Of a stretch of 64,000 nucleotides of DNA, positions 1 to 64,000 are shown one piece after another (within the stretch, counting starts at the first letter, position 1; each line of letters starts with the position of its first letter). The notes under the pieces were generated by a model. The model was not told where the DNA came from. It saw nothing but the letters and a program-made list of their open reading frames with translations, and searched no databases. The stretch spans positions 186,001-250,000 of the forward strand of contig JAQGEQ010000124.1 of the NCBI GenBank assembly GCA_034620365.1, given 5' to 3'. A program made the position numbers and the translations under genes. Origin of the DNA: Pegea sp. RAD2-039 (lineage: Eukaryota; Chordata; Thaliacea; Salpida; Salpidae).

Positions 1-477
1 CTTATCTTGCCATCGAATGATCTTCAAGACTTGAAAGAAAACTTTTCAACAAAACAAATTTGTGAAAATGTTTGTTTAGATTCTCTCGATAAAAAACTGA
101 CTACTTTGTGTGGAAATAATCAGTTGCCTTTCTTGTGCTCCAAGATTAAAAGTCCGTTGATGAGTGCGTTGCATATTGGCATTCTTGTAGCGTCGATTAT
201 AGTATGCCTCGTTCTTGCTGGTGTAACTGTACGGGTGCTGAGAAGAAATAAACTTTGTAAAAAGCAACTACCAGGTGGTAAGCAGCAAGAGGCGGTCGGC
301 GATTTGATAAGTTTTAGTGATCTTAAAGAAAATGATGAAAGTGATGCAGAGGAAGATGTAGTTGCAAATAAATCAATCGATACAGATTATATTTGCCCAG
401 AACTGTGGAGGATAATAGACCCTGAGCACAGAAGACAATTACGCGAAGAAAACGCTTTAGAAAACTCTAAATCATGA
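1..477 (+). CDS. C-terminal part of a CTLD transmembrane protein (5' end outside window)
   Basis: Partial gene. The frame is open from base 1, so the start lies upstream of the window. The visible part has the end of a C-type-lectin-like domain: the Cys of QICENV and the terminal F-L-C-S-K. A membrane span follows at about residues 56-80 of the visible product, then a basic stop-transfer stretch (RVLRRNKLCKK) and an acidic tail ending in SKS. The end of the lectin domain closely resembles the neighbour at 2156 (QICKHVYLDS against QICENVCLDS), so the two are tandem paralogues of subfamily 1. An AATAAA lies about 190 bp past the stop. The ligand is unknown; membrane topology (N-out, C-in) is inferred from the basic patch. 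Confidence 0.7.
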   Translation, partial: LILPSNDLQDLKENFSTKQICENVCLDSLDKKLTTLCGNNQLPFLCSKIKSPLMSALHIGILVASIIVCLVLAGVTVRVLRRNKLCKKQLPGGKQQEAVGDLISFSDLKENDESDAEEDVVANKSIDTDYICPELWRIIDPEHRRQLREENALENSKS

Positions 478-1148
478 TTTCTAGAATGCTTCAGAAGACT
501 TCGTCTATCTGTTAGCATTCTAATAACTTCCCCAACTGTAAACATCAGCTGATTACTATTTTGTTGACATTTTTACGGAAGTGTTTTTCAAATATTATAT
601 TTGAATGAGATTCTACGAATTTGCTTGTTACGTAAAGTTTTTTACGCGTGCTTGTTGGTGAATCATTATAAATAAAAATGTTAGCCCCTCAAAATGTTTT
701 TTATGTCAAAACGTACATATAGAACTTGTATTTTTGTTAAACTAGAATTAGGACTTCGAACTGTCACATGACACAGGTAGGCATAAGTGGATAGCAATAC
801 AGAGTAAGCTTAAAAACTAAAACTTTTTTAGTTTAAGCGCTTAGTAGACATGGTAAATAATTGTGACCAGTTTATATAATAAAACTTCGGATTTATTTAC
901 TTTAATATTTTGTTAGTTGTAATATTCTAATTGTAGAAGATTGGAATAGTATAATAGAATGTCAATAATAATAATATACATTTGTTTGAAAGTTTTAAGT
1001 TTGTAAATTAAATCATGTTCAAAAGTTGATTTTGTATAAAGTTAAAACAAATATTAAATTGAATAAAAGCAAGATTTCTAAAATTATTTATCATTTGGTT
1101 ACATCTAGGGTAAAAAAATATTATTTTTCTTTGCAATCTTTAACTTAA
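478..1148. other. Intergenic, 3' region of first CTLD gene
   Basis: AT-rich sequence with a candidate polyadenylation signal (AATAAA) near 670. I see no gene or RNA here. Confidence 0.5.
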
Positions 1149-1585
1149 TCTTTTAAAATTATTCACAACCTAATTGATCTTCAGTTTGATGACTTCTTCT
1201 CCATTAGTCCCTCCCTCAAGTTATATCAACTTAGAAGACATAAATTACATCTTAATAAGCCCACTCCACCAGCTACGTTAACCAGATTAAGTTTTTTCTC
1301 ATACCGCACAATCAGTACATGGAACAATCTGCCATCAGAGATTGTCATGTCAAAATCACTTATGATGTTCAAGAAAAAGCTGAATTGTTATAATATCGCC
1401 AACATTGCCATTTCTAAACTGTGAATTTTTCTCTTTTACAATACTATGATTCTGTGCAATTCTTCATTGTCATATGCTTTTTCGTTTACACGTCAAATAG
1501 ATCTAATTTGTGAGAATGTGTGTTAGCGAGAGGTGCTCTCTTTAGGCACCCTCCTTCACATTTATTGTAATAAATAAACAAGTAA
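1149..1585 (+). mobile_element. 5'-truncated LINE copy (end of RT ORF plus 3' UTR)
   Basis: This stretch is nearly identical to the reverse complement of the LINE at 6985-8598, starting abruptly inside the reverse-transcriptase ORF. It runs through the ORF end (…IAISKL stop near 1423) and the LINE 3' UTR with its GAGAGGTGCTCTC hairpin, to a TAATAAATAAA tail. Severe 5' truncation with an intact 3' end is the usual result of target-primed reverse transcription. No coding capacity remains. I did not find a clear target-site duplication. Confidence 0.85.
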
Positions 1586-2155
1586 CTTGTAAACTTAATT
1601 TAAGATTTAAACAAACTAGTTATACTAGATTGATATTTTTTAAGTTAAGCCATTTGGGTTTATTTAAATCTATTTAAACTTACTGCTTGCAAAACATTTG
1701 CTTTTATAAATATTCAATGTCTTTACAATACAATGAATGAAAATACTTGGGTGTAATAATTCTTGTTTATTTTTATTTTATTCCTTGAATGTTGCAAAAA
1801 AAACAAAGTTTTACTTGAAATGTTGCATATCTGAAAAGAAATTCCATCAATACTTATCTGTTTATGATTACAAATGAAAATTTAGAAACAAAAAGTTGTG
1901 ATAACAAAAGCTTAAATTGATATTTATTCTACCGCTTATATTTATTAAAGATTACAAAATGTGTTGAAATAAATAATGAAAAAGTTGATGTTTTAAACAA
2001 ATCTATTCATTTTTTTAAAGTTTTTTTTTCACTATAAAATAAAGTAGATTTACATATCAATTTAGTTTAGAGTTATTTTCAGCAAGACTATCTCAACTTA
2101 ATTGTAAAAAGTAGTTGCCAAATAGCAAAGAAGTTTTGTTTATTCAAAGATCAAG
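1586..2155. other. Upstream region of the repeat-tailed CTLD gene
   Basis: AT-rich. A candidate 3' splice (or trans-splice) acceptor, TTATTTTCAG, lies near 2080-2090. An in-frame TAG lies between that acceptor and the ATG at 2156, so the coding sequence cannot extend upstream in this exon. The upstream exon was not identified. Confidence 0.4.
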
Positions 2156-4201
2156 ATGTCTTATAGTAAGTGCAAACAGGTTTTTGATTCCAACATTGGA
2201 GAAATAAATATTGTTCTTGAAGAAGAAGATTTTAATGGAGCAAAGAATTATTGTAAGCAAAAAGATAAATCGTTGATTTCATTAACAAATCAGTTATTAG
2301 TTGATGAAGTATCTGAAAAACTGGAGGACTGTCAGTATTTAAATAATGGTAAAAGAGTAAACCATCAATGGACTGTTGGAATTGAATGTAATAATGGAAT
2401 TTACAAGTGGTTAGATGGAACAGAGTTCGATGGAAGCAAATATCAGCCCCAGATTAACTTAAAATCAGATAAATTTACAATACTGAGTAAAATGCAGTTT
2501 GAAGATCAGATTTGTAAACATGTTTATCTTGATTCTGCTAAAAAACAGCTTATTACTATCCTGCATAACGATAAAAGACCTTTTTTATGCTCTAATTTTA
2601 ATAAAATGTCTATAGCACAAATTGTATGTTACGTTGTACTACCTGTTGTTTTGTTTTTATTAATTGCTGGTCTTTTTCTTATGATTTTATACTTGTATCG
2701 ATTGAAGAAAAGCATCAAGGAGAAAAGGCAAAGGCTGCAACAAATTAGAGCTGAGAGAAGCAATCCGGAACTTATCAAGATGATAAGTTTAAAGAAAGTC
2801 ATCAGTGAGGGAGATGATGTCACTAGTAAAGATACTGACGTCTTCAAAATTGATGATGACGTCAATGATATAGAAGATGAAGTCACTGATAAGGATGTTG
2901 ACGTCACTGATAAACAAGATGGCGTCACTACAGAAAACAACATCGAACAACATGAAGATTACATTACTGGTGAAAGTAAAGTCATCGCTGATATAAAAAA
3001 TGATGTAGCAATTTCAAGCGATGACGTCACTAATCAAGATGACGTCACAGGTAAAGAAGATTTTAACGTTACTGGTGAAAATAAAGTCTTTGGTGTAGGA
3101 GATGTCGTCACTGATACCAAAGATGCAGTTACCGATAAAGATGACGTCATTGTTGATGAAGCTGACGTCACTAATAGAGAAGATGACGTCACTGATACAG
3201 GAGATGACGTCAGTGTTAAAGAAGATGACGTCACTGATAAAAGATATGACGTCAGTGTTGATGAAGATAACGTCACTGATACAAGAGATGAAGTCAGTGT
3301 TGGGGAAGATGACGTCACTGATACAAGAGATGACGTCACTGATACAAGAGATGGCGTCAGTGTTGAAGAAGATGACGTTACTGATACAAGAGATGACGTC
3401 AGTATTGGGGAAGATATCGTCAGTGTTGAAGAAGATGACGTCAGTGTTGAAGTAGATGACGTCACTGATACAAGAGATGACGTCAGTGTTGGAGAAGATG
3501 ATGTCACTGATACAAGAGATGACGTCAGTGTTGGAGAAGATGATGTCACTGATACAAGAGATGATGTCAGTATTGGGGAAGATGACGTCACTGATACAAG
3601 AGATGACGTCAGTGTTGGAGAAGATGATGTCACTGATACAAGAGATGACGTCAGTGTTGGAGAAGATGATGTCACTGATACAAGAGATGATGTCAGTATT
3701 GGGGAAGATATCGTCAGTGTTGAGGAAGATGACGTCACTGATACAAGAGATGACGTCAGTGTTGGAGAAGATGATGTCACTGATACAAGAGATGACGTCA
3801 GTGTTGAAGAAGATGACGTCACTGATGCAAGAAATGACGTCAGTTTTGAAGAAGATGATGTCACTGATACAAGAGATGACGTCAGTGTTGAAGTAGATGA
3901 CGTCACTGATACAAGAGATGACGTCAGTGTTGGAGAAGATGACGTCACTGATACAAGAGATGACGTCAGTGTTGAAGTAGATGACGTCACTGATACAAGA
4001 GATGACGTCAGTATTGGGGAAGATATCGTCAGTGTTGAAGAAGATGACGTCAGTGTTGAGGAAGATGACGTCACTGATACAAGAGATGACGTCAGTGTTG
4101 GAGAAGATGATGTCACTGATACAAGAGATGACGTCAGTGTTGAAGAAGATGACGTCACTGATACAAGAAATGACGTGACGTCAGTGTTGTTGAGAAGATG
4201 A
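2156..4201 (+). CDS. CTLD transmembrane protein with a giant acidic DDV(S/T) repeat tail
   Basis: 681 residues. CTLD at about 1-147: Cys33 in the A-x-x-Y-C helix, W-T-V-G at about 72-75 (WIGL-like), W-L-D-G at about 85-88, terminal F-L-C-S at about 143-146. Membrane span about 154-181, then a basic segment (KKSIKEKRQRLQ). From about residue 220 to the end the tail is acidic tandem repeats, with a 14-residue period such as DDVSVGEDDVTDTR. They are encoded by 42-bp DNA units each holding two TGACGTCA or TGATGTCA cores. The extracellular half is an ordinary subfamily 1 CTLD; the tail is extraordinary. The frame closes at 4201 after small indels near 4170, yet the repeat DNA continues to about 5925 in shifted frames. 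The true protein could therefore be longer (if the indels are assembly errors) or the 3' part is untranslated. Ligand and tail function unknown. Confidence 0.75.
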   Translation: MSYSKCKQVFDSNIGEINIVLEEEDFNGAKNYCKQKDKSLISLTNQLLVDEVSEKLEDCQYLNNGKRVNHQWTVGIECNNGIYKWLDGTEFDGSKYQPQINLKSDKFTILSKMQFEDQICKHVYLDSAKKQLITILHNDKRPFLCSNFNKMSIAQIVCYVVLPVVLFLLIAGLFLMILYLYRLKKSIKEKRQRLQQIRAERSNPELIKMISLKKVISEGDDVTSKDTDVFKIDDDVNDIEDEVTDKDVDVTDKQDGVTTENNIEQHEDYITGESKVIADIKNDVAISSDDVTNQDDVTGKEDFNVTGENKVFGVGDVVTDTKDAVTDKDDVIVDEADVTNREDDVTDTGDDVSVKEDDVTDKRYDVSVDEDNVTDTRDEVSVGEDDVTDTRDDVTDTRDGVSVEEDDVTDTRDDVSIGEDIVSVEEDDVSVEVDDVTDTRDDVSVGEDDVTDTRDDVSVGEDDVTDTRDDVSIGEDDVTDTRDDVSVGEDDVTDTRDDVSVGEDDVTDTRDDVSIGEDIVSVEEDDVTDTRDDVSVGEDDVTDTRDDVSVEEDDVTDARNDVSFEEDDVTDTRDDVSVEVDDVTDTRDDVSVGEDDVTDTRDDVSVEVDDVTDTRDDVSIGEDIVSVEEDDVSVEEDDVTDTRDDVSVGEDDVTDTRDDVSVEEDDVTDTRNDVTSVLLRR

Positions 4202-5925
4202 TGTCACTGATACAAGAGATGACGTCAGTGTTGGAGAAGATGATGTCACTGATACAAGAGATGACGTCAGTGTTGGAGAAGATGACGTCACTGATACAAG
4301 AGATGATCAGTGTTGAAGAAGATGATGTCACTGTACAAGAGATGACGTCAGTGTTGGAGAAGATGACGTCACTGATACAGTGTTGAGGAAGATGACGACT
4401 GATACAAGAGATGACGTCAGTGGGGAAGATATCGTCAGTGTTGAAGAAGATGACGTCACTGATACAAGAGATGACGTCAGTGTTGAAGAAGATGACGTCA
4501 GTGTTGAGGAAGATGACGTCACTGATACAAGAGATGACGTCAGTGTTGGAGAAGATGATGTCACTGATACAAGAGATGACGTCAGTGTTGAAGAAGATGA
4601 CGTCACTGATACAAGAGATGACGTCAGTGTTGAAGTAGATGACGTCACTGATGCAAGAGATGACGTCAGTGTTGAAGTAGATGACGTCACTGATACAAGA
4701 GATGACGTCAGTGTTGAAGAAGATGACGTCACTGATACAAGAGATGACGTCAGTATTGGGGAAGATATCGTCAGTGTTGAAGAAGATGACGTCAGTGTTG
4801 AGGAAGATGACGTCACTGATACAAGAGATGACGTCAGTGTTGAAGAAGATGACGTCACTGATACAAGAAATGACGTCAGTGTTGAAGAAGATGATGTCAC
4901 TGATACAAGAGATGACGTCAGTGTTGAAGTAGATGACGTCACTGATACAAGAGATGACGTCAGTGTTGAAGAAGATGACGTCACTGATACAAGAGATGAC
5001 GTCAGTATTGGGGAAGATATCGTCAGTGTTGAAGAAGATGACGTCAGTGTTGAGGAAGATGACGTCACTGATACAAGAGATGACGTCAGTGTTGATGTCA
5101 GAAGATGACGTCAGTCACTGATACAAGAAATGACGTGACGTCAGTGTTGAAGTAGATGACGTCACTGATACAAGAGATGACGTCAGTGTTGAAGTAGATG
5201 ACGTCACTGATACAAGAGATGACGTCAGTGTTGAAGTAGATGACGTCACTGATACAAGAGATGACGTCAGTGTTGAAGTAGATGACGTCACTGATACAAG
5301 AGATGATGTCAGTATTGGAGAAGATGACGTCACTGATACAAGAGATGACGTCAGTGTTAGGGAAGATGACGTCACTGATACAAGAGATGACGTCAATGAT
5401 ACAAGAGATGACGTCACTGATACAAGAGATGACGTCACTGATACAAGGAGATGACGTCAGTGATACAAAGAAGATGACGTCACTGATACAAGAAATGACG
5501 TCAGTGTTGAAGAAGATGATGTCACTGATACAAGAGATGACGTCAGTGTTGAAGTAGATGACGTCACTGATACAAGAGATGACGTCAGTGTTGAAGTAGA
5601 TGACGTCACTGATACAAGAGATGACGTCAGTGTTGAAGTAGATGACGTCACTGATACAAGAGATGACGTCAGTGTTGAAGTAGATGACGTCACTGATACA
5701 AGAGATCACGTCACTGATACAAGAGATGACAGGAAGAACGTCACTGATACAAGAGATGACGTCACTGATCAAGGAGATGACGTCAGTGATACAAGAGATG
5801 ACGTCACTGATGGAGATGACGTCAGTGTTGGAGAAGATGACGTCACTGATACAAGAAATGACGTCAGTGTTGAAAAAGATGACGTCACTGGTACAGGAGA
5901 AGAGATCAGTAACTGGCAAAGATGA
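2815..5925 (+). repeat. TGACGTCA minisatellite, 21/42-bp units, about 3.1 kb
   Basis: Tandem array whose basic 21-bp half-unit starts GATGACGTCA followed by either GTGTTGGAGAA-like or CTGATACAAGA sequence; two half-units make the usual 42-bp period. The array is worth roughly seventy 42-bp units. Variants include GTAGAT or GAAGAT linkers, a longer higher-order unit with GATATCGTCAG, TGATGTCA decay of the CpG, and stretches of consecutive CTGATACAAGA half-units (5390-5460, 5690-5800). Because the period is a multiple of three and lacks stops, several frames on both strands stay open. Units before about 4170 keep one frame; beyond that, 1-2 bp deletions (for example at 4303 and 4333) shift it. 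Confidence 0.97.
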
Positions 5926-5945
5926 TGATGTAAAGGTTCTTTGAG
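4202..5945 (+). pseudogene. Frame-shifted continuation of the repeat tail
   Basis: Downstream of the stop at 4201 the same repeat peptide is encoded again, in another frame from 4380 to 5108, and in further fragments to about 5945. The array ends either in E-E-I-S-N-W-Q-R stop or, in the alternative frame, V-T-G-K-D-D-D-V-K-V-L stop. The latter echoes the V-T-G-K motif at the start of the array. The pattern is that of a formerly continuous coding repeat broken by small indels, or of an array with assembly errors. No start, CTLD or splice site of its own is apparent. Confidence 0.5.
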
Positions 5946-6479
5946 TGCAAAGTGGAAAGTTTTTTTTTCGCTTGGTGACTTTCCATTGGAAGATTATTAG
6001 GGAAAAAATCTTTTCTAAAATCTTTAATCTTTTTATTGTGAAAATTTCTCTTAACTTCATTTTTGATTTTTATATTTGTTTTTAAAGTTTAAACGTTTAT
6101 TTATAATGTGCTGAAACATGGAAAAAAAATCTTAGAATTATTTCTCTTAGTATTTTTAATTTCATTTTTTAGGGTTTTAGTTTCTTTTTAAAATATTTTG
6201 TCGATTTTTTGTTTTACTTATAAGAATAAAGTAATCATTTATGAATAAGCTTCATTTAAATTTTTTGTAAAGCTTATTTAGGAAAAGCAAATATTATCAT
6301 CAGACCACTTGATTAAAGGTTTTTTATTATCGATAGGAAAAGATTTTAAATTATTTATTTAATTTTATAATAGTTAATGAAAGGAAGTAGTATTTGTTAA
6401 TTGGGTTGTTGGTAAACAATATCCAAAACAACAATAAACAAAATTCCCTTTTAACATTTTGATTTCAAATTGTCTAAAT
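5946..6479. other. AT-rich intergenic DNA after the repeat array
   Basis: Low-complexity AT-rich sequence with no coding region that I can support. Confidence 0.4.
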
Positions 6480-6800
6480 ACGTTTTTTTTTGCTTGCTTC
6501 GGCTGACAACGACTATGTATATTTGCATATACTTCAAGGAATGTGATGGAGTCGTTACCCATACAGTAAGGTTCTACTCTACATAGCAATTTATCCAGCA
6601 GAACAGACACTGAGTACGACGAAGAACTGCCTATAAGGCTCAAATTCCAACTTTTAATTTAAAGTTTTGCGTACCTTAATTCTTAGCCGTTTACCCGACC
6701 CACAGTTTCAAACTTGTCACAAATGTTTATTCTCGCGGGTTCAAAACCCTCTCACCTGGTATGCGGGTATTGTAACTGTTACACCACACAGGTGAACCGT
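6480..6800 (-). mobile_element. tRNA-derived SINE-like element
   Basis: Read on the minus strand, 6728-6795 resembles a tRNA: an A-box-like TGGTGTAACAGTTA followed at tRNA-like distance by a B-box-like GGGTTTTGAACCC. The body after it (to about 6480) shares blocks such as GACACTGAGTAC (as read on the plus strand) and GTTTTGCGT with the element at 12385-12770. The two are diverged copies of one element. The body is richer in G+C than its surroundings. Confidence 0.55.
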
Positions 6801-6984
6801 CCAGAAACTGATTCACTGTTTTTTAATTCTAAAATTAACAAAGAATGTTTAACAAAATAAAATTATGGATTTTTCTACTTTTTCATTAAACATCAATACA
6901 ATTTTTCAAAAAATATTTGGTATTAATAAAAAGTGTTTTCAAGAATAACAATTTTGGAATAATAGATTCTTAAATAGATGAATT

Positions 6985-8598
6985 TATTTATTTATTACAA
7001 TAAATGTGAAGGAGGGTGCCTAAAGAGAGCACCTCTCGCTAACACACATTCTCACAAATTAGATCTATTTGACGTGTAAACGAAAAAGCATATGACAACG
7101 AAGAATTGCACAGAATCATAGTATTGTAAAAGAGAAAAATTCACAGTTTAGAAATGGAAATGTTGGCGATATTATAACAATTCAGCTTTTTCTTGAACAA
7201 CACAAGTGATTTTAACATGACAATCTCTGATGGCAGATTGTTCCATGTACTGATTGTGCGGTATGAGAAAAAACTTAATCTGGTTAACGTAGCTGGTGGA
7301 TTGGGCTTATTAAGATGTAATTTATGTCTTCTAAGTTGATATAACTTGAGGGAGGGACTAATGGAGAAAAAGTCATCAAACTGAAGATCAATTAGGTTGT
7401 GAATAATTTTAAAAATCAGAATAAGGTCGTATTTAATTCTTCGGATTTCCAAAGTATCTAGATTGAAGAAGCTGAGACGATGCTTATAACTCTCGTATTT
7501 GATATTAAGTTTCCTGCAAACCAATCTCGTAAATTTTGCCTGAACAGATTCGATTTTTCTGATATCACCAACTTGATATGGCATCCATGCACTGACATTG
7601 TATTCAAGAATAGGTCGTATGTACAGTTTGAAAAGGTTGACGAAAAACCATGGATCTTTAGAATTAAAAGTCTTTATGATGAGGTGCACAAGCTTGATAG
7701 ATTTTCCAAAGATTCTGAAAACATAACTGTGCCATTTGAAGTCAGAAGTCAGAGTAATGCCGAGGTCTATGACTGAGGATACTCGTTCAAGAATAGATCC
7801 ATTGATGTAGTATTGGTTGCTGAAGTTGGCAGCTGGCTTACGGGAGAATGTTATAACTTCAGACTTTGTTGGCTGGATTTTAAGTTGCCAATTCGCAGGC
7901 CAGTTTTCTACAATGTTTAGTGCAGTTTTGAGTTTTGAGTGAGAACCAGATAATAGCTTGATGTCATCTGCATACACAAACACACTGACATTGTTTACTG
8001 TTATTAGTCTTCTGATGAGGTCTTCAATGAAAATCAAAAAGAGAAGTGGACCCAGAACGGAACCCTGAGGAACGCCGCTGGTGACTTTACTAGGAGTAGA
8101 TAAAGATCTTTCTACACGGGTTCGTTGGGTTCTACCTGATAAGAAACCTTCAATGCATTTTAAGATAGAGTTGCTGATTTTTATGTTTTTCAATACAGTA
8201 ATGAGCTTGTTGTGTGGAACAGAATCAAACGCTTTAGCAAAATCAAGGTATATGATGTCACATAGAGTATTACTTTCGTAAGGAGCAGTAAGCTCATTGA
8301 AAAAAGTGAGATGTTGAGTCAAAGAAGATCTTTGCTTAACAAAGCCATGCTGGACATCAGATATTAGATGATGCTCCGTCAAATGGCTAGTTATATGGTT
8401 GTGAATGATATGTTCTTGAGTTCTGCAGATAACCGAAGTCAGCGAAACTGGTCTGTAGTTAAGTGCAGTGTTTCTGGGACCCTTCTTATAAATTGGAGTA
8501 ATAATAGCATTCTTCCAAATTTGTGGAAGTCTTCCCCGCTTAAGAGTCATGTTAAAGAATTGAAACCAGAAAGTAATAAACTTTAAGAACTTACAATT
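6985..8598 (-). mobile_element. CR1/L2/Jockey-like non-LTR retrotransposon, 5'-truncated
   Basis: Reverse-strand LINE copy containing most of the reverse transcriptase (7141 to about 8597) and a 3' UTR of about 150 bp that ends in an ATTACAATAAAT-type tail near 6985. Upstream of about 8600 the similarity to reverse transcriptase stops and no endonuclease domain is present, so the copy is 5'-truncated. Its 3' part also exists at 1149-1585 (plus strand) and, more diverged, at 52505-52595. Confidence 0.85.
7141..8550 (-). CDS. LINE reverse transcriptase (truncated ORF2)
   Basis: 469 residues from the first Met; RT-like sequence continues in frame upstream to about 8597. Visible motifs: P-I-Y-K-K-G near residue 20, the N-Y-R-P-V-S-L block, D-F-A-K-A-F-D-S-V-P near 105, G-V-P-Q-G-S-V-L-G-P near 160, and the catalytic Y-A-D-D near 195. 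The C-terminal thumb/connection region (L-R-R-H-K-L near 415) also looks intact. The RT core has no internal stop, so the insertion may be fairly young. The missing endonuclease and N-terminal part mean it cannot act autonomously. Confidence 0.88.
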   Translation of the reverse strand: MTLKRGRLPQIWKNAIITPIYKKGPRNTALNYRPVSLTSVICRTQEHIIHNHITSHLTEHHLISDVQHGFVKQRSSLTQHLTFFNELTAPYESNTLCDIIYLDFAKAFDSVPHNKLITVLKNIKISNSILKCIEGFLSGRTQRTRVERSLSTPSKVTSGVPQGSVLGPLLFLIFIEDLIRRLITVNNVSVFVYADDIKLLSGSHSKLKTALNIVENWPANWQLKIQPTKSEVITFSRKPAANFSNQYYINGSILERVSSVIDLGITLTSDFKWHSYVFRIFGKSIKLVHLIIKTFNSKDPWFFVNLFKLYIRPILEYNVSAWMPYQVGDIRKIESVQAKFTRLVCRKLNIKYESYKHRLSFFNLDTLEIRRIKYDLILIFKIIHNLIDLQFDDFFSISPSLKLYQLRRHKLHLNKPNPPATLTRLSFFSYRTISTWNNLPSEIVMLKSLVLFKKKLNCYNIANISISKL

Positions 8599-9614
8599 AT
8601 TTTATTTGGTTTGAAACCTAACCAATTCAAAATTTCATTTTATTGTCCTGAGACATTTATATAAACATAAATCTAATTTCTTTGCTGTTTTTTATTTATT
8701 AGATCTTTACCCAGCAAGTAAATACAAATTAAAAGCTCAAATTTAATCCAAATATCTTGTTCGTTTCATACACAAAAAGTTTTTATATTTGAAAAAATTT
8801 AACAGATAAATGAACTAGCATCTAGCGTATCTAGACGATGTAGTGAATTTCAACGAAATCTAATAATCTAAAAAATACATAAAAAGTTTGAAAACGTAGT
8901 CAAACATTCCTATGAAAATCATTAAAAGACTCTTAAGTTAATTCAGTTATTTATTTAATTCAAACTTTTTGTTTTCTTTATACCTTCAAGAATAAATTAT
9001 TTTATGATAAATGGACAAATTTTATATTAATTTAATGTTATAACTTTTATTCATAACCAGCTTGTAGTGGTTAAAATATCAGAAATATTTTGATAAAATT
9101 ATTACTAACTGGATAAAAATATTGATTTGAACTGTAAAGTTAGTCTAGGATAAGTTAGAAGAAAATTTCATTTTGATTAAATTGAAACGTTGTATAGATT
9201 AACTTAACAAAATTGATATATGAAATTGTATTGGTTATTTGGCTGAAAATTAAATGATTAATATTTGGTTGAAAATTTTAGTTGTTTAAAAACAATCACT
9301 ATTTTAGGATGAAACTAAAATGTTGAATATCAGAAGTAAATCAAAATATAATAAAAAATTTGAATGACTTCTCAGTGTTTGTTTAAGAATTTCAAAAAAT
9401 AAATATCTGGTTAGCTTATGCAAGGTTACAATTTCTTTTTTCTAAATTGTAATCATTACAAATATTGATTAAAATAACATTTAGAGCAAAGAGTTGAATA
9501 CTTTAAACGACTTCAACTGTTTTAAAAACACATTTTCCTTGGACTTTTTCAGATTAGAATTTTAAAGCTGTTTGTAAGGAAATAAATCGAATCAGTTTGA
9601 ATCTCTGAATCAAG
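8599..9614. other. Intergenic, upstream of CTLD gene 9615
   Basis: AT-rich. A good 3' splice acceptor (CTTTTTCAG) ends near 9551. Between it and the ATG at 9615 there is an in-frame TGA, so the exon has a short untranslated leader. Confidence 0.4.
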
Positions 9615-10286
9615 ATGTCTGACGAAAAATGTGAGATACCTTTCAATTCAAGTGTGGGGCGAATTGAAATCATTGATTATTCTACATTATTTGACAATGC
9701 AGTTAAATACTGTGAAGAACGAAACGGGACATTAATATCCTTCCACAATCAAACAACAGTGGATGAAATTTCAGAGAAGATAAGAAGATGTGAGATTGGT
9801 TTAAATCCTGTAACAAGCATCCATCTGTGGCATGTAGGTCTCGATTGTAGTGAAGGTAACTATATATGGCTTGATGGCCAGCCGTTTAACAGAAGTAATT
9901 TTCACAAAGATATTACCTGGAATAATACTGATGAACAAAAATGTAGATTTGCTTTATTGAGTCCACTCTTTAATGAGTTACTATTCTTTGATCGTGACTA
10001 TGAGTCCCCGTTTCTGTGTGCTAACATTGTTAAACTTAAAACAGAGAGTTCAAGCAAACCATCACAAGAAACTATATTTTGGATTATTGGATCTCTTTTT
10101 TTGATCTTGCTTTTTATTTATTTTTGTTACTGTGCTCTGAGGAATATTTTCAGAAGGACTCAAACGGCATCTCTTGGTAGTCTAGAACATCTTCAACCAT
10201 TTGAAAACTCTCAAGATGAGGTACCTGACAAGTCTGTTAATCTCCATGAAAATGTCTTACAAAAGTATGATGAAACAACTTTTTAA
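9615..10286 (+). CDS. CTLD transmembrane protein, short tail
   Basis: 223 residues. CTLD about 1-137: Cys33 in the first helix, W-H-V-G-L at about 72-76 (the WIGL motif of CTLDs), Y-I-W-L-D-G at about 83-88, a central E-Q-K-C-R-F-A-L-L strand at about 107-115, and terminal S-P-F-L-C at 131-135. Membrane span about 153-174, then R-N-I-F-R-R and a tail of about 45 residues ending D-E-T-T-F. Of the cluster this is the closest to a classical CTLD. Six ectodomain cysteines allow the canonical C1-C4 and C2-C3 pairs. Calcium-binding EPN or QPD motifs are absent, so sugar binding is not supported. AATAAA at 10499 is a plausible poly(A) signal. Confidence 0.8.
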   Translation: MSDEKCEIPFNSSVGRIEIIDYSTLFDNAVKYCEERNGTLISFHNQTTVDEISEKIRRCEIGLNPVTSIHLWHVGLDCSEGNYIWLDGQPFNRSNFHKDITWNNTDEQKCRFALLSPLFNELLFFDRDYESPFLCANIVKLKTESSSKPSQETIFWIIGSLFLILLFIYFCYCALRNIFRRTQTASLGSLEHLQPFENSQDEVPDKSVNLHENVLQKYDETTF

Positions 10287-12384
10287 AACAATTGTCTTTT
10301 TATGTAACTTTTATAATACTGATCATTTAATCTGTGAAATCAGAAGCTAATGTGACTTTCGCTAACTGTTAGACGTTTAAACTACTTTTTATAATGTTAC
10401 CTTAATTTAAATAACTTGTTTTTTATATACCTAACGATAATTTCTTTATTTATTCCACCGTCTTTAAACGAAACTCATTATCTTCTGAAATTGAATTTTA
10501 ATAAAAGTTTTTCTCTTATGATAAAGTCAGTATTATGCCTGATAATTTTGTACATTTATTTGTGGATTCTACAAAAAATGCCAAGAAGCTGATGTTGAAA
10601 AAAATACTTCAAATCATATAGAAGATCTTCATATGCCAACAAGAAATAGATTTAATGAAATTAAAAGAGTGTCTGCAGTTGTCAATGAAAATATTTAGAG
10701 AACTTTGATTTATAAGACCATTATAGTTTGAAAACACTTGTTAGATGGAAGATTTCTTTATTCTTTAAACTAGATACTTTGAATTGACTGATCAGTTATT
10801 AAAAGAATTTGTTTTTAAATGATTTCAAACTGATTTAAAAGGCTATCTCGTAAAAGTTAGTAAAATTTTTCTAGGTGTTTTTAAAATCTCAATTTTTGTA
10901 TTTACTATGTTCTATTTTTACGGTGTGGTCAAGATTTAAAAAAAAAATTTCGTTTTTCAAATTATAGAATTGATTTTTATATGTTTTACAAAAAACTTTA
11001 TTATTTATAAATGTTTTAGCTATAAACCCCTTCAGAAAATATAGTAAATCGAATTTTAGTAAAACCTAAATCAGAACCTAAACTATATTCGATGTAACAT
11101 AAGAAGTTGTTTAAAAAATACTTTTTTAATATTTTTTAATCATAAAAACTTAGTTATCAATATAAACTTTAACTGAATTAAAGCCTATAATAATGATTTA
11201 AAAAGTAGAATATAAGATAAAAATGATTTTTGATTCGATACAGTAGAATGTTATTAACGTTAAATAAATTTGAAGATATTCATTTTCATTATAAAGTCTC
11301 AGTTATTTTGTCAGATTAAAACAAAAAGAATTAAATACAAGATAGGGTTTTTTTTTATCATGATCGAAAGTTTGAAGAAAAATTATGCAGTTAATAGTTT
11401 TGATTCCACTATAAGAAACCATCGATTTAAAAAAAATTTTTTGACTATTTTTGTAGTTGTTGCTAGTTGTATTTAAAATTGAAATTGGTGTAGAAAAATT
11501 ACCAAATAGTTTTTACTTCAAAATATAAAAGAAAAGTTTTTAGTTTAATCAACAAAAATGTTTAAGAATTTCATTTAAGAGTTTTTAAACTATCTTCAAA
11601 TATTTCTCTACTAATAAACAAAATATCTTTCAGTTTCTAAAAATATTTTAACAAAAAATTGCAAAAACCGTTCTTATTATGAACCAACCAATTTCAAGTA
11701 AAATAAAAATAAAAATAAGGAACTAAACTTATTTGCTTTTTTTAAATAGACATACTCCTAGTAATATCATTATAATATTAAAAGTAATCAATAAATAAAA
11801 GTAAAATTATATTAATTACCTAAAACATGAAATCGCTTAACAACTTGAAAAAAAACCTTTATAGAAAAGGAAGAAACCCTAAACTCTTTCATTTACATCC
11901 AACTGTATTTTTCTTTGTTTTTAATATAATCTTATCACACAGCACAAGTGCTATCCGCCAAAGCAGGCCCTATTATTTCTATTACTTTTAATTTGTTGAG
12001 CAAAATAAAAGAAATAAAACAACTTATAAATTCTATAAAACAAATAGACTTATTTACTATCAATATCTTATTATATCAGTTTAGCTTTTTTTAAAAAGCT
12101 AATTGAATATTATTTTTATTAAGCTAGTGATTATATATCATATTGAATAGATAAACTTGTTAAACTTTTAAGGTAAGAAAAGTAAAGTTAAAAAAATAGA
12201 ATTCGATTATTTTAATTTTAAGTTGTCGAAATAGTTTCTGTAATTTATATTCACTTAATCTACAAACGCAGAAATATTTATCTTTTGTTTACTCTTTGTT
12301 AAATGCTTTTTAAATAAAGTAATAATTAAAATAAATATAAACAAACTCTATTAACAAATATTTATAACTAAAACTATGAAGAAA
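10287..12384. other. AT-rich intergenic DNA
   Basis: About 2.1 kb with a poly(A) signal for the upstream gene near 10500. Runs of A and T dominate. I see no supported coding region. Confidence 0.4.
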
Positions 12385-12770
12385 CGCTTTGACCGAAAAT
12401 GTTGGCTATACTGTAAGCTAGGACAGAAATTCTGGAAATCCATTTGTTGCTCAAGCAGTAGGACTCCACTCTCCACGCCAACAAGGTATACATCATAAAA
12501 GAAAGATCGATGTAGCTACGTCCGACCGACGTCATAAGAGCTACCAGAATGACACTGAGTACAGTAAGAAGCTTCTTACCAGGCTCTAACTTCGGCTTTA
12601 AATTCGGAGTTTTGCGTCTCCTAAAAGTATTGTCATTTACCAAAGAAACAAAGTAATTATTCGGGTTTCTTATGGACTTTTTAATGTGGCAAATATGTTT
12701 CCGCCTGGGTTCGAACCATGTATTTGGCGGGCGTAATAAACACTATACTATGGAAACAGAGACAAGTCTT
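12385..12770 (-). mobile_element. SINE-like element with tRNA-Val-like head
   Basis: On the minus strand, 12757-12697 begins GTTTCCATAGTATAGTG and ends GGTTCGAACCCAGGCGGAAAC. That matches the two ends and A/B boxes of a eukaryotic tRNA-Val, but the element is only 61 nt because the 3' side of the anticodon arm is missing. The acceptor ends (GTTTCC with GGAAAC) still pair. The body extends to about 12385 and shares sequence blocks with 6480-6800. A functional tRNA is ruled out by the deletion; a tRNA-derived SINE is the best reading. Confidence 0.6.
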
Positions 12771-14302
12771 TAGTTGCAACTTATTTCATTGACGTTGTAA
12801 TCTTAAACTTTTGTTCTAACCTATTTTCTTCAATAAAAAGTAGATTACACTTCTAAGATAATTGTTGATAAAAACACCCTTCTGAAAACTATTGCTACAA
12901 AATTATTCAAACTTCTTTCAAGTTTTTATATTCATTTCAAGATATACAAAGTTTATGAAAAAAAAGTTATCTTTCATCAATTTTTATTCATAAATTCATT
13001 TTTTTAATTTCAAATAAGACAAAACAAAAGTTAATATTTATAAATATTTGTTTAAATGTTAAATATTTGTGATAAGAATAGTTTTTCAAATAATTTAAAT
13101 TCTTGTTTGTTTAATGTGGTAATATAAAAGAGTTTACTAAAAGTAAATCAACTAGTTTAAACTCATTTTTTTATTACAGATTTTTTGAAGACAGATTCTT
13201 TTTTAATGCTTATAAAATTATATTTATACATTGAGATGTATAACTTCTTCTAATAAACGTTTAAAGCTAAGGATCTTTAATAAGGTGATACAGATCTTAA
13301 GAGTCTGAAAAGCCCTTTAATACTATTTATATAGTTCTGGTTAAATATTTGTGAAATTTATTTATTAATATCGCAATTAAAAAATAGATACCTATTATTA
13401 TATTTTTGTGATATTTTAAAAGTTGAGTTAATAACCAACATTAATAGAATTAATAGAATGAAATTTAGACTTGTATATATAAAAATGTTATCAGGTTATT
13501 ATAATCTATTAGATTAATTAACTTGCCACGATAGTAAATATATTCAAGTAACTTTATGGAGTTTTTTCTTTGTTAAATATATTTTAATTAAATTTTTTAA
13601 AGCATTTGATAATCAAATATTTCAAAAACTATTTTCTAATAAAAATATTTTAATCATTCTTTTCTTTTAGCTATAAACAATAAAGAATTGTATTTAAATT
13701 TTTCTAAACTTAAACTTTAATTCAGTTATTTTATTTTTCTACGCTTGCTTATTTTGTGTATAATATTACTTCTTATTTTTGTGTATTTCCTTATTTTTGG
13801 TATTTTTAAACAAACAAAATATTTAAGTGTTTCAAACAATTTTTAAAGTAATTTATTGTCAAAAATCTTAGACAAAAACTCGGTGGGTTTTTCTTAACAA
13901 TAAACTTCTGATTATTTATAAAGATTTGTTTAAAAAAAAATTATTTTTAAAACTCTTTTGTTAGCAATTTAAAGAATTTGTAAAAACTAAAACAGTTTCA
14001 ACTGATTGTTTAATTTTGTTTGCAAATAAAGATACAATTTTGTTGCTGTTAATTAATTCTTTTAGTTGTATACTCGGTTTTGAACTAACAAAAATAGGAA
14101 ATCATAGAAACCTTTATTGTATTATATATTGATTAAAAGATACTAACCAGAATTTTAAACTTACGTAAGTGCTTACGTAAGTGACAAAAACAGACTATAA
14201 TCTATTACTTTTATTACAATTAATTCTTTTTAACCAATCTATTTAATTTTAAAATATCTAATTACTCTATTTGTTATAAAAGTAAACTTTGTTGTCTTCA
14301 GT
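12771..14302. other. AT-rich intergenic DNA upstream of CTLD gene 14303
   Basis: No gene seen. A 3' splice acceptor (GTTGTCTTCAG) ends at 14301, one base before the ATG. Confidence 0.4.
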
Positions 14303-15607
14303 ATGAAACCTTGTAAGTATAACTATGAGACTGATGGCTTGCTTGTTAGAATAGTTGATACAGAAAAGAATTTCACAGACTCAGTCAAAATTTGTCAGCA
14401 ATTTGGTGAAGAGCTAGCTCTAATCAACAATCAGAAGAGATTAAACGATACTGTTGACCAGATAAAAAACTGCTTTAAAGTTGATGTAAATGGAGTAGTA
14501 ACAGATGGAGTACAAGAAAGATCCGTATATAGAATAGGTCAAAAATCAATATATGAATCTAACACTAGAAGCAGTTCCTCAGATTTCGACGAAGAAGAAT
14601 ATGGTTCGTTGCTTAAAGAAAGCGGTTTTAGTCTTGATGGAAATGTCTTTGTTAATGCAAGATCCGCTATATTTTACTCAAATGAGTTTGATAAATGCGA
14701 ATTTCTATGTTCTAAAAGTAGTTCACTGCCATCAAATAAAGCACATGCCAATAAAACATTAAAGTCAAACCAAGCCATTGGGTTATCGTGTGGAGCTGTT
14801 CTTTTAATGTTTATAGTTGGTTTCTTCGTTTACAAACATTTTAAAAAAATTAATCTCATTAAAAATATAAAAAATCCATTTACTTCATCAAACAGCCAAC
14901 AGCCATCTGGAAATGGAAGTATAAATACTGGAGACAACGAGACGTTAGGTAAAGGTAAGAATAATCTTAGTTATAAAACGAAATTTTCCAAAAAAATACT
15001 AGTTCTAAATAAAGATGATGTTAAAAACGAAGTAATTGGTGATGTTATCCTTGAATCATTTGATAAAGACTCTTTTTTTACAGAAAGTCAAGGGGACATT
15101 TATGAAGAATTGGATGATGTCCATGATACAGAGTTAATTGAAGAAAATGATAACGAAATCTATGAAGTAGTTGGTTATGTCTCTTGTAAACCAGTAAACA
15201 TTTGTGAAAATCTTTATGAAAAACCTGTTTCCACCTCAACTACAAACCCATCTAAAGTGATTTCAAACGATTTTTATGAAGAGCCTACTAGTATCTCAAC
15301 TACGAACCAATCTAAAGTGATTTCAAACGATTTTTATGAAGAGCCTACTAGTATCTCAACTACAAACCCATCTAAAGTGATTTCAAACGATTTTTATGAA
15401 GATCCTACTAGTATCTCAACTACAAACCCATCTAAAGTGATTTCAAACGATTTCTATGAAGAGCCTACTAGTATCTCAACTACGAACCCATCTAAATTGA
15501 TTTCAAACGATTTTTATGAAGAGCCTATTAACATCTCAGCTACAAACCCATCTAAAGTGAATCAAGACGAAGTTTATGAAGAGCCTATTAACAATTTATC
15601 CAGATGA
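14303..15607 (+). CDS. CTLD transmembrane protein with tandem YEEP tyrosine repeats in the tail
   Basis: 434 residues. N-terminal subfamily 2 CTLD, about 1-138: M-K-P-C start, Cys31 in C-Q-Q-F-G, Cys57, Y-R-I-G at about 76-79, terminal F-L-C-S-K at 134-138. The G-x-W-S-D-G core found in the paralogues is missing and replaced by Ser/Asp-rich sequence (residues 86-100). Membrane span about 158-178, then K-H-F-K-K. The cytoplasmic tail (about 255 residues) holds many tyrosines in acidic context: Y-E-E-L, Y-E-V-V, Y-E-K-P, then six tandem 20-residue units centred on F-Y-E-E-P or a close variant. YxxP and YEE(P/I) are known SH2-docking motifs (Crk/Nck and Src types), so a signalling scaffold tail is inferred. 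The ATG lies one base after a splice acceptor, so an upstream coding exon cannot be excluded here. Confidence 0.78.
   Translation: MKPCKYNYETDGLLVRIVDTEKNFTDSVKICQQFGEELALINNQKRLNDTVDQIKNCFKVDVNGVVTDGVQERSVYRIGQKSIYESNTRSSSSDFDEEEYGSLLKESGFSLDGNVFVNARSAIFYSNEFDKCEFLCSKSSSLPSNKAHANKTLKSNQAIGLSCGAVLLMFIVGFFVYKHFKKINLIKNIKNPFTSSNSQQPSGNGSINTGDNETLGKGKNNLSYKTKFSKKILVLNKDDVKNEVIGDVILESFDKDSFFTESQGDIYEELDDVHDTELIEENDNEIYEVVGYVSCKPVNICENLYEKPVSTSTTNPSKVISNDFYEEPTSISTTNQSKVISNDFYEEPTSISTTNPSKVISNDFYEDPTSISTTNPSKVISNDFYEEPTSISTTNPSKLISNDFYEEPINISATNPSKVNQDEVYEEPINNLSR
15239..15598 (+). repeat. 60-bp tandem coding repeat, six units
   Basis: Six head-to-tail units of exactly 60 bp (15239, 15299, 15359, 15419, 15479, 15539), preceded by a more diverged partial unit. 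Each encodes 20 residues around N-D-F-Y-E-E-P. The middle units are almost identical at DNA level; the last is the most diverged. The tyrosine is retained in every unit. Confidence 0.95.
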
Positions 15608-16029
15608 AGAAAATTGTTTATATAATTCAATCATTTATTTTACAAACAAAAAATTCAAACTGATTAATTCTTTTAATACTCTTAAAGTAATTTCAGTTAT
15701 CATATAAGGAATAAGAAAAAGTCTTCGTAACAAAGTATTTGAGATCAGCTGTTAGAAGATTTAAAGATTCTGATCTATTTGAAACAGTCATTATCAATTT
15801 CTTTTTGTTCGTTGTAGTTGATGCTTACACAAAATTCTTTTGTTTATCTCTCACAATAAAGTTTCAATTCAGAACAAATCCATATATTTTTAGATTAGAA
15901 ATATTTTCAGTAAATAAACTTTAATTAAAAATTATAAAGACACAAATGAAGATGAATTTAATTGGCCAATCAGAAACAATTACGATTTGGTTTTGTCAGT
16001 AGAATAATTTAAGTATTTATGAGAATAAT
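15608..16029. other. 3' region of CTLD gene 14303
   Basis: AT-rich; AATAAA near 15855 could serve polyadenylation. No gene seen. Confidence 0.4.
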
Positions 16030-16370
16030 ATATCCGGTTGAGAACCACAATCTTGGGTGTGTTCAAAAATTCCTTGATGTAAGTTTTTCTTCTCTTTCCT
16101 TCTGTTCTTTGCAGAGTCGACAGCGACATCAGGAGGGAGCTGCCGCGATATTTTTCCACTTACTGTTATCGATTTTATGTGACTTCACATTTCGTTTGCA
16201 TCTCTAAAGCGAAGACAAGAACGACTGATGTCACGTTTGCGTTTTAAGAGCTCTCCATGCAGCAGATCCTTTTAGTTCCGTTTATCTTCCATCTGATGTA
16301 TGTGACCAAGCTAGTGAAGCTTGTGATGGCTTAGTATGTTGTACGATGTTACCAGTTCATTAAAACAAAA
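16030..16370. other. Island of higher G+C, possible dispersed repeat relic
   Basis: About 340 bp distinctly richer in G+C than its surroundings, including GTCGACAGCGACATCAGGAG and GCTGCCGCGATA. It has no sustained frame in either direction and no tRNA-like boxes that I can find. An old transposable-element fragment is the simplest guess; it matches nothing else in this window. Confidence 0.3.
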
Positions 16371-19300
16371 GTGAAATAAAAAAATACAAGCAAATATTAA
16401 CTTTAACAAAACGAACTTAATTCTGTAATCAATTTAGTTTATAGATTTTGTATTTAACTTTGAGAAATGTGTTTCAAAATTACTGAAAATAAAGCGACTA
16501 GATTTTATAAAGAAAAATATTAATTAGATTTGTTATTAGTTAAAGGCTTATGAAACTACACTCCACAACAACAGCAATCAACACATAGCAAAATTGTTTT
16601 ATACTGTAGAGAAAGATGTTGTTATAACACTTGCTCGTCTATTCCTCGTTTAAATGACATCTATGTATGCGGTAAAATAAGCTTTTCTTATAATAGTTTA
16701 ATATTTCTCTTTATTAAATAATTCTATAAAGCTAAATCAAAACTCTAATGCTAATAAACAAGCACTATATATATTAACTTATTAAAGAATAAGAAACTAA
16801 TTTGTGTTGTAGTGAATAGATACATAAAATTCACTTTGTGAATAATTGAAATTTTTTCGTTAATAACACTGAATTTTTAAAGTCAATTTTGTTATTTTTA
16901 TTAACTAAAATGAATAATGAAATGCAGATTGAAAAGTTTAATTTTAAGGAACTCCTTACTCTAAAAAGCTAATAAGTTTTGTATAAAAAATAGTTATTTT
17001 CAGTTATCAACATTAATAACATTATTTAATATTATTCTTCACTAAAAAGATTGTTTAATAAAAAATCTATCAAAAATAAGTTAGTAAAGATCTATTTTTA
17101 CCAATCAGTTGTTATATATCCAAAGAAATTATTTTAAATAAATTTTAAAGATCAGATTTGATATATCAAAATTTAGTTTATTAGAAGTATTTTTGTTGTT
17201 AATAACGAGTCACACAGATTCAAATGTTTTGTAACTAAGTCAGACATCCATAAATGATTTTAAATAAAATCTTTGGTAACACTTTAAGATTAGATCAAGT
17301 TCAGTTTTTAAAAATCAGAATTAAAACTGATAACTACTTGTAACGAATCAGCCATCTTTAAGTTAACATTTTATATATTCACAGAATGAAAAAAAAAGAT
17401 AATTTTATCTTTCAGAATCTTGCAGTTCACTCCATTTGAAATAGGACTCAAAATCGGAATCTTAAAGGTGGTCTCAAATTACTATGAAACATTGCTTCAA
17501 GCTTTTAACTTTGATGATTGCATGTGGTGATAAACATATTCATCTACTATTTTCACGTACTAAATTATTAATCATAGTTCATGCTTTATTTATGTCTTTA
17601 CAGTGTTTCTATTCTTTCTGTATTAGTTTTAAATTGTGATACCGAAGACCTTTTAATATCTCTTTGCTTGTAATATTTGGTTTTTGTTCACTGTAAGAAC
17701 TCTTGAATTTGTAATTCACGCTACACTTTGATTAAATTGATAAATTATTTTGAATTGTTATTGGTTTATGAAAATTAAATAAAAAATAACCAACACAAAT
17801 TAAAAATAAGAAACAATAATAAATAACTTTACTCCTGTCAATAAATTTCCAGATCCATTTTTGAATTTCAAATCTTTTTATATATTAATTCTGACATAAT
17901 TGAAGAAAAAAGAAATGAACAAATATGGTTTGTAATTCGATAAATAAATATGATAAAAGTGAATATAATTTCCTTAAGTCATGACGATATTAGTAGAATA
18001 CAAAAGTGTAGTAATGTAAATAATACAAAACATTTTTTAAAACATAAAAAAATCTAAATTCAAACTTTTTGTCAACTTAATAAACAAAATGAACCAAATT
18101 AAAAAGTTTAAATTGTTTCACTTTTGTATAAATCAATAAAATGAACTTTATCTCGAGTTTATGTATAACTTTTAGAATTGAACTTGAATTTTACATTCAA
18201 TTTTCACTTGAAAGTATTACTTTCTAAAGTCAATTCAAGGTAACAATTTTGTTTATTATACAATCAAAAGCAACAAAAACTAATTTTTTGTTTCAACATA
18301 TTTAACTTCGTAATTGAATTAAAAATATTAAAAGTTCAAATTTAAAAAGTTTCAAAATGATACTTTTACAAAAGTTTATTTTAACTTTATAGTAGAATAA
18401 ACCAAACAAAATCTTAGCTAATAGCTTGTTTGTTAGAAAAATTTTTAAGGAATGAATAACATTTTTATAAATCATATCAAAAACTTATGTATTATCTACT
18501 CAAGTAAAATATTCTTTCTTATTTTGATAGCTAAGGTGTTTTTTATTACTGTGTTTTTCTTTTTTCAAAATTAAATATTATTAATTTAGTTTTGAGAGAC
18601 TTTGGTTAGTTTGTTGAAAAATAACTAACCAAAGAATTTATCCAAATCTTGGAATAATATCACTTTTTTGAATTTATCTATTAAACGTTAAAAAGTTTTA
18701 TTTTCAAATTCAAATTTTTGAAACATTCAATTTAAAAAATAAAATTTCAAAACTTCTCACAAAAGAAATTTAAAACTTTTTATTTTATAATGTGCTACAT
18801 ACTTTTCCATGTAAAAAAGCATTTTGATTGCTTTAATTGCTAAATATACATTTTGATAAATAAGAAGTTTAGAAAAATTTTTATGTATTTTTACAATTGA
18901 CAATTTGTTATTTAAAAAACTCCTAAGAATTGCAGTAAGCACCTGTTTATGAAAAATATCCTAATATTTATTATTTAGGCCCAAAAACATTTACAGAAAT
19001 ATTTAAATAATAATAAACTGCATTGTTAAATATTATTACAAAATAAAAACACTTAGGATTTTCCCCAATAAACGAATTCACCTTATAAAAAGGATTATAA
19101 AATTTTAGTTTTAATTTAAAAGAAAATATTTTTAAACTGAATCTTTTTAAATTTATTTACTCTAAGGTTACTTAAGCAAGACAATTTTCCAGTATTTTAT
19201 TAAAAGGTTAAAAGATAAATAACAAAATTTAAATTTTATTGTGAAAAATAGATAAGTTTAAAAGGCTCAAGAAAATTCAATTTTAAAGCTAGTCGAGGAA

Positions 19301-19460
19301 AAAAATAAATTGAATAACTTAATATAAAAATTCAGAAAGAATTTTTCATTTGATTTCAGCTGAAATGATTTTTGATCTTATTTAACTTTAAACATCGATT
19401 AGTATAAAAAACGATTCTTTAAAAATTGTATCTTTACAGAACTGTCATCATCTTGCTCCT
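16371..19460. other. Long AT-rich intergenic DNA
   Basis: About 3 kb with no coding region that I can support. A 3' splice acceptor (TGTATCTTTACAG) ends near 19439, just upstream of the next CTLD gene; the frame between it and the ATG at 19461 is open. Confidence 0.4.
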
Positions 19461-20132
19461 ATGAAGTCTTGTAAGTATTTCTATGAGACTGATGGTTTGG
19501 TGGTAAGAATAGTTGATAGTCAGAAAAACTGGAAAGACTCCGTCAAAACTTGTCAGCAGTTTGGTGAACAACTTGCTCCAATCCACAATTGGAAAAGATT
19601 TAATGATACTTTGGCTCATTTGGAAGACTGTTTTGAAGATGATGTTCATGGTGTTAAAAGAAAAATGTTAAGAGATGAAGAGCCTTATAGAGTAGGGTTT
19701 CAGATCAAAAATGGAATTGGTGTTTGGAGTGATGGGACTTCGTATGACTTTGATGAGGAAAAATCTTTATTTCATAGATCAGAAGATAAGAGATCATCTG
19801 GAAATACTTTCTATCTAAAAAAAGGTCATAATAAAATCGAAAGTTACCACCTGGATATTTGGGAATTATCATTTTTATGTTCCAGGAACAAATCAACATC
19901 AGCAGAATATTTTGAGACAAACAGTACAGACAGTGGAATAAAACGTTTGACATCAAATACTTCTTCAGGAACATCTTTAATCATTGGCGTCTCATTTGGG
20001 CTTCTTTTCTTTTTATTCATCATTGGTTTCTTGATTTATAAACATTTTTTTCAAAAAAAGAAGAAGCAAAGAGAAGGTGGTGATGATTTAATTGAAAGTC
20101 AATCACTGGCTGAGGTTAGAAGATACTCTTAG
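19461..20132 (+). CDS. CTLD transmembrane protein, short tail
   Basis: 223 residues, subfamily 2. CTLD about 1-142: M-K-S-C, C-Q-Q-F-G (Cys31), Cys57, Y-R-V-G-F at 76-80, G-V-W-S-D-G-T at 87-93, F-L-C-S-R at 138-142. A short Ser/Thr-rich stalk follows, then a membrane span at about 173-193 and a basic K/Q-rich patch. The tail is only about 25 residues and ends R-R-Y-S at a TAG. The same frame then stays open for another 32 codons of tail-like Thr-rich sequence before TGA, so the tail may have been shortened by a recent stop. AATAAA at 20229. Confidence 0.78.
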   Translation: MKSCKYFYETDGLVVRIVDSQKNWKDSVKTCQQFGEQLAPIHNWKRFNDTLAHLEDCFEDDVHGVKRKMLRDEEPYRVGFQIKNGIGVWSDGTSYDFDEEKSLFHRSEDKRSSGNTFYLKKGHNKIESYHLDIWELSFLCSRNKSTSAEYFETNSTDSGIKRLTSNTSSGTSLIIGVSFGLLFFLFIIGFLIYKHFFQKKKKQREGGDDLIESQSLAEVRRYS

Positions 20133-20930
20133 AAGATTATACAGAAGCATCTAGAGAGAGATTCTGCTGATGAACATCTATCTACAACCACTCAAACAAC
20201 ATCCATCAATTACAACTGCAAAAGATGAAATAAATAATTTGTTGCTTTTGTAGTTGTTAATAAGAAATGTATTAAAAATATATTGACAATCATAAATATT
20301 TATTATTATTATTTATATAATTATATATATATATATTATACAAACTTTATTTTTCATTTATATGCTATATTTAATTATTCATTTAAATCATGTGAAGTTG
20401 TTTTTATCATAATGAATTAAATGGATAAAGGTTGAAGCATTTTTTATAATTTATAAGGTAATTTTTAGATAAAATATTGAAAGACTTTAATTTTAAAAAC
20501 TGTAAAAATATATATGAGTTGTTATATGACAAAGTATTGATTTGAATTGATAAAAGTTATAATAAAAACTTATGGAATATCATAAAAGTACAAAAAATAG
20601 AATAAAAAGTATATTTTGATGTTCACAAAGTTAAGGTTTTAGATAAAGCAGTTTACTTCTAAAAAAATCAATCGGAATAAATTACTTATTTTCTACCAAT
20701 ATCTAATTAAAGAAAATATTTTATTTGTATATTGAGATTTAACTTGAAATTTAGATTTGAAAATTCAAGATTACAAAATGTTAAAATTAAAGGAAATTTA
20801 AGAATTTTAGTTTTGTGTAATTTGTTCTACTTTTATTTTTGTAAGTTACTTAACTTAAGTTTAACCTTTTAATTTAGTTTGAGATATTGCACACTTACCT
20901 TATTCATTTCACTTATCTTATTCTTAGCAA
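20133..20930. other. 3' region and AT-rich intergenic DNA
   Basis: Includes a poly(A) signal near 20229 and a (TA)n microsatellite at about 20320-20341. No gene seen. Confidence 0.45.
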
Positions 20931-21260
20931 AACCAGAGCCTAAATTGAAGAGCTTTTTATGAAATGAAATCTGTAAGCTGATGTTAATTTGTAATTTATA
21001 TAATTCAGAACAAGCCAATTCCAACAGCAACAGATTAAAGAGCTTGTTAAAATACCATCAAAATGTGAACTAAATAAATAAAATAACAAAAGGAGAAACT
21101 GATTGATTGTCAGCAACAACATCATTAGCAATCTTTAGCGAGGTGTAACTTAGTTGGATTTCTTATATTAACGATAGATAAAAGATGTTTGTGAATTCAA
21201 CTGATCTTGTTGTGGATGATCATTACATCATGATTAAATATTCAACTTGAAGATATCTAG
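20930..21260 (+). pseudogene. Decayed tail of a CTLD gene (relic)
   Basis: Short blocks match tail and stalk DNA of the intact genes, in the plus orientation and in the expected order. GTCAGCAACAACATCAT near 21110 matches the stalk segment of the gene at 59771. CTTGTTGTGGATGAT near 21206 matches the tail of the gene at 37423, just before its Y-D-N-I motif. No frame survives. The relic suggests a lost paralogue between 19461 and 23161. Confidence 0.4.
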
Positions 21261-21289
21261 GAGCTATTTTTTTTTTTTTTTTGAAATGA

Positions 21290-21540
21290 GTTTTGAACTG
21301 ATGACGTAAAATAGTTACTAAAAATAAAATCGAAGCAACTTTTGCTGTTGATGACGTCATCACCGAACAACTATATCCTACATGACTTTATAAAAAAATG
21401 CTTTGAAGACGTCTTACAAAACAACTCATGACGTAATAGGGTCGAGTTACGTCATAAGCAATGAGGCATAAAAATTCTTCTATAATATCGTGATGATGAC
21501 GTCATTATTTTTGCGTCATACAGACATCCAAGTAATGATG
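21290..21540. repeat. Non-coding cluster of TGACGTCA-type palindromes
   Basis: Within about 250 bp there are several exact or near-exact TGACGTCA palindromes (GATGACGTCATCA, GATGATGACGTCATT) and half-sites (TGACGTAA, TTACGTCAT, GAAGACGTCTT). No gene overlaps. TGACGTCA is the consensus cAMP-response element bound by CREB/ATF proteins; whether these sites act so is not shown. Confidence 0.6.
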
Positions 21541-21849
21541 TTTTATAAAAACTTATTAAAATATTTTAATCAAAAGCTTAAAACAAAACTTATTTTTAAA
21601 TTAAATGTTTGAAATATTTAATATTAATTTTTTAATTTTATTAAAATTCAAATTTTGCTGAGAGATTTGTTAAAATTTAAGTAGTTTTTAGCTTCTTTTT
21701 AAGTATTTTAAAGTTTCATTTTTGATTATCTTAAACAGAATTTAAACTTTGTATCTTTAGAATTATTTAAATAAGTTTTTTACAAACAATTCAAATATAT
21801 ATTTATTGTATTTGAAATGTTTAGAAATATTAGCTTTAAAAACAAGTAT

Positions 21850-22070
21850 GAAGCAATCTTAAGCTAGAACAACAAAATTTATCTTGTTATTGTTTTTCAA
21901 TTGTTGTTGTTATTAACTATTTTTGGAAATATTTTTCTTTTTCATCTGCTTACAAATACTACATCGAATTCCGATTTAAAACAAAATAATATTTATTAGC
22001 CAACTCTCAGTACTTTACTTACACAGCTTTCAGTACACTGACTTATTATATAAGTTAGTAAAAGAATGAC
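21850..22070 (+). pseudogene. GPCR-like TM1-TM2 fragment, broken
   Basis: Encodes the same segment as the short open frame at 58487 (I-Y-L-V-I-V, then L-L-L-L-L-T-I-F-G-N-I-F-L). It carries a stop shortly after the GN motif and frame loss after that. A relic shared by all three copies of the unit. Confidence 0.5.
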
Positions 22071-23160
22071 GAAAAGAAGCAGAGAAAAACGAAAGTTGAA
22101 TTCGAAAAATTAATTATTTCAATTTTAATTCATTTTTATGGAATATATTTGTTTAAAATTATATAAGTTTGTGATATATCATAATTTATTTTAATATTTT
22201 TTAATATATTTTTATATAGCATTTTGCATTTTCAAAACAGATTGCTAGTTATTAGTATTCACAGACAAATTGATTTTTAAAATATTTAGAATGGTCTTTG
22301 AAAATTTGCTAAATGTATTATTTTTATACTTTTTACTCAGTTAATACCTTTTACGTTCATATTTTTTATGTAAGAACTAACCTTTCTAGCATCTGAAAAA
22401 AAAACAATAGTTTATTTATATAACTTATATTAAATTGAGTTTTTAGAACAACTTAATTTTTAACTTGTTACATTTTAACATTTTTTAATTTTTTGAAATG
22501 GTCGTTATATTAAAATACCTAATAAACTAATAATTATTTTTGTTAGTTTTATATTTTCTACTAGTTAAAAAAATACTTTTATTTTCTGAACAAAATTTCA
22601 AACAGAATTTCAAGTTATTAAAAAATTGTGTTTATATAAAAACTTGTATAAATTGTAAGTTTTAATCAAATAACTCTAAATAGTTTCATTGAATAATAGA
22701 TTACTTTACTTATATGGAAGTTTGAATATCTTTATCTATTAAATTTCGCTAATATTTGTTGAATCTGCCATTACTTAAAAGTACAAAAATTAAAGCTAAA
22801 TTTACACCATCATGCATAGTATGTCTTAAAACTATTCAAATTTTAGATTTAGCTTGACTGTTACACAGTTTAGTAACTAATACTATTAATTTTAATGATT
22901 ATTTATTTTATAATTTATATTTTAAAACGTGTAAAATTAAAGAGAATGTATGATAGCTCAAAGAAAAATATATTATTGAAAAGTTTATCAGAAGTTTAGA
23001 TTACAAACTTTGTTTTATCTAATAAAAATAAAATTATAAAACAATTTTTGGTTTTGTTTTGAAACGTAGGATTACTTTTTTACAAAATTTTATTTGTATT
23101 TAATAATTATCTATAGAGTTTTGTTTTGTAAACTTTTAAACAATTTTGTTTACTTCATTT

Positions 23161-23984
23161 TGGAGCCTTATAAATATTTTTTTGAAACTGATGGTTTGTT
23201 TGTTCGAATAGTTGATACACAGAAGAACTTGAAGGCTTCCACTAAAGTTTGTCAACGGTTTGGTGAACAGCTAGCTCCAATCAACAATCAGAAGAGATTC
23301 GATGATACTTTGGATCATTTGGATAATTGCTACAAGACTGATGTTCATGGTATTAAATATGGCTAATATGGTAATAAAGATTCTGTTGATATTTGTCATC
23401 AGTTTGGTGAACAGCTAGCTCCAATCAACAATCAGAAGAGATTAGATGATACTTTGAATCAATTAGAAAATTGCTACAAGACTGATGTTCATGTTGTATA
23501 TGGCGTAAGATACAGATCAGGACACGCGTACCGGATTGGCTTTTCAGTTAAGAATGGAACTGGTGCTTGGAGTGATGGAACATCACTGGATGTTGATAAG
23601 CAAAACTCCTTGTTTCAGGATAAACCTTTACACGATCAAAAAGCAATTTATGTAAATAAAAAAATAAAGAAAATCGTGGTTTCTAACAAAATCTCTGATG
23701 ATAATAAACTTTCATTCTTATGTTCCAAGAACAAACCACTTCCAACAATAAGAACATCAAAAGATTTGATATCTTCAACATATGAACCAACAGATGGAAC
23801 AAATTGTGGAACTGACAAAATGTCAGCAACAACATCATCAACTAGTTTATCTCTAATGATTAGCTCCTTTATAGGATTGGTTATATTGTTGCTGATTATC
23901 ATCAGTTATATCAACATTTTCTGCTTCAATTTTCATAATCAATATTTTCAACGTTCTATTTATAAATTATTTCTTCCAAAATAA
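23161..23984 (+). pseudogene. CTLD pseudogene with an internal partial duplication
   Basis: Close relative of the genes at 33338 and 59771, but broken in three ways. The start codon is TTG where the paralogues have ATG, with E-P-Y-K in place of K-P-C-K (the first Cys is lost). The first half of the CTLD (to D-V-H-G-I-K-Y-G, TAA at 23364-23366) is followed in the same frame by a second copy of the segment D-I-C-H-Q-F-G to N-C-Y-K-T-D. The rest of the domain then follows, with Y-R-I-G-F, A-W-S-D-G-T and F-L-C-S-K. Finally, after the membrane span at about 23855-23905 the cytoplasmic tail is replaced by unrelated sequence and a stop at 23984, exactly where the large inverted repeat starts. Confidence 0.8.
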
Positions 23985-24410
23985 CTTTTTAAAAAAAGGT
24001 TTGGAATAAATATAACTTAAAAAGTTTTATTGACAGTAAAAACAGTTTTAGGGTTTTTATTTATCATTTAAATTATTTGTATTCAAACTTGATCAACTTT
24101 ACAGAGAGTTGACTAGTTGTAATAATTTTTTAATAGCTCTAATTTAGTTTAGTTATTATTCAAACCAAGAATTGAAATAAATTATTTTTCAGAATATATT
24201 TTTTAACTAAAACTGTATATCAGCTAAATAAACAATTTTTCTTTAAATTATCAAAATGTTTATTAATTTTCAATACTTATATAAACAACTTTTATCAGCA
24301 TAAACATTTAATTTTCCATTAGAAAGTTAAAAATAGCAAAATTTGGAAAACTAAACTTTATTTTCAACAGAATTTTTCAACCTTTTAATCTACAAATAGA
24401 AGTGCTATTG

Positions 24411-25367
24411 ATGGAGAACAAGACGAATCATCTCAATCAATCTTCATTTGACAATGAAAGCAGTTTATGGATTTTTGCAGAGTCTGTAAACTTTATCTTA
24501 CTAATTCTAACAGTAATCTTGTTGTTTTGGTTTTGTCAATATTGCCAAAAAGTGATTGCTAAGCATAAAGAGCAGCCACGAAAGAAGAAAAATCTGTTTC
24601 AGCTTGGATTAGGGATTTTTCTCGCATTTACTACTTGTCTTCGTATTATAAGTAGTATTATTCTTGCTTTAGTTGGTTATTTTAACCCAATTAATGAAGA
24701 TAGTGATGAAAAATGCCGAATAGTATATATAGCTACAAGTTCATTATGTCATATGTCAATGTGTGTATCTATTTATTTTCTTTGGTTTAAACAATGCTTA
24801 TTATACTCTGAAACGACACTTCTGCATTTAAAAACACTCTTATGGAAATTTATTTCAATTTTGTGTCTAGTTTTTTTCTGTATAAGTGGCTTATTATCTT
24901 CTTTAGATGTACTTTTATTTCGATCATATAGTATGTCTAAAATTGGTTGTGTTTATGACAATCTAAAAGCTCCTGTGTTAGTATTTCATATCTCTGTAAT
25001 TGATTTTATAATATCAAATATAATCTTGTTTTGTCTGTATATTTACCCTTTACGTGTTCAGAACAACTTGAATCAAGTTGCTAGAGCTACTTACGGAATA
25101 GGTGAGCTTTTAAAGAAGTCTGATGACCAGAAGTACATGATTCGTACAGCTACTATCATTATGTCTGTTTGTTTATTCTCTTTTGTGGTAGTTGTGGTAA
25201 TTACCAAATTTATCTTACCATCTGGTATAACTAAATCAATTGAAACTTCTTTATTTAATATCACTCTGTTCGTTAATTGTGTTTCAATCTTATTATCATT
25301 TAATGGGTTTAAAAGATCGTTTAGATGTTTTAAAAGTAGCAATAAATACTCTGAACAATATTTGTAA
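24411..25367 (+). CDS. Seven-transmembrane receptor-like protein, copy 1
   Basis: 318 residues from the ATG at 24411 (the frame is open slightly further 5', but its inverted copy supports this start). Spans at about 25-46, 61-91, 104-128, 146-170, 187-213, 243-268 and 281-303. A Cys at 102 (outer end of TM3) and one at 180 (loop before TM5) sit where class A GPCRs have their conserved disulfide. The end of TM7 and following segment (L-S-F-N-G-F-K-R-S-F) recalls the NPxxY plus helix 8 region but lacks the exact motif, and there is no DRY. The N-terminus has two N-glycosylation sequons (N-K-T, N-E-S) and no signal peptide. I read it as a divergent, perhaps lineage-specific GPCR. It is convergent with the CTLD gene at 28676. 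AATAAA near 25410. A splice acceptor (TTTTCAACAG) precedes it. Confidence 0.7.
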   Translation: MENKTNHLNQSSFDNESSLWIFAESVNFILLILTVILLFWFCQYCQKVIAKHKEQPRKKKNLFQLGLGIFLAFTTCLRIISSIILALVGYFNPINEDSDEKCRIVYIATSSLCHMSMCVSIYFLWFKQCLLYSETTLLHLKTLLWKFISILCLVFFCISGLLSSLDVLLFRSYSMSKIGCVYDNLKAPVLVFHISVIDFIISNIILFCLYIYPLRVQNNLNQVARATYGIGELLKKSDDQKYMIRTATIIMSVCLFSFVVVVVITKFILPSGITKSIETSLFNITLFVNCVSILLSFNGFKRSFRCFKSSNKYSEQYL

Positions 25368-26035
25368 AGATTTTACAAATTAAAATTAAATTCTTTTTTC
25401 TATAAAAATAATAAAGTAGTATTCTTTTTTTCATATTTTATACCATCGTAAAAGCGTTTCATATAATATTCGGTTTAGATCTATATAGAATTCTATTTTT
25501 AGTTGTTTTAAAAATATCTCTTTTTATTTTGAAAATTTTCGTAAACATTAGTTTAAACAAGAAAAAGTTTTTTATAGAATACGTAAAAGTATTTAAAACA
25601 TTTTTCTTCAATTTTTTATCATTGCGTTATTATATTTTAAGAATCTATTAATAAAACTTTTGAAAAATATTTATTTTTTTAACTAGTTACCAGAAAGTTG
25701 GTTGTATAATTTAGTTTTAGTTGAAATTTTGGAGTTACTACTTAGGAGTTCATTTTTTAATATTTGGGAATTAATTTTTATATTTTGAAAATAAAAAATC
25801 TTGTCTTAATAGAAGATTTTCATTTTGATACTAATTAAATTTGAAAATAAATTAAACTATTATTTTGTTTATTTACAAAATAAACTGATAAAAGCTTAAA
25901 AAAGTTACAAAATTCTATAAAAAAATAATTTTAATATTTCAAATATCAGTTTGAAAGATATTGTTTTAGAATCACTGAAATGTAAATAAGCAATTTCTTT
26001 TAAATAAACAATTATTCCATTTTTTTATCCTTTTC
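25368..26035. other. 3' region of 7TM gene and AT-rich spacer
   Basis: Contains the poly(A) signal near 25410. No gene seen. Confidence 0.4.
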
Positions 26036-26260
26036 AAGCATGACTTCAAATCCCACCTTGTTGTCAGTTATAAGGTATATTACCGCCAGCTACCGACATA
26101 AAACGTATTTCCTTAAACTTTGCCCAGTCAATGAACTTTGTTAGAAAACAATGGACTTAAAAGTGTGGACTTCAACTTACAATACTTTCCACTATAATCA
26201 ACGTCAATGCGCATGTACGCAACAAACACCTGTTTCTTGTACAGCAACTAAAATATTATT
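26036..26260 (-). mobile_element. Possible tRNA-related SINE fragment (left arm)
   Basis: A segment richer in G+C than its neighbours. On the minus strand it has an A-box-like TAGCTGGCGGTAATATACC and, about 30 bases on, a degraded B-box-like GGATTTGAAGTC (GGATTCGAAGTC in the right-arm copy at 40820-41045). The spacing fits a tRNA, but the rest of the fold is poor. It was present before the arms duplicated. Confidence 0.35.
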
Positions 26261-28675
26261 TCGAAATTTAACATGAAATAATTTCTTTAATTTTTAAAAA
26301 AATATATAATCAAATTGACTAGATTATTTTTCAAAGTTCATGTTGATATAAGTATTCTATAAATCTATTTTGATAATAAATTAGATTAATACATAAAATT
26401 CAAATTGATTCATGTTTCAAGAAATTTAAATATCTTTTTCTAGAAATTATACGAAACCTGTATGACTCTTCAAATTTTATATCAAATCTTAAGAACAATT
26501 TTAAATTAATAGTTTTGAAAAACTTTTTAAGATGTAATAAAGAAAAGTATGGAAGTAATTTCTCATATTATTAATAAAATTATTATTTTAGAGAAAGATA
26601 AAAATATGAAAAGATTTTTAATTGAAATTTAACAATTAAATGATATTACAAAAATAGTTTGTACTTAGAAGGTGGCTGAATATCTTTCTTTTGTAAATGA
26701 TATCAAAAAATTAAACTTTTAAAATTGAAAACTAACAAAAAGTTGATTTTATTTAAATTGCTTTCTTAGGTGGCACATAGTCTAAAAATAAATAAGTCAA
26801 TTTAGAAAAAATTAAATTGTAATTTGTCAAAATATTTAGATTTACAAAATTTAAAACTCGTGTCTTGCAAGCAATATCTTAAATCTTATGTCAAGCTCAA
26901 AGATTTGAAAGACTGCTGCATATAACTCCACCGAAAAAAAGAATGCTTCATCCTTACTTATGGAGATTAGAGTCACTATCTAGTAACTTAGGCTTACATC
27001 AAGTTTAGTAATTAAGTTTATAACTTTTTCTAAGTGTCAGTTTATTACTAAAGAAAAGTATGACAAAAGTACAAATGAATAACTGAACCATTGTAATAAA
27101 GACGAAATCGTTTATGATTTGAAAGTTGGTTTTATCATGAAACTTTTGTAATTATAATAATAAAATAATGTTTTTAGAGCATATATCAGTTGATTTGGTT
27201 TCACATGCCATAACTTATAACAAAACTTTTTAATAGTTAGTTCGTTGATAAGAGTTTTAACTTGAAATGTTAATTAAAAATTGACTAAATTAAAAATGAA
27301 TAAATTAGCATTCAAAGCTAATTAGGTGAACTACATCGTTATCGTTTGTAAATCTCTTTTGAAAACAAAAACTAAGCCAGTAAGCTTTCTGAACAGATAT
27401 AATTTGGCTTGTATGATATTTTAGAAGCAATCTTTTCAATTTAATTTTTGTTTGTGAAACTTTAAGCATATTTAATAAACAAATTTACTTGTTACTTGCG
27501 CAAATGTTTCTTAGTTTATCATTTTTATCTTAAAATGTCTTAACTCGTTTAAAATTTGAATTATAGCTGCAAAACTCTTTTGATTCGATTTATTCTTTAT
27601 CTTTAACAATAAATTTAAGAATAATCATAAACTTATATATAAAATAATATTTTTAAAATATATTAATATTATATAAAACAGATTATTTAAACTTTCTACT
27701 ATTTGTATTGCTTTCATAAGAATTAATTTTTGCTTAGAATTTAACATTATTAAATATTTAAAGAATTTAATTGTTTATTTCTACTAAAGTATCAGTTCTA
27801 ATTTGTAAATACTTTAAATAAGTTTAAATACTGTAAATATTAGTTTTTAAAAGTAAACGTTATGATCGAAAAATCGAAAACCTCTTTAAGACAATCTTTT
27901 AATAGTTTTATGACGTTACATAGTTCAAATATTGAGCAAAAAACTTTGTTGCTTTAGTTGTTAGATATAAGAAATAGTTTGAAGATATAATGTAACCATC
28001 TAAGTTATTAAGAATGCAGAATAAGATATTTAATGTTAGTACAAAACAATCTTACAAACGTTATTTGCAAATAAAAGAAATAATTACGAGTCAAAAAGAA
28101 TAACAAATCAAGTTATATTAAAGTTTTACACTAAAAGTCAAAATCAAATAACTTTTTTTAATTTATTGCTTCTAAAGAAAAAAAATTACTTTAAATGTAT
28201 TTTAAAATTTACTTTAGTAAACTGCACAACTTAAAAGGAAACATTCTTTAAACTATTGTTTCTACAATTAATAAGAAAAAACATTTATTAAGATCAAGTT
28301 TTTGAAAATTTGATTCTTAATGAATTTGCAAATTGAAATTAACTTGATGAAAGACCCCAACCAACAAAACTAAACATAAAACCATCAAATATTATGACTA
28401 AAATTTTAATTTGCATCAAACAATTGCAGGAAATAACAGATACTTGTTTTATATAAAGGTAACAAATAAGAGTTTGATATTATAAGAGATTTTTATCACT
28501 TCAACACACCAGAAAATACAATTAAAGTTATCTAAAAAATGCTTAAAATTACTTCTCATACTTAGGTTTGATGTATAAGAAAGAAAATTAGTTTGAGAAA
28601 TTTAGAAGATTTAAAGATTTCAAACTGACATCTTACTTTTATGTTTGAAATTTTTAACTTGCTTGCTTTTTACAT
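26261..28675. other. AT-rich spacer between convergent genes, left arm
   Basis: About 2.4 kb between the ends of the 7TM and CTLD genes. No coding region seen. It is mirrored in the right arm at about 38400-40820. Confidence 0.4.
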
Positions 28676-29650
28676 TTATTTTTTTCGACTTTTATCAACC
28701 ACAGCATATGTAGAGCTTATATTAACTAAACAATCAGTCGGTTGACCACCAATTGTTTTGTAGTTACTTGATCTTGGTTGACTATAAACTTGTTGATTGG
28801 ACGTAGAATGATCATGATGAGATGATTCTGTTGGATGTTGAATTTCAGTGTAAGCTGGCTCAATATTTTCAGCTGGAATATTAATGTTATCATAACCAGC
28901 ATCATCAACAACAAGCTCATTTGGTTGATTAGATTCTTTAATAGATGAATATTTCACTCTTTTTTCGTCAATCTTATTTTTCTTAAAAAGTTTGTATATG
29001 AGTACTCCAATAATCACCAACAAAAGAACAAATCCTAGTGAGGTAGCAATCATAAAATATGAGTCTGCTGATGATGACGTAACTGACAGTTGATCAGTTT
29101 TACCATTTGATTCAGTATATGAGTCACAGTTTGCAAATTTTGTTGTTTTAACAAGATCAGTTGTTGTTGGTGGTGTTGTTGTTGCTGCAGTTGTTGTTGT
29201 TGTTGGTGGAAACAGGTTGCTTTTGGAACACAAGAACGGAAGCTTAATAGTTTTAATGTTATTCTGAACATAACTAATTCGATGTACACCTCGTTTTTCT
29301 ATGAAAAACGTACTTTGATCTGGAATTGCATCCTTATAAAACAGTGATCCTTGCTCGCTCTTATTAAGTGATGTTCCATCACTCCAAGAACCAGTTTCAT
29401 TTGTTACTGAAAGTCCAATACGGTACAAATGGTAGTTTCTCTTTTGTTCTTCAGGTATACCATGAACGTCAGTTTCGTAGCATCCTTTTAAATGATCCAA
29501 AGTATCATTTAATCTCTTCTGATTGTTGATTGGAGCTAGCTGTTCACCAAACTGCTGACAAATTTTGGTAGAATCTTTCAAGTTCTTTTTTGTATCAACT
29601 ATTCTAACAACCAAGCCATCAGTCTGATAGAAATACTTACAAGGCTTCAT
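28676..29650 (-). CDS. CTLD receptor with ITAM-like tail, left-arm copy
   Basis: 324 residues, subfamily 2. CTLD about 1-143: Cys4, Cys31 (C-Q-Q-F-G), Cys57, Y-R-I-G-L 76-80, G-S-W-S-D-G-T 87-93, F-L-C-S-K 139-143. A Thr/Pro-rich stalk at 147-172 looks mucin-like. Membrane span about 200-219, then K-L-F-K-K-N-K. The tail has Y253-D-N-I and Y267-T-E-I separated by ten residues, an ITAM-like pair (immunoreceptor motif YxxI/L-x6-12-YxxI/L), followed by Y297-K-T-I and Y315-A-V-V. An activating immune-type receptor is the natural inference, unproven. It differs from its inverted copy at 37423 at residues 85, 191 and 227 only. A splice acceptor (AATTTGCAG in the mirrored copy) precedes a leader with an in-frame stop. 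Confidence 0.85.
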   Translation of the reverse strand: MKPCKYFYQTDGLVVRIVDTKKNLKDSTKICQQFGEQLAPINNQKRLNDTLDHLKGCYETDVHGIPEEQKRNYHLYRIGLSVTNETGSWSDGTSLNKSEQGSLFYKDAIPDQSTFFIEKRGVHRISYVQNNIKTIKLPFLCSKSNLFPPTTTTTAATTTPPTTTDLVKTTKFANCDSYTESNGKTDQLSVTSSSADSYFMIATSLGFVLLLVIIGVLIYKLFKKNKIDEKRVKYSSIKESNQPNELVVDDAGYDNINIPAENIEPAYTEIQHPTESSHHDHSTSNQQVYSQPRSSNYKTIGGQPTDCLVNISSTYAVVDKSRKK

Positions 29651-31085
29651 ATTGATGTATACTAAGCTTTATTTAACCTTTTTGATGCTTAAAACTCTGC
29701 AAATTAAAATAAGAAATAATTAAAAGATTGTGTGAAAAATGTTTGCTATCAATAAAATTAAAGAAATTAATTAAAACAAAACATTTTGTAAGATAAACAT
29801 TCACATTTTTCACAATCAAACATAATTTAAGTCATCTACTTTTCTTTCAACAAATAAGTTTCTGAAAACGTTTAAACGTTTAAAAACCAATTTTTTAAGT
29901 AATCGTTACTAAATAATACAAAAATAGAAACTATAAAAACCATTTATTTATAAAAGTTTTAAAATTTATTGTCGTTGATAGCCTTTATAGTTTACTAATT
30001 GTATTGTGATTATAATAAAAATAAATAAAGTCTTAAAACTAAAAACGTTAGTTATTAAGATATATAAGATATAATAAAATATATAATAATTATTCTAATA
30101 TAGATATTATGTAAGCTTATATCTTGGCAAAATATTTTCAATTAACTGAATAGCTTTTTAATTATTCAAGTAAGCAAGCTATCAGTCTTAATTTATATTA
30201 AGAAATCTTTATTTTGCTTTTCAGTTTTTCCCAAAATTTGTATTATTGAAGTTGACTATCTTTGCCAACAGAAACAATAGATTGAAATAATAATAAACAA
30301 ATTTATTAAAATTTTATAACTTTTACAACAATTATTTTCTAAATATTTCAGATAAAGTAAAAAAATTAATTAAAATACAATTGTTGTAATTTATTTCATT
30401 AAAAACAAGAATGCTATGGTGGCACAATCTCTTATCGTTATGAATAAGCTGCAAAAACATAAAATAAACCTGAAGTAAAACAAAGCATCAGATTTAAAGT
30501 TTATTACAAAACCTAAAATGTTTACCAATTTGAACATCGTCTAAGTAAAGAATGTAGAAAATCTATTTTCTAAAATTTCAGAATAATTTAGAAATTCTTA
30601 AACATTTTCTTGAAACAAATAATTTTAAGTATTTTTTAATAGGTGTCTTTAAAACTTGAATAAACCTCCAAGTGAAAATATTAATAAAATTTTAATTTAA
30701 TCAGTCATTTCGATAATAGTTCATCCATGTTAGATACATTTATTTACTATTAATAAGAATTATTTATGAAAAATTTTATTTATCATCACTAAATTTATTT
30801 CAGTTTTATATGTTTTTTTAAAGTCAGTAATCAATTGATTTTTTAATAATTTTCAAATGTACTTTATATCATTATTAAAATAAGTATTTTTGTAAATTTT
30901 GTTTATTTGGTTTCTTCTTAAAAGTTAATAAGTTTGTTTATTATTGTTTATTCAAATAAATAAAATTTATTTGTTGGTATTAAAACTAAATTAAAAGAAT
31001 ATTTCTATTGATAAGCTAAAATTTGTCAATTCAATTAGTAGTAACTGCACTTTTTTCAGCTTATCTTTACTTACAAAAATGTTTT
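29651..31085. other. Upstream spacer of CTLD gene, inner part of left arm
   Basis: AT-rich, mirrored at about 35985-37422. No gene seen. The shared 5' flank extends about 1.4 kb upstream of both gene copies, so any promoter near the gene is duplicated too. Confidence 0.4.
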
Positions 31086-31189
31086 TAAATTTAAATAAAT
31101 AAATAAAAAAGATTTAGTATTATTTAGAATCATTTTTAAAGATAAATATAAACATTAAAGTTGTAACTTTAAACAATGTTAAACTTATT

Positions 31190-31415
31190 TTGGTTCAAAT
31201 CCTAAAGATACTAGGTTTGATGTTGTTATTGTTGAAAAGCCTTGTTCTTTTAATAAAGAAAATGCTGCCTATATTTACTACAGTCATTAAGAAAACATAT
31301 AATTTTGTTTAAATTTTTTACTGAACAGTTTTTAATTTTTTGGGACCACATCATCAAACAATGACTTTTATTTCATCCAGTGATGTTCCATTGAGAAACT
31401 AGAAACATATGAAAT
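31190..31415 (-). pseudogene. Decayed CTLD gene fragment in the inverted-repeat spacer
   Basis: Plus-strand blocks match antisense DNA of the intact CTLD gene at 32490-33338. TTTGATGTTGTTATTGTTG near 31220 matches the stalk region next to F-L-C-S-K. CATCCAGTGATGTTCCAT near 31376 matches the W-S-D-G-T-S-L-D region. The blocks are in the correct order on the minus strand. No frame survives, so this is an older lost paralogue. Confidence 0.55.
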
Positions 31416-32489
31416 AAAGAAGAATCAGAAAATATAATTTGACTTTGAAGATAGTAAAATAAAGTAGTAAATTTATGAGTAACTTAAAATAAAAATAAAA
31501 GTATCCATAGAATAATATATGAATAATAAAATTTTATCACTAAATAATGAATAATAAACGTTTATCAGTTAAATAATTTTCAACAAAAATGTGTTAAAAT
31601 AATAGTAAAAATATAATATAGTAAAATTAGAAGTAAATCAAAAAAAGGTTCACTTTAAGACAACTTTACTTTATTTACTTCTAAATTCAAAGAAAGTCAT
31701 AAATTTAAATAAAAACAAAAAAGATAATTTTATTAAAAATTATTTGCCACCAAATAAAGATTTACCGGAAGTAAAAACCAAAAGATTTAAAAATAATTTA
31801 AATCAACATTGATAAAGATTCGATAAAAATATACAAGCTGATAATAAATACTATTTATAATTTCTAAGCATACAGTTTATAATAAATATTTTTTTTTTAA
31901 AACAGTTAATGCATAAAACCTTTTTGCTTTTCCGTATAGTATTTGAACTGCTTATTTATTACAAAACGTTTTTAGTAATCTTGTTATAATCAACTTCATT
32001 TTGAAAAGTAAATGGATTTTTAAACGGATCCAAAATCAATAAATAGTTTAGATTTATTCTTTCCTGAATATCATTTTGAAATTAAATTCTTGAAACAATT
32101 TGGCAGCTTAAAACAAACTTATAGAAAACTTTGTAAAAGCTAATAAAATAACAAAAATTATAAACTGAGCATTTTATTTTTGATATTTCACAAATTTCAG
32201 ATTAGAAGCTTGGCAGTTAATAAAACTACCGATAAATTTGACTAGTTAGCAAAATCACAAAATCAAAACTTCAATAAAAAAGTGGTTAGTACAATATTAC
32301 TAAAAATCTAGAAAACACAGAAACATTACTCTGCAAAATTCAACATTATAATTGATACATGACTCAAATATACCAATAGTCGTTTTACGATCAGTTGTAC
32401 TGGAATTATTTGTTGCTAGTAGATAGGAGTTAGATTAACTGTCTGTAAAACTTGAAGATAGATTCCTTGTTCTATAATAAAACTTTTTT

Positions 32490-33338
32490 TTAATTCTTAA
32501 TTGGAGCAAAGGCAACATAAACATCATCCATATTACTTATGGAGTTAGCAACTTCTTCCAGTTGATGAGGAATCTTATAGTAAATTGGTTCAGTATTTTT
32601 TACTGGATTATTGATGGTAACATAATCAGCATCATTCACAGCATCATTAGTTGTTTGTTTTAAATCCATAGCAACGTAACAATTATCTTCTTTCTTATTT
32701 TTCTTATTCTTCTTAAATAGTTTGTAGATGAGAAAGAAAATAATCAGCAACAATATAACCAATCCTATAGAGGAGCTAATCATTAGAGATAAACTAGTTG
32801 ATGATGTTGTTGCTGACATTTTGTCAATTCCACAATTTGTTCCATCTGTTGGTTCATGTGTTGAAGATATCAAATCTTTTGATGTTGTTATTGTTGGAAG
32901 TGGTTTGTTCTTGGAACATAAGAATGAAAGTTTATTATCATCAGAGATTTTGTTAGAAACCACGATTTTCTTTATTTTTTTATTCACATAAATTGCTTTC
33001 TGATCGTGTAAAGGTGTACCCTGAAGCAAGGAGTTTTGCTTATCAACATCCAGTGATGTTCCATCACTCCAAACACCAGTTCCATTCTTAACTGAAAAGC
33101 CAATCCGGTACGCGTGTCCTGATCTGTATCTTACGCCATATTTAATACCATGAACATCAGTCTTTAAGCAATTATCCAAATGATTCAAAGTATCATCGAA
33201 TCTCTTCTGATTGTTGATTGGAGCTAGCTGTTCACCAAATCGTTGACAAACTTTAGTGGAAGCCTTCAAGTTCTTCTGTGTATCAACTATTCGAACAAAC
33301 AAACCATCAGTTTCAAAATTATATTTACAAGGCTTCAT
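32490..33338 (-). CDS. CTLD receptor with ITAM-like tail (spacer copy)
   Basis: 282 residues from M-K-P-C at 33338. The frame is open upstream to 33488, but the matching paralogue at 59771 has a stop at the equivalent place and a splice acceptor (TTTATTTATAG) lies in between, so I choose 33338. CTLD with Cys4, Cys31, Cys57, Y-R-I-G-F, G-V-W-S-D-G-T and F-L-C-S-K near 140. Thr/Ser stalk with one extra Cys; membrane span about 186-205; then K-L-F-K-K-N-K-K-N-K-K. Tail with Y239-V-T-I, ten residues, Y253-Y-K-I (ITAM-like), and a final Y-V-A-F. Nearly the same protein as at 59771. Confidence 0.85.
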   Translation of the reverse strand: MKPCKYNFETDGLFVRIVDTQKNLKASTKVCQRFGEQLAPINNQKRFDDTLNHLDNCLKTDVHGIKYGVRYRSGHAYRIGFSVKNGTGVWSDGTSLDVDKQNSLLQGTPLHDQKAIYVNKKIKKIVVSNKISDDNKLSFLCSKNKPLPTITTSKDLISSTHEPTDGTNCGIDKMSATTSSTSLSLMISSSIGLVILLLIIFFLIYKLFKKNKKNKKEDNCYVAMDLKQTTNDAVNDADYVTINNPVKNTEPIYYKIPHQLEEVANSISNMDDVYVAFAPIKN

Positions 33339-34439
33339 AATGAAGTAAACAAAATTGTTTGACAGTTTACAAAACAAAACTCTATAAATAAATATTAAAT
33401 ACAAATAAAATTTTGTAAAAAAGTAATCCTGCGTTTCAAAACAAAACCAAAAAATTGCATGTAATTTTGTTTTTATTAGATAAAACAAAGTTTGTAAACT
33501 AAACTTCTGATAAACTTTTCAATAATATATTTTTCTTTGAGCTATCATACATTCGCTTTAATTTTACACATTTTAAAATATAAATTATAAAATAAATAAT
33601 CATTAAAATTAACAGTATTAGTTACTAAACTGTGTAACAGTTTAGCTAAATCTAAAATTTGAATAGTTTTAAGACATACTATGCATGATGGTGTAAATTT
33701 AGCTTTAATTTTTGTACTTTTAAGTAATGGCAGACTCAACAAATATTAGCGAAATTTAATAAATAAAGATATTCAAACTTCCATATAAGTAAAGTAATCT
33801 ATTATTCAATGAAACTATTTAGAGTTATTTGATTAAAACTTACAATTTATACAAGTTTTTATATAAACACAATTTTTTAATAACTTGAAATTCTGTTTGA
33901 AATTTTGTTCAGAAAATAAAAGTATTTTTTTAACTAGTAGAAAATATAAAACTAACAAAAATAATTATTAGTTTATTAGGTATTTTAATATAACGACCAT
34001 TTCAAAAAATTAATACAGTTTAAAATGTAACAAGTTAAAAATTAAGTCATTCTAAAAACTCAATTTAATATATATAAATATATAGTTATATCGATAAACT
34101 ATTGTTTTTTCAGATGCTAAAAAAGTTAGGTTTTACATAGAATATGAGCTTAAAAGATATTAACTGAGTAAAAAGTATAAAAATAATAAAATAATACCAT
34201 TAGTAAATTTTAAAAGACTATTCTAAATATTTTAAAAATCAATTTGTCTGTGAATACTAATAACTAGCAATCTGTTTTGAAAATGCAAAATGCTATATAA
34301 AAATATATAAAAAAATATTAAAATAAATTATGATATATCACAAACTTATATAATTTTAAACAAATATATTTCATAAAATTGAATTAAAATTGAAATAAGT
34401 AATTTTTCGAATTCAACTTTTATTTTTTCTCTACTTCTT

Positions 34440-34690
34440 TAACTAACAATGTCGTTTTCTTACTAACTTATATAATAAGTCAGTGTAATGAAAGCTGTGT
34501 AAGTAAAGTACTGAGAGTTGGCTAACAAAGATTATTTTGTTTTAAATCAGATTTCAATATAGTATTTGTAAGCAGATGAAAAGAAAAATATTTCCAAAAA
34601 TAGTTAATAACAACAATATATAAACAATAACAAGATAAATTTTGTTGTTCTAGCTTAAGCTTGTTTCATACTTGTTTTTAAAGCTAAGGT
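34440..34690 (-). pseudogene. GPCR-like TM1-TM2 fragment, broken (unit copy 2)
   Basis: Reverse complement of the segment at 58487-58714, with substitutions and small indels that break the frame. Only the L-L-T-I-F-G-N-I-F core is recognisable. Confidence 0.4.
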
Positions 34691-34697
34691 TTTTTAA

Positions 34698-35984
34698 TCC
34701 TTAAAACTTTTCGCCATTCTAAATTAGAGTTCAACTCCTTTGTATGGTGTCCTCATCTTAGAGAAGATATTGTAACGTTCTCGTTGTTCAAAAATAACTT
34801 TTTAGGTAAGCTTTTCTTAGAAATTTTATTTCTCTTACTTCATACAAAGATTGTTCCTATATGTTTAATGTAAAGTCCTTGCCGAAGCCCAAAGATAAAT
34901 ATTAATTGTTTTTAAAACAACTAACTACTATTAATTTGTTATTTTTTGTCGGTAAAATTTGTCTTAAAAGTCTCGGAATTGAAGTTTAACCAATTTTGTT
35001 AAATATTTTGTAAATCAGCTGCAAAATAATTTCTTTTTATTTAAGATAATTTTTCATTTTTTGTTTGAGCCAAACTATAAGACATATTTAAAGAAAATGA
35101 ATTGAACTTTTTAGCTGAGATCAAGTTTTGAAACAAAATATTAAGAAAAAATTGTTTGTAATTTGTGTGTAGATAAAGCAAAGCTTTTTAAGTACAATTT
35201 CTGATAAACAAAATCTACTGTTTAATAAGAAATTTTGAGTTTGCTCCTTTTAGTTAGTTCAGTTGAAATATTTATTCTTTACTTACAAACAACTTACTTT
35301 ATAAATTTCAACAATAAAAATCGGTTGTTTATAGAAAAAACATTATTATTATTTTCCATTTAAAATCAATTTAACAATAAGAATAATTGAAAGAAATTCA
35401 ATTATTAATTGATTTTAATATTTTAAAAAGATTATGAAAAAAAATATTAAATAAGAAAAGTTACAAAAAGTTTGGAAATAGATTTATGGAATTTATTTTG
35501 ATAATATTTAATTTGTGTTTTAAGATAAACTGAATATTTATCAAATATTTTTTAAATAATTTCACTAATATTAAAAAAAAATAAAGGAAAAATTGATTAT
35601 TTATTTTGATTTAAAGATAAATTTAAAGTGATTAAAAATTTTACCTAATTTTAGCTTTTATGAATGAAAAGTTATTTTAATCAGTGGTTCCGATATATTA
35701 GTAAAACAATGTTCAGTAACTTTGTAAAATGTTAGACGCAGTTAAAATTAATTCTATTCTTTATTTGATTTTCAATTTTTAAGATTTAATTATTTTCATA
35801 CTAAATTAGATAAATACCTTTCTTAAAATATATTCTCATCATAAATTTCTTCGTAAGTTAATTTCATTTGTTCACAGTTTGTAAAGAATTAAAATAAGTA
35901 ACAAATTGTACATGGCAAATAAAATTTTATTTTTCACCTATATATTAAACTATCATAAATTTGTCTACATCATTCTTAAAATAA
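34698..35984. other. Unique part of the inverted-repeat spacer
   Basis: About 1.3 kb with no counterpart seen elsewhere in the window. Its first 200 bp are slightly richer in G+C. No gene seen. Confidence 0.4.
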
Positions 35985-37422
35985 CTAATAACATTTCTTT
36001 GAGTAAAAATAAGCTGAAAAAAGTGCAGTTAATATTAATTGAATTTACAAATTTTAGCTTATCGATAAAAATAATCTTTTAATTTAGTTTTACTACCAAC
36101 AAATAAATTTTATTTATTTGAATAAACAGTACTAAACAAACTTATTAACTTTTAAGAAGAAAACAAATAAACAAAATTTACAAAAATACTTATTTTAATA
36201 ATGATATAAAGTACATTTGAAAATTATTAAAAAATCAATTAATTACTGACTTTAAAAAAACATATAAAACTGAAATAAATTTAGTGATGATAAATAAATT
36301 TTTTCATAAATAAATCTTATTAATAGTAAATAAATGTATTTAACATGGATGAACTATTATCGAAATGACTGATTAAATTAAAATTTTATTAATATTTTCA
36401 CTTGGAGGTTTATTCAAGTTTTAAAGACACCTATTAAAAAATACTTAAAATTATTTGTTTCAAGAAAATGTTTAAGAATTTCTAAATTATTCTGAAATTT
36501 TTAAAAATAGATTTTCTACATTCTTTACTTAGACGATGTTCAAATTGGTAAACATTTTAGGTTTTGTAATAAACTTTAAATCTGATGTTTTGTTTTACTT
36601 CAGGTTTACTTTATGTTGTTGCAGCTTATTCATAACGATAAGAGATTGTGCCACCATAGCATTCTTGTTTTTATTGAAATAAATTACAACAATTGTATTT
36701 TAATTAATTTTTTTACTTTATCTGAAATATTTAGAAAATAATTGTTGTGAAAGTTATAAAATTTTAATAAATTTGTTTAATTTTATTTCAATCTATTGTT
36801 TCTGTTGGCAAAGATAGTCAACTTCAATAATATAAATTTTAGGAGAGACTGAAAAGCAAAATAAAGATTTCTTAATATAAATTAAGACTGATAGCTTGCT
36901 TACTTGAATAATTAAAAAGCTATTCAGTTAATTGAAAATATTTTGCCAAGATATAAGCTTACATAATATCTATATTAGAATAATTATTATATATTTTATT
37001 ATATCTTATATATCTTAATAACTAACGTTTTTAGTTTTAAGACTTTATTTATTTTTATTATAATCACAATACAATTAGTAAACTATAAAGGCTATCAACG
37101 ACAATAAATTTTAAAACTTTTATAAATAAATGGTTTTTATAGTTTCTATTTTTGTATTATTTAGTAACGATTACTTAAAAAATTGGTTTTTAAACGTTTA
37201 AACGTTTTCAGAAACTTATTTGTTGAAAGAAAAGTAGAAGACTTAAATTATGTTTGATTGTGAAAAATGTAAATGTTTATCTTACAGAATGTTTTGTTTT
37301 AATTAATTTCTTTAATTTTATTGATAGCAGACATTTTTCACACAATCTTTTAATTATTTCTTATTTTAATTTGCAGAGTTTTAAGCATCAAAAAGGTTAA
37401 ATAAAGCTTAGTATACATCAAT

Positions 37423-38397
37423 ATGAAGCCTTGTAAGTATTTCTATCAGACTGATGGCTTGGTTGTTAGAATAGTTGATACAAAAAAGAACTTGAAAGAT
37501 TCTACCAAAATTTGTCAGCAGTTTGGTGAACAGCTAGCTCCAATCAACAATCAGAAGAGATTAAATGATACTTTGGATCATTTAAAAGGATGCTACGAAA
37601 CTGACGTTCATGGTATACCTGAAGAACAAAAGAGAAACTACCATTTGTACCGTATTGGACTTTCAGTAACAAATGGAACTGGTTCTTGGAGTGATGGAAC
37701 ATCACTTAATAAGAGCGAGCAAGGATCACTGTTTTATAAGGATGCAATTCCAGATCAAAGTACGTTTTTTATAGAAAAACGAGGTGTACATCGAATTAGT
37801 TATGTTCAGAATAACATTAAAACTATTAAGCTTCCGTTCTTGTGTTCCAAAAGCAACCTGTTTCCACCAACAACAACAACAACTGCAGCAACAACAACAC
37901 CACCAACAACAACTGATCTTGTTAAAACAACAAAATTTGCAAACTGTGACTCATATACTGAATCAAATGGTAAAACTGATCAACTGTCAGTTGCATCATC
38001 ATCAGCAGACTCATATTTTATGATTGCTACCTCACTAGGATTTGTTCTTTTGTTGGTGATTATTGGAGTACTCATATACAAGCTTTTTAAGAAAAATAAG
38101 AGTGACGAAAAAAGAGTGAAATATTCATCTATTAAAGAATCTAATCAACCAAATGAGCTTGTTGTGGATGATGCTGGTTATGATAACATTAATATTCCAG
38201 CTGAAAATATTGAGCCAGCTTACACTGAAATTCAACATCCAACAGAATCATCTCATCATGATCATTCTACGTCCAATCAACAAGTTTATAGTCAACCAAG
38301 ATCAAGTAACTACAAAACAATTGGTGGTCAACCGACTGATTGTTTAGTTAATATAAGCTCTACATATGCTGTGGTTGATAAAAGTCGAAAAAAATAA
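37423..38397 (+). CDS. CTLD receptor with ITAM-like tail, right-arm copy
   Basis: 324 residues. Same domain layout as the gene at 28676: Cys4/31/57/141, W89, Thr-rich stalk, span 200-219, YDNI (253-256), YTEI (267-270), YKTI (297-300). It differs at three residues (G for E at 85, A for T at 191, S for I at 227). The change at 85 restores an N-G-T sequon shared with other paralogues. A splice acceptor (AATTTGCAG) ends at about 37376, and an in-frame TAA lies between it and the ATG. So the protein starts here, without a classical signal peptide. Confidence 0.85.
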   Translation: MKPCKYFYQTDGLVVRIVDTKKNLKDSTKICQQFGEQLAPINNQKRLNDTLDHLKGCYETDVHGIPEEQKRNYHLYRIGLSVTNGTGSWSDGTSLNKSEQGSLFYKDAIPDQSTFFIEKRGVHRISYVQNNIKTIKLPFLCSKSNLFPPTTTTTAATTTPPTTTDLVKTTKFANCDSYTESNGKTDQLSVASSSADSYFMIATSLGFVLLLVIIGVLIYKLFKKNKSDEKRVKYSSIKESNQPNELVVDDAGYDNINIPAENIEPAYTEIQHPTESSHHDHSTSNQQVYSQPRSSNYKTIGGQPTDCLVNISSTYAVVDKSRKK

Positions 38398-40819
38398 ATG
38401 TAAAAAGCAAGCAAGTTGAAAATTTCAAACATAAAAGTAAGATGTCAATTTGAAATTTTTAAATTTTCTAAATTTCTCAAACTAATTTTGTTTCTTATAC
38501 ATCAAGCCTAAGTATGAGAAGTAATTTTAAGCATTTTTTAGATAACTTTAATTTTGTTTTCTGGTGTGTTGAAGTGATAAAAATCTCTTATAATATCAAA
38601 CTCTTATTTGTTACCTTTATATAAAACGAGTTTTTGTTATTTCCTGTAATTGTTTGATGCAAATTAAAATTTTAATCATAATATTTGATGGTTTTATGTT
38701 TAGTTTTGTTGGTTGGGGTCTTTCATCAAGTTAATTTCAATTTGCAAATTCATTAAGAATCAAATTTACAAAAACTTGATCTTAATAAATGTTTTTTCTT
38801 ATTAATTGTAGAAACAATAGTTTAAAGAATGTTTCCGTTTAAGTTGTAAAATTCACTGAAGTAAATTTTAAAATAAGTTTAAAGTATTTTTTTTTCTTTA
38901 GAAGCAATAAATTAAAAAAAGTTATTTGATTTTGACTTTTAGTGTAAAATTTTAATATAACTTGATTTTTTATTCTTTTTGACTTGTAATTATTTCTTTT
39001 ATTTGCAAATAACATTTGTAAGATTGTTTTGTACTAACATTAAATATCTTATTCTGCATTCTTCATAACTTAGATGGTTACATTGTATTTTCAAACTATT
39101 TCTTATATCTAACAACTAAAGCAACAAAGTTTTTTGCTCAATATTTGAATTATGTAACGTCTTAAAACTATTAAAAGATTGTCTTAAAGAGGTTTTCGAT
39201 TTTTCGATCATAACGTTTACTTTTAAAAACTAATATTTACAGTATTTAAACTTATTTAAAGTATTTACAAATTAGAGTTGATACTTTAGTAAAAATAAAC
39301 AATTAAATTCTTTAAATATTTAATAATGTTAAATTCTAAGCAAAAATTAATTCTTATGAAAGCAATACAAATAGTAGAAAGTTTAAATAATCTGTTTTAT
39401 ATAATATTAATATATTTTAAAAATGTTATTTTATATATAAGTTTATGATTATTCTTAAATTTGTTGTTAAAGTTAAAGAATAAATCGAATCAAAAGAATT
39501 TTGCAGCTATAATTAAAATTTTAAACGAGTTAAGACATTTTAAGATAAAAATGATAAACTAAGAAACATTGACACAAGTAACAAGTAAATTTGTTTTTTA
39601 AAAAAGCTTAAAGTTTCACAAACAAAAATTAAATTGAAAAGATGGCTTCTAAAATATCATACAAGCCAAATTATATCTGTTCAGAAAGCTTACTGGCTTA
39701 GTTTTTGTTTTCAAAAGAAATTTACAAACGATAACGATGTAGTTCACCTAATTAGCTTTGAATGCTAATTTATTCATTTTTAATTTAGTCAATTTTTAAT
39801 TAACATTTCAAGTTAAAACTCTTATCAACGAACTGACTATTAAAAAGTTTTGTTATAAGTTATGGCATGTGAAACCGAATCAACTGATATATGCCCTAAA
39901 AACATTATTTTATTGTTATAATTACAAAAGATTCATGATAAAACCAACTTTCAAATCATAAAAGATTTCGTCTTTATTACAATGGTTCAGTTATTCATTT
40001 GTACTTTTATCATACTTTTCTTTAGTAATAAACTGACACTTAGAAAAAGTTATAAACTTAATTACTAAACTTGATGTAAGCCTAAGTTACTAGATAGTGA
40101 CTCTAATCTCCATAAGTAAGGATGAAGCATTCTTTTTTTCAGTGGAGTTATATGCAGCGGTTTTTCAAATCTTTGAGCTTGACATGAGATTTAAGATATT
40201 GCTTGCAAGACACGAGTTTTAAATTTTGTAAATCTAAATATTTTGACAAATTACAATTTAATTTTTTCTAAATTGACTTATTTATTTTTAGACTATGTAC
40301 CACCTAAAAAAGCAATTTAATTAAAATCAACTTCTTGTTAGTTTTCAATTTTAAAAGTTTAATTTTTAGATATCATTTACAAAAGAAAGATATTCAGCCA
40401 CCTTCTAAGTACAAACTATTTTTGTAATATCATTCAATTGTTAAATTTCAATCAAAAATCTTTTCATAAATTTATCTTTCTCTAAAATAATAATTTTATT
40501 AATAATATGAGAAATTACTTCCATACTTTTCTTTATTACATCTTAAAAAGTTTTTCAAAACTATTAATTTAAAATTGTTCTTAAGATTTGATATAAAATT
40601 TGAAGAGTCATACAGGTTTCGTATAATTTCTAGAAAAAAATATTTAAATTTCTTGAAACATGAATCAATTTGAATTTTATGTATTAATCTAATTTATTAT
40701 CAAAATAGATTTATAGAATACTTATATCAACATGAACTTTGAAAAATAATCTAGTCAAATTGATTATATATTTTTTAAAAAATTAAAGAAATTATTTCAT
40801 GTTAAATTTCGAAATAATA
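38398..40819. other. AT-rich spacer between convergent genes, right arm
   Basis: Mirror of 26261-28675. No gene seen. Confidence 0.4.
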
Positions 40820-41045
40820 TTTTAGTTGCTGTACAAGAAACAGGTGTTTGTTGCGTACATGCGCATTGATGTTGATTATAGTGGAAAGTATTGTAAGTTG
40901 AAGTCCACACTTTTAAGTCCACTGTTTTCTAACAAAGTTCATTGACTGGGCAAAGTTTAAGGAAATACGTTTTATGTCGGTAGCTGGCGGTAATATACCT
41001 TATAACTGACAACAAGGTGGGATTCGAAGTCATGCTTGAAAAGGT
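40820..41045 (+). mobile_element. Possible tRNA-related SINE fragment (right arm)
   Basis: Inverted counterpart of 26036-26260. Its B-box-like GGATTCGAAGTC is better preserved than in the left arm, which strengthens the tRNA-related reading a little. Confidence 0.35.
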
Positions 41046-41755
41046 TTAAAAAAAGGAATTAATTGTTTATTTAAAAGAAATTGCTTATTTACATTTCAGT
41101 GATTCTAAAACAATATTTTTCAAACTGATATTTGAAATATTAAAATTATTTTTTTATAGAATTTTGTAACTTTTTTAAGCTTTTATCAGTTTATTTTGTA
41201 AATAAACAAAATAATAGTTTAATTTATTTTCAATTTTTTAATTAGTATCAAAATGAAAATCTTCTATTAAGACAAGATTTTTTATTTTCAAAATATAAAA
41301 ATTAATTCACAAATATTAAAAAATGAACTCCTAAGTAGTAACTCCAAAATTTCAACCAAAACTAAATTATACAACCAACTTTCTGGTAACTGATTAAAAA
41401 AATAATAATAATTATTCAAAAGTTTTATTAATAGTTTCTTAAAATATACAAATACAACGATAAAAAATGTTATTTTTGATGAGATCTTATTCAAAGATTT
41501 GTCTTAAAAAAATGAAGAAAAATGTTTTAAATATTTTTATGTATTCTATAAAAAACTTTTTCTTGTTTAAACTAATGTTTACGAAAAATTTTCAGAATGA
41601 AAAGAGATATTTTTAAAACAACTAAAAATAGAATTCTATATAGATCTAAACCGAATATTATATGAAACGCTTTTACGATGGTATAAAATATGAAAAAAGA
41701 ATACTACTTTATTATTTTTATAGAAAAAAGAATTTAATTTTAATTTGTAAAATCT

Positions 41756-42712
41756 TTACAAATATTGTTCAGAGTATTCATTGCTACTTTTAAAACATGT
41801 AAACGATCTTTTAAACCCATTAAATGATAATAAGATTGAAACACAATTAACGAACAGAGTGATATTAAATAAAGAAGTTTCAATTGATTTAGTTATACCA
41901 GATGGTAAGATAAATTTGGTAATTACCACAACTACCACAAAAGAGAATAAACAAACAGACATAATGATAGTAGCTGTACGAATCATGTACTTCTGGTCAT
42001 CAGACTTCTTTAAAAGCTCACCTATTCCGTAAGTAGCTCTAGCAACTTGATTCAAGTTGTTCTGAACACGTAAAGGGTAAATATACAGACAAAACAAGAT
42101 TATATTTGATATTATAAAACCAATTACAGAGATATGAAATACTAACGCAGGCGCTTTTAGATTGTCATAAACACAACCAATTTTAGACATACTATATGAT
42201 CGAAATAAAAGTACATCTAAAGAAGATAATAAGCCACTTCCATTCAACAAAACTAGAAAGAAAATTGAAATAAATTTCCATAAGAGTGTTTTTAAATGCA
42301 GAAGTGTCGTTTCAGAGTATAATAAGCATTGTTTAAACCAAAGAAAATGAAGTGATGCAGAAATTGAAATTTGACATAATGAACTTGTAGCTATATATAC
42401 TATTCGGCATTTTTCATCACTATCTTCATTAATTGGGTTAAAATAACCAACTAAAGCAAGAATAATACTACTTATAATACGAAGACAAGTATTAAATGCG
42501 AGAAAAATCCCTAATCCAAGCTGAAACAGATTTTTTTTCTTTCGTGGCTGCTCTTTATGCTTAGCAATCACTTTTAGGCAATATTGACAAAACCAAAACA
42601 ACAAGAGTGATGTTAGAATTAGTAAGATAAAGTTTATACATTCGACCAAAATCCATAAACTGCTTTCATTGTCAAATGAAGATTGATTGAGATGATTCGT
42701 CTTGTTCTCCAT
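41756..42712 (-). CDS. Seven-transmembrane receptor-like protein, copy 2
   Basis: 318 residues, same length and architecture as the gene at 24411, including Cys102 and Cys180 and the TM7 N-G-F-K-R-S-F end. Start chosen at the ATG at 42712. It differs from copy 1 at 25 positions: 22, 23, 25, 26, 35, 36, 46 (TM1), 74 (TM2), seven between 114 and 122 (TM3), six between 151 and 158 (TM4), and 189, 198, 305, 312. TM6, TM7 and all the main loops are identical. Convergent with the CTLD gene at 37423. Confidence 0.7.
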   Translation of the reverse strand: MENKTNHLNQSSFDNESSLWILVECINFILLILTSLLLFWFCQYCLKVIAKHKEQPRKKKNLFQLGLGIFLAFNTCLRIISSIILALVGYFNPINEDSDEKCRIVYIATSSLCQISISASLHFLWFKQCLLYSETTLLHLKTLLWKFISIFFLVLLNGSGLLSSLDVLLFRSYSMSKIGCVYDNLKAPALVFHISVIGFIISNIILFCLYIYPLRVQNNLNQVARATYGIGELLKKSDDQKYMIRTATIIMSVCLFSFVVVVVITKFILPSGITKSIETSLFNITLFVNCVSILLSFNGFKRSFTCFKSSNEYSEQYL

Positions 42713-43135
42713 CAATAGCAGTTCTATTTGTAGATTAAAAGGTTGAAAAATTCTGTTGAAAATAAAGTTTAGTTTTCCAGATTTTGATATTTTGAACTTT
42801 CTAATAGGAAATTAAATGTTTATGCTGATAAAAATTGTTTATATAAGTATTGAAAATTAATAAACATTTTGATAATTTAAAGAAAAATTGTTTATTTAGC
42901 TGATATACAGTTTTAGGTAAAAAATATATTCTGAAAAATAATTTATTTCAATTCTTGGTTTGAATAATAACTAAACTAAATTAGAGCTATTAAAAAATTA
43001 TTACAACTAGTCAACTCTCTGTAAAATTGATCAAGTTTGAATACAAATAATTTAAATGATAAATAAAAACCCTAAAACTGTTTTTACTGTCAATAAAACT
43101 TTTTAAGTTAGATTTATTCCAAACCTTTAAAAAAA

Positions 43136-46100
43136 CTGTTTTGGGTTTTTTGAAAAACTAAAATTAAGAACAAAATTACTGCTTACTTCTAACTAAGTTT
43201 TTAAAATTGTTATTATAAACATAGATTTATATCAACAATTTTACTTCTCTATAATTTTTGTAGCTTCTATATAGAAATTAGAAAATTAAGTAAAGTTTTT
43301 ATATCTTAAACTAATTTTAGTTTTTTTTTATTTTTAATCAAAAGCTAACAAACTTTTTTAAGCTTTTAATAAACCTAATCTAAAATTGACTTGCAATCTA
43401 TCATTAAGATCTTTCAATTTATAATAGTTATTTATCTTGTAACAGTAAATGTAAAATTATTTCTTATCTACAAAAGGAATTTATACAAAAAAGGTTATAA
43501 AAATTTGCCAAACTTTTTTTCAAGCCTGTAAAATTTCTATTTATAATCTTTATTTATTAACTTTATAATGTATAAACTTTTTTTAAATTTATTTTTAGTT
43601 CCATGATCTAATTATATTTTAAAGTTTTCATAAATCCAATATTAGAAATAAAAAGTCACAAGATCTTGAAATATGGAAATTATTTTAAGTTTGATGTTAA
43701 TTAAGTTGAAAGTAGTGATCAACTAAACTAAAATGAATTCTTTTTTATTAATTATTCACACTAAGTACAAAATTACAAATTTATGACAAAATTTATCTCA
43801 ATTAAAAGTCTTAAAAACAAACTTTGAAGTCTTACTAATAAGTTCCTTAAAGTCCTAAGTTATTACATACATACAGAAAGTTGTAATATTACTTCCTTAT
43901 ACTTCATATAAAAAATATTGTTGACCAGTGAAAGTACAACTAATGATTTACCTGAAAATACATTATTTATGATACTGGCAGCATAAATAAACAGATAATC
44001 GGAATTTTGCCTTGAAACAGCCCAAAATAATTTATAATAAATTCATCCCTTGTGGTTAAAACTGCAATAAATAATAATAAAAATATAAAATAAGAATTTT
44101 ATTCATAGTATAGTCTAGTATATAGTATTCAAACAAACTTCTTTTATAAAATAAATAAAATAAAACAAATACCAGAGCCTGTTTTACGTTTTATTTGAGT
44201 TTTTAAACAATTTATTTTTTGAATGAATATTGGTGGGTTACATAAAAAAGATCTACTTAAAATATAATAGCATTGAACACAATAATAGTTGCAGAGTATA
44301 TCGAAAGCATATTCAGCTATAAATACTTTAATAATTTTATGTTTTAGATTCTAGCTTCATTTAAATGTTTTGTAAGAAATTTACAACCCTTTTATTGTTG
44401 AAAATGTTATAAAAATGAATGCAAAGTATGTTTATAAGTTAAGAAAGTTTCAAATTATGAATGATAACACTGTCACCAAAGCTAATTAATACATAAGAGA
44501 ATACCACAAGTATAAGTATATAAGTTTAAGGACCATAATATGTACAAGAGTATATTACAAGTTGCACCAAGGCTTTCTGTATCCTAAGATAGACAATGAC
44601 TTCGTAGAAAGTTTTTCTCATTTTGGAAATTTAAACGATATCAATTCAAACTCTCAGTTCTAACATTTCGAACATATAAACTGAAAGATTATTAGGGCAG
44701 GTAGGTTACTTTATTACTTTTATTTATTACTTACAACTCAAAAATTTCAAATATTTAAACAAATCTGCATCTTTTACAAGGAAATAGTCAAATAGATACA
44801 AGGTCTAGAGGATAGTTAGAAGGTACTATAGGTGATAAGTATAAGAGCTTATATTAATTATATTAATTAGTATTACAGACTTAGCTAAGTCTCCGAAAAA
44901 TCATCTGCATCAATTGGTGGGGCATAAGATTTATCACAAAAAATCTTATAGTTTTATCAGGTTTCTAGAATGGAGAATAATCCTTCACCCAAAAATTAAT
45001 TGCTCTCAATTATAATCTCTCATTTGATTGCAAATGCAGAGGTACTCCAAAAAAAGAAACAAGGACCTTGAATTTAATTATCCATAACATAACATTCAAA
45101 GTTAATGTTGAATAAAAATTCTAAACTTAAAAAGATCGTGCAGCATAAGGAGCATCTTTTGTTTAAAGCCGACAATTGAAGAGGGTTTCTTTTTAATGTG
45201 TTTGTTTATGTTTCTGTTATTTATTTAGATAATAAGGAAGTGTAAAAAGTCATATCTCAAGAATTTTGAAACATGTGATTTAAATACTAAACAAAAACTC
45301 GTATGAAAAGTTAAAATAAATTTATTGTTTAACTAATTGCTTACTTTTCTTTAAGCATTAAGCTAAATTCTTGTTTATTTAAGATATACTTAACAAATAT
45401 TAAATCTTTATTTACATATATAAATAATAATGAAAATTAAATTTTTAAATATAATTTAGCTTTAAGTAAAAAACAATCAACAACTGAAAGAACTAAAATG
45501 AAAGAATTTCAGCTGAATAACTAAATTTTATTGTATGTTAGTCTATACTCCTAGAAGAATTATATAAATGGATTAGAGAGTATACTGTAATAATAAATAA
45601 ATACTTCTGTGTTGTTTGAAAAACATCTACTCTTTGTAGTAAACTTAAAATAGAACTTTATTTAAGAATTATTTAACAACTTATTTCTTCTGATTACATT
45701 GCTTCAATTTAATTTCGTTTTTTTCAGACCTTATGCAATAAAAGAACTGAGATTGTTTTTTATCTTCAATTCTTATTGCTAAATTATTTTCAAATTTTTT
45801 TTTAATTTCTTCTAAAAAAGTAAACTTTGAAAAAATAGTCGTTTGTTTTGTTTTAAGTTTTTATTAGATAATTAACTTAACTTTAGTCTAAAAAAGTTTT
45901 TTTTAAAGAAAACTACTTATATGACTAAAAATCTGTGTTTTATTTGGTATCAAAATTTTATAGCATAAATATTTGTTTCTTTGGTTTACTGTAAGATCAA
46001 AAATAAGACTATTTTTTTGAAATTTGTAAACAACCAATTTACAAATAACTTAAATAAAGAAAACATTTACAAACTTTCCTAAAAAGCTTTATTCTTTCTA

Positions 46101-46970
46101 TTTCTAGACTTGTCAGTAACAAACTTTGTTACCTTTATATAGGATTCTTTTTAGAGTTACCATGAGACAAAGATTTTTAGAAAACTTGACAACTACTAAT
46201 TAGATAAGTCAATAAAATAATTTTCTATTTTCAAGATTATCATAATATTAAGATTAATATATTTTATTTAATTTTGTAGTGTTTGCTTATTTTTTTTATT
46301 TTTTGTAATTGTATCGTTTTAAACTGTAATATAAGATTAAACTTTTGTAACCTGGTAATGTTTTTGAACTTTTATAACCTAAACAACTATTCTTTTTTTT
46401 TATAAAGTGTTTATATAATATATTATTTTAATATTTTCTTAAGAATTGACTTCTATTTTCGTTTTAACGATTTCAATTGATTTTCTTTAAATAAAACTGA
46501 AAATTTGTCAATTTTAAAGAAATATTTTTATAGTATTCATTTTGAGTTAATATTTTTTTGCATTATAAGAATCGAATAACTTATAAGTTAATAAAATGCA
46601 ACTAAATTACTCGAAATAGTTTAGTTTAATATTTTATTTTGTTTAATGATAAGTCTACACAGTCTTGTGTATAAATATTGTTAAAATTTGTTCAGTTTAT
46701 GTGCTTAATCACAAATACAAGGCTCTAAGCTAACTTTAAAAAATATTAAATAAAATTTTATAAATAATAAAAGTTTGAAAAAAATTGGTTTTTAGTCGTT
46801 CAGTTTAAACCTTGAGATATTAATCTTTAAAAGGAAATTTTATGAAAGAGCATTTTTAAAAGTTTAAAATTTTTTCATTTAAAGTTTGAAGTCTAACTGC
46901 ATATCTTTAAAAAACCATTTTATCTCTTTATTTTCAGACTTTTTTTTACTAAATAGTCTTATTTTCCGTT
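43136..46970. other. Long AT-rich intergenic DNA
   Basis: About 3.8 kb. The stretch at about 44550-45200 is less repetitive than the rest but has no sustained frame. A splice acceptor (TTTATTTTCAG) ends at 46937 and is followed by an in-frame TAA before the ATG at 46971. Confidence 0.4.
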
Positions 46971-47711
46971 ATGAAGCTTTGTAAAGATGTTTTTGAGACA
47001 GATGGCTTGATTGTAAGAATAGTTGATGCTAAGAAGCGCTTAAAAGATTCTGTTGATTATTGTCAGCAGTTTGGTGAACAGCTAGCTCCAATCAACAATT
47101 GGAAGAGATTAAATGATACTTTGGATCATTTGGAAAACTGTTATGTTCGTATTGCTCATAATATTAAAGAACTCCATAATAGAAGTATTTTTTGTTACCG
47201 AATCGGTTTTCAAAATAACAACGGAACTGGTTCTTGGAGTGATGGAACCATAATTGAACCAAAAGAACAAACAGATTTGTTTTCTGGTGGTGAAGTTTCT
47301 GTAGATGGAAATATCTTTTACATTTCAAAAGAAAACTTTAAGGGAATTGAGAGTGACCCTTCTTATAATTTCATTTATCAATATTCATTTTTATGCTCCA
47401 AAAACAAACCAATGTCAACAATAACGAAATTTGATGATACAGCTCTATATGGCTTTTCAAGATTGCCTTTATTAACTGGTATTTTGATTGGAGTTGTTTT
47501 ATTATTGCTTTTAATTGGTTTCCTTGTTTATAAATTTGTAGAAAAGAATGAAAAAAATGTTTATAATGTTGTAATGAAACACAATCAACAAACTAAGTTA
47601 GAAGCTGATGAAAGTGAAGTTGTTGCTACAAATATATATGATGAAGATCATTATCTTATAAGCAATAAAGTGAGATTTGTAAAATCTCTGTTGATCAACG
47701 CGAGAAAGTGA
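46971..47711 (+). CDS. CTLD transmembrane protein
   Basis: 246 residues, subfamily 2. CTLD 1-144: M-K-L-C, C-Q-Q-F-G (Cys31), Cys57, an additional Cys75 just before Y-R-I-G-F, G-S-W-S-D-G-T 87-93, F-L-C-S-K 140-144. Short stalk, membrane span about 167-187, K-F-V-E-K-N-E-K. The tail of about 55 residues has I-Y-D-E-D-H-Y-L-I at about 222-230 and no ITAM-like pair. An in-frame stop upstream fixes the start. Confidence 0.8.
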   Translation: MKLCKDVFETDGLIVRIVDAKKRLKDSVDYCQQFGEQLAPINNWKRLNDTLDHLENCYVRIAHNIKELHNRSIFCYRIGFQNNNGTGSWSDGTIIEPKEQTDLFSGGEVSVDGNIFYISKENFKGIESDPSYNFIYQYSFLCSKNKPMSTITKFDDTALYGFSRLPLLTGILIGVVLLLLLIGFLVYKFVEKNEKNVYNVVMKHNQQTKLEADESEVVATNIYDEDHYLISNKVRFVKSLLINARK

Positions 47712-50700
47712 AGATTGAAGATGCTTATGAACAAATTAGTTGAAGATTTCATCTAAAGATATATTTACAAATTTTCTTTATTACTTTTCAGGAAAATGAA
47801 TTAAATTTGATAAAAACATTTAATATTTAACTGACTTCCAACAACAATAATTATTATTCAATTATCTCTTATAATTCTTCAGATCTGAATATTTAAACCT
47901 ATTTGCTGTATGCTAAGCAAATCAATATTATATAAAACTTCAATTTCAACTCTTTTCTTTTACTTGTTGATTTCGTCACTTTCTCAAAAAAAGAGTTTTT
48001 GTTCGAATATAACTCGAATTCTTTTAAACTTATCGATAAGGAAGATGTGGTCTTTACAGCTTCTTTAACAGGATTTTACAGATATGATATCAAGAAACTG
48101 AAGCACTTAAAAAATCTTTCATTTATTTATTTATTTTGTAAATTAATTCAATTCTTTTAAATATTAATTTTTTAATCGAGTATTTATTGAATTTAGATTC
48201 AAAAATAAATAAAAAAGAAACAAATTGATATGAAGAAATCAATCAAAGAAAACTTTTATAAAACTAATTATAAATCTTACTAATGAAGCATCTTTCTTCT
48301 AAGATGCTAGAATAACAAATAATTTAAGATTTAGAAATTGAATTTGAAATTCTTGCTACAAATTTATTAAAGGAAACTTTAATTCTTAAAAAGTTTTTTT
48401 TATAATTTGTTTATTTGTTTAATTAATTAACTTAAAAAATGAGTTAACAACTTAGACTTTGACAAAAATCTAAGTTTGAAAATACAATTTGTTACTTATC
48501 AAGAACAATCTCAAAATGTTCTCATGTTTATAATAATGTTTATATCATGATAATATTAAAAAAACTTTCATAAATAAAACTTTAAAATAACTTTTAGTTT
48601 TTTTCACACATACTTTTAAAGTAAATACGGTTACATGTAGGAAATTGTTAACAAATTTGAGTTGTTTTTTAGGTAGTAGATACCCACTAATACAAATTGT
48701 TTAAAATGTTTCAATTAAAGATACTTTTAAACATAAAGACATTATAAAAAGGAAAAAAACTTTATTTAAAGGAATACAGAAATTTTTGGTTTGCGAATAT
48801 TACAAATTAGAGTATTGTTTTTAGTTTACTTTTTACTTTTTACAAAGTATAAGAAAACATAATATACATGAAAAACAGAAGTTGAAATAAAGCTTGTTAA
48901 TTGCACAAAATATTCATTTAATTTATTACTGACTCCAATACTAAACAAGGCTTTATTTATAAAAGTATAAATTTATGTTTGGAAACATAAAATTCCATCT
49001 AAAACTACAATGCTTGTAATGTACTCTCAAATAATTGTAATAATTTTGTTCAGAGATTTTTGCAATAAGAATCAAAGTACTACTACTAATAATAATTTGA
49101 TAATAATATGATAATCTAATATTCAAAGTAATAATAAAAATTTACTAAAAACCAAAAAATAACATTTCAAATATTTTTATTTTAAATATAATTCGCAAAC
49201 ATTATTTGTATTTTGAGATTCAGATAAAAATATTAGATATAAAAACAGATTTTTCAAATTAATAAAAATCATTCGTAAAAAATGATATGAAAATGAAATT
49301 TTGATTTTTTAATTCGTAAAATTTTACATTTTTATTTAAACATTTTCAAATTTTATTTTATTTATATTTTATATAGAAACTGAAGACTAGGTCTGAAAAT
49401 TAAGATTTAAAGTTATTTTCGTTGTATGTTAAAACATTTAACTTTAAAATCAATTTCAAGTTAATACTACTTTCTATAAGAAAACAAAAAACTAAACGAA
49501 CGTCTACAAATGGAAAATAATTTCTTATTAAATAAAAACTTAATATTTGCAATTAAAGTAATTAATTTTCATATAATGTAAGCAAGTGATTAAAATATTA
49601 AATTTTATAAGTTTACTTATATATCTATTGTCAGTAATGTTTACTAGAAATATTTAATAAAAACTTAACATTTTTATTTAGTTTTATGACCATTTAAAAG
49701 TGATAAAGATTTTAAAAGGATATAATAATTGACTTGTTCAGTATTTTTTATGAAAATTTGGTTTAGTTTGTTTTGTTGAAATATTTTTCATGATTGAATG
49801 TTTTAAGAAAGTGAAAACTTAACAGACAGTCCTTTGTTTTAATTTCTAGACCAATAGGAAAGGTTATAAAAAATAAAAAGATTTGATCTTTCACTTGGAA
49901 ATAATTAAAACATTTAACTGAAAAACAAAAAGTTACAGTTTTAACAACAAAATTTAAAATTTTGAAATTTCTTTTACAATCATTACTAGATTTCATGAAA
50001 GTTTTCTCGAACATTCTATACTACTTTCAAAATCGTTTATTTCGTTCGAGGGTTTATCAGACAGATGTTTGATATAGTTACTTAAAAAAATACTTTTCTA
50101 AGAAAAACTTTATTGAAAAATATAATAATTTCAAGTTTTTTAGGCGTGTTTCATAAGATCGTTATTATTTAATATTTTTTAATGTAATCATTAGATTATT
50201 ACATAAAAATTAAATTTTAAATTGAAATAATATTTATAAAGTTAGTTTGATAATTGCAAGAAGTTGAATATATTATGAAAAACTTCTTTTAAATAAAATT
50301 CCAAATGAAATATTTTATTTTTCACACATATATGAGATAATATACCTTTAGATGTTTTTTTAATTCTACTTTCTGTTACCTTATATATGTTGTTATGTAT
50401 TTTTGTTATTTTATAATTGTTACTATAGTCATTTTTTTATATTTGATATAATAAATTGTAAAGTTTTGAATTACATTTATTTAACACTTGATTAAATCTT
50501 TCAATGACCTTTATTAAAGTGCTTATATTTAATAAATTGAAATAAACATTGTACCATTTTGTAGTCAGCATTAAAAAATGATAACTTTCCACTTGAAGTA
50601 ACTTCTATCTTTCAGAAATTTCTTAAATTAATTAAAATTTATTTTCATCTCATATAGTATTGTTTATTGAGTTCTTTAAACTTTATATAGTTGTAGCTTG

Positions 50701-51033
50701 AATATTGTTGTCTATAAAAGTAAAAATCTGACAAAAGCATAAAAAAATAGTTTAGAAATCAAAACTTTACAAATATTTCATTTCAATTAAATATAAAATG
50801 AAATAATTAAGTCATCTAAAGGAACTTTATTTTATTGACGAAATTTATCCCATTATTGTTTTGATTTTCGAACAAATATTTTATTATGAAATAAAGTTTG
50901 AAGTTTTTACTTTTTTTGATTAAATTTTATAGAATTTTGAAGTGACATAAATTGATTTTGTGTTTTTGAATTTATTCAAATTTTTAATTTCGTTTACAGA
51001 TCATTAATTTAAAAAAATAATCTTATCTGTAAC
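47712..51033. other. AT-rich intergenic DNA
   Basis: About 3.3 kb. No coding region seen. A splice acceptor (TCGTTTACAG) ends at about 51000, with an in-frame TAA between it and the ATG at 51034. Confidence 0.4.
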
Positions 51034-51903
51034 ATGGACACTTGTAAGTATCATTATGAGTCAGATGGCTTGCTTCTTCGGGTCGTCGATTCTAAAAAGA
51101 ATTGGAAGGATTCTGTTGATTATTGTCAGCAGTTTGGTGAAGAGCTAGCTCCGATCAATAATCAGAAGAGATTAAATGATACTTTGGATCATTTGGATAA
51201 TTGCTACAAGACTGATGCTCATGGTATTCGAACTTTTGAAGTTGAAAAACGAATGGAGAATAAGTTTAGAGTTGGGCTTAATTTCCAAAATGGAATTGGT
51301 TCTTGGAGTGATGGATCACCACTGGATGTTGATGAGCAAAAATCTTTGTTTGAAAATGGCGTACTTCCTTCATCCGATGGAAATACTTTTTTTATACAAA
51401 AAAATGAATTTCACGGAGTTCGATTTAAACCAACTTATAATGATGATTCTGATCTTCCATTTCTCTGCTCTAAGAGTAAACCAGCTCCTACAACTACAAC
51501 TGAGCCAGTATCAACAACTGAGTCTTTGAAGACTTTTGAAATAACAACTAGATATGAATCAGCAAATAGTGGAGCTAACATGTTATCGACAATAGCATTC
51601 TCACCAACTTTACTGTTTATTTTATCGTTAGGATTTGTTGTTTTGGTCGCAATTCTGCTATTTTTTGTTTTCAAGCTTTATGAGAAAAACAAGAAATACA
51701 AACAGGCCAAAAAGCATTTTGTTGCTATGGAACATGAAGCTATTAACCAGAAGCAATCTGAAGACAAGGATGGTTGCTATGTTACTGTTGATTTTAAAGC
51801 TGAACAACAATCACAATTATCTATTAAACCAGCAAATGAAAATCGCTGTTCGCTCATCATAGCTCCAGAAGAAGATCATCAAACATTCACAGATTCTTCT
51901 TAA
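51034..51903 (+). CDS. CTLD transmembrane protein
   Basis: 289 residues, subfamily 2. CTLD 1-147: M-D-T-C, C-Q-Q-F-G (Cys31), Cys57, F-R-V-G-L 78-82, G-S-W-S-D-G-S 89-95, F-L-C-S-K 143-147. Thr-rich stalk (150-172), membrane span about 192-213, K-L-Y-E-K-N-K-K. The tail has C-Y249-V-T-V, aligned with the first ITAM-like tyrosine of the 59771 group, but the second tyrosine is missing. A tail with a single motif may signal differently or not at all. Confidence 0.82.
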   Translation: MDTCKYHYESDGLLLRVVDSKKNWKDSVDYCQQFGEELAPINNQKRLNDTLDHLDNCYKTDAHGIRTFEVEKRMENKFRVGLNFQNGIGSWSDGSPLDVDEQKSLFENGVLPSSDGNTFFIQKNEFHGVRFKPTYNDDSDLPFLCSKSKPAPTTTTEPVSTTESLKTFEITTRYESANSGANMLSTIAFSPTLLFILSLGFVVLVAILLFFVFKLYEKNKKYKQAKKHFVAMEHEAINQKQSEDKDGCYVTVDFKAEQQSQLSIKPANENRCSLIIAPEEDHQTFTDSS

Positions 51904-52504
51904 GTTTTTTCAAAAGAAGAATGAAGTTGGAAATATATCAGTTTCACTACAAACTTATCACCTTGATTATACTAACTTGAATAATAACAAGCTGATAAGA
52001 AGCTATCTATTTTCTCTTATTGTTGACAAATTTATAAAAATAATTGTTTTAATTTTCTAAAGTAATTGAATTTATTTACTTTTATAAACAGTCACGTGTT
52101 TAGTATAAAAGCAATTTATCTTGATAGGATTTTTTTGTGAATACAGAATTAATGAGCTTCTTTTGAACAATCTTAAAAGATGAAGTCTTTTTTAATTAAC
52201 TTTTTTTTGCAAAGTTTAAATGAAATAAATGATTTGAAATTTTATCTAAAGAGCTGATAACATTTGAAAGATAATTTTTTTTTTAGTTTTATAATGAAGT
52301 GATTTTTGAAAAGTTTTGTTTCTATACTTTTAACAACAAAAGTAGTCTCAACTAATTTCAACCTTCTATTTTCATATTGAATCAAATGTTTCATCTGATA
52401 TTCATTTGAAATTAAAATAAAATAATAAAAAGTCTGACATCTATTAAAACGCATCGAGAAATAGAAAAAAATCTGTTAGCTCTTCATCTCACAACTTCTG
52501 AAGA
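51904..52504. other. 3' region of CTLD gene 51034
   Basis: AT-rich, no gene seen. Confidence 0.4.
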
Positions 52505-52595
52505 TTATTTATTTATTTTATTTATGTATATAAATGCGAAGGAGGGTGCCTAAAGAGAGCACATCTCACTAACACACATTCTCACGAGTTTTTTA
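52505..52595 (-). mobile_element. LINE 3' UTR fragment
   Basis: Contains GAAGGAGGGTGCCTAAAGAG and the adjoining AACACACATTCTCAC, as in the 3' UTR of the LINE at 6985. Only the last 90 bp or so is present, after a TTTATT-rich tail. It abuts the tRNA-like segment at 52620. Confidence 0.75.
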
Positions 52596-52614
52596 TGGTT
52601 TTTCTCAGGAGTTT

Positions 52615-52695
52615 TATATGTTTCCACCTGGGGTCGAACCCGGTACTTCCTAGCTAGAAGGTAGATGTAGTAACCGCTTCGCCACTAAGTAGGAC
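52615..52695 (-). mobile_element. tRNA-like SINE head
   Basis: On the minus strand an A-box-like TAGTGGCGAAGCGGTTA is followed by a strong B box, GGGTTCGACCCC, and ends GGTGGAAAC like the heads at 12697 and 6728. Its length (about 74 nt) is that of a tRNA, but the 5' end does not pair well with the 3' end. A SINE head, perhaps mobilised by the adjacent LINE 3' end, is the better reading. Confidence 0.5.
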
Positions 52696-53002
52696 TTATC
52701 TATTATATAGAAGTAAGATTTAAACTTATCAGGTAGATCTTCTATAAAGATTTCGACATCGGATCTTTCGATTAGCATCTAAAGATTCAGATTTTTTGAA
52801 GATTCTAACTACATGATTCGCTTATGTATCAACTCTCTTCAAAGTTTCAAATTCAAAATTAGTTTGAAAATATTTCAACATTTTCTTTAATTCATTTCAC
52901 AATTACTCGAAAAAAGGCTTCAAATAATAAAACGAAAATAAATTGAATTTATAGAATGTGATTCGGTTGCTATAGCAACTAATAAATGACGTCACTACGA
53001 CG

Positions 53003-54457
53003 CTATTTATTCTTCAAGTAACTGGCTGGTACGTAACCCATTTCACCATTCTTTACATTCTTAACTCGGATCCAGCCAGAGCTTGCCTGTTGGGCATCTA
53101 CGCGTCGATGACGTCATCAACAGTTAATGTGACGTCACAGTACACTTACCTGAAAGATTTTCAAAAACGTCACCGGTTCTAAAACTGAGTTGTTTTGGGT
53201 CTGTGGACCGATACGAATGGATAGCGACCAGTGAAAAAGGTCCAGAAGTATTTGACGCCATCATTGACCGAACCAGGACTGGACCACCAATAGCAATCAG
53301 AAGATAGATGAAAAGTGGCCACTGGGTGACGTTGTTTGTTGCTGAGTTCTGTAGATAATCAAAAATAATGACGTCATCAAAAACGTCGGTTGTCATAGCA
53401 ACCTCAGACCAAGCATCATCAAGTTGACTACGCTTGAAGATGCGTCGCCATAGAAACCTGAGAAACCTGTCGATAGATGGCGTGTTAGAGTCGGATTGAT
53501 GACGTCACCAGTGAAAAAGACTCACTTGATGAAGGAAAGGTGATGAAGAGTCAGAGAGAGCTGAGAAAAATGCTCTATGACGTCATAGATTGCGCGAATC
53601 GACGAATATAGTGCCCCTAAAGTTGATTGTAGCATGTTGGAGAACTATAAAAACAATGACGTCAATGGTAGTTGATGACGTCATTAGCAAGTTGATGACG
53701 TCATTACTTACCGATGTGAAAGCATGTACGATGTTTTCTATCGCGGTGAACGTAGCTGGATTAAAAGTCGTCGGAAGCGATGAATTGAAGCGATTATCTG
53801 CAGAGTTGTGACGTCATAATGTGATGACGTCATAAGATGATGTCATTTGCTTACTGTAAGGAGATGAATATGAATTGTAGTTGTTGGTGTAAGGAGATGT
53901 CTGAAAAGAGAAATCAGGATGAGATGAAGATCAAAAATAGAACAAAGATCAATTTAGATGAAGATCAGTTTAGATGAAGATCAAATTAGATGAGATGAAG
54001 ATCAAATTAGATGAGATGAAGATCTAATTAGATAAGATGATAAATAACTAGAATGATAAGATGAAAGATTTTTTAAATATTAAGTTATTAAAAGATGTAG
54101 ATTTAAAAAAAGTTCGGAATTCCACAAAGATGAAGATTAGGATGAAGAAGAAGAAGATTTGCAAAAATCAAAATCATTAACTGTATTATAATACAACGAA
54201 GAACTTCCAACACCATATTTGTCATCCAAATGCTACAACAACAACCAATGAGAAACTAGAAACCAGTTACCATAGCAACTCACGTTTGTTGCGTACATGC
54301 TTGTCGGTAGCATGTTTGAAGAATACGGTGGTGTCATTGGAAGTCTGGGTGCTTGTGATAAAGGGGGTCCTAAGTAGTTTGATGGAGCCATTGGTGATAG
54401 TGGTGTTGATGATGATGAATGTAGGTCATTGAGGTTTTTTTCCCAAGGTTTTGACAT
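53003..54457 (-). CDS. PEX13: Peroxin 13 (peroxisomal import docking protein), six exons
   Basis: Exons (minus strand): 54284-54457, 53855-53900, 53712-53797, 53526-53644, 53150-53466, 53003-53097. They total 837 nt and 278 residues, with consistent phases and GT-AG introns of 383, 57, 67, 59 and 52 bp. Family marks: K-P-W-E near the start; a Tyr/Ser/Pro/Asn-rich N-terminus; I-E-N-I-V-H-A-F followed by a helix like PEX13's S-x-x-M-x-x-T-x-x-A-x-Y; W-P-L-F-I-Y-L-L-I-x-I-G-G-P membrane span; and a C-terminal SH3 domain (L-V-A-I-H-S-Y … L-S-F-R-T-G-D … G-W-I-R-V … G-Y-V-P-A-S-Y-L). PEX13 sits in the peroxisomal membrane and docks the PEX5 import receptor with PEX14. It is shorter than the vertebrate protein, ending just after the SH3. 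The four short introns each carry TGACGTCA or a near variant. It lies 153 bp downstream of VPS45 on the same strand. Confidence 0.93.
53901..54043. repeat. Degenerate GATGAAGATCAAATTA tandem repeat in PEX13 intron 1
   Basis: At about 53916-54042 a 13-20 bp unit around AGATGAGATGAAGATC recurs roughly seven times inside the first PEX13 intron. Simple-sequence expansion; no function suggested by the sequence. Confidence 0.7.
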
Positions 54458-54610
54458 TTGGAAAAGTTTCTAGATGGTTCTTGCTAAAACTGTATATTTA
54501 CAAAGTTAATGAAGCGTGTAATAAACGATGTGTTTAGTGAACCGTGAAAAGATGAATAAACAAGATTAGAAATAAGATTATTGCACTAAAAAGTGATTGA
54601 AACATTTTTA
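54458..54610 (-). other. Short VPS45-PEX13 intergenic spacer
   Basis: 153 bp between the VPS45 stop and the PEX13 ATG. On the minus strand it holds a candidate 3' acceptor (AAATATACAG) about 35 bases before the PEX13 ATG, and no canonical AATAAA (a CAATAA is present). The size and content would suit either an operon with trans-splicing or closely packed separate genes. Confidence 0.5.
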
Positions 54611-56218
54611 TCAGCTTCCAGTAAAGTCTAGAACTTCTTGTATGAATGTTCTGCTGTTATGAACAGTTGTTCCACCCAACACCACTTTTAAACCAACAGA
54701 ATTTGTTTCGTTAAAATTCTCAACGCAAGCAATCTCTTCATAAGTTGTTCCTCCAATCATAAACACGATGACGTCATTGGGTCGAGATGAAGTTGCCATG
54801 CCAACCGATGGATAGTCTACAGAGCGCAATTTATCTTCGGCCAATTTGTCAAGAATCCATTTTAGTTTTGGTTTGTGTTGTGTGTAAACATTTTCAACTC
54901 CATTTAGTTGAGTAAAAAGCCGTTTAGCAGCATGACGTAAATCGCGTTGTTGTGACGTCACCGCTGAGCGCGACGAGTCGTAACGCTTTAAAGCGTCGAC
55001 GATGACACGCGCGTTTGCGTAGTTGGATTTTTCAACGAAATCGTCACGTGACTGCGGATAGCGAAGCGCGTATAGTGCAGCCAACCGGAAAGCTTCATAT
55101 GACGTCATCTTTGGGTGACGAAATAGAGTTCGAAGTCGTTGTATGACGTCATTATGATCGGAATGTGTCACTAAATCTTGTTCTAATTCGGATATTTCTA
55201 ATAAATTATGCTTAGCAACCAATTTTGACATTTCGCTGACCAGCGTCACGTGCTTAGCAACCGTGCCTGACATTTTATTGAATTGTGGGTAATTTTCAAC
55301 GAAATTTTTCATATCGTCAATTGACTCAACAGCACGCGGTTTCATCTTCGCCGATTTTGCTTGAAAACTTTCCATCAGTTGCTTTATAGCTAAACCAATC
55401 TCACCAAAATTCCTCATCAAGTTTTCACGATAAAACTCATCATTCATCGTCGACAACACAAATTCTTCTCGAAGTAATGACGTCACTCGTCCATTTTTGA
55501 TACCAAACAACTCATGAGTCATCGCTTCATACGTCCATTGATTAAGTAAAGGAGTGATGACGTCATCACGTCGATCTAAGATCAGTAATAGCGTTGATGA
55601 CGTCAGAGAAGAAAATAAAGACGCTTCTCTATTAATCACGTGATTTATTGATTCAGCTAACCGCTTACAAGAATCTGATGTCACGTGATAACGGATTGTA
55701 GGGCGTTTGTTAATCGCTAAAATCGCGCTTATGACGCCATGAGTGCTTCTCGTTAAATTCTGCTGCCTCCATGTTTGGTTATAACAGCTGGTTGGAATGT
55801 TTAAAGTGAAATGGTATCGATCTAAAGGGTAGAAATCAGCAAAATATTCATTGATATCACAAACACATTCATGTTCATCACTTTCAGCCAATATCTTCAC
55901 ATCACTCTTAGTGATTGTATTACTAAAATAAAGATAATATTTTGAGAAACGAGGTCTTTTCAACTCATCTGATAAAATCTGAATATTTGTATTTGTTGGA
56001 CGAACAAACACTAGAGCTTTTACTTGCTGTACTATTTCGCTACCCATTGATTCGATACTTTCAAATAAATAAACTTCTTTTTGTAATATTTCAGATTGAG
56101 AGAACACCATACTAACAATACTGATGGTTTCAGAGTCCATTAAAAGAGCTTTCATACCAGGACCACTATTATCTATCATCTTTGTGATATAATTTTTAGT
56201 TGCTAGCATTACATTCAT
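54611..56218 (-). CDS. VPS45: Vacuolar protein sorting 45 (Sec1/Munc18 family)
   Basis: 535 residues in one exon. VPS45 binds syntaxin-type t-SNAREs (Tlg2/syntaxin-16) and controls SNARE assembly in endosome-to-trans-Golgi traffic. Hallmarks: N-terminal M-N-V-x-x-A-x-K-x-Y-I-x-K-M-I, S-G-P-G-M-K near 20, Q-S-E-I-L-Q-K-E-V-Y-L-F-E-S-I, a Y-F-S-N-x-I-x-K-S-D-V-K segment, I-L-D-R-R-D-D-x-I-T-P-L-L-N-Q-W-T-Y-x-A-M, K-M-S-G-T-V-x-K-H-V-T near 320, and C-terminal V-I-V-F-M-I-G-G-T-T-Y-E-E and L-G-G-T-T-V-H-N. I chose the Met at 56218 because it aligns with the family N-terminus; another in-frame Met lies at 56263. The gene is intron-free and contains several TGACGTCA sites within codons (for example near 55560 and 55590), which is unusual next to the intron-rich PEX13. 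Confidence 0.95.
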   Translation of the reverse strand: MNVMLATKNYITKMIDNSGPGMKALLMDSETISIVSMVFSQSEILQKEVYLFESIESMGSEIVQQVKALVFVRPTNTNIQILSDELKRPRFSKYYLYFSNTITKSDVKILAESDEHECVCDINEYFADFYPLDRYHFTLNIPTSCYNQTWRQQNLTRSTHGVISAILAINKRPTIRYHVTSDSCKRLAESINHVINREASLFSSLTSSTLLLILDRRDDVITPLLNQWTYEAMTHELFGIKNGRVTSLLREEFVLSTMNDEFYRENLMRNFGEIGLAIKQLMESFQAKSAKMKPRAVESIDDMKNFVENYPQFNKMSGTVAKHVTLVSEMSKLVAKHNLLEISELEQDLVTHSDHNDVIQRLRTLFRHPKMTSYEAFRLAALYALRYPQSRDDFVEKSNYANARVIVDALKRYDSSRSAVTSQQRDLRHAAKRLFTQLNGVENVYTQHKPKLKWILDKLAEDKLRSVDYPSVGMATSSRPNDVIVFMIGGTTYEEIACVENFNETNSVGLKVVLGGTTVHNSRTFIQEVLDFTGS

Positions 56219-56263
56219 GTTTGTAGATTGTGTTTGTGTCTCTGTTGAATAGAAAATATTCAT

Positions 56264-58274
56264 TAGTTCATCTCTTTTGATGTAAACATGATTTTTGATT
56301 CTGGGTTTCTTTATACAGGACAGAATATTTACAAAGAAAATAAGATTTGTTCAAATTCGATGTGATGAAAACCATTCAAAGTTTTTAATTAATCTTATAA
56401 ATGACAGAAAGTTGTGGGATCTCAAAAGATGTTCAAAGAGTCCACAGAAAATCTAAAGAAATCAGAAAATGTCCTGGAAGTCCGGAGCATGAGTAGAGAT
56501 CACTTTCAGCTATTAGCATGATTCTACAGAATGGTTGATAAGATTAGAAAATACTGAAGTAATCCAAAGAACAGGAAGCTTATAAGATGATTAGGGAGTA
56601 CAACTGTTCAGGTGGCTTACTGAATATAATCAGGGGACTCAGAGTATGTTTAGAGGATAAGAAAAGGTTTAAAGAAGCATACTTAGATGACTCAAAGATT
56701 TTGTTAATAAAAAGGATAGGCTCAGCAGAGTTATCAGCACCAAACATGAATAAAATGTTGAAATATGTTAGACTTTTTTAAGAGAAATAGAAGAAATAAA
56801 AGTTTATAATATATAAAGGGCAGTTTCAGAGGAGAACAGCTATGTGGGATGTGCCCTGAGTGATGATGTTATGAAAAACAAAACACATGCATAAGAAATA
56901 GAAGTAAAATGGAATAGAAAAAACCTTTATGGTTTCAAACACAATGTAATAAAGTAATAATTAAAGTTGTTTAATACATTAAAGTAATAATACAATGTAA
57001 TCAAGTTTAAGACTAAAGTCAAGCTAAAAATCTATTTTCATTAAAACAAAAATTTTAGTTATAAATTAAAACTTAAGATGGTTAAAACTAACAAGAATTT
57101 GCAATCAGATAAAATATGCAAATATTTAAAAGTAATTACAAATAAAAGGTTTTTTTTTAAATAGCAATTTTAAATAAAAGAAATCTTAAAAAAATTCTTT
57201 ATAAAAGAAAATATCTTAAGATTTATGTAAAGAATTAAACTTTGGAAGGTATAAGAAGATACACTAAAAAAACAAGTTAAAAAAAATACTTTTTATAAAA
57301 AATTGTTTTTATAATTGTTAAATCTTAACAACTATTAAGAATCTATTTAGAAAATAAAATGAAAAACTTCTATTTAAAAACAAATATATAAATAAACTTG
57401 AATAAGAGTTCAAAACAAGAAATATTTAATATAAAAATTTATGTAAAAAAAATGAAAATAAAAGAAATAAAACTTTAAAAAAATTATAATTTAATATTTT
57501 CAAAATAACCTTTAAAATAAAATTGGTTTAATTTAATTAGTTGATAAAATAAAAACAACCATTAGTTAATTATTAAAAATTTCAAAAACTTTATTTGCTT
57601 AAAAATCAGAATAAATTGAATTACTAAATGACTATTATATAAAAACTTTAAATTATTCTGTTTCAAAACAGTTTAATCTGCAAAAAAGGTAAATAATTAT
57701 TTCTAAAGTAATTATTGAACAGTGAATAAAAGAATAACTTATTTCATAAAATAAGCAAACGTTTTATTGTTAAATAAACATAGAAAAAAATTGATGCTAC
57801 TAAGCAAACCAATATAGAATTTTGTAAAAAAAAATACAAAACAATATCTAATAAACTACAACATAAATTTTTTTGAATAAAAACTAACAACAAAAGTACA
57901 GATTACAAACATCATATAAAACATTTCAGCAATATTAAGCATAAATTATTTGTAAATAAATGATTAAAATAAGACATTTTCACTCTAACAAACTTGACTT
58001 CAAAATATTATCAATTGGCAAAACTAAATATAAAAAAACAAAAGAAATAAATATAGATTAGCTTGCAATAGATCATAACTATAAAATTTTTCACAAATTA
58101 AAATTGAAACTATTTCTAACTTTATAAAATAAAATGAAAAACGAATAACAAATTACATTAAAACAATATAGATAAAAACTGAACAAACTGTAAGACTACT
58201 AACAAAATGGCTTTTGGCAGCTATTAATCTATCTATTTATTTATTACAATTATATATTTATACAACATCAGTTT
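56264..58274. other. Upstream region of VPS45 and AT-rich intergenic DNA
   Basis: The first 550 bp or so are richer in G+C and may hold the VPS45 promoter or untranslated exon; I cannot point to a specific element. From about 56880 on the sequence is very A-rich. No supported gene. Confidence 0.4.
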
Positions 58275-58486
58275 AAGTTATAAAATTCAAATTTCGCTAA
58301 GAAATTTGTTGAAATTTAAATAGTTTTTACAAAGCTTCTTTTTAAGTATTTTAAAGTTTAATTTTTGAATATCTTAAACAGAATTTAAACTTTTTATATT
58401 TAGAAGTATTTAAATTAGTTTTTACAAACAATTCCAATCTATATTTATTGTATTTGAAATGACTAAAAAATCTTAGCTTTAAAAGT

Positions 58487-58714
58487 ATGTATGAAACAAG
58501 TTTAAACTACAGCAATAAAATTTATCTTGTTATTGTTTATCAGTTGTTGCTGTTATTAACTATTTTTGGAAATATTTTTCTTTTTCATCTGCTTACAAAT
58601 ACTATATTGAAATCTGATTTTAAAAAAATAATCTTTATTAGCCAACTCTCAGTACTTTACTTACACAGCTTTCATTGCACTGACTTATTATATAAGTTAG
58701 TAAGAGAACAATGA
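58487..58714 (+). pseudogene. GPCR-like TM1-TM2 fragment (75 codons, open)
   Basis: A short open frame with two hydrophobic segments. The first ends L-L-L-L-L-T-I-F-G-N-I-F-L-F, the second is I-F-I-S-Q-L-S-V-L-Y-L. The G-N in the first span and the L-S in the second recall TM1 and TM2 of class A GPCRs (GN motif; LS next to the usual Asp). Nothing like TM3-TM7 follows, and the two other copies are broken, so I treat it as a relic. A first exon of a spliced gene is possible. Confidence 0.4.
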
Positions 58715-59770
58715 TGTGGTTATTCGAATAAATGATGAAAGTTATTTAAAGAAGTCGAAATAATTAAAGTTGGATTCTAGGAATTAAGTGTCTCAATTAT
58801 AAATCATGTATTTTGATTATTTTTGCTTAAAATTATTAAACTTTGTGAAAAATTTTTATTATTGATATATTATTCTCTATACGTTTGTTTTTATGTTGTT
58901 TGTTGTAAATGTACTAATTTATTTTATTATCTTCTACGTCAAACTATATTTTATTATTCTTTTATTTTTGTTTAATTCATATGTTTCTAGTTTCATATTT
59001 TTGTTGTAAAACTTGCTTTTTTTAGTATCTAAAAAATTAATTAAGTTATAATACCTCTTTCAATTTAAGTTTATAGAATATCTTACTTCTTAAATTGTGA
59101 CATTTCTTATAATTAAATTTAGAATGAGGAATCTATATTTACATTATTTATCTTCAAATAACTATTTCGAAATACTTAATAATAACAAACGATTATTTTA
59201 GTTAGTTTTATATTTTCTAGTGGTAAAAGCAGAATTTTTATTTTCTGAACTAAATTTCATACAATATTTTAAGTTATCAAAGTATTGTGTTGATGTAAAA
59301 ATTTGGAAAATTTGTATATTACTTACTTTATCTTTATACAAGTCTGGTTTTGAATTAAGTAGTTCTAATATTGGCTGATTCTTTGTTGATGTTTAAAAAT
59401 ACTGAACTCAAAGCTTACTGTACAAAAGCATTATACATAATTTGTCCTACAAGATTAAAGTTTGTTTTAGATTGTTTTTTACATTAAATACTAATACTTT
59501 GATTTTTTACTATTTACTTATTACCTAATTCGTATTTTAAGATCTGTAATGTTAAAGAAAAATATAAGTCTATAAAAAATGTTTTCATTAAAAAGTTTTT
59601 AATGACTTTAGATTGCAAACTTTGTTTTATCTAATGAAACAAAATTACTAAAAACTTTGTTGGTTTGTTTGAAACGCAGGATTACTTTTTTGCAAAATTT
59701 TATTTATATTTAATATTTATTAACAGAGTTTTGTTTTGTAAACTGTTAAAAAAACTTTGTTTACTTCATT

Positions 59771-60616
59771 ATGAAGCCTTGTAATTATTTTTTTGAAACT
59801 GATGGCTTGCTTGTTCGAATAGTTGATACACAGAAGAACTTGAAGGCTTCCACTAAAGTTTGTCAACGGTTTGGTGAACAGCTAGCTCCAATCAACAATC
59901 AGAAGAGATTAGATGATACTTTGAATCATTTGGATAATTGCTTAAAGACTGATGTTCATGGTGTATATGGCGTAAGATACAGATCAAGACACGCGTACCG
60001 GATTGACTTTTCAGTTAAGAATGGAACTGGTGTTTGGAGTGATGGAACATCACTGGATGTTGATGAGCAAAAATCCTTGTTTCAGGGTACACCTTTACAC
60101 GATCAGAAAGCAATTTATGTAAATAAAAAAATAAAGAAAATCGTGGTTTCTAACAAAATCTCTGATGATAATAAACTTCCATTCTTATGTTCCAAGAACA
60201 AACCACTTCCAACAATAACAACATCAACAGATTTGATATCTTCAACATATGAACCAACAGATGGAACAAATTGTGGAACTGACAAAATGTCAGCAACAAC
60301 ATCATCAACTAGTTTATCTCTAATGATTAGCTCCTCTATAGGATTGGTTATATTGTTGCTGATTATTTTCTTTCTCATCTACAAACTATTTAAGAAGAAT
60401 AAGAAAAATAAGAAGGAAGATAATTGTGACGTTGCTATGGATTTAAAACAAACAACTAATGATGCTGTGAATGATGCTGATTATCTTACCATCAATAATC
60501 CAGTAAAAAATATTGAACCAATTTACTATAAGATTCCTCATCAACTGGAAGAAGTTTCCAACTCCATAAGTAATATGGATGATGCTTATGTTGCCTTTGC
60601 TCCAATTAAGAATTAA
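59771..60616 (+). CDS. CTLD receptor with ITAM-like tail
   Basis: 281 residues, subfamily 2. CTLD 1-142: Cys4, Cys31 (C-Q-R-F-G), Cys57, Y-R-I-D-F at 76-80 (the usual Gly is Asp here), G-V-W-S-D-G-T 87-93, F-L-C-S-K 138-142. Stalk with Cys168; membrane span about 185-204; K-L-F-K-K-N-K-K-N-K-K. Tail: Y238-L-T-I, ten residues, Y252-Y-K-I (ITAM-like), then Y273-V-A-F. A splice acceptor (TTATTAACAG) lies 44 bases upstream, and an in-frame TAA between it and the ATG excludes an in-exon signal peptide. Confidence 0.85.
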   Translation: MKPCNYFFETDGLLVRIVDTQKNLKASTKVCQRFGEQLAPINNQKRLDDTLNHLDNCLKTDVHGVYGVRYRSRHAYRIDFSVKNGTGVWSDGTSLDVDEQKSLFQGTPLHDQKAIYVNKKIKKIVVSNKISDDNKLPFLCSKNKPLPTITTSTDLISSTYEPTDGTNCGTDKMSATTSSTSLSLMISSSIGLVILLLIIFFLIYKLFKKNKKNKKEDNCDVAMDLKQTTNDAVNDADYLTINNPVKNIEPIYYKIPHQLEEVSNSISNMDDAYVAFAPIKN

Positions 60617-60885
60617 AAAAAAAGTTTATTATAGAACAAGGAATCTATCTTCAAGTTTTACAGACAGTTAATCTAACTCCTATCTACTAGCAACAAATAA
60701 TTCCAGTACAACTGATCGTAAAACAACTATTGGTATATTTGAGTCATGTATCAATTATAATGTTGAATTTTCCAGACTAATGTTTCTGTGTTTTCTAGAT
60801 TTTTAGTAATATTGTACTAACCACTTTTTTATTGAAGTTTTGATTTTGTGATTTTGCTAACTAGTCAAATATATATATTTTTATA

Positions 60886-63560
60886 TAACCTATAAATAAC
60901 TTAAAAAGCAAACTTTATAATCAACATTTATATATTAATTAAATTTGATTCTATAATCAGACTATAACATAAAATCATAAATAAGTTGTTATTAACGAAG
61001 AGTTACTAGATTTTAAAGTAAAATACTTCATTTAAGTAATAGTTCGACCATTTTTTACAATAAAAATATTAAATCAAATATGAGTTTGGTGTTTTAAAAT
61101 CGGTTCTATCAAATGGCATTTTTTTGCACCTATGAAATTATTTAATGTTCTTACAAATAGTAATCACTTCAACAAATAACATTGTTTCTTTCTTTTATTG
61201 CATGATACTAATTGAAATTATAAACTTTGTCTAGTTAAAGCATTTTATCAAACAATTAATTCAGATAACGGTTACAATCAGAAATCAGAAGAAAATGAAT
61301 CTTCTTAAATGTAAAAGTGACATTTAAGTAATAGCACAACGGCGCTAACCCTACTCAAGCAGTAACATAACTTGACTTTTATTATCATCATGTACTTTTT
61401 TAGCTTTTTATACTTTTCATATTTTAATGCTTAATTTAAAACATACTTAGTTTTGTACGAACTTTATATTAGCCAGATATTTTTAATGTGTTTTCTAATC
61501 TTGCCATTGTTGCTTAAGGATAGAATAAATACTGTAATTATTTGTTATGTTCCTAAAAAGTAACTGAACCTTTTCAGAATAGGAGTTTAGTCGAGAATAA
61601 TTTCTTTCTAAAATTTGAAAATAAATCTCTTTTTAAAACAATTAAACTTCCGAAACTGCAAAAATCTTGAAATAATATCATAAAGGTTAAAAATTGAAAC
61701 AAAAATGGTTTATTACTTGTTTAGCATTTAGTAGTACATTTGGAAATTGTTTGTACAAAATACAAGTGAGTTTTGAAATGTTGCCAAAACTTAATGAAAT
61801 AAACACTCAAAGACCATTTTAGGTGATTAATTGTAAGAAGTATCACGTGATAATATCACAAATTTTGTTAATCTTGTAAAGAAGATTTGTTTCTTGAAAT
61901 TTTTATTCTTTTAATAGTCTAATATGAGCAAAAAAATGAGTATTTGTAATGCTAATTAGTTACCAACTACTTTTTTTTGATTATATTAAACTAAAAACCT
62001 TAAAATTGTATAAGTTTCTGTAATTTATGATCTTTTCTTTATAATGTTCTATCTTCAAGCCAGTTTTGTTTATGCTTGATTTCAATAATTGTTTAAAAGT
62101 AATTAAAAATGAAACTTTAAAAATTCATTAAAAATTTATTACTTTTATTAAAGTGTTCATGAAATTTACAAAAACTCAAAATTAAATTAATAAAGTTTGC
62201 AGGTAAAACTTTCGACTAAAAATTATCATATTTGATATTTAAGTTGATACAATTTTGTAGCCAAAGTTAAAGAAAAAAATAAATTATCATAAATAAATGT
62301 TTTAATATCTGCTCAGTTTGTTTTTTGTAAATTTAAAAATTCTAAAAGTAATTTTTATCTTTAAAGTATATTTAAAATCTAGATAACATCTTTTTTCTGC
62401 TTCGCTATCTTTACCTTGAAGTGGAATTTTCAATCTTTCTTAAAATTGTTTGATTAATGGTTTTAAAAGAATCAAAAATAGTTCATAAAATTTTGATATT
62501 TGTTTTCATAACTGCATAAAATTAAATAAGTTGAAACAATAATTTATGATTAAAAATATTCACATTAAATGATTAGTATAAAAAATTTGTTTTCTCTTAC
62601 TTATTGTTCTATAGATAAATGAGAAACAAAAATTAAAAAATAAAGTTTCTAAAAAGATAAATTAGATATAACTAAAATAATTCAATTATATAACAATTGA
62701 ATGAAATAGCTGTCTAATCAGTCTCGGCCTGCTTCCTGTAAAGACATTATTTCCTCTTTTTGATCCATTAACCATTTGAAGAATAAAAATACCAGATAAT
62801 AAGAAAAATTAATTTGTGCCAAAAACGTCTTTTAAATTTGAATAAAGTTTTTAAAACAAAGAAACATTTTAAAAAAGTCACTTTAAAAACATTTATTTAA
62901 AATTATGGAACACTTTTGAAAACTTTAATAACGCATATATTAATATAATTTCTATAATTCATATCTAGTGATGTTGTTTTAAATAATTATTTTTATATAA
63001 TATAAATAGATACAATATCATCAGTTGAAATAATTAATTCACTGCAAAAGAATGAGATCTCATTAAAAGCTATTGTTAAAATGTTGAAAGAGTTTTTATT
63101 AAATTATAATAATAGAAAAGTTTTCTCATTTCAAAAATTTCAACTAAAAATATAATTTAATTAGTCTTCGTGTATTCAATTAGACAAAACAACAATATAT
63201 ATAAGAAAACGTGCCACGTTAGGTTTTATTCAATGTTTAGTTGTTAAGTTTGAAAGTTATTTTTGAATTTGTTGTTCCAACTTTTTAACACCTACTTTTT
63301 TTTGTCAGCCCACGTTTTAAGCCCACATTATTTACAAGTGAATATAAATTCACAAAAATTATAAGATTAGATCAAAGAAAGTTTTCTTGTTATTCGTTTT
63401 ATTATTATCACTTACTATTACTTGCTTGAGTTGTACTTCTTTAAATCGAGTTAAATTATATTGCATAGGATCTAAAACAAGCTTATTTAAAAATACTTTG
63501 TAAAATGATTTATTGATAATCTTAATATATTTTTCAGAGATTTAAAAAATAGAAACAGTC
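60886..63560. other. AT-rich intergenic DNA upstream of the PDE-like gene
   Basis: About 2.7 kb without a supported gene. A 3' splice acceptor (ATATTTTTCAG) ends at 63537, 23 bases before the ATG of the next gene. Confidence 0.4.
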
Positions 63561-63825
63561 ATGGGAAACGGCGCTCCAAAACCAGGTGCTTGAATAATTT
63601 TAAAATCGATTTCTTCTTAAATTTTCTCTTTTTCAGTTTACCATACATCTGACCGAGAAATTACCGAATGTTACTTAAACAGTAACCCTGAATTTCTTAC
63701 CGAGTATACGTTTCGAAATGAACATCTTCTGGACATGTTTGTTCAAGATAAGGTGACAAAAGAACGTATCTGTGGCTGGAGTCAACAGAAGAAGCAACAG
63801 AAGCCTGATAAACCAGTTACACCAG
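63561..63825 (+). CDS. First coding exons of a probable GAF-type cyclic nucleotide phosphodiesterase (partial)
   Basis: Two exons, 63561-63585 and 63637-63825, joined across a 51-bp GT-AG intron. They give an open frame of 71 codons ending at a donor (CCAG/GTTAGT); the gene continues beyond the window. The product starts M-G-N-G-A-P-K-P. Its segment S-D-R-E-I-T-E-C-Y-L-N-S-N-P-E-F and, further on, V-T-K-E-R-I-C-G-W resembles the conserved N-terminal helix of PDE5/6/10/11 proteins (E-V-x-x-x-L-x-x-x-P-x-x … W). Such enzymes hydrolyse cAMP and/or cGMP. The catalytic domain is not visible, so the family call is tentative; the exon structure is firm. Confidence 0.5.
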
Positions 63826-64000
63826 GTTAGTCATTAGACTTAGTTTTATCTATTCGATCAATATAAGATCAAAACTTATTTTGTTGTTATAAAAATCTAA
63901 ATCCGATCAAATTTTCAAATACCTTGAACTTTATATTCTGACAAAACTTATTTTTTGAGTTTTTAAATGATAAAATTGTTTGTTGAATAATAAATTTACA
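63826..64000 (+). other. Start of intron 2 of the PDE-like gene
   Basis: Begins GTTAGT and runs AT-rich to the end of the window without an acceptor that I can identify. Confidence 0.5.

Follow-up and report, generated by a model that had tools for sequence, protein, structure and literature searches.

Vertebrate NKR-P1, CLEC-2 and Dectin-1 are type II proteins that have an N-terminal tail and carry a half motif or couple to an adaptor. The cited passages on Drosophila describe Draper-I as bearing, in its own tail, a YxxI-x11-YxxL motif that binds Shark, and Draper-II as having an ITIM variant that recruits Corkscrew (PMC13148388, PMC4503800). In the corresponding passages on the oyster, the transmembrane CTLD receptors CgCLec-HTM, with a C-terminal TM segment, and CgCLec-TM1 act through a hemITAM on Syk and ERK (PMC12842671, PMC13027682), while CgIgIT2 is described as a receptor whose own tail bears a classic ITAM (PMC11999971). 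The Botryllus FcoR and Hydractinia Alr proteins are portrayed as locus-clustered receptors with ITIM-, hemITAM- and ITAM-type tails, the FcoRs having Ig and sushi heads (PMC12065747).

We analyzed a window of 64,000 nucleotides from the salp Pegea sp. RAD2-039 (contig JAQGEQ010000124.1, positions 186,001 to 250,000). As a first-pass annotation had reported, four of its ORFs, here termed copies A1, A2, B1 and B2 (Table 1), each encode one hydrophobic span followed by a tail that bears YDNI-x10-YTEI or Y[VL]TI-x10-YYKI, a pair of tyrosines resembling the signal that activates immune cells in flies and vertebrates. The tails of copies A1 and A2 hold additional motifs that had been overlooked, namely YSSI, YKTI and a C-terminal YAVV. 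The longer ORF earlier given for copy B1 starts at an upstream TTG.

The gene cluster and its CTLD heads

The proposal of a clustered multigene family with mixed tails is borne out at the genome level: 137 matches, counted as about 60 gene-size loci, include ITAM, single-motif and motif-poor tails, and the examples of the latter two in the window match their first description. The set used below comprises 50 loci (5 re-covering window genes) and the window, yielding 59 ORFs, 53 of them distinct. Copies A1 and A2, whose proteins are 99% identical, sit in inverted-repeat arms (97-98% identity over about 7 kb), and copies B1 and B2 in a 1.4-kb inverted duplication (93% identity); the window therefore contains two lineages instead of four. 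The four tails, being two recent duplicate pairs, are ruled out as independent examples of the ITAM-like arrangement. Nor do the residues surrounding the motifs differ in the manner originally claimed: the 18-residue block is homologous, with 10/18 positions identical between copies A2 and B2, and its linker is present in many paralogues. A spacing conserved in spite of differing neighbors is thereby ruled out.

Table 1. Features of the window (whole-window positions)
Feature	Position	Strand	Remarks
Distant CTLD-like TM gene, minisatellite-coded tail	2156..4201	+	Lectin_C weak, E 0.073; 42/126-bp array
Distant CTLD-TM gene	9615..10286	+	Lectin_C 24.7 bits, passes cut-off of 22.6
Paralogue with seven YxxP motifs in tail	14303..15607	+	Most inside 60-bp tandem repeat
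Paralogue, short tail without YxxI/L/V	19461..20132	+	ORF and tail inspection
Broken paralogue	23070..23984	+	Two frames; TTG replaces relatives' start ATG
Left palindrome arm	23995..31087	.	97-98% identical to 35986-43128 reversed
Copy A1, CTLD-TM gene with ITAM-like pair	28676..29650	-	324 aa ORF; modelled as CTLD
Copy A1 block YDNI-x10-YTEI	28841..28894	-	Position reckoned in ORF
Copy B1, CTLD-TM gene with ITAM-like pair	32490..33338	-	282 aa from ATG at 33338
Copy B1 block YVTI-x10-YYKI	32571..32624	-	Position reckoned in ORF
Right palindrome arm	35986..43128	.	Pairs with 23995..31087
Copy A2, CTLD-TM gene with ITAM-like pair	37423..38397	+	324 aa ORF
Copy A2 block YDNI-x10-YTEI	38179..38232	+	Position reckoned in ORF
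Copy A2 C-terminal ITIM-like YAVV	38365..38376	+	STYAVV fits [ILVS]xYxx[ILV]; position reckoned in ORF
Paralogue with motif-poor tail	46971..47711	+	ORF and tail inspection
Paralogue with single YxxV motif (CYVTV)	51034..51903	+	ORF and tail inspection
Copy B2, CTLD-TM gene with ITAM-like pair	59771..60616	+	281 aa ORF
Copy B2 block YLTI-x10-YYKI	60482..60535	+	Position reckoned in ORF

The CTLD assignment of the head agrees with a protein model of copy A1, which shows the CTLD fold at residues 1-145 and a helix at 198-233 of 324. By sequence profile, the close family scores below the curated Pfam Lectin_C cut-off (13.1-18.5 bits, where bits are shown, vs 22.6), 4/8 members of A2 match Lectin_C at E up to 1, and the family profile, searched against PDB sequences, recovered weak matches only (best E 0.098, to a TM segment, with CTLDs from E 0.7). 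EPN, QPD and WND, the Ca/sugar motifs of the sugar-binding subset of CTLDs, were found in none of the 53 family ORFs.

The charge rule favors a cytoplasmic tail, and the proteins are predicted to lie at the cell surface. A search for signal peptides in the family ORFs found none, and 12-aa hydropathy peaked at 1.3 within the N-terminal 45 aa across 47 ORFs; this counts against a surface receptor. For 20/47 ORFs an upstream exon coding for a signal peptide is ruled out, since the stretch from the in-frame stop to the ATG holds no AG; the other 27 may have an upstream coding exon. In many rows the ATG closely follows a pyrimidine-rich AG (distance often 20-50 nt, but 1 nt for the gene at 14303), which would fit a 5' UTR intron or a spliced leader. 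To call these proteins NK-receptor-like, as was done earlier, is justified by their CTLD fold and their clustering; the likeness does not extend to their layout, with the head preceding the TM helix and no signal peptide.

Tail motifs and a SHARK-type kinase

Our best explanation, held with about even confidence, is that these are fast-duplicating single-span receptors, some of whose tails keep a two-tyrosine module acting via SHARK. In the predicted receptor, a CTLD head that lacks the customary Ca/sugar motifs would sit on a stalk rich in Thr and Ser, followed by a single TM helix and then a tail with a shifting set of tyrosine motifs. In the presumed cell type, a putative ligand would cluster the receptors, whereupon a Src-family kinase may phosphorylate both tyrosines of the block; SHARK would then dock on the doubly phosphorylated pair by its two SH2 domains, comparable to the Draper motif. 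Paralogues without the pair, or with an ITIM-like YAVV able to bind a SHP2/Corkscrew-type phosphatase, might tune or oppose the signal.

The genome search for a Syk-like tandem-SH2 kinase recovered a SHARK-type locus of the Syk family (L055), with frames in the order SH2, ankyrin, SH2 and tyrosine kinase across predicted exon joins, 6/9 of them with Pfam matches. Taken by itself, its second SH2 exon resembles SHP2 most, ABL next and SYK third, which argues against our explanation. SHP2-, Src- and Csk-like genes and SHP2-, Nck- and Crk-like exons, all named by eye, are likewise present.

The pattern Yxx[LI]-x6-12-Yxx[LIV] occurs in 9/53 family ORFs (7/53 with I/L at both ends), against a mean of 1.5 and a maximum of 7 in 2000 tail shuffles; in 27 less redundant tails a broader pattern is found in 8 vs 1.8 in shuffles, a value reached in 2/1000. 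Classical ITAM spacing is x6-8. This narrower spacing was seen in 0/53 ORFs, so that the x10 pair falls outside it, another point against kinase docking. The ITAM consensus also has an acid at -3 of the tyrosines, as do both tyrosines in all four ITAM-pair genes of the window; among 23 aligned tails, 20 have D/E in the column three residues before the first tyrosine, and the tyrosine itself is kept in 16.

The same motifs could instead be AP-2-type YxxPhi sorting signals for ligand uptake, with the x10 pair representing two endocytosis signals within a single conserved linker rather than docking sites. YSSI, YDNI, YTEI, YKTI and YAVV all match YxxPhi, and Yxx[ILVMF] is enriched across tails (89 vs 53.9 in shuffles); however, the enrichment is far stronger when an acid stands at -3 (40 vs 8.0), a feature of ITAMs and not of AP-2 signals, and both halves carry the acid in the three ITAM clades. 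We consider this alternative unlikely.

Descent of the two-tyrosine block

The full module, [D/E]xxYxxI-x10-Yxx[I/V], whose second tyrosine has E at -3, is found in three related clades (9/53 ORFs). These all fall within one 14-row group of an ectodomain tree of 50/53 ORFs and 2 outgroups, on which both tyrosines versus neither is explained by only 2 changes; the retention or loss events are thus few. The linker is clearly retained in 9 ORFs with neither tyrosine, on a block score seeded with 12 blocks picked by eye from the same tails, whose seed rows are high by construction. The suggestion of a self-carried ITAM stands as regards a pair above chance and a SHARK-type kinase, though this is one inherited block, its tyrosines are lost in those 9 ORFs, and 44/53 tails are not ITAMs.

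Selection was assessed on the 23/53 tails that we selected as alignable (L060 and L061 without their internal repeats), with Fitch changes counted on 22. The core columns vary less than the other tail columns, the two tyrosines alone giving p 0.025, and the YAVVD end is among the most conserved (p 0.001); these p values are indicative because the core columns were named once the motif was known. The second +3 residue is not conserved, its 6 changes equaling the median. The first tyrosine is encoded by TAT in all 16 tyrosine rows, so no synonymous change there speaks for selection; the second uses TAC in 11/15 and TAT in 4/15. For the tails, five cross-lineage pairs give a dN/dS of 0.90-1.24, and the 18 defined pairs together span 0.1-3.2.

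Each of these, from the outliving linker and the few events to the modest tyrosine p value, the variable +3 residue, the uniform codon and the tail dN/dS, weighs against the SHARK-docking explanation. The tyrosines might rather be an inherited relic of one ancestral tail, drifting without selection on the pair, as the dN/dS near 1, the uniform first codon and the loss of one or both tyrosines several times under a more lasting linker would suggest. The slower change of the core columns and the second tyrosine kept under both codons count against such drift, which we consider unlikely. Single phosphotyrosine docking (Nck/Crk via YxxP, SHP2 via YAVV) without a tandem-SH2 kinase step is very unlikely: YxxP enrichment (31 vs 14.1), the seven YxxP of the gene at 14303, the conserved YAVVD end, the ITIM pattern over all tails (25 vs 12.3) and the exons named above would suit it, but it leaves the fixed-distance pairing of two half-ITAMs in three clades unexplained, the less redundant tails are only weakly enriched in the ITIM pattern (13 vs 7.2, a count that 35/1000 shuffles reached), and YxN (Grb2 type) shows no enrichment (16 vs 22.0).

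Comparison with known systems

Mixed tails agree with the notion of paired activating and non-activating forms; a clean split lacks support because YAVV sits in 4/9 ITAM tails, all of one lineage. A more ambitious reading, possible though doubtful, would be an independently arisen NK-complex-like system: about 60 clustered CTLD receptors, coupled to SHARK and SHP2, would get to the cell surface with no signal peptide, and some would bear a complete ITAM, YxxP arrays or an ITIM-like ending in their own tails; tail change and palindromic duplication would generate activating, mixed and silent forms. If the pair signals, the activating/inhibitory cluster design of vertebrate NK receptors would have been reached again, from CTLDs and a Draper-type kinase module. 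On a single head family, the tails range over ITAM, half, lost, ITIM-like and YxxP types and lend themselves to testing.

As far as the cited passages describe them, the Draper/Src42A/Shark/Corkscrew components share with this family a two-tyrosine motif in the receptor's own tail, matched here by the SHARK-type gene and, by eye, SHP2- and Src-like ones; Draper, however, has an EGF-type head and isoforms of one gene, as against CTLD heads, about 60 loci and x10 spacing. CgCLec-HTM and CgCLec-TM1 are likewise invertebrate transmembrane CTLD receptors with tyrosine-motif tails, but are treated in those accounts as one gene each, bearing a half motif, whereas the clustered salp family has two half motifs in some members and also ITIM-like ends in some. 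CgIgIT2 resembles it in its own-tail ITAM and differs, as described, in having five Ig domains and no CTLD. The Botryllus FcoR and Hydractinia Alr, the latter with Ig-like heads, are comparable as clustered invertebrate receptors with ITIM/ITAM-type tails; they are presented as serving allorecognition, and their heads contrast with the CTLD heads here. Finally, unlike the vertebrate NK-complex CTLD receptors with their type II order, the salp proteins, judging from the copy A1 model, have the TM segment following the CTLD.

Genomic setting and duplication of the receptor genes

A search of the genome (105.7 Mb in 387 contigs) with the protein of ORF 37423 (window ORFs are named by start coordinate) yielded 137 matches. 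By our own count these amount to about 60 close loci of gene size, mostly on C107, the contig of the window, and on C200, C247 and C254, with more distant relatives on C100 and elsewhere. Fifty loci and the window furnished the 53 distinct ORFs analyzed here; L-numbers denote loci retrieved by searching the genome.

The first-pass annotation had described four intact C-type lectin-like domain (CTLD) receptors with ITAM-like tails of conserved motif spacing. While all four carry the tyrosine pair, they represent only two lineages: 28676 and 37423 sit one in each arm of a palindrome, and 32490 and 59771 lie within a 1.4 kb inverted duplication of 93% identity. The palindrome, whose spacer holds a receptor gene, may be an assembly error. 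The window, positions 186001-250000 of C107, is AT-rich, with a GC content of 19-43% per 2 kb. Its set of tyrosine kinases, its CTLD families and its LINE-like reverse transcriptase suggest that the genome is that of an animal.

Features of the window and their coordinates
Feature	Coordinates	Description
Minisatellite	3138-5887	42/126 bp, around TGACGTCA; encodes much of the 2156 tail
Reverse transcriptase ORF	7141-8550, minus strand	LINE-like (by eye)
ORF 14303	14303-15607	Seven YxxP motifs in its tail, mostly within a 60-bp repeat; FYEEP/FYEDP/VYEEP type in six
Palindrome arms	23995-31087 and 35986-43128	Identity 97-98%
Putative multi-span membrane protein, two copies	24402-25367 and 41756-42715	Pfam scan of 24402: no family above cut-off
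Sec1-family gene	54611-56263	375.4 bits, single open frame; presumably VPS45, by eye

Occurrence of tyrosine motifs in the tails

The pattern Yxx[LI]-x6-12-Yxx[LIV] is found in nine of the 53 ORFs (28676, 37423, L021, L022; 32490, 59771; L023, L074, L077), against a mean of 1.5 and a maximum of 7 in shuffled tails. These nine form three clades within a single 14-row group of the ectodomain tree (support 93/86); hence, the pair may have had a single origin. Four further ORFs (L026, L031, L036, L039) display YxxI-x9-YYxF at a different position in the tail. The half motif with an acidic residue at -3 is more widespread, being present in 22 ORFs, and is five-fold enriched (40 observed versus 8.0 shuffled; 24 versus 4.6 in 27 less redundant tails), though the common ancestry of the tails means that the shuffle test overstates their independence. 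A C-terminal ITIM-like motif occurs in 16 ORFs, with the exact form YAVV in 10, and is combined with the pair in four. Across all tails the ITIM pattern is enriched (25 versus 12.3 shuffled), and weakly so in the 27 less redundant ones (13 versus 7.2, reached by 35 of 1000 shuffles). YxxI/L/V is absent from 17 ORFs, and nine tails are shorter than 45 residues. The tails of L060 and L061 are expanded by repeats of a EYVVENEQLAEIDEVND-like unit.

Judged from these sequences, the tail motif is real and non-random within a fast-evolving CTLD receptor family. The best interpretation of the pair is that of a Draper-type ITAM-like module confined to a minority of members, whose relatives have ITIM-like or motif-less tails.

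Conservation and loss of the tyrosines

We scored tails for the block with both tyrosines excluded, using a seed of 12 blocks chosen by eye; 29 of the 53 ORFs exceeded the threshold, set at the 99% shuffle level. Among the 24 high scorers (18 and more), 13 possess both tyrosines, two the second only and nine neither, the last having D at the first position and Q, S, T or F at the second. Of the five weak scorers (8-14), four have neither and one the second only. Thus, the linker persists longer than the tyrosines. The ectodomain tree implies two changes between both and neither tyrosine, or three if the C/Y rows are treated as a third state. In the tail alignment, a clade of L066, L037 and L078 is without both, the second is absent in L072/L073 and 51034, and the first in L033/L034.

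Over 76 tail columns and 22 rows, columns average 5.9 changes; the core shows 3 at the -3 acid, 3 at the first tyrosine, 2 at its +3 Ile, 4 at the second tyrosine and 6 at its +3 residue, while the C-terminal YAVVD columns show 4, 3, 3, 3 and 2 (18-19 rows). The core mean is reached by 0.95% of random five-column sets (0.03% for the distal tail), and that of the two tyrosines alone by 2.5% of draws. Pairwise dN/dS is 0.28-2.02 for the CTLD (0.5-0.85 in 14 of 20 pairs) and 0.1-3.2 for the tail (18 defined pairs), with tail values of 0.90-1.24 in five pairs (37423 versus L021, L022, 59771 and L025; L021 versus L023). Our interpretation is that purifying selection acts weakly to moderately on the first half motif and less so on the second.

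Topology, candidate partners and known systems

A common Met start fits 47 of the 53 ORFs, and in 20 of these no AG lies between the in-frame stop and the ATG. Neither a hydrophobic N-terminus (highest 12-aa value 1.3) nor another TM-like span is present in any of the 47, and the charge difference predicts the tail to be inside for 43. This would suit insertion as a reverse signal-anchor; in principle, the receptor head could stay intracellular. Many family ORFs, in the window and the fetched loci, have a pyrimidine-rich AG closely upstream of the ATG, often by 20-50 nt, a pattern that would fit a spliced leader or an intron in the 5' UTR.

SH2 matches occur at 33 places genome-wide, and ten regions were examined. 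The Syk-like tandem-SH2 kinase proposed as a check has a candidate in locus L055, whose frames follow the order SH2, ankyrin, SH2, tyrosine kinase; of its nine frames, six have a match among the SH2, ankyrin and kinase families and three have none. The best match of its kinase exon is one EGFR chain (summed over two stretches), followed by SYK and ZAP-70; the second SH2 exon alone is nearest to SHP2, then ABL, then SYK. Other genes we take, by eye, to be SHP2-, RasGAP-, PLCgamma-, Csk-, Crk-, Nck- and Tec-like, with two Src-like. The TGACGTCA 8-mer, with 124 copies in the window versus 0.34 expected (a rough composition estimate), is also present in kinase-gene loci (L052-L055, L057).

In the open-licence literature, mostly titles and the starts of abstracts, we came across no CTLD family of an invertebrate whose own tail carries a two-tyrosine ITAM. 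For invertebrates, excerpts of published work describe oyster CTLD receptors that have a hemITAM and signal through Syk (PMC12842671, PMC13027682), and ITAM- or ITIM-type tails on other receptors of oyster, Botryllus and Hydractinia (PMC11999971, PMC12065747). Similarly excerpted sources place ankyrin repeats between the two SH2 domains of kinases from Hydra (HTK16) and Drosophila (PMC9486129), and report recruitment of Corkscrew by the Draper-II ITIM (PMC4503800) and the involvement of Shark and Src42A in Draper signalling (also PMC5138034).
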